Origin: Nitrospinaceae bacterium
GTDB taxonomy: Bacteria; Nitrospinota; Nitrospinia; Nitrospinales; JACRGP01
Length of the DNA stretch: 64,000 nucleotides
Assembly (NCBI GenBank): GCA_029261555.1
Contig: JAJDBB010000122.1
Span: forward strand, 1 to 64,000
Reading direction: 5' to 3'
Shown: piece after piece, positions 1 through 64,000 of the stretch
How positions within the stretch are numbered: the stretch's first letter is position 1
Layout of the letters: the number at the start of each line of letters is the position of its first letter
Notes under the pieces: model-generated
The model's input: the letters and a program-made list of their open reading frames with translations, nothing else
What the model was told of the DNA's origin: nothing
Database searches by the model: none
Position numbers and translations under genes: made by a program

Positions 1-217
1 TAAGGCGCAATGCTCAAGATTATCATCGCTATCTTGTACTGCGCCAGGTATTGAAAATACGCGCGCCCCAGGTCCTTTTGATCCAATCCAAAAAATTTAT
101 AATGGATTTTCGAAACAGGTCCTCGCAATGCGACCACCAGGATCGCGGAAATTTCTAGTACTGCAATATTTATCACTGATACCCAGCCAAAAACTCCGTG
201 AGCGTCTCTATAGTCAC
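1..217 (-). pseudogene. DUF6868-like small membrane protein, partial (runs off window start), apparent -1 frameshift
   Basis: Minus strand: SD-like GGAGG, then GTG ACT ATA GAG ACG CTC ACG GAG TTT (VTIETLTEF). Continuation GWVSVINIAVLEISAILVVALRGPVSKIHYKFFGLDQKDLGRAYFQYLAQYKIAMIILSIAP is in another frame. The switch falls at a 5-nt homopolymer (189-193). Confidence 0.55.
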
Positions 218-231
218 CTTTCGCGCCTCCT

Positions 232-393
232 GCCAGCGTGACGCTGGATCCAATAGATGCAACTAATACGGCAGGCGTTACGCGTGTGGGGGAGTCCGCA
301 ACTCAAAGACAATAACAAAAGCTCGGCAGGTAGGAGTTGGAGTGAAGTAAAACTTTTCAATCGCCAACCGTCGGGTCCAGCGGCGCGCTGGCC
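232..393. repeat. Dispersed palindrome-capped repeat, long form
   Basis: Left cap GCCAGCGTGACGCTGG, right cap CCAGCGGCGCGCTGGCC. Body aligns with 50471-50630 and 52045-52207 (..caatcgccaaccgtcgggtccagc). Confidence 0.75.
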
Positions 394-502
394 AGAAGAA
401 AAGGAAGCCGCTTAAAATCGTGTAGAATATATTGACCGGAGAGAGGCCAACGGTAAACCCAAATAGTTACTACCGCAATTTAACAGGTATGAGGATGAAA
501 TA

Positions 503-1207
503 ATGCGCACAGAATTTTTCAGTAAGGGAAGAATCGCCGGGACCGTGTGGTTGGTTTTGCTTGTTGTCGGGCTTCCGCATCAAAGCCGCGCCGTAGAAAT
601 AAGCGCTTATGGTCCCAACTTCTTTCAATTGGAGAAAGAGACTTATCTGTTCCATTACGATTGGACAATAGAGCAAGAGAAGAACTGGCTGAAGGGGGCC
701 ATGTGGTATCAATACAAAAAAACTCCTCCTTCCTACGCCAAATACAACCCCAAGAGATACTCTTACCTGCAGGACGCCGAAATAGTCGAGTTATTGGAAA
801 AGGCGACTTATACCACCAAACGGACGACGTTGACCGGCGCCTATGAGGAAGGGGGGCTCATGTATGTGCCTCTTCCGCACGATGGAATCCCGGAGCACAC
901 CTTGACCATGTACAGGGTGAAGGCGCTGACGGGAAAAGCCGCGGGCAAGGAAGGGTGGATTTATGAAACCCGCATTGGTTCTCGGGTGGATAAGCCGGAG
1001 AATCTGCCCGCCACGGAAGTTGACGAGGCAAAGGGTAAGTCACCGAACAAAAAGACCGCCCGTTATATGGTGAAGCTGAAGTCGGGCAAAAGAATCGTCA
1101 CCCGGTTTTATAAGGAAGCTGAAGGTACCGTGACTCTGAAGAAGGGCGGAAAAACTTTGAATTACCCGAAAAGCGAGATTGCCTCCGTCCAGAAACTGGG
1201 GAAGTGA
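503..1207 (+). CDS. Secreted hypothetical protein
   Basis: 234 aa ORF with N-terminal signal-peptide-like segment (GTVWLVLLVVGLPHQSRA). Confidence 0.65.
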   Translation: MRTEFFSKGRIAGTVWLVLLVVGLPHQSRAVEISAYGPNFFQLEKETYLFHYDWTIEQEKNWLKGAMWYQYKKTPPSYAKYNPKRYSYLQDAEIVELLEKATYTTKRTTLTGAYEEGGLMYVPLPHDGIPEHTLTMYRVKALTGKAAGKEGWIYETRIGSRVDKPENLPATEVDEAKGKSPNKKTARYMVKLKSGKRIVTRFYKEAEGTVTLKKGGKTLNYPKSEIASVQKLGK

Positions 1208-1236
1208 TTTTGAAAGCGTTCTAATCTAAAAAAATT

Positions 1237-1785
1237 TTGGAGGAATCCATAATGAAAATACGCACTTTGTTTTTTTCCTGCATGATTGTCATTTTTTTCG
1301 CGCAACCTCTTTGGGCCGACGCAGGCCATAAGAAGCCCTATATCGGTTCCGAGGCTTTTGAGCAGATGAAACAATTGATCGGCGAGTGGGAAGGTTCCAT
1401 GGACATGGGCAAGGGTCCCATGAAATTCAAGACGACTTACCGGCTGACCTCGGGGGGAAGCGCCATCGTGGAAACCGCGTTTGCGGGAATGCCGCATGAA
1501 ATGACGACGATCTATCACGACAATTCCAAACGCCAGTTGACGATGATCCATTATTGCGCGGAGCAAAACCAACCCAGAATGAATTTAATAAGCGCAGATA
1601 CCCGCCGCATTGCGATGGAGCTTTCGGCGGATTCGGATATCGACGTGGCGCATGAAAAACACATGCACGCGATCACTATCGAGTTTGAGGGAAAGGACCA
1701 AATGACTCAATACTTGACGCCCTTCGAAAATGGGCAAAAAAAGGACCTGGTGACGATTGCCTTAAAACGCCAACAAGCAATGTAG
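1237..1785 (+). CDS. DUF1579-like exported protein
   Basis: 182 aa; signal peptide; LIGEWEGSMDMGKGPMKFKTTYRLTSGGSAIVETAFAGMPHEMTTIYHDN pattern. Confidence 0.55.
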   Translation: MEESIMKIRTLFFSCMIVIFFAQPLWADAGHKKPYIGSEAFEQMKQLIGEWEGSMDMGKGPMKFKTTYRLTSGGSAIVETAFAGMPHEMTTIYHDNSKRQLTMIHYCAEQNQPRMNLISADTRRIAMELSADSDIDVAHEKHMHAITIEFEGKDQMTQYLTPFENGQKKDLVTIALKRQQAM

Positions 1786-2051
1786 GAAATATTCCTTTCG
1801 AAATAGTATTTTACGCTGAGGACGGTGAAAGGTTGAACCCTAAAAAAGCTTTGGTCGGTTTCCTCCACCTGTAAGGTGGTCTGCCTCTCCGGCGAGGAGT
1901 TATCCCGAAGCGTTGTTTCTTGACTTAAAAAAGAAAAGATCAGATCCGCGATTTGCCTAAAGGTATCCAAACGGGTAAATAGGAAGCGGTGGTTGTAGCT
2001 GATTGGAAAGTATTTCCCGGAAAACCTGAACCATCCAAGGAGCATATTGAA

Positions 2052-2414
2052 ATGATCAAATTTGTTATGTGTTTGCGCCGACGCTCTGATATGACTCGCG
2101 AGCAGTTTCAAGATTATTGGGTGAAAAAACACGGCCCTTTCTTTATGAAAAATGCCGCCGCTATGAGGGCCAAAAAATATGTGCAATCTATTACTTTAGA
2201 TACCCCTTTAAACGAAGGGCTAAGGAATTCGAGAGGCATGTTGCCAGAATATGACGGCTTGGCAGAGGTGTGGTTTGAATCAGAAGAAGATTTAATGGAG
2301 GCAATGAGTTCGCCGGAGGGGCAGAAGTTAAGCGCCGCGCTGCTGGAAGACGAGGGGAATTTTATCGATCACTCTAAATCTTCGGCATTCATTGTTAAGG
2401 AGCATGAGCTATAG
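2052..2414 (+). CDS. EthD domain-containing protein
   Basis: MIKFVMCLRRRSDMTREQFQDYWVKKHGPFF is the EthD signature; internal start chosen over ORF start 1989. Confidence 0.75.
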   Translation: MIKFVMCLRRRSDMTREQFQDYWVKKHGPFFMKNAAAMRAKKYVQSITLDTPLNEGLRNSRGMLPEYDGLAEVWFESEEDLMEAMSSPEGQKLSAALLEDEGNFIDHSKSSAFIVKEHEL

Positions 2415-2708
2415 GTAGCTGACTTTGTAGTGAATTTGAACAAAGTCATTTGGGAATGCAATTGCCTCTGATTTTTCCAGCCGTATGTCTTGGTTTATTT
2501 TACTAAACAGAGGCTTTCCTTCCCCTAGTAAAACGGGAACCTGCGTCAAGGTCATCTCATTGATAAGTTTAAGATTTAAAAATGCTTGAATAGTTTTACC
2601 ACCATCCACGTATGCATGTTTAAACCCTTCACCTTCTAATTGAGCAATCAATTCCAGCAAATCGCCTGAGTACATCGCTACTTTATCCTTTACAGGAGAA
2701 CTTAAAAC
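2409..2708 (-). pseudogene. Dihydrofolate reductase / RibD C-terminal family protein, 5'-truncated
   Basis: VLSSPVKDKVAMYSGDLLELIAQLEGEGFKHAYVDGGKTIQAFLNLKLINEMTLTQVPVLLGEGKPLF matches the C-terminal half of the family; homology stops at ~2708. Confidence 0.75.
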
Positions 2709-2819
2709 CTTCGAGCAGTTCAGCTATTGTTGAGGCACACTAAATTGGAAAGCGCTGTTGGCTATCTTGGTATCGAAGTAGACGATGCATTAGAGATGGC
2801 GGAACAGACAGAAGTTTGA
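2706..2819 (+). pseudogene. Tyrosine recombinase/integrase C-terminal remnant
   Basis: Codons 2706-2819 read NLRAVQLLLRHTKLESAVGYLGIEVDDALEMAEQTEV*, the integrase C-terminus (canonical LLGHTKLESTVRYLGIEVDDALE), with a stop codon just upstream. Confidence 0.8.
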
Positions 2820-3093
2820 TCAAAGCTAAGGATAGCGGCCTTTTTAAAAAAGGTCGTTATGCGGCAAAAACAGACATTATCAGAAATGATATTTATCGTA
2901 GACGGGTAAAAGTCCCAGGCTTTTGCATTTAAGTAATGTCCAACTTGCATAATCCATAATCTATTGGATTCTTTAAGGCTTCTTGGGCATTATCAAAGTA
3001 GCGAGGTTCTGCTTCATAGCAATCTGTAATAATCTCTTTTTTATAGTGCCAGAGTGGATAAGCGCCTTACCCACTGAATAGGAGCGAGAATTC

Positions 3094-4050
3094 ATGACTG
3101 ACCAACAGGCGCCAAGCGCTTGGCTAAATGTACCATCGACCTCTGGATTTCTTGCAGTCGGCAATTCTCACTCGATTTATTGGCGCTCTTTCGGCCATCC
3201 CGATGCGACGCCAGTTATTGCACTGCACGGTGGTCCTGGTTCCGGCTCAAATCCCCGACACTTAACGTTCTTCGACCCACAAATCCATCGGGTGATCATG
3301 TTCGATCAGCGCGGTACCGGGCAATCAACGCCGTCGGCCACTACGATTGAAAACACGTCGCAAGACTTACTAAATGATATCGAAAAACTGCGCCGCTACT
3401 TAAGCGTCGAGCGTTGGTTGGTCTTTGGTCTGTCCTGGGGAGCCTGTCTTGCATTGCTCTATAGTCAAAACCACCCACAGGTCAGTACTGGCTTGGTGCT
3501 GGCAGGGTTGTCAAATCGCCACGATCATCAGACCGCGTGGATACTTGAGGAACGTGCGCGGCTGTTGCCCGAACGTCACGAGGAGTTCCTGAAGGCGCTT
3601 GCTCCCGGCGACCGAGCTAATCCAATTGCAGCTTATTATCGAAAGAGTTTGTCTCCGGATCGAAAGAACCGGCTCGAGGCAACGTACGCCGTTTGGGCGC
3701 TGGAAGCCGACTTGGAAGGCCCGGAACCGCAAACGCTGCCGACGATGAGCCTCGATGAGATTGACGCGAGCATGGTCAACCGCGCGATGATTTACCTTCA
3801 CTACTGGGCGAACAAGACTTTTCTCCCACACGGTCATTTATTGATTAATCCGAGCGCGCTGATTGACCTGCCTGTGGTATTGGTTCACGGCGCTTCGGAC
3901 TGGATTTGCCCGCTAAGCGGCGCTCAGCGAGTGGTTGATTCGATCGAGGGTACTCAATTGATCGTTGTGCCGGGCGCAGGGCACTCGCCGTATAGCGCAG
4001 ACATGTTGCAAGCGCTGCGCGAATCTATAGTGGCCACAAGACAACAATAA
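3094..4050 (+). CDS. Alpha/beta hydrolase, proline iminopeptidase family
   Basis: HGGPGSGSNPRHLTFFDPQIHRVIMFDQRGTGQSTP and GLSWGACLAL motifs. Confidence 0.9.
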   Translation: MTDQQAPSAWLNVPSTSGFLAVGNSHSIYWRSFGHPDATPVIALHGGPGSGSNPRHLTFFDPQIHRVIMFDQRGTGQSTPSATTIENTSQDLLNDIEKLRRYLSVERWLVFGLSWGACLALLYSQNHPQVSTGLVLAGLSNRHDHQTAWILEERARLLPERHEEFLKALAPGDRANPIAAYYRKSLSPDRKNRLEATYAVWALEADLEGPEPQTLPTMSLDEIDASMVNRAMIYLHYWANKTFLPHGHLLINPSALIDLPVVLVHGASDWICPLSGAQRVVDSIEGTQLIVVPGAGHSPYSADMLQALRESIVATRQQ

Positions 4051-4320
4051 ACGCTCGATTAACGACTACCAATTCGTCGATGCGTTGACGCCTGACCTGC
4101 CCCCCTATAAATAAGTCCATGGTAAAACTCTTTTTCACATGAAGTGTCCGTGAGCTCTGTTGATGCCACAACGTCCGCTTTGGGTCGAGAGTGGACTTAA
4201 AATCAACGTAATCGAACGTCCGTTTTCCATACCAATTGTTACCGCACATTCAACGGTAAAATTAACAGACAACAGTTGAGCAATATTAAAAACATTATAT
4301 GAAGGAAGTGGAACCTTGGA

Positions 4321-4536
4321 ATGAAGAAAACGATAGGCTATACATTGCTTGTTTTATCATTCATTTTTTGGGTTGTCATTTTTCTGCTCCCTTTTTTGGA
4401 ATTATCAAAAGGGCAAATAGCCTTAGCGACCACATTTCTAATAATTGCAGGCGAGGCGGCATTCTTTGCATCCATTGCTTTATTGGGTAAAGAAGCTTGG
4501 GGACATATAAAAGCAATATTTAAACTAAAGAAATGA
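4321..4536 (+). CDS. Small two-TM protein, transporter-suffix-domain-like
   Basis: 71 aa, MKKTIGYTLLVLSFIFWVVIFLLPFLELSKGQ..IIAGEAAFFASIALLGKEAW; family recognised by eye. Confidence 0.6.
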   Translation: MKKTIGYTLLVLSFIFWVVIFLLPFLELSKGQIALATTFLIIAGEAAFFASIALLGKEAWGHIKAIFKLKK

Positions 4537-4576
4537 TTCAATAAAGTATCCGGATTGGGTCGTTTTTTTAGTCGAA

Positions 4577-5602
4577 TTACTTTTTACTTTGCGGCGATTG
4601 TGTGAGTACGATTTTGCCGATGCTTGAACCCGCTTCCAGTTGTTTGTGGGCCGTCATAATATTCTCTATGGATACTTCTCCAAAAGTTTCATTGAGCGTC
4701 GTTTTTATTTCGCCTGAATCGACAAGGTCGGCAATCGAATTAAGTAAATCATGTTGCTTGCCTCTATCGGCGGTTTTATACATGGATCGCGTGAACATGA
4801 ACTCCCAGACAAAACCGGCGCTTTTGGATTTCAATTCATCCAGATCGTGACTTTGCGTTGTTTCCACGATACTGCAAATCATTCCCTGCGGCGCGATCAA
4901 CTCCGACATGGTTTTGAAATGATCGTCGGTGTTGTTTAGACAAAAAATGTAATCCGGTTTGGCAAGAGACTTCTGTTTAAATTGCTCGTTCATATTCTCG
5001 TGGTGATTGACAACGACGTCCGCTCCCAGCGACAGGCACCACTGGCGACTCTCTTCACGCGAGGCGGTAGCGATCACCCGCAGGTTGGCAATTTTCTTTG
5101 CCAGCTGGATCGCAATCGAACCCACGCCGCCAGCGCCGCCAATAATAAGAATTTGTTTGTCCTTATCCACAGCGGGATTTATTTTCAGGCGATCAAAAAG
5201 CGCTTCCCAGGCGGTGATACTGGTCAGAGGTAAAGCCGCGGCCTCTGAAAAGTCTAAGGATTTGGGCATACGACCTGCAATATGTTCGTCTACCAATTGA
5301 TGCGAAGCATTGCTGCCGCCTCGAGTGATATCCCCTGCGTAAAAAACGCGGTCTCCCGTTTTAAATCGGCTGACTTTTTCGCCTACGGATTCGACAACGC
5401 CGGCGGCGTCCCAACCAAGAATCCGCGGCGGATTCTGTGCGTCCTCGATTTTTTGACGAACCTTGTAGTCAACCGGATTAACAGATACAGCCTCAATTTT
5501 TACCAGCAAATCGTGGTCTTTGGGTTCGGGCGTTTGTTGTTCGAACTCGACAAAAGAACCCGTTTTTGTATCTGTATTAAATTGATAGCCAATCGCTTTC
5601 AT
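4577..5602 (-). CDS. Zinc-type alcohol dehydrogenase-like / quinone oxidoreductase family protein
   Basis: GWDAAGVVESVGEKVSRFKTGDRVFYAG and IIGGAGGVGSIAIQLAK motifs (MDR superfamily). Confidence 0.9.
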   Translation of the reverse strand: MKAIGYQFNTDTKTGSFVEFEQQTPEPKDHDLLVKIEAVSVNPVDYKVRQKIEDAQNPPRILGWDAAGVVESVGEKVSRFKTGDRVFYAGDITRGGSNASHQLVDEHIAGRMPKSLDFSEAAALPLTSITAWEALFDRLKINPAVDKDKQILIIGGAGGVGSIAIQLAKKIANLRVIATASREESRQWCLSLGADVVVNHHENMNEQFKQKSLAKPDYIFCLNNTDDHFKTMSELIAPQGMICSIVETTQSHDLDELKSKSAGFVWEFMFTRSMYKTADRGKQHDLLNSIADLVDSGEIKTTLNETFGEVSIENIMTAHKQLEAGSSIGKIVLTQSPQSKK

Positions 5603-5706
5603 TTCTTTACCAACTCCTCATGAAATGGGTAATCCGTGTAACCTTCTGACCCGCCTCCGCCAAGTAACGTGCGAGTATTGATAGTTTCATTCAAAGGAAA
5701 AATATC
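5599..5706 (-). pseudogene. NADH:flavin oxidoreductase / old yellow enzyme C-terminal remnant
   Basis: Minus strand reads DIFPLNETINTRTLLGGGGSEGYTDYPFHEELVKK*; the GGGxEGYTDYP tail is characteristic. Its stop overlaps the ADH start (ATGA). Confidence 0.7.
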
Positions 5707-5759
5707 TTAAACCCGTTTGGGATAGTGCGGAATAGCCCGAAAACAATTTTCGTTGTCAA

Positions 5760-5835
5760 GCCTGCGGCCTGGCCGGCGAAGGCGCCGGGGCCGCCAGGCG
5801 TAACTTGCACGGAAAAGCTATACGGCGAATGTCTC
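5760..5835. repeat. Degenerate dispersed palindromic repeat
   Basis: GGCCTGGCCGGCGAAGGCGCCGGGGCCGCCAGGCGTAACTTGCACGGAAAAGCTATACGG: caps plus a body fragment shared with 52045 (gtaaggaaaagctacagg). Confidence 0.45.
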
Positions 5836-6239
5836 TATTGTCATCGTTAGCGCCTCCTGAGTTTTTCCGTTGACCAGATTATTTAATTGCGGCTAATAGC
5901 TAATTCATTTTAACTCGCATCCGCGGAACCAGACCCAATGCCCTTGTTGCAAAATCGGTCTTTTGTGGCCGAATGGAGGATCAGATCGGCGTTATTCGAT
6001 TAATTCGTTTTCCAATTAGAAATTTACTCGTAAACCCGAAATTTTCTTTGTGGAAAATAGAAAATTTTCTATAATACTTTTTTCAAATTTGAGATGGATT
6101 TCCGTTCCCTGGGGAAAATGCGCATACTCGCATTGAGCTTGGATCTACGAATTCGTGCGTGAATAGTCCTCCCTTTTGATACGGTTGTTCTATTAATGAA
6201 TCCGCTTTTAATACCTAAAGAAAACTGAAAGATATTGCC

Positions 6240-6959
6240 ATGAAATACATCTATGGAATTTTAACCGGCCTTATAGCTCTATTCGTAATTGTACCCGTTG
6301 TCTCCGCAGTCGACAGCAAAGCTTATAGTATGAATGATGACTGGCAAGCATGCAGCGCTAAAGGAATCAAAGATTCTCAGAAGCTGAAAGCTTGTATCAC
6401 TTATCCTGACACGGGGCAGAGTTTTGAAACCTGTGAAAATTCGCCTAAGGCGATCTATTTTGTGCGACACGGGGAAAAGCGGTATAGAGATATCACTGGG
6501 CATAATAATGAACCTGAATATACTCTGAGCGCCGTTGGCCAAAAGATGGCGCAACACCTTGCAAGTATCTTTGAGCCAATACCCGTTAAAATAATTTACG
6601 CCAACGACGCTACCCGGGTGCGGCAGACGGCGTGTCCCCTAATGAGAAGCAAGAAGGTGGAACGTAGGATAGTTTGTAAGAGTGAAACTAAAAGCGAGCG
6701 GTTTCTGCTAGGCGCCCTTTGCAAGGCCCACAAGAATGAAGTCGTTGTGGTCGTAGGTCACGCCAAAACGATAAGAGAAATGCTCATAAACTTGAAAGCA
6801 ATCCATCCTATTTATGACCTTAAGATAGAATTAGGAAAGCTTTATAAGGTCACTTTCCAAGATGGGATAGGAACCTTAGAGCAACCGCATATTCCTTATT
6901 GGAAATGTGAAAATTTGGCTTGCTCGGAAAATGGCGCTATGAGGGTGGAGTTGAAATAA
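6240..6959 (+). CDS. Histidine phosphatase family protein, exported
   Basis: Signal peptide; IYFVRHGEKRY (RHG motif); VVVVGHAKTIREML second catalytic His. Confidence 0.85.
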   Translation: MKYIYGILTGLIALFVIVPVVSAVDSKAYSMNDDWQACSAKGIKDSQKLKACITYPDTGQSFETCENSPKAIYFVRHGEKRYRDITGHNNEPEYTLSAVGQKMAQHLASIFEPIPVKIIYANDATRVRQTACPLMRSKKVERRIVCKSETKSERFLLGALCKAHKNEVVVVVGHAKTIREMLINLKAIHPIYDLKIELGKLYKVTFQDGIGTLEQPHIPYWKCENLACSENGAMRVELK

Positions 6960-7201
6960 TTCCTGTTACCCGTTAATTCTAAACAGCGCTCTCAGTGCGG
7001 GGACATATAGAATTCGGGTTTTGCCCGGCCCTCAGCTCCACCGCTCCGCGTGGGGCGAGTTTGGTTGCGGCGGGTAATATTTTCTGGAATGGGTTCGAAA
7101 ATTCAATCGAAGAAGGGATTAATCCCTCATGCCCTTTCCACCCTTCAACGAGGGATTTTAACGAAGCGGGTAAATCCTTAAGCTCTAATAAAAAATGGCG
7201 A

Positions 7202-8119
7202 TCAATGCGTCTCTTTTTTCGAAGATTTTTCCTTAATCGAAATCACCCGGTAAGAAACGCTTAGACAAAGCACCAATAGCCCATACATCAAAACATCCGT
7301 TGCATGCTCGGAAGAAAGAGAATAGATCAGTATTTTCCTGATCAATGCCGCAATGGCAAGCGTAATAAACGCTTCCAGAGCAAAGCTACCGCCACGCAGG
7401 TGTTTCATTTCATCATTAATTAATTCAATCGCCGCCCATAGGATCAATAGACTGCCCAATGTAGTCAAAATCCCCTTTTCTATATTGGTCTCCCCGGAAA
7501 CCAATAAATAAACGTCATATCCGAACAATCCAATTGCAAAAAAGGCCACCATCACCAAAGCGCCCGCCAACAAATAATTAAAATACGAGCTGACCTTTTT
7601 CAAAAAACCCAGTAAACCTTTTTCAATTTTAGAGAGGGATAAAAAGCGGCTCAATTCCTCCTCTCGATAGGAACAGGTCAATACATCCAAGTTGATATCG
7701 ATTATTCTTTCAACCGCTTTGATCCTGTCTGTCAGATTTGAATCGTCCTGATACTTTTTTTGAACGCAACCAAGGACAAAAACACGGACAAAATTGAATG
7801 CCGCATTCACATAATGCGTAGGAAGCCCCAATCTGACGTGGACCTCGCCAATCTTATAAAGTTTCATAAAATAAGAAATATCATAAGTCCCGCTAAACAG
7901 ATCCAGGTACCATTGCCGGATCATGCCTCTGTGACGGGCGATTACCTTTTCATCATTTAGAAACTCCGCCGATTGTTCAAATTTAAAAATAAATTTATAG
8001 AACTCGTCTAAAAATGTATCGACACATGATTCCAACTCCGGCCTCATCTGCAAAAGAAATTTCTCGTCAGAATTGGTAAAGCAATAGTTGGACTTTATTT
8101 CATCACATTGTTTTGGCAT
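7202..8119 (-). CDS. Protoglobin-domain protein fused to PsiE-like membrane domain
   Basis: N-terminus ..YKIGEVHVRLGLPTHYVNAAFNFVR resembles the F-helix/proximal His of globin-coupled sensors; C-terminus has four TM segments with FALEAFITLAIAALIRKILIYSL (PsiE-like). Confidence 0.75.
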   Translation of the reverse strand: MPKQCDEIKSNYCFTNSDEKFLLQMRPELESCVDTFLDEFYKFIFKFEQSAEFLNDEKVIARHRGMIRQWYLDLFSGTYDISYFMKLYKIGEVHVRLGLPTHYVNAAFNFVRVFVLGCVQKKYQDDSNLTDRIKAVERIIDINLDVLTCSYREEELSRFLSLSKIEKGLLGFLKKVSSYFNYLLAGALVMVAFFAIGLFGYDVYLLVSGETNIEKGILTTLGSLLILWAAIELINDEMKHLRGGSFALEAFITLAIAALIRKILIYSLSSEHATDVLMYGLLVLCLSVSYRVISIKEKSSKKETH

Positions 8120-8330
8120 ATTAATTTCCGGTAGCGATTGATGTTGCGCCGCTTATTTTACCAGCTCAGAAAAATAGTTATGCGACTTTTTTAGCTAGGG
8201 TGGACCCAGTAGACGTAACTAATATGGGGATGCAACGAGCTTGGGAGTAATTGTCGACGAGATTTCGAACCGGGAACTAACCGAAGCGTTGAGAGAAGTT
8301 TGTCCGCAGTAGAGAGAGCTACAGCATATT

Positions 8331-8349
8331 CGCCCTCCGCGGAGGAGCC
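8331..8349. repeat. Class II palindrome (CGCCCTCCGCGGAGGAGCC)
   Basis: Near-identical to 63774-63795 (tattcgccctctgcggaggag). Confidence 0.6.
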
Positions 8350-8622
8350 AGGAAAGCGTCTGGAGGCAATGCTTGATACGCAATCGCTCCAAGCATGTAG
8401 CGTTCTCCGTATAAGCCGCGCCAATTTCCTTCCACCCGGGGGGTGGTGGCGCTCATAGACGGAGAATGTTCAAACCGCCTCTTAGTATCCAAAAAAGAAC
8501 TGGATATCGCCGAGGAGCATCTGCCCCTCTGGCGAAGAGTGGTGCAATTAACGGAGCGTGTTCGAACCAAACCAATGGAACGTTGCCCGTCGTCAGCAAT
8601 TTCCATCCACCCGGGTGGGTGG

Positions 8623-8709
8623 TGGTGCCGAGGGCCGGACTCGAACCGGCACGGGGTTACCCCCGAGGGATTTTAAGTCCCTTGCGTCTACCAGTTCCGC
8701 CACCCCGGC
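8623..8709 (-). tRNA. tRNA-Leu (anticodon TAA), CCA encoded
   Basis: Minus strand GCCGGGGTGGCGGAACTGGTAGACGCAAGGGACTTAAAATCCCTCGGGGGTAACCCCGTGCCGGTTCGAGTCCGGCCCTCGGCACCA; 7-bp acceptor stem (one G-T), long variable arm, T-loop GGTTCGAGTCC. Confidence 0.97.
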
Positions 8710-8914
8710 TGGGTTGGTAAGTTTCTTCTTTACGGGTCTGGTCTTTCGGTCCCGAATGGTAGCAGGATTTTTTTAAAAATCAACTTGCTCGTTTGCTCGC
8801 CGACTCGTTTACCCGTTTAACCCGCTCCACCCTCCTTTCCTTGAATTTCCCGCCCGAAAACTGCGACAATGTCTTTCTTGTCCATTTGCCCGATCCCCTA
8901 ACGAAATTGTTCGC

Positions 8915-9748
8915 ATGCTAAATCCGGAAAGACTCCTAAAAAAAATCCTACGCCCGGACGTCGACGTCGACGCCTTTGCGTCTTCCGGCGAAGCTCTGGA
9001 GGAAACGGTCGACCTGTTCCGCAACGTACAAAAATGTTGCAAGGCGCGCGCCTGGCTGTTGGAGTCCGCTGGTTTCGACGCGGCGCTCTCGCCGCAAGCG
9101 TTCACCGACTTACTCGCCTTGCCGGAAATCGACCGGCTGGAAACGGTCACCCGCGACCTGGAAGTCGAAATCTCCCGGCGGAGCGACGCCCGCCAGGCCG
9201 ACGACCCGGTAGCGGTGGGCGAGTTGAACGCGGCGCTACGCGAATTGTACAAGGACCTGGAAGAGACGCGGTCGCGGTGGACCAGGGATTTTGAAAGCCG
9301 GCTATATCTGATCGACGCGATCTCGGACGATTCGTTGAAACGGGCAGAAGACTTGGTCGTCGCCATGAAAAATTTGAACTGGCAGGGCGTGGGATTCCTA
9401 GTTTCAATTTGGAAAGCCCGCAGCATTGAGGCGGAGTTTAAAAAACTTTTCCCGCTGGCGGATGGGGTCCATCCGCTCCGTCAATCGCTCCCGCGCGTGG
9501 AAAGCGAGCTGAAATTTTACGCGCATTGCCGACGGGTGAACGAAAAATGGAGTCCGCTGGGGGTGGACGCGACTGCCTGGTTGCGCGGGAACCTCTTGAG
9601 CGGCGTCGCGCAAAACCTGGAGGAATTGGGCAACGCGATCTGGAATCTGGTCTACGAAAGCCCGCGCCTGCCTAAATCCGTCGAACTCGCGGAACTGGAC
9701 TTCAACGACGTCGAAACGTTATTTAATAATAAAAAGATTTTCTATTAA
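8915..9748 (+). CDS. Hypothetical protein, helical
   Basis: 277 aa ORF with coding character; no recognised domain. Confidence 0.6.
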   Translation: MLNPERLLKKILRPDVDVDAFASSGEALEETVDLFRNVQKCCKARAWLLESAGFDAALSPQAFTDLLALPEIDRLETVTRDLEVEISRRSDARQADDPVAVGELNAALRELYKDLEETRSRWTRDFESRLYLIDAISDDSLKRAEDLVVAMKNLNWQGVGFLVSIWKARSIEAEFKKLFPLADGVHPLRQSLPRVESELKFYAHCRRVNEKWSPLGVDATAWLRGNLLSGVAQNLEELGNAIWNLVYESPRLPKSVELAELDFNDVETLFNNKKIFY

Positions 9749-9765
9749 AATTTTTTAGCGGAAGC

Positions 9766-9870
9766 CGGGCAACGCCCGGTGGAAGAGTTTGAGTTGCAAG
9801 CCCTCCCAAGCGCGTAGCGCTTCCCGAATAAGTCACACTATCTGCCTCCGGGGCTTCCCCGTGAGTCGAC
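9766..9870 (-). repeat. Dispersed palindrome-capped repeat, short form, inverted
   Basis: Reverse complement begins CGGGGAAGCCCCGGAGGCAGATAGTGTGAC and ends CTTGCAACTCAAACTCTTCCACCGGGCGTTGCCCGGC; aligns with 54117-54215. Confidence 0.75.
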
Positions 9871-10238
9871 CCCCATTTAAGAGTCCAGGTTTCAGGGAAG
9901 GGGTCGCCTTGGCGGTAGAAAATGTCGGCTACCTTGTTTAAAATCAATTGTTTTTGGCAACTGCTTATATTAAAATGAGTTCTCATGGGTTTAAAAATTT
10001 TGATTTTGGGTCATGCCTAGAACAGTAGGTTAAAATGTACGCCAACCTCTTGTTATGAAAGCAAGGATTCGCTACCCAAAACGTTCAAAGGTTTCTAAGG
10101 AAAATTTGAGGTGAAGTTTCCATGTCGCCTTTATGGTGAGCTTCAGGGACTCAGTTTGGCGACCATGGTAATTGATTCGGCGTGTAGTAATGCCGCTTCC
10201 AAATTGAACTCTGTAAACAGTAATCCAAGGACATACTG

Positions 10239-11834
10239 ATGAGTAATATACCAAGCTACTCTGACTGGCTAAACAATACCAGCGCCGGTGTTTTCAGCCG
10301 CCGCGGCCCCTTTCTCAAAGCTCTGGACGAAAAGATCCAGCACAGAAGGGACATATCAACTATCAAAGCCGCCCTGGAGGACTATCTGGCTCATGAAGAA
10401 GTGGGTTCTCGGAACGGAACTGGAATGATAGACAAGCTCATAGCCGCTGTCGGTCTAGGGGCTACGGCCACGGGTAATGATTTTGGCGTTATTGCTTTGG
10501 GTATGAATGAAGCCATTCCCGACGTAATAGAGCCTCCGAATCCCATTCCCGTTGCTCCCCCTCCAGTAGAGGTCCCGGTAGATCCGTGGTTAGAGAGCCA
10601 GGTGGAACAGGCATTTACTATAGAAATTACTCCAGCGGACCAAGCAAGACCGCTGATTGATTTCCAAGCGCGGAGAGATATAAAAGGTAATGCACTGGCT
10701 ATCAAGTTAACTAGTATGAATTCAGATTTGATGCAACTGGAATTGGTAATTAGCCGTAAGTTAGTGCTGATTTGTCAATATTTCACTCTGGCTATACAGC
10801 AGGGTTTGGAAAAGTTCAAAGAGCTTCATCTGGCCGACGCACAAGATAAGCAGTTCCAAATAACCGTTGCCAAGGGGATCTTTTCGGCCATTGAAGCCCT
10901 CCCGTTCCCTCTGTCTGTGTTGGGAAAGGTGGGAGGGGCATTAGCTAGCATGGCTGACGTTGATACAAATTGGGGGGGATATAAAGTTACGATCCCCTCG
11001 CCTGGCGGAGTTAAAGGAGCCGTCGCGGAAGCCGCACAAACCTTCAAGGATAAAACAACCTTGAATGTGCAGACCGGCAAACTTGCTAATCACGCGAACA
11101 CGATGACCAGTTTCATCCAGGCCTTTAATAGCTACAAAGACGACGTCCTTAAAAATTTAGAACAAAAGAGAAAAGTAATAGGTGATGACCCAAGTAGAAA
11201 TAGATTAGTGCAAGGAGTTTTAAGTAAATTCAAAAATACAAGAAACCTTAACGCTAAAGACCTTAATGAAGTGAGTGTCGAAGTTGGAAGTAAGATAAGG
11301 ACCATCGATCAACTGGTCAGAGGAATAAAAAAACAGTTTAAACCGCTCGAGGATATGCCTGCCGTTGACATAGATGAGTTGCGGATTTGGATGACGGTGC
11401 AAATGATAGCGGATTACGCGATGACCGGTCTTTGCGACAATGATAATACGCCTATCAAAAATATGACGGCTAGCGATTTGGGGGGCAAAGGTTTTGGCGA
11501 ACCTTTCGCAAAGTTTCTGTACAGCGATGAGGTCAAAATCCTTCAATTAAAGGAGACGACTGGCGCTACCGTAGCGATATATGCGGGAGGGCGGATTCCC
11601 TGGGAGGGGCGCCTCTACGACGTGATCGCAGTGATGTTGTTTCTAGAATGGTTTCAGCGCAATATCAATCCGTTTGACCTATTACGTCCAGACGTCACTA
11701 CGGTTAAATTCAGAAAATACATTACTGACTACATAAAGCAATTAGGTATCGCAATGGAGAAGTATCAAGATAAATCATTTTTCCGAAAGACCGTCAGCAG
11801 CGTCCAAGATGTTAATGCTCATATTGGCCGATAA
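10239..11834 (+). CDS. Hypothetical protein
   Basis: 531 aa ORF, no signal peptide, no domain recognised. Confidence 0.7.
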   Translation: MSNIPSYSDWLNNTSAGVFSRRGPFLKALDEKIQHRRDISTIKAALEDYLAHEEVGSRNGTGMIDKLIAAVGLGATATGNDFGVIALGMNEAIPDVIEPPNPIPVAPPPVEVPVDPWLESQVEQAFTIEITPADQARPLIDFQARRDIKGNALAIKLTSMNSDLMQLELVISRKLVLICQYFTLAIQQGLEKFKELHLADAQDKQFQITVAKGIFSAIEALPFPLSVLGKVGGALASMADVDTNWGGYKVTIPSPGGVKGAVAEAAQTFKDKTTLNVQTGKLANHANTMTSFIQAFNSYKDDVLKNLEQKRKVIGDDPSRNRLVQGVLSKFKNTRNLNAKDLNEVSVEVGSKIRTIDQLVRGIKKQFKPLEDMPAVDIDELRIWMTVQMIADYAMTGLCDNDNTPIKNMTASDLGGKGFGEPFAKFLYSDEVKILQLKETTGATVAIYAGGRIPWEGRLYDVIAVMLFLEWFQRNINPFDLLRPDVTTVKFRKYITDYIKQLGIAMEKYQDKSFFRKTVSSVQDVNAHIGR

Positions 11835-12038
11835 AGGCGAGCCTGCCTCCTTAAACATCCCGGTTTTATAAATACTAACTCTACAACCGGTACAGACTCC
11901 AGGGAGAAGGTCAAGATTGGAACCTGGATTATAAAAAACTCGCCACTCGCCGTGGGGGCAGGGTAGGGGTTGCAAGCACACCATATATTGTCATTGTTCT
12001 GTGAACGTCACAGAGAATGCCTCTAGGCGCTTGCCTGG

Positions 12039-12587
12039 TCAGACGGATTTAACTTGGAAGCCTTCTTCCTTGTCCAACAGCAGCTGTTTGATATTGGTCA
12101 TTTTTTGCGCTTCGAGCAGGAGTTCCTGGCCCTCGCCTTTTATTTTATTCAGACGCATGTCCAGCCGCTTAAGGTTGGAAAACAGAGGTAGGTATTTTGC
12201 GAAGTATTTGGCGCCTTCGTCCGTCAGGTTGTTGTCGGACAGGTTGAGGGTGACTAGGCTGAGCAGGTTGTCGGAGATGGCGATGTGTTTGATCCCGTCG
12301 TTGCCAATTTCATTGTAAAACAGGTTCAGAGACGTGAGCTTGGTCAGTACCGTCGACGTTGCCAGGCTTTTCACGCCCCGGACGCCCAGCAGGTTGGTTC
12401 CCAGCTCGAGGGTTTCCAGATCTTTTAAAAGTTCGCAGCTGGCCAAGTCTTTGGCGCCTAGTTCTTTAATGTAACACGCTGTCAAGTTGAGGATTTTTCC
12501 ATCGGCGGTCAGGTTTTCCTGAAACAGGCCAATGCTCTCTTCCGAGGTCAGATGACCTTTGCTGAATTTGTTTCCTGAATAATCCAT
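12039..12587 (-). CDS. Leucine-rich repeat protein (RNase-inhibitor-type LRR)
   Basis: Repeats such as LTSLNLFYNEIGNDGIKHIAISDNLLSLVTLNLSDNNLTDEGAKYFAKYL. Confidence 0.85.
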   Translation of the reverse strand: MDYSGNKFSKGHLTSEESIGLFQENLTADGKILNLTACYIKELGAKDLASCELLKDLETLELGTNLLGVRGVKSLATSTVLTKLTSLNLFYNEIGNDGIKHIAISDNLLSLVTLNLSDNNLTDEGAKYFAKYLPLFSNLKRLDMRLNKIKGEGQELLLEAQKMTNIKQLLLDKEEGFQVKSV

Positions 12588-12741
12588 AATTTACGCGTAT
12601 CTCATAAAACGTTAACCATTTCACGGAAACCGGTTCCGCTTGCCGACGATTCGGCGGGACTTTGTGTTTGATCGTTATTATAATGATAAACGATTATAAT
12701 CGAAACCTACCGTCTGGGGAAGCCCCCAGTGACAGATAGCG

Positions 12742-13002
12742 CCAGGCAAGCGCCTGGAGGCAATTAGTGTAACGTTTAAAAACGCTACGGGCTTTGGTGA
12801 GTTTAGCGTCTCGAATGCAATAACGAAAGTTCGAGAGGTTGGACGTCAGATCGAAAAGAAACTTTCCAATCGCCAACTAATGAGCCCAGCGTCACGCTGG
12901 CCGCCGGGCAAGCGCCCGGGGGGAAAGTTTGAGACGCCAGCTCACCAAAGCTCGTAGCGTTATCCAAATACGTCACACTAGTTGCCCCTGCGGCGAGCAG
13001 CG
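12742..13002. repeat. Two palindrome-capped repeats in inverted arrangement
   Basis: CCAGGCAAGCGCCTGG (12742-12757), body, CCAGCGTCACGCTGG (12886-12900), CCGGGCAAGCGCCCGG (12904-12919), inverted short body to ~13002. Confidence 0.8.
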
Positions 13003-13103
13003 ACTATTTATTTGATTTTTCCCTGAAAAATCATATTATAGACGCCTCCATTATTAATTAAAGCAGAAAGAACATTAACCCATCGGATTTCAGGAGTTCA
13101 TTA

Positions 13104-13637
13104 ATGGCCAACCTCTATGAAAACAATCTGGAGTACAGCCTTGGAAATAACGTGATCGTGACCCAGATGACGCAGGCGATCAACTGGGCGCGGAAGTTTT
13201 CGTTTTTTATCTACCCGTTCATCACCGCGTGTTGCGGCATGGAGTTCATGTCCGTCGCCGGACCGCGTTACGATCTCGATCGGTTTGGCGCCGCGTTCCC
13301 GCGCTTCTCACCGCGCCAGGCGGACTTGCTGATGATCGTCGGCACCATCAGCCACAAGCAGGCTCCCATTTTGGTGAAAGTGTACAACCAGATGACCGAA
13401 CCCAAATGGGTCGTCGCCTACGGCGTCTGCACGGTTTCCGGCGGCTTCTACGATAATTACGCCACGGTAATGGGCGTGGACACTCTGCTTCCGGTCGACG
13501 TTTACATTCCCGGATGCCCGCCGCGACCGGAAATGGTCATCGACGCCTTGATCCAGTTACAAGGCAAGGTACAGGGCGAGACGCTGAAAGATCACATCAA
13601 AGGCGCCGCCCCCGTTACCCACCCCGCCAGATTATAA
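13104..13637 (+). CDS. nuoB: NADH-quinone oxidoreductase subunit B
   Basis: ITACCGMEFMSVAGPRYDLDRFG, VYNQMTEPKWVVAYGVCTVSGGFYDNYATVMGVDTLLPVDVYIPGCPPRPE; all four 4Fe-4S Cys present. Confidence 0.95.
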   Translation: MANLYENNLEYSLGNNVIVTQMTQAINWARKFSFFIYPFITACCGMEFMSVAGPRYDLDRFGAAFPRFSPRQADLLMIVGTISHKQAPILVKVYNQMTEPKWVVAYGVCTVSGGFYDNYATVMGVDTLLPVDVYIPGCPPRPEMVIDALIQLQGKVQGETLKDHIKGAAPVTHPARL

Positions 13638-13648
13638 TCGAAGCGTTT

Positions 13649-14980
13649 TCAATTTCTTAAAGAACTCCCCGCCATATAGGCGCGGAGTTCTTTTTTTATT
13701 CTCTCGACCCAGTTCTTGCCGACGCCTATTTCGATTTCCGTCGCTCCCTCCTGTTCCAGAAGCGCTTCGATGTTTTTCACTTGTGCCTCAATGAACATTT
13801 GAAAATCGTCCGGGTCGCCGGGTTTTAATTTAAAACCGCCATCGCCCTCCAAAAAGCTTTCTTTTAAAAAGTTAAAGTAAAGCGCCCGCCGCGTCCGCCG
13901 GTCTTTGATTTTCAATTGATGTTTGATGGTCAACAGAGCTTCTGTTTTGCGGTTGATGACATAGCCCAGGCGAATGTTGTCGGTTTTGAACATTTGATTT
14001 TGGATAATCACGAAAGCCCTCTCTTTCAACTCGTCGGCGATATTTAAATCCGGCGCGCCGAGGACTTTGACCGCCGCAAGCTCCAGCGCAAAAGCGGGAT
14101 TCCCCGTTTGCGCGCTCCAGAACGCCGCCTCCTTTGGCCGTTCCCGGTTGAGCCGGCCCACCTCGCGAAACAGCGGCTCCATTTTTTCCGTAGCGTCCGC
14201 CAGGCGGGTTAAGGAATCCTCGTTGAACGACTCCATAAACCATTGCGCCTCGCGCGGCAGTTGGTAGTCCTCGCGCGTACCGCGCGCAAAAAATGCGCGT
14301 AAAATTTCTGGCATGTCCTCGAAAAAATACGCCTCGACCGCGTCGGCAAAATACGGATAATTCAAAATCAAAAAACGCGGATCAGAGCGCGCGTTCAAAG
14401 CGTAAGCCTCCAACTCGTTGACGTGGCCCACAAACCGCTGGGTCAGGTGCATGACCTCGTGCAGTTGCGTGTTCCCGTCGTAGACTTTGGCGTCGATCAA
14501 CAAGGTGCGCGGGAACAGTCGAACCGTATCGAATGTCGCGTGGGCAAACTGGCGCGGGTGTAACCAGGCGTCGGCGTAGGGTTGAATGATGAATTGGCGG
14601 AGCGGAATGTTTTTGATTTCGGGATCGATTTGCTTCAGGCGGGCGATCGTTTTGCGCAAATTTTGCGCCACGCCTTGCAATAACTCCGGTCCATCGTGGC
14701 ACTCGCCGCAACCGTAGGTTTTAAATCCGGGGATGGTGAACAGGACGGGTTCTGCGCCTTCGTCCAGGGAAATTTTAAATTGGATTTTATCTTCGGACGG
14801 AAGGGCGACGGATTTTTGCGGCGCATGGCGGGCAATCAGGCGTTCCATCTCCTCGACGCCAATTTCAGCGGGCGCCCCGGCGACTAAAAAAACGCTCAGC
14901 GCAATCATGGTTATGAAACGTCCCGTCAACCGGCTTGCCGTCGGCGGTAGTATTCTGCAACGGAAATTATCCGTGTCCAT
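13649..14980 (-). CDS. Exported protein with one CxxCH heme motif and an HExxH motif
   Basis: FKTYGCGECHDGPELL and TQLHEVMHLTQRFVGHVNELEAYAL; hydrophobic leader MIALSVFLVAG suggests the true start is near 14909. Confidence 0.7.
   Translation of the reverse strand: MDTDNFRCRILPPTASRLTGRFITMIALSVFLVAGAPAEIGVEEMERLIARHAPQKSVALPSEDKIQFKISLDEGAEPVLFTIPGFKTYGCGECHDGPELLQGVAQNLRKTIARLKQIDPEIKNIPLRQFIIQPYADAWLHPRQFAHATFDTVRLFPRTLLIDAKVYDGNTQLHEVMHLTQRFVGHVNELEAYALNARSDPRFLILNYPYFADAVEAYFFEDMPEILRAFFARGTREDYQLPREAQWFMESFNEDSLTRLADATEKMEPLFREVGRLNRERPKEAAFWSAQTGNPAFALELAAVKVLGAPDLNIADELKERAFVIIQNQMFKTDNIRLGYVINRKTEALLTIKHQLKIKDRRTRRALYFNFLKESFLEGDGGFKLKPGDPDDFQMFIEAQVKNIEALLEQEGATEIEIGVGKNWVERIKKELRAYMAGSSLRN
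13661..13698 (+). terminator. Rho-independent terminator for nuoB
   Basis: AAGAACTCC-CCGCC-ATATA-GGCG-C-GGAGTTCTT followed by a T run. Confidence 0.8.
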
Positions 14981-16049
14981 CCGTGTTCATCTGTGGTTGT
15001 GGATCATCAATGGTTTCCTGTTCTTCAACGGTCTCCGGAACAGTCGTTCCATCCGGCTCCAGGGTTTCAGCTTTCGCCGCCTCTTCCGCAGGAGCTTGTT
15101 CCATCAGCAGGCAGGAGGGGCAGAATCCGGAGGCGCCGGACGCCATGCGGAACAATCCTTTCAAGGTCTGGATGCGTTCCGGGCTGTGAATCAGGAAAAA
15201 CCCTTGCGCCGGCGCGTGTTTGGGGCAGATGTTGGCCATCTTCTGCATCTGCTTCACGCCCTTGCCGTCCTCTTCCCCAATGAACGCCGAAAGTAAAACC
15301 GATTGCTCCTCCTCGGCGAACGGGTTGTGCACCGCTTGGGTGACGTTGTGTTCGCCGTCGGTATAAATCAATATCCGCGCGTTGGGGATGGAGATAAAAT
15401 CTTCCTCCCCCTGCCCTCCGCCGACGCGCACCGTCTTGTGCACCAGCGGTTTGAAGTCTTTGATTCCGCCATGTTCGGAAAGGCCGCCTTTCAGATACGC
15501 CTGGTAAATTTCGTGGGCGAGCTTTAAAGCTTCGTTGAGGTTGGTGGTGCGCGGTTCCGGCGTTTTAGTTTCCAGAATCAATCGGATGTATTCGCCAAAG
15601 GCCGCCTCGTCGCCGTAGTCGTCGACGATCTCCTTCACGCTTTTAATCCACTCCAGTTTTGGAGCGCCGCCAAAGACGCACAGGGCGATGAGCGCGTTGT
15701 CCGCCTGGGTGATATTTTTCAACGACCAGACGCCGCCAGCCGCGTTCATCGAAACCAGTTGGAACTTGTCGCCCGGATAATCGGTTGTGGGGAAGGCCAG
15801 GTCGCCCATGGAGAGGGAACCGTCCATCATTAAAATGCAAAGCCCGATCTCGTTTTCGAATCCGATGGGTTCTGGTTCTGGCGCCGAGGCGGTCGCTTCG
15901 TCCGTGGCGTCGGTTGCGGACGCGGGCGCGCCCTTGACTTCTTTCAGCCAGCCGGAGCCGTATTCGCAGTCCGGCTGGTTCGTGCAAAAACCGTCCGGAG
16001 TCGGCTGGTCGTATTCTTTATTGCATTGCGTGCAAACAAATTTTGCCAT
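14967..16049 (-). CDS. vWA domain protein with N-terminal zinc-ribbon-like motif
   Basis: CTQCNKEYDQPTPDGFCTNQPDC; CILMMDGSLSMGD (MIDAS-like); downstream of tssK on the same strand. Confidence 0.75.
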   Translation of the reverse strand: MAKFVCTQCNKEYDQPTPDGFCTNQPDCEYGSGWLKEVKGAPASATDATDEATASAPEPEPIGFENEIGLCILMMDGSLSMGDLAFPTTDYPGDKFQLVSMNAAGGVWSLKNITQADNALIALCVFGGAPKLEWIKSVKEIVDDYGDEAAFGEYIRLILETKTPEPRTTNLNEALKLAHEIYQAYLKGGLSEHGGIKDFKPLVHKTVRVGGGQGEEDFISIPNARILIYTDGEHNVTQAVHNPFAEEEQSVLLSAFIGEEDGKGVKQMQKMANICPKHAPAQGFFLIHSPERIQTLKGLFRMASGASGFCPSCLLMEQAPAEEAAKAETLEPDGTTVPETVEEQETIDDPQPQMNTDGHG

Positions 16050-16084
16050 TTACATGTCTCCTGCCGGAAAACAGTTGAAAGCAG

Positions 16085-16152
16085 TCGGTTGACGGTTGGC
16101 AGTTTAAGAAAAAATATTCAAACGTCAACTTCTGCCTTCAGGCGCCTGCCTG
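16085..16152 (-). repeat. Partial dispersed palindromic repeat abutting the tssK stop
   Basis: Minus strand after TAG: CAGGCAGGCGCCTGAAGGCAGAAGTTGACGTTTGAATATTTTTTCTTAAACTGCCAACCGTCAACC. Confidence 0.65.
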
Positions 16153-17487
16153 CTAGGATTTCTTTTTGACGTACATGACGATTTCGGTGGGGCGGGGTCC
16201 GATGCTGGTGGTGTTGTAAACGTGCAGGGTCTCGTCGGGGATGATATACGCGGGATCCACCTGCAACGAAAACAACTGAACGCCGCGGGCAGGAACCAGA
16301 TCGTCCACGCGTTCCAAATGTTTGCGCTCCGGTCCCAGAATTCGTTTGTCGCGCATGCCCTGGATTTTGGAACTGGAACCGACCCAGCTTTTTTCGATCC
16401 ACTCGCACACGTCTTTTTCCGACATTCCCGGCTGGCCGCGCACGCCGAGGTAGACCGGCTTGTCCATGTAAGTCGAATCGAATTTCGCGCCGAACATTTC
16501 ATCTTCAAAATAAAACGGAATATTCATGTACGCTTCGTGGACGCCCTCTTCAATCATCCGGAAAATATATTGCTGGGCCTGCTGAAACGAGCCCAGAGGA
16601 TCGTTGTGGTCGTACGGTTGCAGAACCGGAGGCACCAGAGTCCCCAACGCCGCCAAGTTGCCCACCAGTTGGCACAGCCCCAGGTAAAGCTGAAAGGGGT
16701 GAGCCTTGCCGGTGTTTAAAATTGCCTCGAACATGGGCAGGGAAGCGACCATGGTCTGGATCAGCGTTTTGGTTTCCAGCATCAGCGGCATGCCGGAAGT
16801 CGAGGAAGGCGCCAGGACTTCGTAGGATAAAAACACCGCCTTCTCGCGCAAACGTTTGGCGATTTGCGAACACATCGCGCCCAGCGGCGATTGCAGGGAC
16901 ACGGACAACGTGGGCGGAATGAATTCGTCGGCGGAAAAAGATTCGTTGGCGTAAGACGCGCGGGCAAGCGGGAAGCTGACGAATTTTTGCGGCGGGGTTT
17001 CCGCCACAATCAGGGTCAGCCGGGGCTGGAGCCGGGGAATCTGGATTTCGTTTTCCCCCGTGTTTTCGTCGACGATCTCCCGTCCTTCCTGGGAATCGTA
17101 GCGCGCCAGATCGCCTTTGAAAGCGTTTTGCCCGTGTTTTTTGGCCGGCAGGGCGAGGTGAACCGTCGCCAGGGTCTGCTTCATCTCATCCATGAAGGGA
17201 GTCAGATCCGCTTGCAAAGGACCTTGCGAGTCGCCTTCGTTGCCGTAAACGACCAAGGTTCCATCGGGCATGATGGCTTCGAGTTCCACGATCTGCAAGG
17301 TTCCGGCGACCAACAGGCTCTGGTTGATCGTCAGGCGTCGCACGCCCCAGGAAAAGGGGGCCATGGAATTGATATGGTAGTGCAACAATTGATCCTGCCG
17401 CAGGACCATTTGCTGGAAGTGGTGCGGAGACAGCAACATGCCCTCGTGCCATTGAATGGCTTTCGGTATTTCATGGGGGTTATCCAT
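16153..17487 (-). CDS. tssK: Type VI secretion system baseplate subunit TssK
   Basis: IQWHEGMLLSPHHFQQMVLRQDQLLHYH..PFSWGVRRLTINQSLL is the TssK N-terminal signature. Confidence 0.93.
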   Translation of the reverse strand: MDNPHEIPKAIQWHEGMLLSPHHFQQMVLRQDQLLHYHINSMAPFSWGVRRLTINQSLLVAGTLQIVELEAIMPDGTLVVYGNEGDSQGPLQADLTPFMDEMKQTLATVHLALPAKKHGQNAFKGDLARYDSQEGREIVDENTGENEIQIPRLQPRLTLIVAETPPQKFVSFPLARASYANESFSADEFIPPTLSVSLQSPLGAMCSQIAKRLREKAVFLSYEVLAPSSTSGMPLMLETKTLIQTMVASLPMFEAILNTGKAHPFQLYLGLCQLVGNLAALGTLVPPVLQPYDHNDPLGSFQQAQQYIFRMIEEGVHEAYMNIPFYFEDEMFGAKFDSTYMDKPVYLGVRGQPGMSEKDVCEWIEKSWVGSSSKIQGMRDKRILGPERKHLERVDDLVPARGVQLFSLQVDPAYIIPDETLHVYNTTSIGPRPTEIVMYVKKKS

Positions 17488-17545
17488 GAAAAATCTCCTT
17501 CGGTAGGTCGTTCAATTTCAATTTCTGGTAGAGGATATTGCCGTT

Positions 17546-18067
17546 TTATTTCGGCGCGACCACAAAACTGTCTTTCAGCAAAGTGATTTTAAAACTTTTG
17601 TTGGGACCGATCCTGGCGCGGTGGTCGCCCTTGGAAAAATAATTGGCGAACACCAGACTGCCCTTCGCTTCCGTCTTCACGGGCAACTTTTTGATTTCCA
17701 CTTCCTGACCGGGGATCCATTCCCAGCTCCAGCTGGCAAACGCTTCGTTACCGGGATAATCCCTTTTAAACTGGCCGCGTTTTTCGAACCATTCCCTGGC
17801 CGGCATTTTTAAAAGGGTATCCATCAATTCCTTATTGTAAACCAGCACGTAATCGACGGCCACCGGGTTATTGTTATTGGCGTCTTCAGCGATGCTGATT
17901 TCAAATTTTACTTTTTGGCCAAAAAGAGCCTGTGTGCGGGTTTTCAAACTACAGGCCGTAAGACTGGCGATAAGAAAAAGCGCAATTAGTCCGCCAAAAA
18001 AACAGCGGAAACGGGTACTCCCCGGCGCTGAAAAACTGGATTCCGGGTGGCGGCGGTTTGGCTCCAT
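17546..18067 (-). CDS. tssJ: Type VI secretion system lipoprotein TssJ
   Basis: Lipobox LTAC; VDYVLVYNKELMDTLLKMPAREWFEKRGQFKRDYPG; adjacent to tssK. Confidence 0.8.
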   Translation of the reverse strand: MEPNRRHPESSFSAPGSTRFRCFFGGLIALFLIASLTACSLKTRTQALFGQKVKFEISIAEDANNNNPVAVDYVLVYNKELMDTLLKMPAREWFEKRGQFKRDYPGNEAFASWSWEWIPGQEVEIKKLPVKTEAKGSLVFANYFSKGDHRARIGPNKSFKITLLKDSFVVAPK

Positions 18068-18367
18068 TATCGAGACGAAATCAAAACAGGGTTGGCGAAA
18101 AATTAAACTGCTGAACCGGTGGGTTATCTAAAAGGAACAATAACTAGTGTACAGATTAAGGATTATCAAAATTTACCGGTCATGTCAATAAAAACCTAAG
18201 AAAATCAAATGGTTTTGGGGGTTTCCCTCGCCGGGAGGTCAAATCCTTGCCAAACGCATTTTCGAAGCCGGGTTTGGCCGTAGGAAAACGGTCCTTTCTT
18301 TATCCAACCGTTGAGAAATCAGAATAAAACGTTTATACTCAATTCCTTTTAATCAACAGGTCGGGCT

Positions 18368-18892
18368 GTGGCGGAAGGCATGGACAAAAATAAGAGCGAC
18401 AGAATTCTGGACGAGGCGAAAAAGCGCCAGGCCCAGGAAGAAACCGTTCAGGTTGAAGAAAAAAAAGTCAAACTGGTCGTCTTTACGCTGTTGGGAAATT
18501 ATTATGCCTTTTACGGCGAAGACGCGCGGGAGATTCTTCCCGTTCTCAAAGTTTATTTTGTGCCGGGTTCTCCGGATTATATTCTTGGCATCATCAACGT
18601 GCGCGGCGACATCCAGTCGGTGCTGGATCTTAAAAATTTCATGCAATTGCCCGCAAGCAAAACCCGGGACGAAAACCGCATCGTCATCGCCCAGAAAAAC
18701 GACTTAAAATCAGGCATTTTGGTGGACAGCGTGGAGGACGTCCTGGATGTCCCCGAAAGTTCCATTAAAAAGGCCATTTCGACTTTGGACGACAGCATTG
18801 GTTATTATGTGGTCGGTGAAACCACTTATAAGGAAAATAACGTAACCCTGCTGGACGTCGGTAAATTGTTTGAAAAAATCGCGGAGAATTAG
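18368..18892 (+). CDS. cheW: CheW-domain chemosensory coupling protein
   Basis: LVVFTLLGNYYAFYGEDAREILPV..YILGIINVRGDIQSVLDLKNFM. Confidence 0.9.
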   Translation: MAEGMDKNKSDRILDEAKKRQAQEETVQVEEKKVKLVVFTLLGNYYAFYGEDAREILPVLKVYFVPGSPDYILGIINVRGDIQSVLDLKNFMQLPASKTRDENRIVIAQKNDLKSGILVDSVEDVLDVPESSIKKAISTLDDSIGYYVVGETTYKENNVTLLDVGKLFEKIAEN

Positions 18893-18983
18893 CGCTTCAT
18901 TCAAGAGCATCGGCTAATTGCGGTAAAACCCACGGCAATGCGTGGAAAAGCCGAAGCGTTTGATTTTCTTAGGTCGGCAACGT

Positions 18984-19415
18984 ATGGAAGAACTCAGGTT
19001 GTTGATTTTTAAAATCGGCGACGCGCGATTTGCGGCGGACATGGAGCAGATCGACGAAATGGTGGACGAGGGAGTCCCCAGGTCCAAGGGTTGGAACGTC
19101 GTGAAGTTTCACGACTGCGTTCCGTTGCGCGGGCCAGAGCCGAACTACGTTCATCCCCACGTCGCTTTGATTCGGGATGAGTCGGCCCGGCATGCCCTGC
19201 TCATCGATCAGCCGCAGAACATTTTCCATGTGGCCGTTTCCAGGGTTCGCCCGTTTCCGGCGCTTCTGGAAGCGAAAAAGAAAAACGCCGCCGTGTGGGG
19301 CGTCGTGTTTATCGAAGAAGAAATTGTTCTGCTCGTGGATCTGTACAAGTTAACTTTTGCCCCATCGGACGAAGGTGATTTGGAATCCGCGGAAGAAATA
19401 AATATAGAAGGGTGA
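18984..19415 (+). CDS. Divergent CheW-like protein
   Basis: LLIFKIGDARFAADMEQIDEMVDEG..VWGVVFIEEEIVLLVDLYKLTF; inside the chemosensory cluster. Confidence 0.65.
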   Translation: MEELRLLIFKIGDARFAADMEQIDEMVDEGVPRSKGWNVVKFHDCVPLRGPEPNYVHPHVALIRDESARHALLIDQPQNIFHVAVSRVRPFPALLEAKKKNAAVWGVVFIEEEIVLLVDLYKLTFAPSDEGDLESAEEINIEG

Positions 19416-19521
19416 CCCGGGAGGTTCCGGGAACCGACCCATTTTAAGGGTTGATCGTACTTAAGTTTTTTTCCGGCGTTGAAATAAATTTTTCTAAATA
19501 GCGATTGGGGGAGCGTTCAAG

Positions 19522-21933
19522 ATGCAAAACCTTTCCATTAAACAAAAAACCTACGGACTTTTTGGGATCTTGATTTTGGCGACCACGATCGCAAGCGGAA
19601 TGATTTTCGCGTCCTTGAACAAGGCGGGCGAAGACGCGGACATCACCAACGCCCTCGGGCGCCAGCGCATGCTGAGCCAGGCCATGGGCAAAACCGCTCT
19701 CGGCAACGCCATGGCCAAAAGCCGGAAGAAAACCATTGAGCGCAACGTCTCCCAACTCGACCGCTACATGACTAATATGCGCGCCAATTACACCAAGTAC
19801 GTCATCGTTCCGATGAAAAAAGCAGGCATACAAATTAGCATGGAGCCGGAAACGCTCAAGCATCCCGGCGTTCCCTTTCCCGCCACCTACACCCGTATCG
19901 TCAATTCGGCCTTCGCCAAGAATCAGGATTTCCAGATCGACATTCTCAGCAAAGACCCGGTGAACGCCGATAAAACCCTGAAAACCGACTTGGATAAAGC
20001 CGCTTGGGAAGCCCTGGAAAAAGATCCCAAGCAAGTTGTCTCGCGAGTGTACGAAGAGGACGGAAAGTTATACATCGGGCTTTACACCGCCGACATAGCG
20101 ACCATCAAACCCTGCGCCTCCTGCCATGCGGCGATCAAGGGGAGAAAGTTCAGGATCGGAGAAATGCTGGGAATCCGCAGTTTCCGCTTGTTGTATTCCT
20201 CGGACGTGGGCATGGGAAAATCTGAACTCAACGCCAAACTGGACGAATACAACCGCCTGAAAAAAATATTCGAGCAAACCCTGAACGCCATGCAAAACGG
20301 CGGGGAATATCCCACGGATCTGATGGGCAGGAACATGAATATGGTTCCCGCCATCGACGCTCCGGAAGCGCAAAACAAAATCAAAGAGGTTCAGGCTAAA
20401 TTCAACTCGTTAAACGCCCAAGTCAAGAACCTGGAAATTGCCGAGGTCAATTCCCTTCCCTATCGCATGGCTCAGCAAAAAATCCTGAGTGGCTCCAACG
20501 AATTGAGGAGCGCGAGCAACGACCTGGTCAACCTCTACACCCAAATCGCCAACCGAAACCAGACCCGCATCCGCTGGGCGGTGATCGTTAACCTCGTTGT
20601 GGTGTTGATCATACTGTTTGGAATGGGAGTTTACCTCACCCGCGCCGTCGTCAATCCCATGATCAAACTGGCAGGCGTCATGGAGGGCGTGGCCCAGGGC
20701 AATTTCGTGCAGGACAAGCTCCCCGTCCATTCTTCGGACGAGGTGGGCAAGCTCGCCCAAACCTACAACACCATGCTCGACACCATGCGCGACGTCGTCA
20801 ATCAATCCGAGGACATCGCGGCCGGCAACCTGTCCAAACAATACGAAATGAAAGGCGACCTGGCGCATGCCTTTGAAAAAATGACCCAGGAATTGCGCGA
20901 CAAGCAGGCGGCGGACGAAAAATTCAAAGCCATGGCCGATGATCTGCAAAAGAAAGTCGACCATCTGCTTGTCGTGGTGAGCGCCGCAGCGAAGGGCGAC
21001 CTGACCCGCAAGATACCCGCCATGGGCAAAGACGCAATCGGACAAATGAGCGGCGGATTGCAGGTCTTTTTCAAGCGTCTGAGCGAAAGCATGGCCGCCA
21101 TAACCCAAACCGCCAACAACCTGGCCCGCTCGGCCAAGGAGATTTCCTCCGCCGTCAGCGACCAGGCCTCCGTGGCGCAACAGAACGCTTCCTCGGTGAC
21201 GGAGATTTCCTCCACCGTGGAAGAGCTGGCAGCGTCCTCGTCGCAAGTGGCAGAAAACGCCAACGCCGTCGCCGAAATCTCCTCCAACGCCCTGCGCGAA
21301 ACCGAGCGCGGCATGGAGGCCATGGAAAACCTGAAGTCCAAGATGGACCTTATTTCCGAAGACAACCAGGCCAGCATTAAGGAAATTGTCGACCTCGGCA
21401 AACGCTCCAACGAAATCGGCAAGGTCATGGAGATCATCAACAACATCGCAGACCAGACCAAACTGATCGCCTTCAACGCCGCCATCGAGGCCTCCAGCGC
21501 GGGCGAGGCGGGCAAACGCTTCGGCGTGGTCGCCGTCGAAATCCGCCGCCTGGCCGACAACGTTATGGAATCCACCGGCGACATTCAAATCAAGATCGAG
21601 GAAATCCAGCAAGCGATCAACCGCCTGGTCGTAGCGTCGGAAACGGGATCCAAGCGGATTCATGAAGGCGCCGAGCTTACGGGACAAACGATCGAGGAAC
21701 TCGAACGCCTGGTGGACGGCTCAAAATCCGCCGCCGATTCCGCCCAGCAGATTTCCCTGTCGACCGGTCAACAGAAAACCGCCACCGATCAGGTGTTGAC
21801 GGCGCTCAAGGAAATTGTCAACGGCAGTCGGCAGTCTTCCACCGCCATCCGACAAACGTCCAGCGTGACCAGCAAACTTTCGGAGATGTCCAACGATTTG
21901 AAAAACATGGTAAGCAAATTTAAAATTTCCTAA
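19522..21933 (+). CDS. Methyl-accepting chemotaxis protein with PilJ/NarX-like P-box and Tll0287/DUF3365-like CxxCH sensor region
   Basis: NALGRQRMLSQAMGKTAL; CASCHAAIKGRKFRIGEMLGIRSFRL; TM, HAMP, IADQTKLIAFNAAIEASSAGEAGKRFGVVA signalling tip. Confidence 0.93.
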   Translation: MQNLSIKQKTYGLFGILILATTIASGMIFASLNKAGEDADITNALGRQRMLSQAMGKTALGNAMAKSRKKTIERNVSQLDRYMTNMRANYTKYVIVPMKKAGIQISMEPETLKHPGVPFPATYTRIVNSAFAKNQDFQIDILSKDPVNADKTLKTDLDKAAWEALEKDPKQVVSRVYEEDGKLYIGLYTADIATIKPCASCHAAIKGRKFRIGEMLGIRSFRLLYSSDVGMGKSELNAKLDEYNRLKKIFEQTLNAMQNGGEYPTDLMGRNMNMVPAIDAPEAQNKIKEVQAKFNSLNAQVKNLEIAEVNSLPYRMAQQKILSGSNELRSASNDLVNLYTQIANRNQTRIRWAVIVNLVVVLIILFGMGVYLTRAVVNPMIKLAGVMEGVAQGNFVQDKLPVHSSDEVGKLAQTYNTMLDTMRDVVNQSEDIAAGNLSKQYEMKGDLAHAFEKMTQELRDKQAADEKFKAMADDLQKKVDHLLVVVSAAAKGDLTRKIPAMGKDAIGQMSGGLQVFFKRLSESMAAITQTANNLARSAKEISSAVSDQASVAQQNASSVTEISSTVEELAASSSQVAENANAVAEISSNALRETERGMEAMENLKSKMDLISEDNQASIKEIVDLGKRSNEIGKVMEIINNIADQTKLIAFNAAIEASSAGEAGKRFGVVAVEIRRLADNVMESTGDIQIKIEEIQQAINRLVVASETGSKRIHEGAELTGQTIEELERLVDGSKSAADSAQQISLSTGQQKTATDQVLTALKEIVNGSRQSSTAIRQTSSVTSKLSEMSNDLKNMVSKFKIS

Positions 21934-21935
21934 CC

Positions 21936-22101
21936 CCAGGCAGGCGCCTGGAGGCAACCGGGGTAGCCCCCGGAGGCAGTTAAAAAAATAGCAACCACTG
22001 ATGAACACAGAAATAAAGTTGGCAGCGGTCGGTTGTCAGTTTAAGGAAAATTATTCAATCGTAAACTATCGCCCCCACGGCGAGTGGCCAGGCGCTTGCT
22101 T
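21936..22101. repeat. Dispersed palindromic repeat composite between MCP and cheB
   Basis: CCAGGCAGGCGCCTGG (21936-21951) 2 nt after the stop; ends CCCACGGCGAGTGGCCAGGCGCTTGCTTGG near the cheB start. Confidence 0.75.
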
Positions 22102-22128
22102 GGCGGCTGGGTTATTAAGGAGCGTTTA

Positions 22129-23118
22129 ATGCCAATAAGAGTATTGATTGTCGACGACAGCATGCTGGTCCAGGAAGTATTGAAAGATATGTTGTCCACT
22201 GATCCCGAAATCGAAGTCGTCGGCGTCGCCGGCAACGGCAGGGAAGGCGTGGAGATGACCAACCAGCTCAATCCGGATTTCATCACCATGGACATCAACA
22301 TGCCCGTCATGAACGGACTGGACGCCATCCAGGAAATCATGGCGGATCACACCACGCCCATCCTGGTGGTTTCCAGCATCAACGACTCCAAAGTGGCGTT
22401 CGACGCTTGTGCGCGCGGCGCCATGGACGTCTTTCCCAAGTCAGAGGTCGACCCGGACAAGGCGTCCAAACTAATCGACAAAATCAAAAGCCTGGCCGGC
22501 ACCCAAGTTATCGGCCACACACGGCAGGAACCGCCGCCAGAACCCAAAGCGCCCGAACCCACAATCGGCAAAGTGATCGCCATCGCCTGTTCCACCGGCG
22601 GACCCAAAGCGCTTTCACAAATATTGCCCGAGTTGCCGTCCAGCTTCAAGTATCCCATTTTGATCGCCCAGCATATCGAGGACGGGTTCCTGAGCGGGCT
22701 GGTGCAATGGCTGAATCAGGTGTCGCCCCTGAACGTTCAGGAAGGCTTGGAAGGGACGGATGTTTCCGCCGGGGGGATTTACGTCTCACCTTCGGATAGG
22801 CATATGCAGATCGACCCGCAGGGCAAAATCTGTTTTATCGACCGAAAACCCGCCGATCCTTATAAACCTTCCTGCGATATTCTGTTGAGTTCGGCAGGCA
22901 AATCCTTCGCTAAAAACAGCGTGGGGGTGATCCTTTCCGGAATGGCCCAGGACGGGGTCAAAGGTTTGCAGGCGATTAAAAACAGCGGCGGCGTCACCGT
23001 CGCCCAGGACGAAAAATCCAGCGTGGTTTTTGGCATGAACAACATGGCCATCAAGACCGGTTGCGTCGATAAAATATTGCCGCTCCGGGAAATCGGCAGG
23101 TTTCTGGCCGACCTTTAA
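22129..23118 (+). CDS. cheB: Chemotaxis response regulator protein-glutamate methylesterase CheB
   Basis: MPIRVLIVDDSMLVQEVL..MDINMPVMNGLDA; IAIACSTGGPKALSQILPELP; start revised from 22084. Confidence 0.95.
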   Translation: MPIRVLIVDDSMLVQEVLKDMLSTDPEIEVVGVAGNGREGVEMTNQLNPDFITMDINMPVMNGLDAIQEIMADHTTPILVVSSINDSKVAFDACARGAMDVFPKSEVDPDKASKLIDKIKSLAGTQVIGHTRQEPPPEPKAPEPTIGKVIAIACSTGGPKALSQILPELPSSFKYPILIAQHIEDGFLSGLVQWLNQVSPLNVQEGLEGTDVSAGGIYVSPSDRHMQIDPQGKICFIDRKPADPYKPSCDILLSSAGKSFAKNSVGVILSGMAQDGVKGLQAIKNSGGVTVAQDEKSSVVFGMNNMAIKTGCVDKILPLREIGRFLADL

Positions 23119-23133
23119 ATTGAAGGTAAAGCG

Positions 23134-24723
23134 ATGACGTCCGTTACCAGCGACGCCACAATGGATTTAACGCCGTTCATCAACCAAATTCGGGACCGTT
23201 GCGGTTTGTCGTTCAAACAACAAACCGTCGATATCCTGCGCACCGCAGTCAAGGAAAGAATGCAGACCCTGGAGTTGCAAAATCCCGCCGGGTACTTTTC
23301 CATTCTCCAGTCCCGCGAAGACGAAATCCAGCGCCTCATCAACCTCGTCACCGTCAACGAAACCTATTTTCTGCGCGAACCAAAGCATTTTGAGATACTG
23401 ACGGATCATCTGATCCCCGCCCTGCTAAAAACAACCAAACCCGGCGGTAGAATAAGTATCCTCAGCGCCGGATGCTCCACCGGGGCGGAACCTTATTCCA
23501 TCCTCATTGCCCTGTTGGAAAAGTTCGGCGACAGCATTCTGGAAAAGGTAAACGTGATCGGCGTGGACCTGGACTCAGAGGCTCTGGAATCGGCCCGCGC
23601 CGCGCGTTTCGGCAAGCACGCCTTTCGCGGGATGGACCCGAGAATTCAGCAGGACTATTTTGTCCCGCTCGAAAATAATGTGCTCGAGGTGGTCGACCGG
23701 GTCAAAAGCCAGGTGGAGTTTTGTCTGGGAAACCTGGCCGAGACAACTTTGCCGGGAACCCTCGGTTGGTTCGATATTATTTTTTACCGCAACGTTTCCA
23801 TTTACTTCGACAAAAAAACCCAGAAGGAAATTTTTCACAACTTGGCGCGCATGCTGACAGGCAGCGGCAAGCTAATCATGAGCTCCGTGGAGATATCCTT
23901 CCACGACCTGGATTCCCTGCATTTGCAGGAAATCGAAGGGGTTTATATGTATGGAAAATCTCCCGGCCTGAAAATTCAAATCCCAAAACCGGCGCCTTCC
24001 GTCGACGGCAACGCAACCTTGAACCGGACGGTTCCCGTTTTCGCCAAGAGAACGCGCCCGTCGCGGCCCGCCGCAAAAAAATCCCGATCCGCCCACGAAG
24101 AACGTCCACCCCTTCGGCGAGGAGACGCGCGGCAAGACGGGGAGCGCTCAGTTCCCATTTTGGCGTCCAAACAAAAAAACAATATCGCGCAAGAACGTCC
24201 GCCCCTTGGGCGAGGAGCTACTTTTGAAGACGCGCTGGCGCTCACCCAGAACGACAAGCCGGAGGAGGCCTTGCGCGTTTTGAAAGCGCTTTTGGAATCA
24301 CAGCCCGACTGCGTTCCGGCTTATGGATTGCTGGCCGCCCTGTCGATCAACCTGAATCGTCTGGACGCCGCCGAGCAAGCCTGCCGGACTGGCCTGGCCC
24401 TGAACGAATCGGACCTGGAATGCCACCTGCTCTCCGGCCTCGTCGCCAAAGAGCGCGGACAGATCAAGGAGGCCCAAGACTGGTTCCGGCGCGCGGTTTT
24501 TTTGGAATCCTCCTGCTGGCTCGCGCATTACCAATTGGCCGAAACGGCGAGTTCCCGGGATCAATGCGAGACCGCCGCCAAACATTACAACGCGACCCTG
24601 AAACTTCTGGATCGCTACGGATTGCAGAACAACGGACTGGCTTTTTTCCCATTGGCGTTTTCCGCCGACCATTTGATTCATTTATGCCGGCACAACCTGG
24701 AACGATTGAAGACTCGACACTAA
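23134..24723 (+). CDS. cheR: CheR methyltransferase with C-terminal TPR region
   Basis: VNETYFLREPKHFEIL..ILSAGCSTGAEPYSI; C-terminal TPR-like helices. Confidence 0.93.
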   Translation: MTSVTSDATMDLTPFINQIRDRCGLSFKQQTVDILRTAVKERMQTLELQNPAGYFSILQSREDEIQRLINLVTVNETYFLREPKHFEILTDHLIPALLKTTKPGGRISILSAGCSTGAEPYSILIALLEKFGDSILEKVNVIGVDLDSEALESARAARFGKHAFRGMDPRIQQDYFVPLENNVLEVVDRVKSQVEFCLGNLAETTLPGTLGWFDIIFYRNVSIYFDKKTQKEIFHNLARMLTGSGKLIMSSVEISFHDLDSLHLQEIEGVYMYGKSPGLKIQIPKPAPSVDGNATLNRTVPVFAKRTRPSRPAAKKSRSAHEERPPLRRGDARQDGERSVPILASKQKNNIAQERPPLGRGATFEDALALTQNDKPEEALRVLKALLESQPDCVPAYGLLAALSINLNRLDAAEQACRTGLALNESDLECHLLSGLVAKERGQIKEAQDWFRRAVFLESSCWLAHYQLAETASSRDQCETAAKHYNATLKLLDRYGLQNNGLAFFPLAFSADHLIHLCRHNLERLKTRH

Positions 24724-24732
24724 AAATTACTC

Positions 24733-27051
24733 ATGGCTTTTGACAAAACAAAATTCATCGCCCGCTTCATCGAAGAGGCGCAGGAACATATCGAGGTTCT
24801 CAACGAAGGCCTGGTCAAGCTGGAAAACGAGCCGGGCGATACGGAGACCGTGAACCAGATTTTCCGTTCCGCGCACACGATCAAAGGTTCTTCAAAAATT
24901 TTGAACCTGAAAGAGATCAACCAGGTGGCGCATAAACTGGAAGACGCCCTGGACGCCCTTCGGGATAACAAGATTCAGCAAAGTTCCGAATTGTTCGACC
25001 TGATATTCAAGGCCGTGGACATAATTGCGGACATGGTGGGCAAAACTCTGGAGAGCGAAACGCTGGACGTCGACACGACGGAAATCTGTCAAAAACTTTC
25101 CGAGGCGGCCCAGGGAGGCGCAGCCGCAGCCGTTCAGGAAGCCGCGCCTGTGTCGGCGGAACCGCCGCCTCTGGCGCCCGAACCTCCGCCGGTCGCTGCA
25201 ACGCCGCCGGAAACCAAACCCCCACCCGTAGCCGCTCCCGCGCCTGTTTTGGCGGAACCTCCGCCCGTCGCCAAAGAAACCCAAACCCCGGCCCCGGCCA
25301 AAACGGCGCCAATCGCTAAAAAGACAAAATCCCGCACTGCCGAAACCGTGCGCATCAGCACCGCCAAGCTGGACGAAACCGTGAAGCTGATGGGCGAGAT
25401 CGTCTCCAATCACATCCGCATGAAACAAAACCTGGTCGACATCGACGAGATCGGCAAATTGTCGAAAAAATTTCTCGACCAGTTTCAAAGCGTCTCCAAC
25501 GACCCAGCGGGCTTTACCAACGGCAAGCGCGCCGGCGTTTTAGAAACGGCGCATGCCGTCCAGTCCAAGTTGCGCGACCTGTCCGCCAACACAAAGGACG
25601 TGTTGAATTTTCAAACCCTACTGACCGACGACCTCAGGGAAAAAGTTCTCAAAATGAGGATGCTTCCTCTGTCCACCGCTACCGACGCCTTTTCCCGCCT
25701 CGTGCGCGACCTGGCGTCTTCCTGCAACAAGAAAATTCATTTCACCGTCGAAGGCGCCGAGACCGAGTTGGATAAAAAAATCATCGAGAAAATCGGCGAC
25801 CCCCTGCTCCACATGATCCGCAACAGCCTCGATCATGGGATTGAATCGCCCGAAGAGCGAGTCAAAGCCGGAAAACCGGAAACCGGCGAGTTGCAACTGA
25901 TCGCCGGTTACGAAGGCGGGTCCGTGCTCATCCAGTTGAAGGACGACGGCGCGGGAGTCGCCGTCGATAAAGTGAAGGAAAAAGCCTTGCGCAAGGGCTT
26001 GTTCGACGAGGAGACCCTGAACCGGATGTCGAAATCCGAAATCGTCAATTTAATTTTTCGCGCCGGATTCAGCACCGCGCCCATCATCACCGACCTTTCC
26101 GGACGAGGCGTGGGCATGGACGTGGTCAAAGACAACATTGTCATGCAACTCAAAGGCTCGGTACAGATCGAAACCGAGGAAGGCAAGGGAACGTCGTTTT
26201 TCATCCGACTGCCGCTCACCCTCGCTGTCATGCGTGTCCTGCTGGTCGAGGTCTCGGATTTCGTTTGCGCCCTGCCGCTCAACTCCGTCCGCGAGATCAT
26301 AAAAATCGATTCGTCGGAAATCATCGAAGTCGTCAACAAGCGCGCCATCAGCCTGCGCGACCAGATCATCCCCGTCGTGCATCTCGACCGCACCATCGAC
26401 TTGCCCGACTACAGGCAGAGCGACCCGAAGGAACTGGTCGTCGTCCTCGTCGCCATGGGCAGCGAACACCTGGGACTGATCGTGGACTCCATCGTCAGCG
26501 AGGAAGACATGGAGATCAAATCCATGCCCTCGCACATGAAAAACAACGAACTGGTTTCCGGCGTCACGCTCTCCGGCAAGAACAATATCGTTCTGGTCCT
26601 GCACGTTCCCCAACTTTTTTCCCTGGCCAAGGCCGGGCAAGAAGCCAGACACCTGGAAGACGCCGAAGAAGAAGAGGAAGTCAAACGCCTGCGCATTCTG
26701 GTCGTGGACGATTCCATCAGCACGCGGGAGATTGAGAAAAGCATTCTCGAGTCCTACGGTTACGAAGTAGAAACCGCCAGGGACGGCGCCGATGGTTTGG
26801 AAAAAGCCCGGAAAACCCAATACGACCTGGTGGTGACGGATATCGAAATGCCGCGCATGAACGGGTTTGAATTGACCCAGCGCCTGCGCGGGGAGGAATC
26901 CTACAAACTGACGCCCATCATCATCGTCAGTTCCCTGGACAAGGACGCGGACAAACACCGAGGCATGGAAGTCGGCGCCGACGCCTATATCATTAAAGGC
27001 GCGTTCGACCAAACCAACCTGCTCGACACGATCCAGACCCTGACTCATTAA
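24733..27051 (+). CDS. cheA: Hybrid chemotaxis histidine kinase CheA with C-terminal REC domain
   Basis: HPt FRSAHTIKGSSKIL; MLRNSLDHGIE-type MIRNSLDHGIESPEER; DLSGRGVGMDVV; CheW-like region; ILVVDDSISTREI..VVTDIEMPRMNG. Confidence 0.96.
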   Translation: MAFDKTKFIARFIEEAQEHIEVLNEGLVKLENEPGDTETVNQIFRSAHTIKGSSKILNLKEINQVAHKLEDALDALRDNKIQQSSELFDLIFKAVDIIADMVGKTLESETLDVDTTEICQKLSEAAQGGAAAAVQEAAPVSAEPPPLAPEPPPVAATPPETKPPPVAAPAPVLAEPPPVAKETQTPAPAKTAPIAKKTKSRTAETVRISTAKLDETVKLMGEIVSNHIRMKQNLVDIDEIGKLSKKFLDQFQSVSNDPAGFTNGKRAGVLETAHAVQSKLRDLSANTKDVLNFQTLLTDDLREKVLKMRMLPLSTATDAFSRLVRDLASSCNKKIHFTVEGAETELDKKIIEKIGDPLLHMIRNSLDHGIESPEERVKAGKPETGELQLIAGYEGGSVLIQLKDDGAGVAVDKVKEKALRKGLFDEETLNRMSKSEIVNLIFRAGFSTAPIITDLSGRGVGMDVVKDNIVMQLKGSVQIETEEGKGTSFFIRLPLTLAVMRVLLVEVSDFVCALPLNSVREIIKIDSSEIIEVVNKRAISLRDQIIPVVHLDRTIDLPDYRQSDPKELVVVLVAMGSEHLGLIVDSIVSEEDMEIKSMPSHMKNNELVSGVTLSGKNNIVLVLHVPQLFSLAKAGQEARHLEDAEEEEEVKRLRILVVDDSISTREIEKSILESYGYEVETARDGADGLEKARKTQYDLVVTDIEMPRMNGFELTQRLRGEESYKLTPIIIVSSLDKDADKHRGMEVGADAYIIKGAFDQTNLLDTIQTLTH

Positions 27052-27111
27052 CATATCCTTCCGGCTGGCAAATCTGGCAATCTGCCGCCGCATTAAGGAG
27101 ATCGACGCGCT

Positions 27112-29355
27112 ATGGAACCCGCAAAAATTCTGGTGGTGGACGACGACCCACTGACGCGAGACCTGCTGACGGAAATTCTGCGGGACGAAAACAGGCAAGT
27201 GGAATCCGCCGAAAACGGACGCCTTGCCCTGGACGCGCTGGAGAAAAATTCCTTCGACCTTGTCGTCTCCGATCTTCACATGCCCGAGATGGGCGGGCTG
27301 GAGTTGATCAAAGCCCTGCGCGTGGAAAAGGGTTCCGATATTCCCGTCATCGTGCTTTCCGCCAACGACGAAGTGCGGGTCGCGCTGGACGCCATCCAGT
27401 CCGGCGCCACCGATTACCTCATCAAGGACGAAAATATCCAGGAGACGGTATTCCTCGCGGTAGACAAGGCGTTGGAAAAAGCGCGCCTGCAAAAACAAAA
27501 CCGCGACCTGAAAAACGACGTCACCAAAAAAGACATGGAGATGGAAGGCGCGCTCGGAGCCATGACGGAGATCAGCATCGCCATCTCCAGCGAGAAAGAT
27601 TTTCAAAACCTTCTGCGCTCCATCATCATTCACAGCCGCACGCTGACCAACGCCGACGCGGGCACGCTGTATTTGAAAGAAGGCGACCGCCTGGCGTTCC
27701 AGATTTTTCAAAACGATACTTTGGGCGTGGACCTGGGAAGCCGCACCGGAAAAGAAATCTCCAGTCCTCCCGTGGAGATTTGCGAATCCAACGTATCCGG
27801 GTTTGCCGCTATCAAACGCACGATGGTCAACGTTCCGGACGTATATCATTCGGACCTGTTCGACTTCGGCGGCCCCAAGCGCTACGACGAGCTGAACGGC
27901 TACCGTTCCGTGTCCATGCTGGTCGCCCCCATGATCAACCGCTACAATGAAGTCGTGGGCGTGATCCAGCTGATCAACGCCAAAGACCCGGCCACGCGGG
28001 CGGTGGTTTCCTTTTCTGCCTTCGATGAAAAGCTGATCAAGTCCGTGGCCTCGTTGGCCGCCATCGCCGTCACCAACCTGAAGTTCAAGGAAAAGTCCGA
28101 ACAGCTTCTGAACGAAGTCCTCGACGTCAAAAACTACAACGAAAACGTTTTGCAAAGTCTGACCAACGGAGTCTTCGCCCTGGACAAGGAAAAGCGCATC
28201 ACCCTGTGCAACGCCGCCGCCCTGCGCATCCTGAACGTCAAATCCGAAGACCTGGTCCAGCGCTCCGCCGAGGAATGTTTTGCGGAAAACAACGGATGGC
28301 TGTTGGTTTATATCCAGACCGCGATGGAGACCGGCGAGCCGATCGAATTGATGGACGCGGAACTCAAACTGGACGGGGACGCCGTCGTTCCGGTCAACCT
28401 GACCGTCGCGCCGGTGACCAATTTACAAAAGGAGATGATCGGCTCCCTCGTGGTGTTCGAGGACGTCACGCAGGAAAAGCGCATCAAGGGAACCCTGTCG
28501 CGTTATATGACCGAAGAAGTGGCGGAGAAATTATTGGAGTCCGGCGGCGACGTCCTGGGCGGGCAAATCCAGGAGGCGTCCATTTTATTTTCCGACATTC
28601 GCGGATTCACCTCGTTCACGGAAACGCTGGGCGCGAATGAAACCGTCGTCCTGCTGAACGAATACCTTTCCGCGATGATCGACGTGGTTTTCATGAACCA
28701 CGGCATCCTCGACAAATTCATCGGCGACGCCATCCTCGCCGTCTTCGGCGCGCCGTTTCAAACCGGCGACGATCCGGACAACGCCGTGACGGCCGCCGTC
28801 GATATGATGATCGCTCTTCGCGAATTTAACTTGAAGCGTCGGGCGGAAAACAAGATGCCAATCGATATCGGCGTCGGCGTCAACACCGACGAAGTCCTCT
28901 CCGGCAACATCGGGTCGGAAAAGCGCATGGAGTATACCTGCATCGGCGACGGCGTGAATCTGGCGTCGCGCCTGGAAGGCGTCAACAAACTTTTCGGGAC
29001 CAATATTTTGATCACCGAAAATACCCGCGCCAAACTGAAAAGAGATTTCCACACCCGGGAAATGGATTTCATCCGCGTCAAGGGCAAGGAAAATCCCATC
29101 GCGATTTACGAGGTGTTGGATTTTTTCGACGACGCGGCGTTTCCCAACCGGTCCGAATGCGTGGAACTGTTCAACGAAGGAATTAAAAGTTATCGCGGAC
29201 AAAACTGGGACCCCGCAGAGAAATATTTTTCCGAAGTCTTGCGGCATCGCCCGCAAGACGCCGCGTCGCAGGTCTATCTCGACCGGCGCCGGCATTTCAA
29301 AGCCAACCCACCAGGAGACGACTGGGACGGCGTCTGGACCATGGAAAGCAAATAA
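27112..29355 (+). CDS. REC-GAF-PAS class III adenylate/guanylate cyclase
   Basis: N-terminal REC ILVVDDDPLTRDLL; GAF; PAS; ILFSDIRGFTSFTE..FIGDAILAVFGAP..MEYTCIGDGVNLASRLEG. Confidence 0.93.
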   Translation: MEPAKILVVDDDPLTRDLLTEILRDENRQVESAENGRLALDALEKNSFDLVVSDLHMPEMGGLELIKALRVEKGSDIPVIVLSANDEVRVALDAIQSGATDYLIKDENIQETVFLAVDKALEKARLQKQNRDLKNDVTKKDMEMEGALGAMTEISIAISSEKDFQNLLRSIIIHSRTLTNADAGTLYLKEGDRLAFQIFQNDTLGVDLGSRTGKEISSPPVEICESNVSGFAAIKRTMVNVPDVYHSDLFDFGGPKRYDELNGYRSVSMLVAPMINRYNEVVGVIQLINAKDPATRAVVSFSAFDEKLIKSVASLAAIAVTNLKFKEKSEQLLNEVLDVKNYNENVLQSLTNGVFALDKEKRITLCNAAALRILNVKSEDLVQRSAEECFAENNGWLLVYIQTAMETGEPIELMDAELKLDGDAVVPVNLTVAPVTNLQKEMIGSLVVFEDVTQEKRIKGTLSRYMTEEVAEKLLESGGDVLGGQIQEASILFSDIRGFTSFTETLGANETVVLLNEYLSAMIDVVFMNHGILDKFIGDAILAVFGAPFQTGDDPDNAVTAAVDMMIALREFNLKRRAENKMPIDIGVGVNTDEVLSGNIGSEKRMEYTCIGDGVNLASRLEGVNKLFGTNILITENTRAKLKRDFHTREMDFIRVKGKENPIAIYEVLDFFDDAAFPNRSECVELFNEGIKSYRGQNWDPAEKYFSEVLRHRPQDAASQVYLDRRRHFKANPPGDDWDGVWTMESK

Positions 29356-29630
29356 CCAGGCATGCGCCTGGGGGCATATGGTGTGACCTATTTGGGTAAC
29401 GCTAAGGGCTGGTGAACTTGGCGCCTCAATCCCTGCCTCACGGCGAGCGGCAGGCATGCGTCTGCCGGCGAGGCGCCGGAGCCAATGGGGCGCAACTTAT
29501 TTGTGTGACGTTAGTAGCTTCGGCGCGCTTGAATCTCGAATGTAATAGGGAGCGTTCGAAAGGTTCGCGTTTTATAGCTGAGAGAAAGTTTTCAAACGGT
29601 AACTACTGAGTCCAGCGTCACGTTGGCCGC
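29356..29630. repeat. Dispersed palindromic repeat, composite
   Basis: CCAGGCATGCGCCTGG (29356-29371) directly after TAA; internal caps 29440-29484; right cap CCAGCGTCACGTTGG (29612-29626). Confidence 0.8.
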
Positions 29631-29749
29631 CCGGATCATGAATAGTAAATATGTTCATGTATGGCGAAGTCGGAAATTGTAAAAAAATTTTGATTTTTGG
29701 GGAGTTTTATTTACAATCGGGAAAACTTTTAATCAGATTTTTCAGCTCT

Positions 29750-30100
29750 ATGGAAAAAAAAGAATTCAGAAAGGGCAAGACCATTGTCCGCCAGGGAACC
29801 CACGGAACCAGCGCGTTTATCCTTGATAAAGGGACCGTTCAGGTTTGCCGGGTGGAAGACGACGGCACCAAAAAAGTGATTTCCATCTTGAAGGAAAAAG
29901 ATATTTTCGGGGAGATGGGACTCATCGCCGGTTGGCCGCGGACCGCCAGCGTCATCGCTATTGAGGATTGCGTGGTTTCCGTGTTGACCCGGGACGATTT
30001 CAAAAACCTGCCTCAGAACAACCCCGGGGTCAAGCGCATTTTGGGCATCATGAAGGACCGCCTTAAGCAAAACAACAAGCAGCCCGGCTGGTTGAAATAA
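29750..30100 (+). CDS. Stand-alone cyclic nucleotide-binding domain protein
   Basis: TSAFILDKGTVQVCRVEDDGTKKVISILKEKDIFGEMGLIAGWPRTASVIA (CNBD phosphate-binding cassette); no DNA-binding domain. Confidence 0.85.
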   Translation: MEKKEFRKGKTIVRQGTHGTSAFILDKGTVQVCRVEDDGTKKVISILKEKDIFGEMGLIAGWPRTASVIAIEDCVVSVLTRDDFKNLPQNNPGVKRILGIMKDRLKQNNKQPGWLK

Positions 30101-30107
30101 TCCCTCC

Positions 30108-31202
30108 TCACACCTGATCGGGCGTCATGGTTTTCACCGCCTTGATCTGCGCAAACACCCGCGTCCCCGTTTTTAATTTCAAACTCTCGAATGATTTTTT
30201 CGTGATCGTCGCCAGCAAGGGGCCGCCTGCGTCCAGCTTGACGTCCACTTGATGACTGCCCGCCTCCCTCGGTCCCACTTCCACGACCGTCGCTTCCAAC
30301 ACGTTCAAAATGCTGTTGCGGCGATTTGGCGGATCGAGCGCCAGGCTCACGTCCTGCGACAGAATATGCAGACGCGCGGGATCGCCCACCGTCGCTTCGA
30401 GTTTGGGAACGAACAGGGCTTGGCCGCGATAGTCCAGGCGCGTCAGACAGTAGGCTGGATCGTGTTCCGCGACGCGGGTTTCCAAAACCGCGCCGACCAT
30501 AGCGGAGTCGAGATGACGCCGTAAGCCAAGATGCGAAAATACCTCTTCAGCCGGTCCTCGGGCGGCCACCCGCCCCGCCTCCATCACCACAAGAGTATCG
30601 ACCAGTTGCAATACCTCGTTCAGGGAATGGGTCACATAGACGATGGGAATTTTCAGTTCCTTGCGCAGGCGCTGCAGAAACGGCAGAATCTCGCGCTTGC
30701 GCGCCAGGTCCAGCGCCGACAAAGGCTCGTCCATGAGCAGAAGGCGCGGACTCCGTAGCAGAGCGCGGCCAATAGCGACGCGCTGTTTCTCTCCGCCGGA
30801 CAGGTTTTGAACGCGCCGCTCCAGCAGAGTCTCGATTCCTAAAATTTCAACGATCCGCTCCAGGGTCAAAATCCGGCGTTCTTCGGGAACGCGCGCCAGG
30901 CCGTAACACAAATTGGACTTCACGTTGAGGTGCGGGAACAGACGCGGCTCCTGGAACACCATCCCCACCGCCCTTTGTTCGACGGGTAAAAAAATTTGCG
31001 CGTCCTGCCACACCTCGCCGTCCAGGCGCATATGCCCGTCTGTCGCGCGTTCCAGCCCCGCCATGCAACGCAGTAACGTAGTCTTGCCGCAACCCGACGG
31101 ACCGAACACCACCGTCGCCCCCTCGCCCGGAAGGTCTAAAGAGACGTCCAATCCGAAGCCGGGATAGTCTAGCTTGAACCGCGCTGAAATCGCGTTAGTC
31201 AT
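30108..31202 (-). CDS. modC: Molybdate ABC transporter ATP-binding protein
   Basis: Walker A GPSGCGKTT, LSGGEKQRVAIGRALL, C-terminal MOP/TOBE region; modB upstream. Confidence 0.93.
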   Translation of the reverse strand: MTNAISARFKLDYPGFGLDVSLDLPGEGATVVFGPSGCGKTTLLRCMAGLERATDGHMRLDGEVWQDAQIFLPVEQRAVGMVFQEPRLFPHLNVKSNLCYGLARVPEERRILTLERIVEILGIETLLERRVQNLSGGEKQRVAIGRALLRSPRLLLMDEPLSALDLARKREILPFLQRLRKELKIPIVYVTHSLNEVLQLVDTLVVMEAGRVAARGPAEEVFSHLGLRRHLDSAMVGAVLETRVAEHDPAYCLTRLDYRGQALFVPKLEATVGDPARLHILSQDVSLALDPPNRRNSILNVLEATVVEVGPREAGSHQVDVKLDAGGPLLATITKKSFESLKLKTGTRVFAQIKAVKTMTPDQV

Positions 31203-31879
31203 ATACGAACTGGAAGGCGACGGTTGACCGTATAAACAAAGACCAACACTAGGAATGAAAATATTAAAAGTCCGGCCGACAACCAGTGCGCCGAAGCGAA
31301 ATCGAGGGTTTCCACGCGGTCATAAATATCGATGGAAACCACTTTGGTTTCTCCGGGGATGTTGCCGCCGACCATCAACACGACGCCAAACTCGCCCAAC
31401 GTGTGGGCAAAACCCAGCACGGCGGCGGTAATATAACCTCGCAGGGCCATGGGCGAGGCGACGGTAAAGAAGGCGTCCAGCCGCGAAGCGCCGAGCGTCC
31501 ACGCCGCCTCCAGCGGAGCCCGGCCCACGGTTTCAAAAGCGTTTTGCAGAGGCTGAACGACAAAGGGCAATGAATAAAGAGTGGACGCCAAAACCAATCC
31601 GCTAAAGGTGAACGACAGAGCCGACCCCGTGACCGCCTTGACTGGCCCGCCCAGCCAGCCGTTCGGACCGAACGCGATCAGCAAATAAAATCCCAAAACC
31701 GTGGGCGGCAGAACCAGAGGAAGAGCGACCAACGCTTCCGCGCAGGTGCGCCAGCGATTGCGGGTGTGCGCCAGCCACCAGGCCAGCGGCGTCCCCACGA
31801 TCAGCAGGAGGATCACCGTAGCCCCCGCGAGTTGCAGGGACAGCCAAATGGGACCGGTATCGATTTCAGAAAAGTTCAT
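31199..31879 (-). CDS. modB: Molybdate ABC transporter permease
   Basis: GTPLAWWLA..ALVALPLVLPPTVLGFYLL..TLGEFGVVLMVGGNIPGETKVVSI. Confidence 0.95.
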   Translation of the reverse strand: MNFSEIDTGPIWLSLQLAGATVILLLIVGTPLAWWLAHTRNRWRTCAEALVALPLVLPPTVLGFYLLIAFGPNGWLGGPVKAVTGSALSFTFSGLVLASTLYSLPFVVQPLQNAFETVGRAPLEAAWTLGASRLDAFFTVASPMALRGYITAAVLGFAHTLGEFGVVLMVGGNIPGETKVVSIDIYDRVETLDFASAHWLSAGLLIFSFLVLVFVYTVNRRLPVRI

Positions 31880-31917
31880 TTTGATTAACCGTGATAGCCT
31901 TTCGGCGGGCGCACATT

Positions 31918-31999
31918 ACGTCATTGCGAGGAGCGAAGCGACGAAGCAATCCAACGCTTCTGGATCGCCGCGCTCCTTGCAGTCGCTCGCGATGACGGG
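31918..31999. repeat. ATTGCGAGGAGCGAAGCGACGAAGCAATC-type interspersed element
   Basis: ACGTCATTGCGAGGAGCGAAGCGACGAAGCAATCC..GCGCTCC..GTCGCTCGCGATGACGGG with imperfect inverted ends. Confidence 0.75.
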
Positions 32000-32050
32000 T
32001 CTTGCGTCATTACGAAGAGTCCTTCCCCAGCCATCGGCGCTTGATTTTGT

Positions 32051-32833
32051 TTATCCGCCTCCAGGCGCTTGCCTGGCATAACCCAGTTCGCGAATTATTT
32101 TTTTTGCCGCCTCGCCGCGAAGAAATTCTAAAAACGCTTTCGCCGCCGGGTTGGCCTTGCCGTGCGTTAGCAACACGGCGTCCTGCGCAATCGGTTCGTG
32201 AAGCGACGCGGGGACTTCCCAATGGCTACCTTTTTTTTTATACGTCAACACTTGCGACAGCGCGACGAACCCCAACTCCGCGTTTTCCGTGGCCACAAAA
32301 TGAAACGCCTGCGCCACGTTTTCTCCCCGCACTACCTTGCCGCCCAGCCTCTCCCACAATTTGAGCGACCGCAAGGTCTGTTCCGCCGCCAGGCCATAGG
32401 GCGCGGTTTTTGGATTGGCCAGCGCCAGGCGCTGGAATTTTTCCGACTTCAACGCCGCGCGTCCGTCTCCGTTAATTCGTTTCGGGTCGGCGCTCCACAA
32501 AGCCAGGCGGCCCAGGGCGTAGGTGAACCGGCTTCCGGCAACGGCGTCGCCGCGCCCTTCCAGCAGGCGCGGGCGATGGGAGTCCGCGGCGAGCAAAACG
32601 TCGAAGGGCGCGCCGTGGATCGTTTGCGCGTACAGCTTGCCCGTGGAACCGGAAATGATCTTCACTTTATGGGGCAATTGTTTTTCGGATTGAGATTCGA
32701 ACCTAGCGACGAGTCGTCTCGCCGGTTCGAGGAAGTTTGCCGCCACGGCCAAATTGGCTTCGCCCGCAAAAGTTTCCGGAACGAAAGCGACCCAGAACAA
32801 GGCGGCGACGCAAATAATTTTTTTCATTCTCAA
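32051..32833 (-). CDS. modA: Molybdate ABC transporter substrate-binding protein
   Basis: Signal peptide; FESQSEKQLPHKVKIISGSTGKLYAQTIHGAPFDVLLAADSHRPRLLEGRG. Confidence 0.95.
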   Translation of the reverse strand: MRMKKIICVAALFWVAFVPETFAGEANLAVAANFLEPARRLVARFESQSEKQLPHKVKIISGSTGKLYAQTIHGAPFDVLLAADSHRPRLLEGRGDAVAGSRFTYALGRLALWSADPKRINGDGRAALKSEKFQRLALANPKTAPYGLAAEQTLRSLKLWERLGGKVVRGENVAQAFHFVATENAELGFVALSQVLTYKKKGSHWEVPASLHEPIAQDAVLLTHGKANPAAKAFLEFLRGEAAKKIIRELGYARQAPGGG

Positions 32834-32855
32834 CGGCTCCGATTTAAATCGCGTT

Positions 32856-32883
32856 ATCGTTATATATCATAATATATAACGAT
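32856..32883. promoter_or_regulatory. ModE-type operator upstream of modA
   Basis: Perfect dyad ATCGTTATATA-TCATAA-TATATAACGAT, matching the classical ModE-box architecture, 23 bp upstream of the modA ORF. Confidence 0.88.
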
Positions 32884-32959
32884 ATGCAAAGGGAAAATTG
32901 AAGCGTTCCGCAAATAATTCGATTGAAAAGCGAGCGGCGTCTAGCTACCATATTTCACC

Positions 32960-33202
32960 ATGGAGAAAAATTTTGAACCTTTAAAAACGCGATTGCGGAC
33001 CATTGCCGACCGGCTGGACGAAGACGAGCAGGCTTACTTTCGCCCGCTGATAGAAAATTTTACCGGCAACACCTCCGAGTTTCAGCGCATCATGCGGGAT
33101 CTCGGAAAGTTTGGCGGCAAGATCGGCGAAGGCTCGGCGTTCGCCATTTACCGCGAGGTCCAGCATCTGTTCGACGACGCCAACCGGGAAGCGCGGTCGT
33201 GA
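32960..33202 (+). CDS. Small hypothetical protein
   Basis: 80 aa ORF overlapping the acylphosphatase start by 4 nt. Confidence 0.55.
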   Translation: MEKNFEPLKTRLRTIADRLDEDEQAYFRPLIENFTGNTSEFQRIMRDLGKFGGKIGEGSAFAIYREVQHLFDDANREARS

Positions 33203-33480
33203 CGGACGGAGTTTTTGCGGCGGTCCTGAAAATAAACGGACGCGTGCAGGGCGTCTATTATCGCGCGAGCGCGCAGGAGGAAGCGCGCGAATTGAACCTC
33301 AAGGGCTGGGCGAAAAATCTCGCCGACGGGTCGGTGGAAGTTTACGTCGAAGGGAACAAAACCCACATCGAGGAAATGATCGAGTGGTGCGGAGCCGGGC
33401 CGCCCGCCGCCAAAGTCGAGCGCGTCAACGTGGACTGGGTGGAACCCGAAAACTGCGCCTCGTTCGATATCGCTCACTGA
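33199..33480 (+). CDS. Acylphosphatase
   Basis: INGRVQGVYYRASAQEEARELNLKGWAKNLADGSVEVYVEG. Confidence 0.95.
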   Translation: MTDGVFAAVLKINGRVQGVYYRASAQEEARELNLKGWAKNLADGSVEVYVEGNKTHIEEMIEWCGAGPPAAKVERVNVDWVEPENCASFDIAH

Positions 33481-33521
33481 ACCGCGACTCTACCTCTCTA
33501 CTTACTACCTACTCCTTCGCC

Positions 33522-34295
33522 GTGATAAAAATCCACGATCTGGCCAAAAGCTACGGCAACATCAACGCGGTCGACGGAATCGACCTGGAAATTCCTTCCG
33601 GGCAGTTTTTCGGATTCCTCGGTCCAAACGGCGCGGGAAAAACCACCACCATCAAAATGATGGTCGGCCTGTTGAAACCCACGCGGGGCCGAATCGTGAT
33701 CGACGGAAAAGACGTCGCCATAGACCCGGTACAGGCCAAGGCGCAAATCGGTTACATCCCCGACCGCCCTTTCATCTACGAAAAACTCACCGGCAGGGAG
33801 TACTTGCACTTCATCGCCGACTTGTTCGGGATGGACCGCAATGTGGCCTGGGACCGTGCGGAAAATTATTTACAGTTTTTCGACCTCGACGCCGCCAAAA
33901 ACGAACTGGTCGAAAGCTACTCTCACGGCATGCGGCAGAAGCTGGTCATCTCCGGCGCGCTGATTCACGATCCGAGGGTCGTCGTCGTGGACGAGCCGAT
34001 GGTGGGGCTGGATCCCAAAGGCGCGCGGCAGGTCAAACAATTGTTCGTCGACCTGTGCCAAAAAGGCGTGAGTATTTTCATGTCCACGCACTCGCTTGGA
34101 ATCGCCGAGGCCATGTGCCAGCGCATCGGGATCATCCAGAAAGGCAAGATCATCGCCCTGGGATCGGTGGAGGATCTGCGCCGCCTGGCGCAAAAGCACG
34201 ACGCCGACCTGGAGGATATTTTTCTCGAGCTCACCGGGGATACGGATTTGCAAAACCTTGTGCAATCGCTAGCCAAACCGGGCCGGACCAGTTAA
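33522..34295 (+). CDS. ABC transporter ATP-binding protein
   Basis: GTG start VIKIHDLAKSYGNINAVDGIDLEIPSGQFFGFLGPNGAGKTTTIKM; ABC signature variant ESYSHGMRQKLVISGALIHDP; start revised from 33111. Confidence 0.9.
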   Translation: MIKIHDLAKSYGNINAVDGIDLEIPSGQFFGFLGPNGAGKTTTIKMMVGLLKPTRGRIVIDGKDVAIDPVQAKAQIGYIPDRPFIYEKLTGREYLHFIADLFGMDRNVAWDRAENYLQFFDLDAAKNELVESYSHGMRQKLVISGALIHDPRVVVVDEPMVGLDPKGARQVKQLFVDLCQKGVSIFMSTHSLGIAEAMCQRIGIIQKGKIIALGSVEDLRRLAQKHDADLEDIFLELTGDTDLQNLVQSLAKPGRTS

Positions 34296-34338
34296 CCCTT
34301 TCTAAAAGGTTTGTCTGGTAAACTTTATTGGAGGCAAC

Positions 34339-36993
34339 ATGGCAAACCCAACACCCGCGCCGGTCTCCCCGTTTTTCCTCAGTTTGCTCTGCCCTTTTCT
34401 CTTTCTTTGTTCCCCCGTTTTTGCAAACGGCTCTGTTGATTCCCCGGCGCCAGAACTAAAAACTTCGATCAACAATTCCTACGGCAAGCTGCCGATTCGC
34501 TTCGAGGCCAACATGGGTCAGACGGACGCGCGGGTAAAATTCCTGGCGCGAGGTAAGGGCTACTCCCTGTTCCTGACGCCGCAATCTGCGGTGATGGTTC
34601 TTCCAATAGGTCCGACAAAGACGGAGTCCAATTCCATAAAGAAAATTTCTCTGGAAAACAACGAACTTCGGAGCGCCGCGATCCGGATGAGCCTGCTGAA
34701 CGCCAACCCTTCGCCGGAAATGCTGGGCGAGGACCAACTGGTCACGAAGAGCGCTTACTTCATCGGCGCCGACCCGGCGAAGTGGCGGAAGGACGTCGCT
34801 AACTACGGGAGCGTGCGTTACAAGGAGTCTTATCCGGGGATCGACCTGATCTATTACGGCAACCTGCGCCAACTGGAATACGATTTTGTCGTCTCGCCCG
34901 GCGCCAACCCGGACGTCATTAAAATAAAATTTTCCGGACAGGACAAGGTAGAGATTGACGACGCGGGCAATTTGATTCTGCAAGCGGGTTTGGGTCGCGT
35001 TGTGCAAAGCGCTCCCGTCGTTTACCAAACCATCGGAGGCGAACGAATTTCCATTGATGGCCGTTACGTTTTACTGGGCGAGGACTCTGTTGGATTCCAT
35101 ATCGGCCAGTACGACCGCGAAAAAGTTTTGGTGATCGATCCTTTGATCGAGTTGTCCACTTTTGCCGGCGGGTCGGCCAACGATTTTGGCAACGGAGTCG
35201 CTCTGGACGCTTCCGGAAAAATTTATATCACCGGCATCGCCCTGTCCGCAGACTTTCCGACTTTGGGCGGTGTCGACAGCGCATTGGACGGAACCAGCGA
35301 CGCCTTTGTGGTCAAGTTGAACGCTACAGGTTCGGCGGCGATTTATTCAACCTATCTGGGGGGATCGGGAACCGACGACGGTAACGCCATCGCGGTCGAC
35401 TCGTCGGGCGCCGCTTACGTTATTGGCAGTACGGCGTCGACAGATTTCCCGACCGTGGGACCCATCGACGCAACGTTAAGCGGAACTCAGGACGGTTTTG
35501 TCGCCAAACTTAACGCCTCAGGTTCGACTCTGATTTATTCCACCTACCTGGGAGGGTCCGGCACGGACTTTGGAAATACCATCGCCGTGGACGCCTTTGG
35601 CGAGGCGTACGCCGCCGGCAGGACCGAGTCGACTGATTTTCCCACCGCCGGAGTGATCGACGCGACTTTGGGCGGAGTCCAGGACGCCTACGTCTCGCGA
35701 TTGAACGCCGCGGGTTCCGCGTTGTCCTATTCGACTTATCTCGGCGGCTCGGCCAATGATTTTGCCAACGGGATTGCGGTGGACGTCTCGCGCAACGCTT
35801 ACGTTACGGGCAATACTTTTTCGACGGATTTCCCGACGGCCAGTCCCTTTCAAGCGGCGGCGGGCGGCGGGGACAGCGACGGGTTCATTGCCAAAATAAA
35901 CGCAACCGGCACGGCGTTGACTTATTCAACCTATATCGGCGGGAACGACGTCGACGACGGCAACGCCATCGCCGTGGACGCGTCGGGGAATGTCTATGTG
36001 ACCGGGGGAACGCTGTCCGCTGATTTTCCCGTTGCGGGACCCATCGACGCCGTCGTGAGCGACAAAGACGTCTTCGTCCTCAAGTTAAACGCTTCTGGCT
36101 CGGCGCTGACGTATTCCACCTATCTGGGCGGCTCGGGCCTGGACGTCGGCAACGCCATTGCGGTCGATTCCTCGGGCGCCGCTTACGTTACGGGCAACAC
36201 TTTTTCGACGGATTTCCCGGTCGCCAGCGCCGTTCAAACAACTGCGGGCGGGGGAGACAGCGACGCCTTCGTCGCCAAACTGAATGTCGCAGGCTCGGCG
36301 CTGACCTACTCCACGTATCTGGGAGGCGCGGGGGTCGATAACGGCAACGGCATAGCGGTGGACGCCTCGGGAAACGCCCACGTTGTCGGAGATACCGCCT
36401 CATCCGACTTTCCGTTAACGGGAATCGTTCTGGATACCACGCTGGGCGGGAGCCAGGACGCTTATATCGTAAAAATAGTCGAAAGCCCCGTTGTTCCGCC
36501 GTTCAACCCAAAGACCGGAGTCGTCTCGCCTTACTGGCAATCCGAGGCGGGCATTTACACGTTCATAGCGGTCAACCATCCGTTCCTTTCCGGCATGAAC
36601 TCGCAAATCGGCGTGGCGATGACGGCGGTGAACGGAGACGGCGGATTGCGAGGAACTCTGGAATTTACGGTTCTGGCCAACGAAACCCAACGGGTTTTTA
36701 TTACGCCGTTCAACTTCAGCTTCAACTCGCAGACGAACGGAAGCGATCGGTTTTTGATCGCGGGAAATTCGCCGCAATCGGGGCGGCTCCAGTTTTCTCC
36801 CGTTGCCAGCAATCCGGAATCTTTTGCGGGAATCGCGAATTCATTTGGCAAGGGGTTTCCAGACGTCACCGCCTTGAGCTTTTGGGGCGCCATCGTGGTG
36901 TTGAACACTGCGACTGGTTTCGCCATGGAGTTCATCGGCGATATGCAAGAGAGCCGCGCGTTCAGCTCCGCTAACTTCTCGGGAGTGAATTGA
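34339..36993 (+). CDS. Secreted SBBP-repeat beta-propeller protein with shared C-terminal module
   Basis: Signal peptide; PIRFEANMGQTDARVKFLARGKGYSLFLT; seven SBBP-type repeats; C-terminus identical in design to the 59040-62537 protein. Confidence 0.9.
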   Translation: MANPTPAPVSPFFLSLLCPFLFLCSPVFANGSVDSPAPELKTSINNSYGKLPIRFEANMGQTDARVKFLARGKGYSLFLTPQSAVMVLPIGPTKTESNSIKKISLENNELRSAAIRMSLLNANPSPEMLGEDQLVTKSAYFIGADPAKWRKDVANYGSVRYKESYPGIDLIYYGNLRQLEYDFVVSPGANPDVIKIKFSGQDKVEIDDAGNLILQAGLGRVVQSAPVVYQTIGGERISIDGRYVLLGEDSVGFHIGQYDREKVLVIDPLIELSTFAGGSANDFGNGVALDASGKIYITGIALSADFPTLGGVDSALDGTSDAFVVKLNATGSAAIYSTYLGGSGTDDGNAIAVDSSGAAYVIGSTASTDFPTVGPIDATLSGTQDGFVAKLNASGSTLIYSTYLGGSGTDFGNTIAVDAFGEAYAAGRTESTDFPTAGVIDATLGGVQDAYVSRLNAAGSALSYSTYLGGSANDFANGIAVDVSRNAYVTGNTFSTDFPTASPFQAAAGGGDSDGFIAKINATGTALTYSTYIGGNDVDDGNAIAVDASGNVYVTGGTLSADFPVAGPIDAVVSDKDVFVLKLNASGSALTYSTYLGGSGLDVGNAIAVDSSGAAYVTGNTFSTDFPVASAVQTTAGGGDSDAFVAKLNVAGSALTYSTYLGGAGVDNGNGIAVDASGNAHVVGDTASSDFPLTGIVLDTTLGGSQDAYIVKIVESPVVPPFNPKTGVVSPYWQSEAGIYTFIAVNHPFLSGMNSQIGVAMTAVNGDGGLRGTLEFTVLANETQRVFITPFNFSFNSQTNGSDRFLIAGNSPQSGRLQFSPVASNPESFAGIANSFGKGFPDVTALSFWGAIVVLNTATGFAMEFIGDMQESRAFSSANFSGVN
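35161..36480 (+). repeat. Seven in-gene SBBP repeats
   Basis: Recurring GNAIAVDxSGxAYVTGxTxSTDFP and SALTYSTYLGGSGxDxGN. Confidence 0.85.
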
Positions 36994-37012
36994 CCGCCAC
37001 TCGCCGGGGAGA

Positions 37013-37083
37013 CATTACGTCATTGCGAGGGGGGCTTCGACAGAGCTTGTCCTGAGCCTGCCGAAAGACTCAGCCTGACAATT
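37013..37083. repeat. Composite interspersed repeat (ACATTACGTCATTGCGAGG plus CTTCGACAAGCTC type)
   Basis: ACATTACGTCATTGCGAGG also at ~31914; GACTCAGCCTGACAATT (37067-37083) recurs inverted at 53960-53976. Confidence 0.65.
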
Positions 37084-37129
37084 TGTTTCCATTTCAAAAC
37101 GCGGGGTCCAGCCTCACGTTATCTGCCCC

Positions 37130-37241
37130 CACTGCGACTGGCCGGCCGGGCAACGCCCGGTGGAAAAGTTGGAGTTGCAAGTTTACCGATACTTGAACCG
37201 TTTCCCTCAAACGTCACGTTATCTGCCACCGGCGGCTCGCC
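37130..37241 (-). repeat. Dispersed palindrome-capped repeat, short form, inverted, overlapping wbqC 3' end
   Basis: Reverse complement CCCGGCGAGCCGCCGGTGGCAGATAACGTGACGTTTGAGGGAAACGGTTCAAGTATCGGTAAACTTGCAACTCCAACTTTTCCACCGGGCGTTGCCCGG. Confidence 0.8.
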
Positions 37242-37921
37242 GGGCCGCAGTTGAACAACAGGTCGACGACGGAAAGGTGCGAAATGAACGGGTCGCCGCG
37301 TTGTTTGTAGACGGGATGGTCGTAGTCCTGATACTCCAGGCGGATCGAGCGGTCGGCAAATTTTTTCTCGTCGATATAATTCTTTCCCGCCAGGCCTTCA
37401 TAGAACGCGTTGGCCTTCAACTCTTCGCAGGCGAATACAATCCGGTCTGTGGCGTCGCCTTCGGGATGCGCGGCACTAAATTTCCGCTCCAGTTCAATCT
37501 CGGATGAAACCACGGTCGGGGTGTCGATTCCCAAAATGGCGCACAATTCCCGCGTCAGGGCGATGTTGAGTTCGGACAGGCGGGTCCAGGGTTTGCGGTA
37601 GAAAGGTTCCAGCCGTTCCTGGTATTCCTTGAAGTAGGGCGCGCCTCCGTAATGGTGGACCAGCGAGCGCCAGTGCTTGGCCTGCCAGTTGCTGTGAGGA
37701 TCGATCTCGACTTCGTGGATGGCCTTGCCGTACAGGTTCTGGGAGACGACGGGAACGATCAGCCAGGCCCAGCGGTCTTTGATTTTTATTTTGTTGCGGT
37801 TTCGCCAGGAATATTTTTCGTACTGCAACTCGTCGAAAAAAATAAACAGATCAGCGCGATGGATCTGCTCAAAATAGCCCAGCCAGGGCAGATAGCTGGG
37901 TTGTACTCCTGCCAATATCAT
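37214..37921 (-). CDS. WbqC family protein
   Basis: MILAGVQPSYLPWLGYFEQIHRADLFIFFDELQYEKYSWRNRNKIK. Confidence 0.93.
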   Translation of the reverse strand: MILAGVQPSYLPWLGYFEQIHRADLFIFFDELQYEKYSWRNRNKIKIKDRWAWLIVPVVSQNLYGKAIHEVEIDPHSNWQAKHWRSLVHHYGGAPYFKEYQERLEPFYRKPWTRLSELNIALTRELCAILGIDTPTVVSSEIELERKFSAAHPEGDATDRIVFACEELKANAFYEGLAGKNYIDEKKFADRSIRLEYQDYDHPVYKQRGDPFISHLSVVDLLFNCGPASRRWQIT

Positions 37922-38033
37922 GTGTTGAATCCCCTTTGCGGTCGGTATAAATGCCTGGAATGAGAGTTTAATTTATGCGATATTGTTTGACAACTCTTTC
38001 TCTTTGTCCCGGCTTTGTAACGGTCGTTCCCTT

Positions 38034-38936
38034 ATGAGCGAAATTCTGTTTCCCAAGCGTATTCATATAGAGCCTTCCAATTTCTGCAACCAGAAATGCC
38101 ATTTGTGTCCGCGCAACGAAATGGAACGCGCGGAAGGCAACATGAGCCTGGAAGTGTTTCAAAAAGTAGCGGACGACTGCCGCGCCCACGATCCCAAACT
38201 CTGGCTCCATTTCATGGGCGAGCCGTTGCTGAACAAATCTCTCTTCGACATGGTGCGCTACGCCAAGAGTTTGGGTTTCAGCGAGGTGGGGTTTTCCACC
38301 AACGCTTCGTTTCTCGACGACCGCCTGGCGCAGGAGATCCTGGACTCGCCGCTGGACCGGCTGGAGTTTTCCATCGACGCCCTGGACGCCGAATATTTTC
38401 ACCACATGCGCGGGATCGACGAATATCATCACGTGAAGGCCAACGTCGAAAAGTTCTTGCAACTCAAATACGAACAAAATAGGGCCGCTCCAAGAACGTC
38501 CATCCAGTTCATGAGCACCCCGGAAAACGCGGCGCGACGGGATGAAATTACCGCCGCCTGGGAGCCGCGCTTGCAGGGGGATGATTTTATCATGTTCATC
38601 GCGGAGATGGATTTCGTGGATTTCGAACGCCGGACGCCGGTGCAAACGCTTCACGCTCGCACGCCTTGCAACTGGTTGTGGAAATACTGCGTGGTGTTGT
38701 GGAACGGCGACGTGGCGCTTTGCGCCAGCGATTACGACGGCACGGATATCATGGGCAACGTGATGGAACACAGTCTGGAAGAAATTTTTAACGGCGAAAA
38801 GTACCGCGCCTACCGCGAGAAACACGTTGCCGGCGATTACGACAAGATCGCCAATTGCGCAAAATGCGAGGTGTGGCGGACCATGGAATTCCAGGGGCAC
38901 GAAACGCCGGGCTACACCAACATCCTCGCCAAATAG
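38034..38936 (+). CDS. Radical SAM/SPASM domain protein
   Basis: HIEPSNFCNQKCHLCPRNE; C-terminal CASDYDGT..CAKCEVW. Confidence 0.93.
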   Translation: MSEILFPKRIHIEPSNFCNQKCHLCPRNEMERAEGNMSLEVFQKVADDCRAHDPKLWLHFMGEPLLNKSLFDMVRYAKSLGFSEVGFSTNASFLDDRLAQEILDSPLDRLEFSIDALDAEYFHHMRGIDEYHHVKANVEKFLQLKYEQNRAAPRTSIQFMSTPENAARRDEITAAWEPRLQGDDFIMFIAEMDFVDFERRTPVQTLHARTPCNWLWKYCVVLWNGDVALCASDYDGTDIMGNVMEHSLEEIFNGEKYRAYREKHVAGDYDKIANCAKCEVWRTMEFQGHETPGYTNILAK

Positions 38937-39005
38937 CCGGCTAAGCGCCGAGGCAAGCCTTCCTGCAGGTTTTTCATTTTGAAATTGGTTTTCTAATCGA
39001 GTTTC

Positions 39006-39728
39006 ATGGATCATCTTTCTTCCGACAACGTTTCCGAAATCGCAGGCTGGGACCAGGAAAATTACTGGTGGTACGTCGTCCGCAACATGTGGCTGGACGA
39101 GGCGGTCCGCGAAGCCCGAACCCGCCACCCGTCGCTCAAGCTGGTGGACGTGGGGTGCGGTCCCGGAGGCGTGTTGCAAAGCATGTGTCGTCGCCACAAG
39201 TTCGATTTCGTTTTGGGACTCGACGGCGACGAACGATTGCTGAAACTGGCGCGGGAAAAGAACCTGCCGGTTCAACGGCACGATTGTTATAAGGATTTTG
39301 AACTTCCCGAGCGGCCCAACCTCTGGTTCTGCCTGGACATGCTGGAGCACGTCGAGTACGACGCGGGCGTGGTGAAAAATATTCGCAAAGCCAGCGAGCC
39401 GGGGACGTTTCTCACGATCACGGTTCCGGCGCATCCGATTTTATATTCGCCCTGGGACCGGGACAGCGGCCATTACCGGCGCTACACGCGCGCGCGCCTG
39501 CGGAGGATTCTGACGCCGAACGGCTGGCGCATTCGCCGGATGTTTCATTTCTTTTCGTTTCTGGCGCCCATCGCTTTTGTCAGCAGGGTGATCGCGAAGG
39601 GGGAGCCTAAGGTGCCGCAGGTCTCGCCCGCGATGAACCGAGCGCTGATCGCCGTTGGTTCCCTGGAGCGTTATCTGCCAATCCGCCCCATGGGCACGTC
39701 CCTGTTTTGCCTGGCGGAAGCGGTGTGA
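39006..39728 (+). CDS. Class I SAM-dependent methyltransferase
   Basis: LVDVGCGPGGVLQSM; FCLDMLEHVEYD. Confidence 0.9.
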   Translation: MDHLSSDNVSEIAGWDQENYWWYVVRNMWLDEAVREARTRHPSLKLVDVGCGPGGVLQSMCRRHKFDFVLGLDGDERLLKLAREKNLPVQRHDCYKDFELPERPNLWFCLDMLEHVEYDAGVVKNIRKASEPGTFLTITVPAHPILYSPWDRDSGHYRRYTRARLRRILTPNGWRIRRMFHFFSFLAPIAFVSRVIAKGEPKVPQVSPAMNRALIAVGSLERYLPIRPMGTSLFCLAEAV

Positions 39729-39816
39729 CCGGCTTGCCGCCCGCGCTTGCCTTTCCGGTTCGCATTTCTGATTCCTATTCCAGATTCTCACTTCAAATTC
39801 CCATTCCAAATAAATA

Positions 39817-41895
39817 ATGAATTCCTCCTTCTGGTTTAAGGTTCCCGAAAACCTTGCCGAACAGCGAAAGCAGATTGGTCTCCTCGCCGTCATAACCGTT
39901 CTCGCCCTGCTTCCGTTCGTCAACAAGCCATTTCATATCGACGATCCGCTCTGGCAGGATTTCGGAAAACTTTTTTTCAACGTCGATTCGTTTTACACGA
40001 CGCCCTATTACATGTTCGGGAACAGGTACGAGACGATCATCGACTCGCCGCACCCGACAGTGGTTCCTTTCATCAATTTTCTGATCTTCAATTTTTCGGA
40101 CGATCCACCAGAGTACGCCTTCCATTTGGTCTTTCTGCCGTTTGCCGTTTTATCGGCGGCGTTTACCTATTGCTTGGCCCTGCGGTTCAGGGTCGCCCCT
40201 ATGCTGCCGGCGCTCGCGCTTTTGTTTTCGCCTCCGTTTTTTATTTTGGCCACCAGCTTGATGACCGACGTGATCCTTTACGCTTTCCTGACCGGGAGCT
40301 TGTTGTTTTATATCCGTGCGGTGGACGGGGGAGACTTAAAATACCTGGCCGCGGCGGTCGTTATGTTTTCCCTGGCGATTGCCACGGGGTTCCAAGCGCT
40401 GACGTTTTACGCGGCGTTTTTTTTGTATTTCTGGATTCAAAACCCGCGGCGCTTTGGATATTTTTTCGCCATGGGTATAGCCGTCGTTCCGATGATTTTG
40501 TGGTACGGGTATCATTATCGCCTGATCGGAAAATTTCCCGATCCCTTGCACCTGATCGTACTGGACGCGTTGAGTAAAAAAGTTCAGCCGCTTTATTTTC
40601 TATCCCAGTTTGCGTTGGCCTACGTCGTTCCCATCGGCTTTGTCTGCGCCTGGCTGAAACCAAAGTATTGGAAGGCGTTTTTGATTTCGGGCGTCCTGGC
40701 CTGGGCGCTTTTTAAATTTGCCGGTCACGGAGTGTTTGCGGATTACACCCTGACGCAGAAGGGAGTTTTCTGGCTCGGCGGATGCTTCACGTTTTTCATT
40801 TTATGGACGGGCGCGACGCGGCTGTACGAGGGGTTTCGTTCGGACCAAAGCGAGCAGGCGCGGGACAGTCGATTTTTATGGTCCTTTGTTTTTATATTTT
40901 TTATTGTCGTTCTTGGGTTCACGCCGTTTGCCACCAGCCGGTATTTTTTCCCGATCATGGGAATGGTTTATATATTGCTCTTGTCACAAACCGCAAATTT
41001 GCGGCGGCCCGTTGTTATGGCGACCCTGGCGTTGGCAGCGGTCGCGTCTTTGGCCACGGCGAAGGCGGATTATAATTTTGCGGCCTTCTGCAAACAATTT
41101 CCAAAAGAGGTTGCGCAACGGGTTACGGCCAAGGACCGGGTCTGGTTTGTCGGCGAGTGGGGATTCCGCGCGTATATGGCGAAAGCGGGTTATCCGCAAT
41201 TGATGCGGGAGGGCACAGTCAAAGCCGGGGAATTTATTGTGGAGCCGACCATTATCTCGCGGCTCTGGGTGGACTGGCTGGACTTTCCGCGCAGACTCAA
41301 AAAGCGTCTGGTGATTCGCACGGGAGACGCGATCAACATTTTTAACTACGAGGCGCATGCCGGTTTTTGGGGTCAGCACTGGGGCATGTTGCCGTTTTGG
41401 CCGGGCAATAAACCGCAGGAAACCGTGCGGATTTTTGAGGTTCAACCTGATATTATTCCGTTTGATCTTTTAGGGGAAATGGGTAGTATTGACTTCCCAC
41501 TGGGACAAAAGCTGGAAACGGTAAAACTTTCCGGAGATTCGCGGAGCGCTTTGTCGGCCGGGACGAACGCTCCCCTCGCCGTAAAATTAAAGCCCGGCGG
41601 AAAATATAATCTCCAATTTGGAATAGCGGCGTTGGCCGGTTCCGCAGGCGGCGGCAAGCCGGTCGTTTTTAGGATCGTCGCGCGGTCGGCGAGCGGCGAC
41701 GTCGCAATTTATGAAACGCCCGCCGTCCCTGTCGACCAAAGCGCGAGCCGCTGGATCGACGCCGACCTGTCGCTGGAAGCGTTTGCCGGAAAACCCGTTG
41801 AACTGATTTTCCAAACGATTCTTCCCGACGGGTATCAGGGCCAAGCTTATTGGAGCTCGATCAATCTGGTGGAAACGGAAATCGTTCGCATTTAA
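39817..41895 (+). CDS. Polytopic membrane protein, GT39/PMT-like glycosyltransferase candidate
   Basis: 692 aa, about ten TM segments; HIDDPLW near the N-terminus resembles the acidic motif of GT-C enzymes. Confidence 0.65.
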   Translation: MNSSFWFKVPENLAEQRKQIGLLAVITVLALLPFVNKPFHIDDPLWQDFGKLFFNVDSFYTTPYYMFGNRYETIIDSPHPTVVPFINFLIFNFSDDPPEYAFHLVFLPFAVLSAAFTYCLALRFRVAPMLPALALLFSPPFFILATSLMTDVILYAFLTGSLLFYIRAVDGGDLKYLAAAVVMFSLAIATGFQALTFYAAFFLYFWIQNPRRFGYFFAMGIAVVPMILWYGYHYRLIGKFPDPLHLIVLDALSKKVQPLYFLSQFALAYVVPIGFVCAWLKPKYWKAFLISGVLAWALFKFAGHGVFADYTLTQKGVFWLGGCFTFFILWTGATRLYEGFRSDQSEQARDSRFLWSFVFIFFIVVLGFTPFATSRYFFPIMGMVYILLLSQTANLRRPVVMATLALAAVASLATAKADYNFAAFCKQFPKEVAQRVTAKDRVWFVGEWGFRAYMAKAGYPQLMREGTVKAGEFIVEPTIISRLWVDWLDFPRRLKKRLVIRTGDAINIFNYEAHAGFWGQHWGMLPFWPGNKPQETVRIFEVQPDIIPFDLLGEMGSIDFPLGQKLETVKLSGDSRSALSAGTNAPLAVKLKPGGKYNLQFGIAALAGSAGGGKPVVFRIVARSASGDVAIYETPAVPVDQSASRWIDADLSLEAFAGKPVELIFQTILPDGYQGQAYWSSINLVETEIVRI

Positions 41896-41918
41896 AATAT
41901 TTTTTGGAGAAAGTTTTC

Positions 41919-42788
41919 GTGGCCGGGATCTGGAACGTCTTAAAAAAAATTAAATACAAACTCGACGGCGGGGAAGCCTCCTCCAGGAAAAACGTAGAGT
42001 ACATTCACCAGGCGCCGACGGACCAGATCGCGCTCGATTTGTTCAAGGGCGAGTGGTCCTCGGCCATGCCTTCCACCCGACCCGACCTAAAGGCCGGACC
42101 CACCCCTTTGTTCGAGGACCCGCGCGTCAAGTGGGCGGGGGAATTACTGGGCGGCTTCGACGACCTTCGCGTTTTGGAGCTGGGTCCATTAGAGGCGGGG
42201 CACTCTTATATAATGGAGAAAGGCGGAGCGGAATCAATCCTCTCTGTGGAATCACACACTAGCGCTTATTTGCGTTGCCTGGTCGTTAAAGAAATTTTTG
42301 AATTGGAGCGAACGCGATTTTTGCTGGGGGATTTCGTCGAGTACCTGAAAACTCGCGAGGAAAAATTCGATTTCTGTCTTGCCAGCGGCGTGCTGTACCA
42401 CATGAAAAATCCGGCGGAGTTGATCGAGCTTATTTCCAAAGCGGCGGACAAGGTTTTTTTATGGACGCATTACTACGACGCCGGGGTCATCAAGAACAAC
42501 CGCTCGATTGCGGGACATTTTTCCGGCACAAATTCTTTGGAGCATGCGGGTTTCAAATACACGGGACATAAACAAAATTATTACTCGTCGGTGACCAACG
42601 CAAATTTCTGCGGTGGAACGGACCAATACAGCCATTGGATCTCCCGTGAGGATATTTTGGGTTGCCTCAGGTATTTCGGCTACGAGAAACTACAAATCGG
42701 CTTTGAGGAAATAGATCATCCCATCGCTCCAGCGTTCTGCATATATGGCGAAAAGGACGGAGCGGTCAAACCTGGAGAAAGTTCGTGA
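41919..42788 (+). CDS. Class I SAM-dependent methyltransferase
   Basis: GTG start with TGGAGAAAG SD; VLELGPLEAGHSYIMEKGGAESILSVE; FCLASGVLYHMKNP. Confidence 0.8.
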   Translation: MAGIWNVLKKIKYKLDGGEASSRKNVEYIHQAPTDQIALDLFKGEWSSAMPSTRPDLKAGPTPLFEDPRVKWAGELLGGFDDLRVLELGPLEAGHSYIMEKGGAESILSVESHTSAYLRCLVVKEIFELERTRFLLGDFVEYLKTREEKFDFCLASGVLYHMKNPAELIELISKAADKVFLWTHYYDAGVIKNNRSIAGHFSGTNSLEHAGFKYTGHKQNYYSSVTNANFCGGTDQYSHWISREDILGCLRYFGYEKLQIGFEEIDHPIAPAFCIYGEKDGAVKPGESS

Positions 42789-43546
42789 TTGCCTCGCTCA
42801 AACGCGCAGTGAAAAGAATTATGGGGCGCCCTCCAGCTCCAAATCCACCGGTCCCGGTTATTCCAACCAGCTCCACCCCGTTTTCTAGAGTAGATATTTC
42901 CTGGAGGTATTTGAAAGGTTCGGGAATTGAAATTGGCGCACTGCATTTTCCCTTACCGGTTTCCCCGGAAGCCAGGGTGAAATATGTCGACCGCATGTCG
43001 GTGAAGGATCTACGGGAACAGTACCCGGAATTGAGCGATCAGAATCTGGTGGAAGTGGATATCATAGCCGACGGTGAGCGGTTGGAAACGGTCGCCGACG
43101 GGTCGCAGGATTTTGTCATCGCCAACCATTTCCTGGAACATTGCCAGAACCCGCTTGCCGCTTTAAAAAATTCCCTGCGCGTTTTAAAGTCCGGCGGCGT
43201 TATGTTTCTCGCCATTCCGGATAAAAGGAATACCTTCGACGTCGACCGACCGACCACGTCTTTGGAACATTTGTTTCGGGATTATGAGGAAGGGCCGGAA
43301 GGATCGCGCCAGGCGCATTACGAAGAATATTCGCGCCTTGTGGACAAGGTGGAAGGCGAAGAGGCCTTGCGCCAGGCGGTGAAGTTCAATATGGACCGGG
43401 ATTACAGCATCCATTTCCACGTATGGACCAGCCGCGACATGATCGATATGATCCAGAGGTTTCAGGCGAAAGTTTTCTCGGGATTTGACGTCGACCTGAT
43501 GACTTGCGATCATCTGGAAGGTATTTTTATTCTTCGCAAAACCTAG
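42785..43546 (+). CDS. Class I SAM-dependent methyltransferase
   Basis: DFVIANHFLEHCQNPLAALKNSLRVLKSGGVMFLAIPDKRNTFD. Confidence 0.88.
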   Translation: MIASLKRAVKRIMGRPPAPNPPVPVIPTSSTPFSRVDISWRYLKGSGIEIGALHFPLPVSPEARVKYVDRMSVKDLREQYPELSDQNLVEVDIIADGERLETVADGSQDFVIANHFLEHCQNPLAALKNSLRVLKSGGVMFLAIPDKRNTFDVDRPTTSLEHLFRDYEEGPEGSRQAHYEEYSRLVDKVEGEEALRQAVKFNMDRDYSIHFHVWTSRDMIDMIQRFQAKVFSGFDVDLMTCDHLEGIFILRKT

Positions 43547-43573
43547 GGCCGCGACTCGCAACAATCAATTTTT

Positions 43574-44554
43574 CTAGTCCCGATACCAACGCATAAATTC
43601 TTCCGCATCTATTTTCGCGCTTTCCTGAATCCGTTTCCTTTTTTTCAGATACTTTGGCAGACTCCTCAGAAACGCCAAGAATCCCAACAGGGATCTCGGT
43701 TCCCGGAGCGCGTAGGCGCCCAATCGCATCAGCTCGACGCCCAGCGTCCGCAGACAGTTTTTGGCGAACGCGGCAAAGGGTTCGTTTTTCAAATAAACCA
43801 GGTAGCGATTTTTTGCGGCGTGGATTTTGACGCCTGCAGGGCGGAGTCCGCCCGTGCCTCCACGGGCATGACGGGCCCGGGCCTGGGGGACGTATAGACT
43901 TTTCCATCCGCGCAGCAAAGCACGCAGGGCGAGATCGACGTCTTCAAAATAAATAAAAAAACCCGCGTCGAAATATTCGCCGTCCAGTTTGACGTCTTCC
44001 AACATGGCGCGCCGGTAGAGGACGGCGGCGCCGTTGATTCCCACAACCTCCTCGGCGTCGTCGTATTGTCCCGCGTCGGGCTGATCGGATCCCCGATCCC
44101 AGGGGCGGCGCTTTTTGGCCAGCAACGTCAAGCCGGCGGAATCGATAATGGAAGTTGTAATCCCATCCTTTACAGGACGTCGCAATTTGCCGCCCAGCGC
44201 GCCGATGTTTTCGTCGCCAAGAGCGCGCTTCATCAACCGTTCCAGGTAATCCGGTTCCAGAACAACGTCCGGGTTGAGCAGAAAAACAAATTCGCTTTGG
44301 CTTTGTTCGATCCCCTGGTTGGCGGCGCGGGCGAAGCCCAGGTTCTCCGGGTTTCTGGCGGTTTTCAAGTCGGAAAAATTTTTTTCTGCCGCATCCAGCG
44401 AACCGTCCGTCGAGGCGTTGTCGATCAAATAAATTTCATAATCCGTCCAGGTTTGTTGGCGCACGGACTCCAGGCATGCGGGCAGGCATTCGGCCCCGTT
44501 CCAGTTGACAATAACGATGGAGACCTGGGATTCTTTTTGAAACGATTGGGTCAT
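43574..44554 (-). CDS. Family 2 glycosyltransferase
   Basis: VSIVIVNWNGAECLPACLESVRQQTWTDYEIYLIDNASTDGS. Confidence 0.95.
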   Translation of the reverse strand: MTQSFQKESQVSIVIVNWNGAECLPACLESVRQQTWTDYEIYLIDNASTDGSLDAAEKNFSDLKTARNPENLGFARAANQGIEQSQSEFVFLLNPDVVLEPDYLERLMKRALGDENIGALGGKLRRPVKDGITTSIIDSAGLTLLAKKRRPWDRGSDQPDAGQYDDAEEVVGINGAAVLYRRAMLEDVKLDGEYFDAGFFIYFEDVDLALRALLRGWKSLYVPQARARHARGGTGGLRPAGVKIHAAKNRYLVYLKNEPFAAFAKNCLRTLGVELMRLGAYALREPRSLLGFLAFLRSLPKYLKKRKRIQESAKIDAEEFMRWYRD

Positions 44555-44575
44555 GGCGCCCGCTCAGGGATTTGC

Positions 44576-45391
44576 TTATGGACCTGTTTTTCTAACGATC
44601 ACGCGAAAGCTCAGTTCTTTTCTTTGCGCTCCTACGATATAGGGAAAGCGGCGGGGTTTATAGAGTATTTTTTTGGGGAAATGATAATAAGCGGTTTCGA
44701 TTTTGAGGGAGAATTCGGCGCTCAAGCCCTCCAGGGTTTTCATCAATTCTGCCGGCGATTGAAAATGAAAATCGATCAGACCGTTTATCTTAAAAAGCGT
44801 GTCGGATGAAATCAGCGACGAGAAAGGTTTTTTCTGTAACCGCCGGATGATTTTATCGCGACAGTCGGTGGGAAAGAAATGAATGTAGGGAATTCTGGAA
44901 TGCTGCTCCATTTTATAATACCGATTGGGCAACTCGAGAAACAAAACGCCTTGCGGTTTTAAAGAGCGAAATATTTCGCGAAGGTATTTTTCCGGATCCT
45001 TGGTGTGCTCCAGTACGTGCATGCTGAACGCCAGGTCGAAGGAGTTCGCTTCGTAGGGAAGATCAAAACCGTCGTACCAATCGACCTGGGCCTTGTTTTC
45101 AAAAGACGCGCCGGCAAACCGCAGGCGCGCCAGGCGCACAAAATTTTCTTCCACCTCTAGGCCGACGACGCGATCCGCGTGTCTTTCAAGAAAGGCCTGC
45201 ATGCACCCTCCCGTGCCGCATCCGGAACTTAAAACGGTCGCGTTTTTTAACGGAATAAATTTTTCTATCTCGTCCGCCAGGATGTGAAACCGATCATGAT
45301 CCAGATAGGTCAGCACAAACTGGTCGTAGTCCGGCCAGTCGCGATATTGTTCCAGATGTTCGTGGACTGCTTGTTTGAAATCGGGTCCCAT
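44576..45391 (-). CDS. Class I SAM-dependent methyltransferase (paralog of next gene)
   Basis: VLSSGCGTGGCMQAFLERHADRVVGLEV; FSMHVLEHTKDPEKYLREIFRSLKPQGVLFLELPNRYYKMEQH; start revised. Confidence 0.88.
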   Translation of the reverse strand: MGPDFKQAVHEHLEQYRDWPDYDQFVLTYLDHDRFHILADEIEKFIPLKNATVLSSGCGTGGCMQAFLERHADRVVGLEVEENFVRLARLRFAGASFENKAQVDWYDGFDLPYEANSFDLAFSMHVLEHTKDPEKYLREIFRSLKPQGVLFLELPNRYYKMEQHSRIPYIHFFPTDCRDKIIRRLQKKPFSSLISSDTLFKINGLIDFHFQSPAELMKTLEGLSAEFSLKIETAYYHFPKKILYKPRRFPYIVGAQRKELSFRVIVRKTGP

Positions 45392-45393
45392 AA

Positions 45394-46233
45394 TCAGAGC
45401 GCGGGCACAGGGTTTGGAAGCTTGCGGACCACAATGCGAAAGGACGGATAGCGACGGGTCCGGCACGACAAATAAGGCATGGGGTGCGGACGGTAACGAC
45501 GTTTCTCGGGGGAATGGTACAAGGCGTCCTCGATTTCAATTTTATATTCCGCGCTTAAACTTTCGACCATTTTAATTAATTGAGCGGGCGAGGGAAAATG
45601 ATAATCCAGAAGAACATTGAGCCTGTGCCGGACGCCCTCGGAAAGCGTATTCGAAATTGGGAGTTTTAAAATGGCGGCGATCAAACCGTCCCGGATACAC
45701 TTTGGAACGTAATGAACATAGTTGTACATGGTGTGCTGTTCCATTTTGTAATAGCGGTTGGGAAGGTCGAGAAAAAGAATTCCGCCGGGTTTCAAAACGC
45801 GAAAGATATCGCTCAAATAGCGCCTGTTGTCCTTGGTGTGTTCCAGGACGTGCAGACTGGATACCACGTCCACAGATTGATCTTCGTAAGGCAGGGTCAA
45901 ACCGTCGTAAAGATCGATTTGAACGTTTTTGCCGGGCCACCCCTGAAAACGCAATTTGCTCAGTTCGCACAGGGCCGGATCGACCTCGACGCCGATGGCT
46001 TTGGAGGCTCCCCGTTCGGAAAAAACCTGGACGCACCCGCCGGAACTGCATCCGGAACTGAGCACCGCGCTGCCAGAGAGTGAATGGTACTGTTCAATTT
46101 CATCCGCCCAATAATAAAACCGGCTTGGGTCCGTATTGACGTCCCGTATCCGTTCCCGGTCAACAGGGTCCGTGACCGGCGCGGCGTATTTTTCTACGGC
46201 GTTTTTAAAATCAGCGGAAGGAAAGTCGGTCAT
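45394..46233 (-). CDS. Class I SAM-dependent methyltransferase (paralog of previous gene)
   Basis: VLSSGCSSGGCVQVFSERGASKAIGVEV; SSLHVLEHTKDNRRYLSDIFRVLKPGGILFLDLPNRYYKMEQH; start revised. Confidence 0.88.
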   Translation of the reverse strand: MTDFPSADFKNAVEKYAAPVTDPVDRERIRDVNTDPSRFYYWADEIEQYHSLSGSAVLSSGCSSGGCVQVFSERGASKAIGVEVDPALCELSKLRFQGWPGKNVQIDLYDGLTLPYEDQSVDVVSSLHVLEHTKDNRRYLSDIFRVLKPGGILFLDLPNRYYKMEQHTMYNYVHYVPKCIRDGLIAAILKLPISNTLSEGVRHRLNVLLDYHFPSPAQLIKMVESLSAEYKIEIEDALYHSPEKRRYRPHPMPYLSCRTRRYPSFRIVVRKLPNPVPAL

Positions 46234-47309
46234 TGCCCGGAGCTTTGTTCCTGGGGGTCCGGGGGTTGTGAGCCCTCTTCCTTGCCGCGTTCCCAGGTCT
46301 CGTATTTTTGGTGGAGGGTCATTAATTTTTCCGACGCTTGAAACATTTTGATGATCTCTTGGCAACCGGCTTTTCTCTTTTTTTGATTGGCCCAACGTTT
46401 CAAAAGCATGGGTCCCATGTTCATGAAAGCGCTTAAATTTCCTTTAAGGCACGCCAGGCCCAGCTTTGGCTTTTGCTTATAGTAGACGCGGGCGAATAAT
46501 ATGCGAGACAAAATAATGCGGTGCGCGTTGCGAATCAGAGCCAGTAATGGAAAGTTTTTTAAAACCACAAACAAGCTGTTGCGAGCGAGGAGGTACAGAA
46601 TTTTAGGGTTGTTTTGGCTGTGTTCCCCTTCTTTGGGGGCGGAGCCTTTGTGATAAATCAGGGCTTCGGGGACGAATTCGCATGGGTAGCCGAAAATCTG
46701 AGCGCGAAAGCTGAGATCGACGTCTTCGTAGTACATCATTAAATCTTCGTCGAACCAGCCTATTTCGTCGAGCATTTTTTTTCGATACAACGCGGCCCCC
46801 GCGCATGCGCCAAAGACGCGGTAGCCCGCTTGAAATTCCGGAGCGTCCCGCAAGGACCAGCCCAGGCGATAGGCGAAACCGTTGCTTAAATACACGTCTC
46901 CCGCGCCGTCCAGAATGTTCCGATAATCGTAGTCCATCATTTTGGAAGCGCAGGTTCCTAAAGCGGGGTCGGCTTCCAAACGCGATTTCAAAGCCGCCAG
47001 CCAGTTAGGATCCGCAACCGTATCTTGATTGAGCAAGGCGATATAATCCGTAGCCCGCGCCTGGCTGAGTCCGATATTGGCGGCGCGCGCAAAGCCCAGC
47101 TTCTCTTTATAGTAACTGGCCCGGACCTGGGGAAATTCACTTTCCAGAAATTCGCGGGTTCCGTCGGTGGAACCGTTGTCGATCACGATCGTCTCAAAAT
47201 CTTTTTCGGTTTGGTCAAACAACGAGTCCAGGCAAGATTGCAAAAGCTCGCGCCCGTTATGCGCCGGAATGATCACGCTGATAAGCGGAGCGCCGCCAAC
47301 GGAAGTCAT
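46230..47309 (-). CDS. Family 2 glycosyltransferase
   Basis: LISVIIPAHNGRELLQSCLDSLFDQTEKDFETIVIDNGSTDGT. Confidence 0.95.
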   Translation of the reverse strand: MTSVGGAPLISVIIPAHNGRELLQSCLDSLFDQTEKDFETIVIDNGSTDGTREFLESEFPQVRASYYKEKLGFARAANIGLSQARATDYIALLNQDTVADPNWLAALKSRLEADPALGTCASKMMDYDYRNILDGAGDVYLSNGFAYRLGWSLRDAPEFQAGYRVFGACAGAALYRKKMLDEIGWFDEDLMMYYEDVDLSFRAQIFGYPCEFVPEALIYHKGSAPKEGEHSQNNPKILYLLARNSLFVVLKNFPLLALIRNAHRIILSRILFARVYYKQKPKLGLACLKGNLSAFMNMGPMLLKRWANQKKRKAGCQEIIKMFQASEKLMTLHQKYETWERGKEEGSQPPDPQEQSSGQ

Positions 47310-47311
47310 CG

Positions 47312-48838
47312 TCAACGCTCCGAGGGTGGGAGCAATCGATAGGCCCAAATGCCGAAGGTCCGCTCAATTTTATAAAATATCCGGATTGTCAGGCCCATCG
47401 TTTGACACAGGATTTTCATTAAAAATGTTTTTCCTCCCGGCGGGGAATCCGGTTGCGGTTGCATTTGTCTTCGGTGGGCTTCCAGGAATGTATGAGCGTT
47501 GCGCGCGGCAATGATCGTACTCCGGAGCAGAAAAATAAAGAAATACTTGAACAGCGCCGCTCCGCCTTTTTCAGCTCGCACGGCGCGGACCCGCTTGAGG
47601 TAATAGGCGGGATGGGTGAAGGTTATTTTTTCTATTAATAAGGGTTTGTCCAGGCGCTTCTCGGCCTTGCGGCAAAAGCCCTTCAGGGGTTCCACGGCCC
47701 GCGCCCAGGAAAATTCGTCGCGATGTTTTCGAATATTCTCTTTAAACGCGTCCAGGGAAATTTCACCGGCCGCAATTTTCAGGATTTTATCCGCCAAGCC
47801 TTCCGGGTCGTTGTAATCCACGGTCAGCCCGAATTCTTTTTCCTCAACCAGATCGCTCAAGGCTCCGCCGCGAGTGGTGAGAATGGGCAGTTCCGCCCAG
47901 ATATAATCCATGATCCGGCTGCGATAGGAGAAATCCGTTTCGATTGAAGCGGGATGAGTGTTGAGACCTATATCAGACTCCAGCAAGTAGTCTGCGCGGT
48001 CGGCGTAAGCCACCCAGTCGTTAAAGAAAATCGACTTGGCGGTGAGTCCCAGAGAATCGGATAGAGCGATGGTCTCGGAGATGGAACTCATGACCACCGC
48101 CGCGTTGGGATATTTGCATCCCATGAAAAACAGTTTTACCTTTGGGTTTTTCTTCGCAACAATATCCATGGCCCGCACGGCGGTTAAGGGGTCCAGCCAG
48201 TCGTAAATCCCTCCGCCCCAGAGAAGGACAAAATCGTCTTTTTCAATTCCCGGATAAGCGCCTTTGAGCGCCGGCTTTTTTTTCTCCGGTGGCTGGGAGG
48301 GAAGACCGAAGGGAACCAGGTCGATGATCGAACGCAGGGTCCTGTCTTCGGCGAATGTCAGCGGATTGATCCGGTTTCCGGAGATGAGCATTCCCAACCA
48401 CATGCCTCTTTGGAAGTCGTCGGCGCAAATGAAAAAATCTCCCAAACTCATTTGCAGGGCAAAGCAGTCAATCAATTCATCAAAGGTTTCTTTTTGCTTC
48501 TTCGGTTGTTGGCCTTGATTCAGTTCCAGGTACTCAAAAATTACAGGATCGTAAATATCCAGAACCAGGGCGGCGGGAGTATTTTTCAAAAAAGGGTAAT
48601 ACGGTAGAAGGAACCCCGCCAGAATCACCGCGTCGTGCGAGGCGCAAAGCTGTTTCAGGACGCCGGGGTTGTATTGCGCGAATTTAAAGGGTTCGTTTTC
48701 CAGCTCCATTCCACCGGGAACGGCCAGGGTCGTCTGAAATTCGGGACCCAGCGCTCGAGCGATTTCCAGCATGCGGATAGGCGGTCCGGCCATGTTGGTC
48801 TGGATGGGTTCGTGAGAAACGACCAAAACTTTTTTCAT
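47312..48838 (-). CDS. Family 4-like glycosyltransferase
   Basis: MKKVLVVSHEPIQTNMAGPPIRMLEIARAL; FVLLWGGGIYDWLDPLTAVRAM; LNTHPASIETDFSYRSRIMDYIWAELPILTTRGGALSDLV. Confidence 0.9.
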   Translation of the reverse strand: MKKVLVVSHEPIQTNMAGPPIRMLEIARALGPEFQTTLAVPGGMELENEPFKFAQYNPGVLKQLCASHDAVILAGFLLPYYPFLKNTPAALVLDIYDPVIFEYLELNQGQQPKKQKETFDELIDCFALQMSLGDFFICADDFQRGMWLGMLISGNRINPLTFAEDRTLRSIIDLVPFGLPSQPPEKKKPALKGAYPGIEKDDFVLLWGGGIYDWLDPLTAVRAMDIVAKKNPKVKLFFMGCKYPNAAVVMSSISETIALSDSLGLTAKSIFFNDWVAYADRADYLLESDIGLNTHPASIETDFSYRSRIMDYIWAELPILTTRGGALSDLVEEKEFGLTVDYNDPEGLADKILKIAAGEISLDAFKENIRKHRDEFSWARAVEPLKGFCRKAEKRLDKPLLIEKITFTHPAYYLKRVRAVRAEKGGAALFKYFFIFLLRSTIIAARNAHTFLEAHRRQMQPQPDSPPGGKTFLMKILCQTMGLTIRIFYKIERTFGIWAYRLLPPSER

Positions 48839-49116
48839 TTTTTGCGATCGACAAGCTGTGGGGAATTTTCGAGGTAACCTCTTATAAATAGACTGAATAG
48901 CAAGGAATCCGCCAAAAATCAAGGCGCAAATTAGCGTGACAACCTTCGACGCTTCCAAAAATGTTCCGAAAGCAATTGCCTGAATTAGCTTGGTCTTACT
49001 TCATTCGACCCCTTTACAATTGAAAGTCCGAAAGTTGCAGGATTTAATTTTTCCGCTCCTGCGTTGCGTGGTTTGCACGGACGAAGATACTTTGGAACTT
49101 TAAAAAAGTAAAATCG

Positions 49117-49899
49117 TCAAAGGATAATGCTAAGGCAGGTGACGCCTGCGTCGGCTTTTTCAAACTCCCCGATATCGACAGCGTCGACGTTGAAACCGCA
49201 ACGCCGAATTTCCTCCGCCAAGCGCGGATAACCCTCGGGAAAAATCACCCGGTCGCCCAGCGTTAAACAATTCGCGCTTTCATCCGGCGCCGCTTCAATC
49301 CATTCAAATTTTCCAAACGGTTCGACGTCGACCTTGTCCGGCGCGATCAGCAAAATGCCCCGGCCCAGGTAAGACACGGAGCTTTTCAAATGCAGTCCGC
49401 CCTTCACGGCGACCGGGCGGAAAGGTCCGGCATAATTTTTTTCGAGGAAGGTCAAGGCCGCAGGGTTGGTGCGCGAGGATTGCCCGACGTACAGCGCGCC
49501 GTCGATATTCAAGACGTCGCCGCCGTCGACGAACGCCGGAGGCGGGATGGGTTCAACCTTGCGATAACGCCGGAGCGCCGTTGAAACGGATTCCGCCTCC
49601 CCGCGCCGACTATCCGCCCCCATGGAGCACAGCCACGCCCGGTCGCCCGCAACGATAGCGGTATCCTCCACAAACGGGCCGTCGGGAAAGTCTTCCATCG
49701 GGTCCAGCGAAACGATATCCAAACCGGCGCGCCGCAAGGCCGCGACATAGCCCCTATGCTGGGCGAGCGCCTTGGAGCCATCGATGGAATTTTTTTCCGG
49801 ATGGGTCGAAAGAGCTTTGGAAAAGGATTTGCCCGGTTCCCGGACAATGGCCAGCGTGACGCTGGACTCAGTAAGCGCGACTTTTGATGGAGAGCGCAT
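49117..49899 (-). CDS. Dimethylarginine dimethylaminohydrolase family protein
   Basis: LAIVREPGKSF; FPDGPFVEDTAIV; FVDGGDVL; GGLHLKSSVSYLG; ANCLTLGDRVIFPEGYP; C-terminal Cys in AGVTCLS. Confidence 0.9.
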   Translation of the reverse strand: MRSPSKVALTESSVTLAIVREPGKSFSKALSTHPEKNSIDGSKALAQHRGYVAALRRAGLDIVSLDPMEDFPDGPFVEDTAIVAGDRAWLCSMGADSRRGEAESVSTALRRYRKVEPIPPPAFVDGGDVLNIDGALYVGQSSRTNPAALTFLEKNYAGPFRPVAVKGGLHLKSSVSYLGRGILLIAPDKVDVEPFGKFEWIEAAPDESANCLTLGDRVIFPEGYPRLAEEIRRCGFNVDAVDIGEFEKADAGVTCLSIIL

Positions 49900-50036
49900 A
49901 GGCTTTGGTGCGTTTGAATATTGAATAGCGCCTTTGCCGGCCCACTGGCAATGTTAACGGTAGGGAGAAATCGATAGCGTCGTTATCGATTCAGAAGAGA
50001 TCGTCCATCCGCCACTATTGCCTCCACGGCGAGTGG
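49851..50036. repeat. Dispersed palindrome-capped repeat overlapping the DDAH 5' end
   Basis: CCAGCGTGACGCTGGACTCAGTAAGCGCGACTTTTGATGGAGAGCGCATAGGCTTTGGTGCGTTTGAATATTG aligns with 50471 onward; right cap CCACGGCGAGTGG (50024-50036). Confidence 0.7.
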
Positions 50037-50046
50037 CGCCTCGCGA

Positions 50047-50361
50047 TCACAGAGAATTCAAGTCGTTGATGTATTCCGCATCGGGATCGACGTACATGGC
50101 CGCCACGCGGTAAGGATAGTCCGGGTCGCCCGTGGGGAAACAACGCAGAGATTCGGCTTCGATTTCGGTTTCCTGGAATTTTGTGCAACCGGGGAACATA
50201 ACGTAAAAGTGGGCGGATTCCGGAAATTCCTCTTCGGAGAGCAGGCAAATTCCGCCGACGCTCACGTCGATAATTTCCGCCAGGCCCAGGCTGGATTCGT
50301 CCGCAAGGGAGACCTTGCGTTTGACCTCTATTCTCGGGAAGACTCTTTTATCGTTGCTCAT
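50047..50361 (-). CDS. PilZ domain protein
   Basis: MSNDKRVFPRIEVKRKVSLADESSLGLAEIIDVSVGGICL. Confidence 0.88.
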   Translation of the reverse strand: MSNDKRVFPRIEVKRKVSLADESSLGLAEIIDVSVGGICLLSEEEFPESAHFYVMFPGCTKFQETEIEAESLRCFPTGDPDYPYRVAAMYVDPDAEYINDLNSL

Positions 50362-50470
50362 GGGAACGTGCTTGCCGGCGCTGGCTAACGAATCAGAATA
50401 GTTATTTGGCTGTTAAGATTTTAAGGTGAGATTTTATCGACTTCGAGGGCAAAATCAAGACATAAAATCG

Positions 50471-50630
50471 CCAGCGTGACGCTGGACCCAATAGGTGTGG
50501 ATTGTATGGAGAAGCTACACGCTGTGGTGAGCTTGCAATTCAAATACAATATGGAAAGTTCGACAAGTTGGCGTTTTCGAGTTGGGAATAATTTCTCAGT
50601 GTCAACTATCGGCTCCGGCGCCTCGCCGGC
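50471..50630. repeat. Dispersed palindrome-capped repeat, long form
   Basis: CCAGCGTGACGCTGG ... CCGGCGCCTCGCCGG; body as in 232-393. Confidence 0.8.
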
Positions 50631-50633
50631 CGA

Positions 50634-50903
50634 TTAGGCCACCACGCTGATTCTGGCCCCGCGTTGGTCTTCCGGGGGGAAAAGGACGTTGGGTTCGGAT
50701 TCGGGGGCGACGGTTTCCTTGACAAACCCGGTCAGGGGCACCTCGGGCGTGGCGGCGCTCAGTTGCGGCGCAGGCGTCGTGTTGGGCTGGATCTCAACCG
50801 TGCCCTGCGGACCGGCGCCGTTGTTGATCGTCACCCCGGTAGATCGATTCAGTTCCGATAATCGCGACTTGCCATTCAAATCGCCGACGCCCTGGATTTC
50901 CGG
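50634..50903 (-). CDS. Small hypothetical protein
   Basis: MPEIQGVGDLNGKSRLSELNRSTGVTINNGAGPQGTVEI..; weak coding evidence only. Confidence 0.45.
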   Translation of the reverse strand, partial: PEIQGVGDLNGKSRLSELNRSTGVTINNGAGPQGTVEIQPNTTPAPQLSAATPEVPLTGFVKETVAPESEPNVLFPPEDQRGARISVVA

Positions 50904-51177
50904 CATAGTTAATACTCCCTGAACGCAAAACAATCCTGCGGCCCCGCCAACGGGCGCCGACCGCTAACCGTTTTGGAAAATTGTCTTCCCTGATTAAAAT
51001 TTATAGACCGCCGCCCCTTTTGTCAATACTCCTTCATAAGATTGATTTTCAGCCGCTTGGCGGCCCAAAGGAATCAAAAAACGCTACACAACCCTGCCTG
51101 CCTGTGCCAAAATGGATCTAGTTGTTATTATGCCTGTTAGGCAAACCGATTTACACCCGACGAAAGCAAACGCAATC

Positions 51178-52044
51178 ATGAGCGTCGATATCAACGACCT
51201 GGTTTTAGGCGATATTCAACTTTCCTCCCTGCCGGAAGTTTTTTATCAACTGAAGGAAGCGCTGGAGACGCCGGACGTCTCGTTCGACGAGATTGGCGAG
51301 ATCATTAAAAACGATCCGCCGCTGACGGCGCGGATGCTGAAAATCGTTAACAGTTCCTTTTACGGATTTCCCCAGGAAATCGAAACCCTGCCGCACGCGC
51401 TTTCGATCATCGGCATCAACCAGCTTTCGGACCTGGTATTCGCCACCACGGTGCTGGGCCGCTTCACGGGCGTGCCGCCGGAGGTCATCAACGTGAAAGC
51501 TTTCTGGAAGCACAGCATCTGTTGCGGGCTGGGCGCGCGGGTGATCGGGTCCATGCTGGAAGGTTACAACGACGACATAATTGTGGGCCGCCTGTTCATC
51601 GCGGGGCTGTTGCACGACATCGGCAGACTCGTTATCTGCAAACGCTTGCCCGACGAAGCCCGACAGGCTTTCCAGTTGTGCCAGGAAGAAGGCATTCTGT
51701 TAGTGGAAGCGGAGCAGGAAGTGTTCGGGCTCGACCACGCCCAGGTAGGCATGGAGCTTTTAAAAGCCTGGAACCTACCGCCTAAATTGATCAACATCGT
51801 CCAACACCACCACGACCCCAACCAATTCGGCAGCGACGACAAGGAAGCCGGCATCTTGTACGGCGCGGACGTCATCGCCTACTCGCTGGGCCTGGTGGGA
51901 AGCGGCGAATGCCATCCGCCGAAAATCAACGACGTCGATTGGAAAAGCCTCGGACTGAACCCCGGCCAAGACATGCCCAAGGTCTTGAACCAGATCAAAA
52001 ACCAGTTCAACGAAACCGCCAAAACCTTCCTGCAAGGCGTCTAA
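51178..52044 (+). CDS. HDOD domain protein
   Basis: LSSLPEVFYQLKEALETPDVSFDEIGEIIKNDPPLTARMLKIVNSSFYGFP; GLLHDIGRLVI. Confidence 0.93.
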   Translation: MSVDINDLVLGDIQLSSLPEVFYQLKEALETPDVSFDEIGEIIKNDPPLTARMLKIVNSSFYGFPQEIETLPHALSIIGINQLSDLVFATTVLGRFTGVPPEVINVKAFWKHSICCGLGARVIGSMLEGYNDDIIVGRLFIAGLLHDIGRLVICKRLPDEARQAFQLCQEEGILLVEAEQEVFGLDHAQVGMELLKAWNLPPKLINIVQHHHDPNQFGSDDKEAGILYGADVIAYSLGLVGSGECHPPKINDVDWKSLGLNPGQDMPKVLNQIKNQFNETAKTFLQGV

Positions 52045-52302
52045 CCAGGCAAGCGCCTGGAGGCAATAGGTGGGGCTTGTAAGGAAAAGCTACAGGTTGT
52101 GGTGAGCTTGCAACCCGAACCCGAACACAAAACGAAAGTTCGGCAGGCTAGAGTTCGAATCAAGAGAATTTATCAATCGCCAACCGTTACCACCGGCGGT
52201 ACGCCGGCGCCGGGAGGCAATTCGTGTAACGTTTAAGGGAAACGGTTCAAGGTTCGGTGAGCTTGCGTCTCGAACCCTGCCCCCACGGCGAGTGGCAGGC
52301 AA
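52045..52302. repeat. Two dispersed palindrome-capped repeats in tandem
   Basis: CCAGGCAAGCGCCTGG (52045-52060) directly after TAA; CCGGCGGTACGCCGG (52193-52207); second short body; CCCACGGCGAGTGGCAGGC. Confidence 0.85.
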
Positions 52303-52322
52303 ATCCCTCACATATCAATATA

Positions 52323-52649
52323 ATGGCCAAGAAAAAAATAAGAATTGGAATTGGCCTTTTCGTTGTCCTTATGGCCGTGGGATACCCGTTTTTTAAAATG
52401 AATTGGGCCGAGGCGCAGGTTCACAAATTTTGCTCGGAAATAAATATCGGGGATCCCGTTAAAGGTTTGAAAGCCAAAGCCGAAAAATTTGGCTTGAAAC
52501 TTCGCGACCGTCCGTCCTACAAAAAAGATAAAAAAGTTTATCCCGCTAAAGTTCTTGTATGGGAAGGATGGGCGTATGCCAGATATTTTTGCGATATTGA
52601 ACACGACGGAAAATCTGTCATTGCGTCAAAAGAAACTTTCCTGGATTAA
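52323..52649 (+). CDS. Hypothetical exported protein
   Basis: MAKKKIRIGIGLFVVLMAVGYPFFKMNWAEAQVHKFC; N-terminal hydrophobic segment. Confidence 0.55.
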   Translation: MAKKKIRIGIGLFVVLMAVGYPFFKMNWAEAQVHKFCSEINIGDPVKGLKAKAEKFGLKLRDRPSYKKDKKVYPAKVLVWEGWAYARYFCDIEHDGKSVIASKETFLD

Positions 52650-52651
52650 AA

Positions 52652-53278
52652 TCATTCAATTAAAACCTGCAAGAAAGACAGGATCGCTGCGGCGACAAAA
52701 ATCATAAACAACAATCCGATCCAAACTATTTTACCGAACACAGGATGAGCGGAGGGGGTTGGCCAATCGTTCAGCATAAACGAAAACTTGACCCCCGTTG
52801 TCGGCGCCCAGTCCAGATTCCAAAACATTCCCGCCAATATGTAAAGAACCGACGAGGCGAATAGATTCGGCAGCCAGGTTAACGGATAGAAACCGTCCCG
52901 AATCAAAAGGTATAAATCGTAAGACCAGCTTGCTGAAAACAACCAAAAACAAACGGCAACGTATATTTCTTTAAGGCCCGCCTTTTTGCGTAACGCCTGG
53001 TAGAAAACCCCTATCGCCCAAGGGGCCGTGGCAAAGGTTAAAATCGACATGAATAACGCATCGACATAATCCCAGGTGGGATCCACGGTAAAGGGAGCGA
53101 TCAGGGTAATTCCCGTAGCGGCAATAATGAAGGTGACAATTTTCCAGGGCCGTAGGAGAAAAGACCAGTAATTTTTTTTAGCGATTATAAAATCGCCTGG
53201 GTTTTTAAGAAAAACGGCTATGGCGATAAACAGAGCCGTCACCCAAACCGCTATATAAAATTTGATCAGGGGATCCAT
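52652..53278 (-). CDS. Hypothetical polytopic membrane protein
   Basis: 208 aa with multiple TM segments. Confidence 0.65.
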   Translation of the reverse strand: MDPLIKFYIAVWVTALFIAIAVFLKNPGDFIIAKKNYWSFLLRPWKIVTFIIAATGITLIAPFTVDPTWDYVDALFMSILTFATAPWAIGVFYQALRKKAGLKEIYVAVCFWLFSASWSYDLYLLIRDGFYPLTWLPNLFASSVLYILAGMFWNLDWAPTTGVKFSFMLNDWPTPSAHPVFGKIVWIGLLFMIFVAAAILSFLQVLIE

Positions 53279-53282
53279 ATGA

Positions 53283-53566
53283 TATTGCCGGTTTGTCGCC
53301 GATAAAATCGCCGGTCAAAACTACGAGGTCCGGCTTTTGATTCGTAGCGATCTCGACGGTCCGGGCAATATACTCCTGACTGACGATGGAGGAGGAGTGA
53401 AGGTCGCTGAGCTGGGCTGTTTTTAGCCCGCGAAAGGGCGCGGGGATATTGGGGTTTTGATTCGGACCTTGTTGAGTTGGGTTGGGCCGAGGGAAGCGTT
53501 GTAGACGCTTTTGCCGATCCCCGCCGCAGACAAAGCGATAATGCCGAGCAGACCTTGCAGAAACCG
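53283..53566 (-). pseudogene. Metallophosphoesterase (YkuE-like) N-terminal remnant, frameshifted and truncated
   Basis: Minus strand PFRGLKTAQLSDLHSSSIVSQEYIARTVEIATNQKPDLVVLTGDFIGDK, with upstream segment GLLGIIALSAAGIGKSVYNASLGPTQLNKVRIK in another frame. Confidence 0.75.
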
Positions 53567-53647
53567 GGGTAGCCCCCGGGAGCAGAGGTTGTAGTTTGGA
53601 TAATTTTTCTTAAACGGCCAACTGTCAACCGACCGCCGTTGACTATT

Positions 53648-53851
53648 CTATCCCTCGATGCGCGCGAATGCCAGTTCCTTGGCGGCTTTGGTGACGTCTT
53701 CGACAAACTTTTTGAAGGCCATGTCGCCGTCCTTGTGCTGGGTCTGTTTGATCAGCTTTTCCTCGTCGGTGTCGATCGCCAGATCTAGAACGTTGACCCC
53801 CGGCGTAACGTGATGCTTCCTGATTTCCACCCGAATTTCTTTGATGTCCAT
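53648..53851 (-). CDS. Small hypothetical protein
   Basis: MDIKEIRVEIRKHHVTPGVNVLDLAIDTDEEKLIKQTQHKDGDMAFKKFVEDV. Confidence 0.55.
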   Translation of the reverse strand: MDIKEIRVEIRKHHVTPGVNVLDLAIDTDEEKLIKQTQHKDGDMAFKKFVEDVTKAAKELAFARIEG

Positions 53852-53936
53852 TGCGCGCCTCCAAACAACTAGAATTAAATTTTTGCGAGCCAAATAAATA
53901 GCATTTCAACGCCCCAGAATCAAGATCATTTTACCA

Positions 53937-54216
53937 GCGAGGCGCCAAAGCCCGGTCAAAATTGTCAGGCTGAGTCCTTCGACAAGCTCGGGGTTACATA
54001 TTTATGCCTAACATTTGAAAGGGATTGTGTTTGGCAGTAGAGAATAAACGAAAGTATGGTTAGCGGCTTAAAGAGGGGAGTTCAATCGCCAGCTATCGGG
54101 TCCAGCGTCACGCTGGCCAGGCAAGCGCCTGGAGGCAGATAGTGGAACGTTTAAGGGAAACGGTTTAAGTATTGGTGAACTCGCAACTCCAACTCTCCCA
54201 CCGGGCGTTGCCCGGC
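53937..54216. repeat. Composite of dispersed palindromic repeats downstream of flagellin
   Basis: Caps CCAGCGTCACGCTGG, CCAGGCAAGCGCCTGG, CCGGGCGTTGCCCGG (54201-54215); inverted copy of GACTCAGCCTGACAATT inside. Confidence 0.8.
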
Positions 54217-54221
54217 GCCGG

Positions 54222-55073
54222 TTAGCCCTGGGTATCTAGCAGGCGGCCTACAAGGGATTCGCTTTGCAGGCTTTGTTGAAGAGCGCCGAGTCCGACGCGC
54301 GTTTGCAGGAGGGAGCTTCTCAGATTGGAAATGGTTTCCGCGATATCGGTTCCAGCGATTTCATTTTCCGAGCGCGAGAAATTTTCGATGGAAACTTCCA
54401 GGTTGGCCGACGTCGAACTCAAACGATTCGCCGTAGCTCCCAACTCGCCGCGCGCGGCAGTCACCTGGCTCTGCGCCTGCTCCAACGGCGCCAGCGCGTT
54501 CAACGCCCCCTGCGCGGTGGAAATGTCGAGGGAATCGATTCCCAACGCCTGAGAGCTGGTATCTTCCACCACGTTCAGGTTGATCTGGTTTTCCGGTCCC
54601 GTCCCGGTCCCCACTTGAATATTGACCTGATTGGCCGAGTTGGCTCCCAGGTTCCCGTCCAGCAGACTCTGGCCGTTAAACTCCGCCGAGCCGGAGATAC
54701 GGTCGATCTCGTCGCTGATGGAGGTGAATTCGTTGTTGAGGGTCTGGCGTTGGGCGTCGCTCAGGGTTCCGTTGCTCGCCTGAATGGCCAACTCGCGACC
54801 GCGCGCGACCAAGTCGGAAACCGTGGACAAACCCGCGTCTGCGGTGTTCAGGAAATTGGCGCCTGCCGAGGTGTTCTCCGCCGCCTGCGACAAGGCCGCG
54901 ATCTCCGAGCGCAACTGGCTGGCCAGGGAGTTACCCGCAGGGTCGATCCCCGCGCTCGTCAGACGGTTGCCGGAACCGATTTGCGACAAGCTGGTGTTGG
55001 AATTAGAACGGCTGTTTTCCACGGAACGCAAAATCGTCTGGTTGATCGCGCTCAATCCTATTTCCTGGGCCAT
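54222..55073 (-). CDS. Flagellin
   Basis: N-terminal GLSAINQTILRSVENSRSNSNTSLSQIGSGNRLTSAGIDPAG..; C-terminal ENFSRSENEIAGTDIAETISNLRSSLLQTRVGLGALQQSLQS. Confidence 0.9.
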   Translation of the reverse strand: MAQEIGLSAINQTILRSVENSRSNSNTSLSQIGSGNRLTSAGIDPAGNSLASQLRSEIAALSQAAENTSAGANFLNTADAGLSTVSDLVARGRELAIQASNGTLSDAQRQTLNNEFTSISDEIDRISGSAEFNGQSLLDGNLGANSANQVNIQVGTGTGPENQINLNVVEDTSSQALGIDSLDISTAQGALNALAPLEQAQSQVTAARGELGATANRLSSTSANLEVSIENFSRSENEIAGTDIAETISNLRSSLLQTRVGLGALQQSLQSESLVGRLLDTQG

Positions 55074-55306
55074 GACAGTCCCTCGGTGATGGGGGTTTTA
55101 AGGCGCCGAAATTTCGCTAGCTTGAATAAATAAAGTAACGCCAAACTCAGAATTTGTCAATTTGCCGGTAAATGATGGGTTTAATATACTGAAAAGGGCT
55201 TGATGGAAAATATTGCTAATTCTATATTTTTATATAGAATTACAAATGATATCTATTTCAAAGCTGTTGTTTTTTTCCAAGAGGCTATGAAAGAAGGGGG
55301 CAAAAA

Positions 55307-58177
55307 ATGGGCAAACAATACCGTGTAGCGGGAGCAGTGGTAAGTCTGGACGGCGGAGAACCGGTTTCTGAAGTTAAAGTAAGAGCCTATGATAAGGATT
55401 TCTTTCGCGACCAACCTTTAGGGGAGGCGATTACCGATAACGTGGGACGCTATGAAATCCAATTTTCCAGGGACGACTTCACCGGACCATTAATCAGGCT
55501 GGAGCGCTATCCCGATATTTTCCTCCAAATCATTGACGACAAGGGCAAAATAATTTACTCCACCGAAAACTCGGTCGTGGTGAATGCGGGGCGCGATACG
55601 AGAATTGACGTCGCCATACCTCTGATTCAAAAATCTAAAGAACTTGGGATGGTTTTTGTTGGCGGCGAGCCTGTAAATTTAAGCTATGCCGCAAAACTGA
55701 CCGCTCAGGATTTAGTCGAAGCCTATCGTTACTGGCGACGGCGAAAAACAAAGTTAACCAGGCCTGATCTGGTAAAACTCGCTTTTCCAGGGTTGCATTT
55801 AAAAAGGGACCCCGATGACGATTGCGGCGAGGGGTATGGCGAAGTCTTTCGCCAATTCCTGGAGGAGCGCGGTTCCTTAAAAATGTTATTGGATACAGAC
55901 GCCGACGATTTACCCGTCGGCGCCGACGTCCTTTGGTTTTTTACCGACAATATTTCCGTAAAATATACCATCGACGCGGGCTTTCCCGACGACGCCGTTG
56001 ATCCAACCGTGCCGGCCGCCGATACGGCTTATGCGTTGACTGATGGAACGGCGCTGGGAACCTTGCGCGCCAACCTTGCAGACCTCCACGCCGATAACAC
56101 AACCCTTGCTCCAATTTACATTCAAAAAGTCGGGTTATTGGCTGAATACGCCTTGACGTCGTTTCTTAACGCTCCTTTCTCGCTGAGAGACGCCAGAAAT
56201 GGAGCGACGCGCATGGAATACAGAATCCTGGAACAGCCTCCAAACATTGCCGGCAGGACCAGCCCTTCCCGGACCTATGTCGAGGTTGGACCCGCAAACT
56301 CGGATACACAAAACTCCTTTACGGTTCCTCACGAACTCTTCCACCAGTTTCAATATCGTTACAACGACGTCGGCACGCGTTCCGGTATTTACGGGATTGT
56401 GCGAGAGGGCGGGGCGCGGTTTGGAACTGAAAGTATTAACGATCAACCCAACCGCTATATAGATACCGGCAAAAAGATTTTGAATGAACCGGAGCAGTCC
56501 CTTGTAAGCCCCGTCGGGGTGAAAAACCCCATCCGCTACGCGGCGGGTTTGCTTTGGAAGTACATAGCGGAACAGCATAGTGCGATTGTGGCCGAACCGC
56601 TGGTGGGAGTTGATTCCTATAGAAAGGTACTGGAAGCGACGGCTACCGTGGAAGCAGGAGACCCGGGGGTAGGATACGCGGCCACTGCCTTGCGCGAGGC
56701 GCGAAAACAAATGCCCTGGTATGGGAGTTGGGATCAATTTTCATACTACGACGCCGCCAATACCGAACTGGGTTCGCACGAAACGACTTGGGGAAATTAT
56801 TTGGCGGCGAACTACATCCATTCCACCGCCAACCCTGCGGCAGACGCGCGTTTTGATTATCTGGAAGACGAAGATCCGGTGCCGATTGCCGCCGCCACAA
56901 CAAAACTCGCCGACTATCAGGCCAAAGTGGAAGTTAATAATGATATCTCCATAGGCCAGGGAGGAAGCGTTTCAAGAACCCAGAACAATCATAAAGCCTG
57001 GGCCGCACGTTATTATCGCGTTACCCCGGACGCCGGTTCCCCGCCTCGCATGTTAAGGATTAATTTCTCCACTGCGGGAGGGATGACGGATCCACTGGTC
57101 CAAATACTCAGGTTCGACGCCGGTAACGCTCTGATGGATATAAGTCGTTCCGATCAGGCAACCTATTCCAAGACAATCAACATGAACGGCGTCGGCAATG
57201 TCGTGGCGATTGTTGGAAGCAGGGAAAATAGTGGAGACTACACGATCGACTTTGAGGAAATTGCCAGCGAGACGGACGTTCACGTAACGCGATGGAATTC
57301 ATCGGTCGGCACGGAGTATCAAATTGATCCCAAAGGTTGGTCCTGGACCTGGGCGTCTCCCGACGTAATGGTGGATAACGACGACGACGGTTTAGCGGAC
57401 TCGGAAGTGTTTTTTGATCAAAACAACAACCTGAAAGTCAGATTGCGCAATCGCGGGAACGCGCCGGCAAACAATATTGGAATTGAGTTTTTTTATCAAA
57501 ACGCAACGCCTTCTCTTTCTGCAGCGGCATGGATACCGGTTGAAAACAGCGCCGGCGTTGTTCAAACCATAACCGGCGAAACGCTGGACGCGTCTGGCGG
57601 AGCGGATGATGAGAAATGGTTTGGGGTGGATTGGGCGCCCGCTAACGACGGCTCCGGCAGTAAACACTGGTGCGTTAAGGTTGTGATTACAGTTCCCGGC
57701 GATCCTAATAATGATAATAAAATGGTATTGAATAATTTTGGAAACGTGATCGTCGCCCCCGACGCCGATTCAAATGAGTTTAAAATATTAGCGCGATACC
57801 CCCGCTTTGTCTGGGAGTTTGAAACATTTGTCGTCCCTCGCGGACCCAAGTGGACTATCGATTTCCCCGACGATCTTAAAATTGATTTGGTGAAAGACCA
57901 TAGCGCTAAAAAAGATAAATCGAGCTTTTGTAAATCGCGTTTGGTCGCTCCTTTTCCTGATAGAGCCGCTTTGCCCAGCGTTAAGCCGTCGGTGATGAAA
58001 AAAGCAAAACAATTTGACGGCAAGTCGGGGTTGCTCAAACCAAGACCTAATGAATTTTATCCAACCCCTAAAAAAGCTCTTCCGCCAGGCGTCGATCCAG
58101 AATCCCTGGTTACCGTAGCCTACAAGGTCAACGGTGAAATCATCGGAGGAGTCAGTTATCGGTTGGTGGAAAAATAA
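55307..58177 (+). CDS. Large protein with transthyretin-like N-terminus, HExxH motif and CARDB-like region
   Basis: GAVVSLDGGEPVSEVKVRAYDKD; VPHELFHQFQYRYND; NNLKVRLRNRGNAPANNIGIEFFY. Confidence 0.7.
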   Translation: MGKQYRVAGAVVSLDGGEPVSEVKVRAYDKDFFRDQPLGEAITDNVGRYEIQFSRDDFTGPLIRLERYPDIFLQIIDDKGKIIYSTENSVVVNAGRDTRIDVAIPLIQKSKELGMVFVGGEPVNLSYAAKLTAQDLVEAYRYWRRRKTKLTRPDLVKLAFPGLHLKRDPDDDCGEGYGEVFRQFLEERGSLKMLLDTDADDLPVGADVLWFFTDNISVKYTIDAGFPDDAVDPTVPAADTAYALTDGTALGTLRANLADLHADNTTLAPIYIQKVGLLAEYALTSFLNAPFSLRDARNGATRMEYRILEQPPNIAGRTSPSRTYVEVGPANSDTQNSFTVPHELFHQFQYRYNDVGTRSGIYGIVREGGARFGTESINDQPNRYIDTGKKILNEPEQSLVSPVGVKNPIRYAAGLLWKYIAEQHSAIVAEPLVGVDSYRKVLEATATVEAGDPGVGYAATALREARKQMPWYGSWDQFSYYDAANTELGSHETTWGNYLAANYIHSTANPAADARFDYLEDEDPVPIAAATTKLADYQAKVEVNNDISIGQGGSVSRTQNNHKAWAARYYRVTPDAGSPPRMLRINFSTAGGMTDPLVQILRFDAGNALMDISRSDQATYSKTINMNGVGNVVAIVGSRENSGDYTIDFEEIASETDVHVTRWNSSVGTEYQIDPKGWSWTWASPDVMVDNDDDGLADSEVFFDQNNNLKVRLRNRGNAPANNIGIEFFYQNATPSLSAAAWIPVENSAGVVQTITGETLDASGGADDEKWFGVDWAPANDGSGSKHWCVKVVITVPGDPNNDNKMVLNNFGNVIVAPDADSNEFKILARYPRFVWEFETFVVPRGPKWTIDFPDDLKIDLVKDHSAKKDKSSFCKSRLVAPFPDRAALPSVKPSVMKKAKQFDGKSGLLKPRPNEFYPTPKKALPPGVDPESLVTVAYKVNGEIIGGVSYRLVEK

Positions 58178-58304
58178 ATAAGGATAAATCAAGATGTTTG
58201 CGAATTACTATTTATAACGGGAGGGGTTTCATATTCATCAAATATTATTGCAAACCGCGCTTCGTGTTTATAGAATAGCCGGATTGCTGGCGGCAGGGGC
58301 AGTA

Positions 58305-58413
58305 GGCGCTGGCGAAGCGCCGAGGCAAGTAAGAAAACTGTTACGGCAAATGCTGGAGCTACATTGGGTTTGCAAATCAAAAACATTGCCGCCACGGCGA
58401 GTGGTGGCGAGGC
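58305..58413. repeat. Dispersed palindrome-capped repeat, short form
   Basis: GGCGCTGGCGAAGCGCC .. TGCTGGAGCTACATTGGGTTTGCAAATC .. CCGCCACGGCGAGTGGTGG. Confidence 0.65.
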
Positions 58414-58419
58414 CAGCTC

Positions 58420-59025
58420 ATGAAACTTATCATCAACGGCAAAGAAGTCTCCCCTCCTGAAACCGGCGAAACCCTGCAAGAAATCCTGGACGGCGTCAAA
58501 AACGAAAAGCTCGAGAAAGGCCGGTTCATCGACCGGGCCGTTTGCAACGGCGAAGACGTTTCCCTGGAACCTGGAGAACATTTAAACCTTCCCGCAGGCC
58601 AGGTTGAAACGCTGGAAATCGAAGCCCCGGAAATTCAGGGATTGATTCTCAAGAACCTTGCCAACGCGGAAGAGTATCTCGTTAAGTTGATTCCGGGGAT
58701 ACAAAAAGCCGCCGAACTGTTTCAATTGGGAAACGAGCAGGAGGCCAACCAGTATCTGGTCCATATCATCGACGGCGTCGAATGGTTTTCCCAAGTGGTA
58801 GAGACGGTGATCCTGGCCAAGCAAACCCAGCCGGAAGCGGTGCAACTTGACGAAAAGAGCCTGGTCGAACGCAAGGACCAACTATTAACCCTGTCCACGC
58901 AAATGTTGGAAGCCAACAAGAACAAGGACTGGGTCCACATGGCCGATCTGTTGGAATACGAGCTATTGCCTTACTATCAGGAATGGGCCAAAATCATCCC
59001 CGATTTGAAACAGCGCCTCAATTAA
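58420..59025 (+). CDS. Hypothetical protein
   Basis: 201 aa: short beta-rich N-terminus, helical C-terminus; no domain recognised. Confidence 0.6.
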   Translation: MKLIINGKEVSPPETGETLQEILDGVKNEKLEKGRFIDRAVCNGEDVSLEPGEHLNLPAGQVETLEIEAPEIQGLILKNLANAEEYLVKLIPGIQKAAELFQLGNEQEANQYLVHIIDGVEWFSQVVETVILAKQTQPEAVQLDEKSLVERKDQLLTLSTQMLEANKNKDWVHMADLLEYELLPYYQEWAKIIPDLKQRLN

Positions 59026-59039
59026 TCCCAGCCGACCGG

Positions 59040-62000
59040 TTAATTCACTCCCGAGAAGTTTGCGGAGCTAAACGCGCGGCTGTCCTGCATGTCGCCGATA
59101 AATTCCATGGCGAAACCCGTCGCCGTATTTGCGATCACAATCGCCCCCCAGAAACTCAAACTGCGAATATCGGCAAACCCGCCGCCGGGAATCCCCGTCC
59201 CACCCAACCGGATTAAGGGATCACTCCCCACGTCCGTGAACGCCAGCCGTCCCACACGCGAACTAGTGGAATCCGTAATTAAAAACCTGTCGTCGGGATT
59301 AGTCTCCGCATTGAAAGAAAAATTGGTGACCGTGATGAACACTTTCTGCGTGTTCCCTGCCAAAACCGTAAAATCCAGCGTTCCCTGCTGGGATCCATTC
59401 TGATTCGAAGCTTCCATCCTCACGCCGATTTGCGAATTCATGCCGGAAAGGGAGGGATGGCTCACCGCCAGGAAGGTGTACACCCCGCCTTCGGCTTGCC
59501 AATAGGGAGAAACCACCTTGGGACTCTCGACCACAATGCTGGGATTGTCCGTATTCACGAGCACATTATCAGTTCCGATTTGAAGGGGTCCCTGCCCATT
59601 CGTAACGTCCACCTGCAGGGTGCAGGATTTCGGAGACGGCGTCGAATTGGTCGGCGCCGTCCAAACCGGATTCTGCGCCGCCGCGTTGTCGAATGTCCCA
59701 GCGCTTCCCAGACCGGGGCAACTGGCGGACCAGGCGTACACCGGCGTGTCGTTCAGCAAATTATTAATCGTCAGACTTAACGTCACGGCGCTTCCGGCGG
59801 CGACGGGATTAGGCGTCCCCGTGGGACCTGTCTTAACGGTGATCGGGGTCTCCACCAGGGTCGTTCCCGCGAGAAATTTTTGATACGCGGCGACGGCTTC
59901 GGCGCCTTCGGTTTGCGTGGTGAACTCCCCGGCGCTCTGGTCGAATCCGAAAATGTTCACCAGCGTGGCCCCGTTGTTGAACATCTTGCCCAAATAAGTT
60001 TCCCAGTTGATCGTGTCGATACCTGATTGGCCGACCGTGCTCAGTTCAACGTTGGTCCCCTCCGCCGAGGCCCAGGCGACGTCGCCAAAGTTTTGAGTTT
60101 CAGTATCGAGATCGTTGAACACGTCGCCCGCCGGGTACGTGCTGAAACCGGGATTGGAAAACTGGTTGAACGCCACCCAGAACGCGCGGAACACCGTCGA
60201 ACTGGTCATGGCGCGAATTTGCGCCGTGGTATTCAGAAGTTTCAAATCGTCATACTGTTTTTTCGGGATGGGGCCGATATGGGTATAAATTTTGTCCCGC
60301 GTGATTCCCGCGTCGAACACGCCCTTGGTCCATAGCTGAATGTATTCGTAAACGATACGCTCGCGCTCGACGTCGAAATCCACCGGCGGATTGGCGGCGC
60401 TGAATCCACGCAGTCCCAGGGAGCAAAAACCGTCGGTGAGATTAGATTCCCAACCCACGATCACGCCGCCGAACAGATGTTTTTTGTTGGCCGCCAGAGC
60501 GTCGAACCGGGTTTTGATTTTCGCCCCGATAACGTCCTTGGCGAGGCGCAGGGATTCCGCCTTGATGGCCGGGCTTTCGTAACACATTTGCGGAGCCAGC
60601 GGCGGGGCGGTACCGCCGGACTTTAAATAGTCTATATCGAGAGAACCGCTTTCCGTACCGGCATAATCCTTGTTCTCGGTATTGTCGAGATTGGCCACGA
60701 ATTTATTTCCCGTGCCGTCGCCGTTATCGTCCGCGTCTTTCCAAAACAGAAAATCATGAATATGGAACACCACCGCCATGTCCTTTAAGATCGCGGTATC
60801 GAATGCCGCGTCGATAGTATCGTTGATCAATTGATCGGTATGATCGTGCGCCATAGGTCCGATGGAGAACCCAAGCGTGGGCGCAGAGGTATCGACGTCC
60901 CCGGCGTAACTCAGTTTAGCGATGAGTTTGTCCAGGGTGGTTTCCATCAGGGTTTTCAGCGCCAGGGTGGTGGTGGGACCGCCCAGGATTCCCGTCGTTA
61001 TATTGGGCGCCGAGGTGAAGACTTGGAACACAAGATATTTTTTCGGAGTGGATACTGTGGGACTGTCGCCTTGAATAGTCAGGGTGTGATAAATTTTTCT
61101 CCCCATTGCCGCAGTCGGGTAACTTGGCGTGTTGAGGATCAAGACGACGGTTTCATCCTCGGCGTCGGAGTCGTTAGTGATGGCGACGCTTATATTTTTT
61201 GTCGTTTCCCCGGCGTTGAAAGTCAGGGTTCCGTCCGCCAGAGTGTAGTCCGTGCCGCCGCCCGTCGCCGTTCCGCCTGAGACGGAATAATGCACCGAAC
61301 CTAAAAAGTCGGACGCCTCGGCCAGGGAGACCGGAACGCTGAACGTTCCGACGTTGTCCGGCGTTTTGGAAAACGACTGGTCGAATTCCACTAGCGGACC
61401 GAGGTCGTTGTCGTTAATCGTATAAGTGTGCGTGGTCTGGCTTCCTAAAGTTGCGCCGAAAGCTGGATTCAAAATTTGCAGGGTAATCGTTTCGTTGGCC
61501 TCGTCCCGAGTGTCGTCGACCACGTCGATATTGATGTTGAGCGTGGAGGCGCCGCCGTCGGTGAACGCCAGCGTGCCTGCGGCGAGAGTATAATCCGTTC
61601 CACTCCCCGTCGCTGTTCCCCCGGTGACCTGAAAATCCACGGTGACGTTCGACCCGTTGAGCGCCGCGCTCAGGGAAACGGGGATGGCCGCCGGAGTGGT
61701 TCCCTCGTCGCCGTTGGACGTGGCCGCGTCGAAGGAGATTTGCGGATCGTTGTCGGTGATGGTGAAGGTGTGGGAGAGCGGCGCGCTCAAGGTTCCCCGC
61801 GACGGATTCGATAAATCAATCACTACCGTTTCCGTGCCTTCGTCCGGCAAGTCGTCGACGATCGCCAGGGCGATGTTTTTCGTGGTCTCCCCGTTGTTGA
61901 AGGTCAACGTCCCGTTGGCGAGCGTGTAATCCGAGCCGCCGCCCGTCGCCGTGCTGGACCCTGTGTTGACGGCGTAATCGACGGTGATTGCGGAGCCGGT

Positions 62001-62537
62001 ATTGTTCGTCGGCGTCAGGGTGACAGGTATGTTCACCGTGCCGTCGCCTTCCGCGCCGCTGGAAGGCGCGCCGCCGTCGAATGCGATCAAAGGATCGTTG
62101 TCGTTGATGGTATAAGTGAACGTCGAGGTCGATCCGATGATGATGTTGCTGTTGACGGTCAGCGTGATAATGACGGTTTCCGCATTTTCAATGAGAGCGT
62201 CGTCGACGATATTGACGTTCAACGTTTTGGAAGTTTCGCCAGCGAGGAACCCCAACGTGCCGTCCGCCAGGGTGAAATCCGTTCCTCCGCCCGTGGCGGT
62301 CCCGGTCACGGTATAATTGACGATGTAGGGCGGCGTGGTGGGACTGGCCGGCAGGGTGATGGAAACATTGGCGGAGGCGGGCGAAACGCTCTCGGCGCCG
62401 TTGGCCGTAGCGGCGCCGAAATTGACCGTTGGCGCCGTCGCCGAATGGGCGGACGAAACCATAAAAAAGGCCGTCGCGAAAACGACCCAAACGATCAATA
62501 AAAACAGGCGAAGTTTAAACGCTTTGATCAAGATCAA
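59040..62537 (-). CDS. Secreted Calx-beta-repeat protein with central uncharacterised domain and shared C-terminal module
   Basis: Signal peptide; four Calx-beta-type repeats (GSxTATGGGSDYTLANGTLTFNNGETTKNI); C-terminus matches the 34339-36993 protein. Confidence 0.9.
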   Translation of the reverse strand: MILIKAFKLRLFLLIVWVVFATAFFMVSSAHSATAPTVNFGAATANGAESVSPASANVSITLPASPTTPPYIVNYTVTGTATGGGTDFTLADGTLGFLAGETSKTLNVNIVDDALIENAETVIITLTVNSNIIIGSTSTFTYTINDNDPLIAFDGGAPSSGAEGDGTVNIPVTLTPTNNTGSAITVDYAVNTGSSTATGGGSDYTLANGTLTFNNGETTKNIALAIVDDLPDEGTETVVIDLSNPSRGTLSAPLSHTFTITDNDPQISFDAATSNGDEGTTPAAIPVSLSAALNGSNVTVDFQVTGGTATGSGTDYTLAAGTLAFTDGGASTLNINIDVVDDTRDEANETITLQILNPAFGATLGSQTTHTYTINDNDLGPLVEFDQSFSKTPDNVGTFSVPVSLAEASDFLGSVHYSVSGGTATGGGTDYTLADGTLTFNAGETTKNISVAITNDSDAEDETVVLILNTPSYPTAAMGRKIYHTLTIQGDSPTVSTPKKYLVFQVFTSAPNITTGILGGPTTTLALKTLMETTLDKLIAKLSYAGDVDTSAPTLGFSIGPMAHDHTDQLINDTIDAAFDTAILKDMAVVFHIHDFLFWKDADDNGDGTGNKFVANLDNTENKDYAGTESGSLDIDYLKSGGTAPPLAPQMCYESPAIKAESLRLAKDVIGAKIKTRFDALAANKKHLFGGVIVGWESNLTDGFCSLGLRGFSAANPPVDFDVERERIVYEYIQLWTKGVFDAGITRDKIYTHIGPIPKKQYDDLKLLNTTAQIRAMTSSTVFRAFWVAFNQFSNPGFSTYPAGDVFNDLDTETQNFGDVAWASAEGTNVELSTVGQSGIDTINWETYLGKMFNNGATLVNIFGFDQSAGEFTTQTEGAEAVAAYQKFLAGTTLVETPITVKTGPTGTPNPVAAGSAVTLSLTINNLLNDTPVYAWSASCPGLGSAGTFDNAAAQNPVWTAPTNSTPSPKSCTLQVDVTNGQGPLQIGTDNVLVNTDNPSIVVESPKVVSPYWQAEGGVYTFLAVSHPSLSGMNSQIGVRMEASNQNGSQQGTLDFTVLAGNTQKVFITVTNFSFNAETNPDDRFLITDSTSSRVGRLAFTDVGSDPLIRLGGTGIPGGGFADIRSLSFWGAIVIANTATGFAMEFIGDMQDSRAFSSANFSGVN

Positions 62538-62748
62538 CCTTGTTTACGAATAACGAAAGTTGGGAGTCCCTGAAGAATTTCCGGAAAATCGGCCAAAAGG
62601 GTTATGTAAACAGGTTCAAGGAAAGGCTAAGATTTGTCAATGATCGTGTGGCGAGGCAAGCGCCTGGAAGCATTTATGAGGGGGGGAGGGAGACTACGGG
62701 TTTTGAGGAACTGGAAGGAGAGGCCAAGAACCGGCAACCAGGGTCAAG

Positions 62749-63693
62749 TCACCCTACCACCCTGTTTCTTCCCTCACTCTTAGCCTTGTAAAGGTTTTCA
62801 TCAGCCGTTTTAAACGAGTCATTATAGTCGTCAGAGCCATCGCAACTCTCGACGCCGAAACTCATGGTTACTTTCAATTGTTGACCATTAAAGTCGAAGC
62901 TCTCTTCCGCCACCCTGGCTCTGATTTTTTCCGCCAGAAGCCTGGCTCCTACTAAATCTGTAGCAGGCAATACCAGCAAAAATTCCTCGCCTCCCCAGCG
63001 GGCCAACACGTCCTGGTCTCTTGTAACCTTTTTCATTAATTGGGAAAGTTCAATTAAGATATGGTCTCCTGCCAGATGTCCGTAAGAATCGTTCAATTGT
63101 TTAAAGTGATCAATGTCTCCCAAAACCAGACAAAACGTCTCCTTACTCCTCAAGGCCCGCGTTATTTCATATTCAATTATTTCCACAATACTTCTTCGAT
63201 TAAATAATCCGGTCAAATGATCCGTTTTGGCCTGCGCATCAAGTTTTAAGTTTGCCTCCTGCAACTCCTCAATAATCTTTTTATTCTGCTTCAACAACAT
63301 CTGGATTTTTAGATGGGATTCAACGCGGACCAAAACCTCTTCCGCATTAATGGGCTTTGAAATAAAATCTACTCCGCCAGATTCAAAAGCCTTTTTGATA
63401 TCCTCGGGTTCATTTTTTTCCGTAATAAAAATTATCGGAATATCCCGAGTGTCGTCATTGCTTTTGAAATATTTTGTCGTTTCATAACCGTCCATGTTTG
63501 GCATTACTATGTCCATGAGGATCAGGTCTGGTTTTATTTCCGAAGCGACCTTCAAAGCTTGGCTCCCATCCAAAACGGCAGAAAGGGAATAATCCTGCGT
63601 TTCCAAAATAGCAATCAATAGATTCAGGTTTGCGGGATTATCGTCCACCAATAAAATTCTATGAGAATCAGGGTTTTGAATTTGATTATTCAT
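62749..63693 (-). CDS. Response regulator with GGDEF diguanylate cyclase domain
   Basis: ILLVDDNPANLNLLIAIL..ILMDIVMPNMDG; DHLTGLFNRRSIVEII; RWGGEEFLLVLP. Confidence 0.95.
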   Translation of the reverse strand: MNNQIQNPDSHRILLVDDNPANLNLLIAILETQDYSLSAVLDGSQALKVASEIKPDLILMDIVMPNMDGYETTKYFKSNDDTRDIPIIFITEKNEPEDIKKAFESGGVDFISKPINAEEVLVRVESHLKIQMLLKQNKKIIEELQEANLKLDAQAKTDHLTGLFNRRSIVEIIEYEITRALRSKETFCLVLGDIDHFKQLNDSYGHLAGDHILIELSQLMKKVTRDQDVLARWGGEEFLLVLPATDLVGARLLAEKIRARVAEESFDFNGQQLKVTMSFGVESCDGSDDYNDSFKTADENLYKAKSEGRNRVVG

Positions 63694-63805
63694 TGGAGGA
63701 GTACGCCTGAGTGGACTCGAATACGGAGCGGGACGCCCTCGGAAAAGTTTGAACGCTAAATGAAGCCTCCGCCTATTCGCCCTCTGCGGAGGAGTACGCC
63801 CAACA

Positions 63806-64000
63806 TTATTTCTTTGGCTTCCAGTTTCTCGTTAGTTCCTGAGCTTTTTCTATTTGGCTTGGGGTCATCTTTTTTTCAAGGAGATCTCTACTCTTGATCG
63901 CCTCTTCATTTTCTTGAGTCGCGGCAAGGTTGTACCACATATGCGCAAGCACATAGTCCTGAGGAACTCCCAGTCCTTCCATGTACATAAAACCCAGTTT
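63806..64000 (-). CDS. Sel1-repeat protein, C-terminal part (runs off window end)
   Basis: KLGFMYMEGLGVPQDYVLAHMWYNLAATQENEEA. Confidence 0.85.
   Translation of the reverse strand, partial: KLGFMYMEGLGVPQDYVLAHMWYNLAATQENEEAIKSRDLLEKKMTPSQIEKAQELTRNWKPKK

What the first reader, a model, noticed from the sequence alone, without database searches (positions are those of the whole stretch)
232..58413. Dispersed repeat family with interchangeable stem-loop caps on a conserved body
At least ten intergenic sites carry the same body (roughly aggca-gatagtgtaacgtttaaggaaa-gctac-ggtgagcttgcaactc..aacgaaagttcggcaggttggagtt..ttcaatcgccaactatcgggt). The caps differ in sequence but not in design: CCAGGC-AAGC-GCCTGG, CCAGCGT-G-ACGCTGG, CCGGGC-AAC-GCCCGG, CCAC-GGCGA-GTGG, CCGGCGCCTCGCCGG. 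Long (~160 bp), short (~100 bp), tandem and inverted forms occur (232, 9766, 12742, 21936, 29356, 37130, 49851, 50471, 52045, 53937, 58305). Stem identity changes while pairing is kept, which suggests selection for structure or modular cap exchange. I know of no named family with this behaviour.
Basis: partly seen in the sequence, partly recalled or inferred. Interest (0 to 1): 0.8.

Follow-up and report, generated by a model that had tools for sequence, protein, structure and literature searches.

The report
Hairpin-ended repeats that swap ends
This marine nitrite-oxidiser relative (Nitrospinaceae) carries hundreds of tiny DNA repeats whose two hairpin ends come in a few fixed types that are swapped between copies independently of the middle; they resemble the known REP/REPIN repeats but lack their signature tag and transposase, so how they move is open.

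Summary
The window lies in a Nitrospinaceae MAG. In 1.05 Mb of it I find 461 hairpin "caps" of about 8 discrete types (near 0 in Markov controls) and 118 inward-facing pairs, mostly enclosing 68- or 129-nt bodies. Each cap type carries its own inner foot (AGGCA, ACCCA, TGGAA...). Selecting on loop and foot alone recovers perfect stems of several sequences; one stem pair is replaced compensatorily between sister genera. Bodies are only loosely conserved (62% identity) and have no conserved fold. Left-cap type is independent of body relatedness (shared 12-21% at 75-85% body identity, 16-17% below 65%), so caps exchange faster than bodies diverge. Comparison with a congeneric MAG shows complete two-cap units present or absent beside resident caps, and two related bodies with different caps. 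Cap B plus foot occurs across the order and in 32 viral contigs (altered controls 0). No Y1/RAYT transposase was detected in this genome, its congener or several cap-rich relatives; no GTAG or CGTC tag. Best reading: REPIN/BIME-like non-autonomous mobile elements with interchangeable ends, mobilised by an unidentified enzyme. New variant of a known kind; mechanism inferred.

The parts
232..392 (+). Long element: cap B (233-247), foot ATCC, 129-nt body, cap B variant (377-391)
8347..8447 (-). Decayed short element next to tRNA-Leu; caps eroded
9764..9861 (-). Short element: right cap C (CCGGGCAACGCCCGG on + strand), left cap D-like
11943..12038 (-).
12742..12900 (+). Long element, cap A left and cap B right; the alignable body at this locus in the congener has caps D and E
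12904..13000 (-). Inverted short element, caps CCGGGCAAGCGCCCGG and H, next to cap B of the preceding element; absent at this place in the congener
21936..22087 (+). Caps A and D in series, a different (third) body, cap F at the right end
29356..29626 (+). Short-type copy with A-like cap (29356-about 29450) followed by long element with caps E and B (29465-29626)
37146..37243 (-). Short element, left cap E, right cap C; preceded by degenerate cap copies
49851..50036 (+). Caps B and F around a 158-nt body of a different type
50471..50629 (+). Long element, caps B and E
52045..52207 (+). Long element with caps A and G, starting directly after a stop codon (TAA|CCAGG)
52207..52296 (+). Short element in tandem with the preceding one, right cap F
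53985..54115 (+). Decayed right half of a long element ending in cap B (54101-54115)
54117..54215 (+). Short element, caps A and C, directly beside cap B; absent in the congener, where the same cap B is followed by the flank
58305..58404 (+). Degenerate short-like element, right cap F

Best explanation
These are non-autonomous mobile elements built like REPINs: two short hairpin modules (cap plus foot, about 20-25 nt) face each other around a 68- or 129-nt spacer. Shown: the modules are discrete, oriented and far better conserved than the spacer; they keep pairing through stem changes while loop and foot stay fixed; complete two-cap units differ in presence between congeners and sit directly beside resident caps; cap type is shuffled against body relatedness. 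Inferred: an enzyme supplied in trans, not of the detectable Y1/RAYT type, recognises the folded hairpin by loop and foot, probably on single-stranded DNA, and moves the unit next to other hairpins or to gene ends; because any two modules can serve as ends, and recombination or template switching occurs at the feet, ends are swapped between copies.
For: Discrete oriented cap-and-foot modules: 461 caps in 1.05 Mb. Neighbouring caps 20-250 nt apart are inward-facing in 116 of 148 pairs; 74 pairs abut within 6 nt. Choosing by loop and foot only, the NAGC|NGGCA class has 83 perfect 6-bp stems of 8 sequences against 15 with one broken pair; TCGCC|RGGCA has 53 perfect stems of 6 sequences. Sister genus: 51 of 54 matches have stem CCGGGC/GCCCGG, none has CCAGGC/GCCTGG. 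Body: 62% identity, no consensus fold, mean z -0.2 to -0.9. Left-cap sharing 0.12-0.21 at 75-85% body identity versus 0.16-0.17 below 65%. Presence/absence of whole units: L251:8966 versus L214 (unit abutting cap B in the congener) and window 54117-54215 versus L168; 15 of 38 cap-bearing syntenic intervals have caps in one genome only (sampling favoured congener loci with caps). Gene-end bias: 26 of 118 elements lie within 10 nt of an ORF stop; caps enriched between convergent and depleted between divergent genes.
Against: No mobilising enzyme identified. No clear target duplication: at the cleanest site the junction is 0 bp or an ambiguous CTGG. The alignable-body cap swap rests on one good locus and one mosaic locus. 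Insertion and precise deletion are not polarised with two genomes. Right caps are not random: short bodies favour C and F, long bodies favour B.
Confidence: 0.55

Rival explanations
1. No dedicated enzyme is involved: the hairpins stall replication and the nascent strand switches template to another hairpin (microhomology at CA-GATAG), copying caps and whole units between loci. Quasi-palindrome repair keeps stems perfect.
For: Caps are homogenised and swapped independently of bodies; tandem duplications and abutting caps are common; no Y1 transposase found; bodies at about 62% identity are too divergent for ordinary homologous exchange.
Against: Does not readily explain units ending exactly at the outer edge of both caps, the one-to-one link of foot to cap, or the same loop and foot on different stems.
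Confidence: 0.2
2. Relic RAYT/REPIN family: a Y1 transposase spread the elements in an ancestor and was then lost.
For: Architecture matches REPINs (PMC3116915); Y1 proteins occur in 31 of the 80 surveyed genomes.
Against: Cap-bearing genomes of 94-95% completeness (G013, G015, G016, G017, G024) lack a detectable Y1 and cap-free ones (G003, G006, G008) have it; no exact cap lies within the 12 fetched Y1 loci; turnover between congeners looks recent; no GTAG tag.
Confidence: 0.12
3. Caps are kept for a host role, such as mRNA 3'-end protection, transcription attenuation or binding of a nucleoid protein; the bodies are passengers.
For: Gene-end and convergent bias; order-wide identity of cap B; in viral contigs 6 of 30 sit exactly at an ORF stop, versus 0.3% of random positions in this genome.
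Against: Rapid presence/absence turnover between congeners; no T-run next to the caps for an intrinsic terminator; no Rfam match at gathering threshold.
Confidence: 0.1
4. Cap swapping is an artefact of short-read metagenome assembly joining contigs through repeats.
For: Both genomes are fragmented MAGs.
Against: Caps are 13-16 nt, probably shorter than assembly k-mers (assembler settings unknown); swaps occur inside contigs flanked by conserved genes; cap B also occurs in single-contig G010 and ten-contig G022.
Confidence: 0.03

Closest known systems
REPIN / REP doublets (PMC3116915)
   Same: Inverted pairs of short palindromes, conserved ends around a less conserved spacer, high copy, extragenic, tandem clusters, insertion near other copies, complementary stem changes
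   Different: No RAYT/Y1 gene detected; no GTAG; spacer has no conserved hairpin; about 8 end types combine almost freely
GTAG- and CGTC-tagged REP superfamilies, including dRS3 (PMC3733652)
   Same: Short tagged palindromes with alternative complementary stems; CGTC REPs also lack a dedicated transposase
   Different: Tags here are GCCT, GGGT, TCCA, GGCY or GCCC rather than GTAG or CGTC; 4-6-bp GC stems
BIMEs (PMC2817692)
   Same: Mosaic of oppositely oriented palindromes, with hybrids holding two REP types
   Different: Two recurrent dispersed spacer families (68 and 129 nt); no RAYT found
Neisserial intergenic mosaic elements (dRS3 with RS units; recalled, not compared by sequence)
   Same: Units separated by short palindromes, mosaic exchange
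   Different: Different palindrome; not tested further
Mobile GC clusters of yeast mitochondrial DNA (PMC4478555, abstract only)
   Same: Short GC-rich palindromes in families that move and nest (partly from my own knowledge)
   Different: Organelle; no recurrent paired-end spacer reported in what I read

Membership tests
REP (GTAG/CGTC superfamilies) | 20-40 bp palindrome, high copy, mainly extragenic | tested here: met
   461 caps in 1.05 Mb; 315 of 461 outside called ORFs in about 15% non-coding DNA
REP (GTAG/CGTC superfamilies) | Unpaired GTAG or CGTC tag next to the palindrome | tested here: not met
   Feet are AGGC, ACYC, TGGA, RGCC, GGGC; outer side variable
REPIN | Inverted doublet at fixed spacing | tested here: met
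   116 of 148 pairs inward; bodies cluster at 66-70 and 127-133 nt
REPIN | Spacer able to form a hairpin with compensatory changes | tested here: not met
   RNAalifold consensus energy 0; body z -0.2 (short), -0.9 (long)
REPIN / IS200-IS605 | Cognate Y1 (RAYT) transposase in the genome | tested here: not met
   PF01797: no match in this genome or its congener, both about 86% complete, nor in cap-bearing G013, G015, G016, G017, G024
REPIN | Unit moves as a whole | tested here: inconclusive
   Whole-unit presence/absence at orthologous places; direction of change not polarised
MITE of a DDE transposon | Continuous terminal inverted repeats and target-site duplication | tested here: inconclusive
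   End-to-end identity inside the feet is weak (2.7 and 3.7 of 8); no clear duplication at clean sites
BIME | Mosaic of oppositely oriented REPs with hybrid dimers | tested here: met
   43 left/right cap combinations among 118 elements; but the REPs lack the tag
Known structured RNA | Match to an Rfam family | tested here: not met
   Only tRNA-Leu at gathering threshold
Protein-coding palindromic element (as in Rickettsia) | Conserved open frame under selection | tested here: inconclusive
   One frame is open: 11 stops versus 18 +- 4 in simulated divergence; no codon-position periodicity

The most novel reading that the evidence does not exclude
An order-wide REP-like system in Nitrospinota in which hairpin-and-foot modules are the replicating units and bodies are interchangeable cargo, moved by an enzyme that is not a Y1 transposase and reads loop and foot; one module (CCAGCGTGACGCTGGACYCA) is also carried by many uncultivated viruses.
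Probability: 0.3. Interest if true: 0.75.

Novelty: new variant of a known kind. Interest (0 to 1): 0.5.

Why it matters
REP repeats are attributed to RAYT transposases; a dense, fast-turning REP-like family without a detectable RAYT, with ends that shuffle measurably against their bodies, is a natural test of what moves and maintains such repeats (an open question already for CGTC REPs). The fixed loop and foot on changing stems gives concrete bait for finding the enzyme.

Tried and rejected
Protein-coding repeat: the short body translates openly in one frame, but divergence adds stops nearly as expected and there is no codon-position signal, so mostly ancestral chance. Structured RNA body: no consensus fold, no Rfam match. 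RAYT mobilisation: tested in this genome and 79 relatives, no link with cap number, no exact cap near 12 Y1 loci. Locus-level compensatory drift: rejected in favour of lineage-level stem variants. Elements spanned intact by a BLAST alignment to the congener: none in the sequence compared (the aligner breaks at divergent intergenic stretches, so this is weak). Hit in the distant genome G064: its flanks resemble G004, probably a misbinned contig. Cap B in isolate phages and plasmids: only partial, mostly intragenic matches of chance level. Phylum searches of G077 and G079: too few genomes to tell. The exact cap strings were found in no held paper.
Full report
What the window is. It is contig C122 of a 3.05 Mb, 129-contig MAG (86% complete). 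The only other genome of its genus in the survey (G001) corresponds by contig number and length to JAJDBD01, Nitrospinaceae bacterium OFTM44. Coding sequences of the two are about 80-94%, mostly 85-90%, identical where aligned, with local synteny.

Check of the observation. Every listed coordinate carries caps. In 1.05 Mb of own sequence, exact caps occur 46 (A, CCAGGC-AAGC-GCCTGG), 49 (B, CCAGCG-TGA-CGCTGG), 28 (C, CCGGGC-AAC-GCCCGG), 20 (D, CCGGGG-TAGC-CCCCGG), 18 (E, CCGGCG-AGG-CGCCGG), 34 (F, CCAC-TCGCC-GTGG) and 20 (H, CTGC-TCGCC-GCAG) times; a Markov control gives 0 for all but one of these (1 for E). Loops are asymmetric, so caps have a direction, and each type has its own foot on the inner side: A and D AGGCA, B ACCCA or ACTCA, C TGGAA, E AGCCA or GGCCA, F and H GGGCA. 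The contigs were partly chosen because they held hits, so densities are biased upwards. Genome-wide counts without that bias: 106 A/D-class caps and 53 B caps with foot.

Anatomy. Of 148 neighbouring cap pairs 20-250 nt apart, 116 face inwards; 74 cap pairs abut within 6 nt. Bodies between facing caps (feet included) cluster at 66-70 and 127-133 nt. The long body is the left part of the short body followed by a different right part. Mean pairwise identity is 62-63%. RNAalifold finds no consensus structure and single-copy z-scores are near zero for the short bodies and -0.9 for the long ones: structure is in the caps, not in the body. An open frame across the short body looked suggestive but failed the controls.

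Pairing with changing stems. Selecting sites only by loop and foot, without asking for pairing, gives 83 perfect 6-bp stems (eight sequences, led by CCAGGC 41, CCGGGG 26, CCGGGC 11) against 15 with one broken pair for NAGC|NGGCA, and 53 perfect 4-bp stems (CCAC 29, CTGC 18 and four others) for TCGCC|RGGCA. Other classes have essentially one stem each. In the sister genus (G002, G004) 51 of 54 NAGC|NGGCA caps have CCGGGC/GCCCGG and none has CCAGGC/GCCTGG. Within a type, apart from the CCGGGC sub-lineage, changes mostly break pairing or give G-T. So stems change as lineages and are then copied; pairing is not repaired copy by copy.

Cap exchange. Body pairs at 75-85% identity share their left cap 0.21, 0.12 and 0.14 of the time (within this genome, within the congener, between them) against 0.16-0.17 below 65% identity; right caps show a weak rise (0.37-0.42 against 0.21-0.25) that follows body type. 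Only tandem neighbours share caps, and not always: one 94%-identical tandem pair has left caps B and A. At the locus of window 12742 the alignable bodies (about 85-86% identical) carry caps A and B here and D and E in the congener; a second locus (L006 versus L102) is a mosaic with both caps different.

Movement. At L251:8966 versus L214 the congener has [C ... A] inserted directly beside cap B, with flanks CACGCTGG and T(T/C)AGCCGG otherwise continuous. At window 54117-54215 this genome has an A...C unit directly beside cap B where the congener passes from cap B to the flank. A further unit, 12904-13000, lies beside cap B and is absent in the congener. In the congener L135 (own counterpart L337) shows a copy starting right after a stop codon. 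Of 38 syntenic intervals with caps, 15 have them in one genome only, a biased sample because congener loci were fetched for having caps. No target duplication can be claimed. With two genomes, gain and loss are not polarised.

Where they sit. 26 of 118 elements start within 10 nt of an ORF stop; caps are enriched between convergent genes (26% against 18% of gap length) and depleted between divergent ones (18% against 27%) (simple ORF calls, clustered copies).

Spread. Cap B with foot occurs in 43 of 80 surveyed genomes, up to 221 copies in one, 0 for the reversed control. Beside it the bodies differ between lineages, and solitary caps occur. A/D caps are concentrated in the window's family. 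Unexpectedly, CCAGCGTGACGCTGGACYCA is in 32 IMG/VR contigs (30 distinct flanks), while a loop-altered control, a stem-swapped control and caps A, C and D each give 0; 6 of 30 lie exactly at the end of an ORF, against 0.3% of random positions in this genome. Hosts are unknown.

Mobiliser. PF01797 has no match in this genome or its congener and shows no link with cap number among relatives. Absence in 86%-complete MAGs alone is weak, but five cap-bearing genomes of 94-95% completeness also lack it.

Reading. The closest known things are REP doublets/REPINs and BIMEs (PMC3116915, PMC2817692, PMC3733652). It works like them; it is not filed as a member because two defining features, the tag and the Y1 transposase, were tested and not met. 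The enzyme and the single-stranded mechanism are inference. Template switching at hairpins is the main rival.

Noticed in passing
L354-L385 (IMG/VR contigs): Exact cap B plus foot in 32 viral contigs from many metagenomes, in 30 distinct flanks, foot extending to ACCCAAT, 6 exactly at an ORF stop; altered controls and other caps give none.
   Followed up: partly
L122, L146, L149 (Clostridia MAG RGIG5399): The 22-mer GCCAGGCAAGCGCCTGGAGGCA occurs five times in the fetched stretches of a sheep-gut Clostridia MAG, beside other palindromes followed by similar GGCAAA-like feet.
   Followed up: no
window 232-5826: About 5.6 kb absent at this place in the congener, flanked by a diverged direct repeat (GTCTCTATxGTCAyC...GCGCCTCCTG) and by elements.
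   Followed up: partly
L125 7498-7767 and L168 about 215-520 (congener): Another insertion family with ends GGGTCAGGACTCATTAATTATGT / ACATAATTAATGAGTCCTGACCC, present in the congener and absent here.
   Followed up: no
window 35299-36414: Six tandem repeats of about 192 nt, 67-78% identical, inside the 884-aa ORF at 34339-36993.
   Followed up: no
window 55307-58177: 956-aa ORF with no Pfam match, absent between the syntenic genes of the congener.
   Followed up: no
L239, L248, L252, L254, L138: Further dispersed repeats between caps, e.g. CCCCCTTGCAAAGGGGGTTGGGGGGATTCTTCC and GTCATTGCGAGGAGCG, used as alternative bodies.
   Followed up: no
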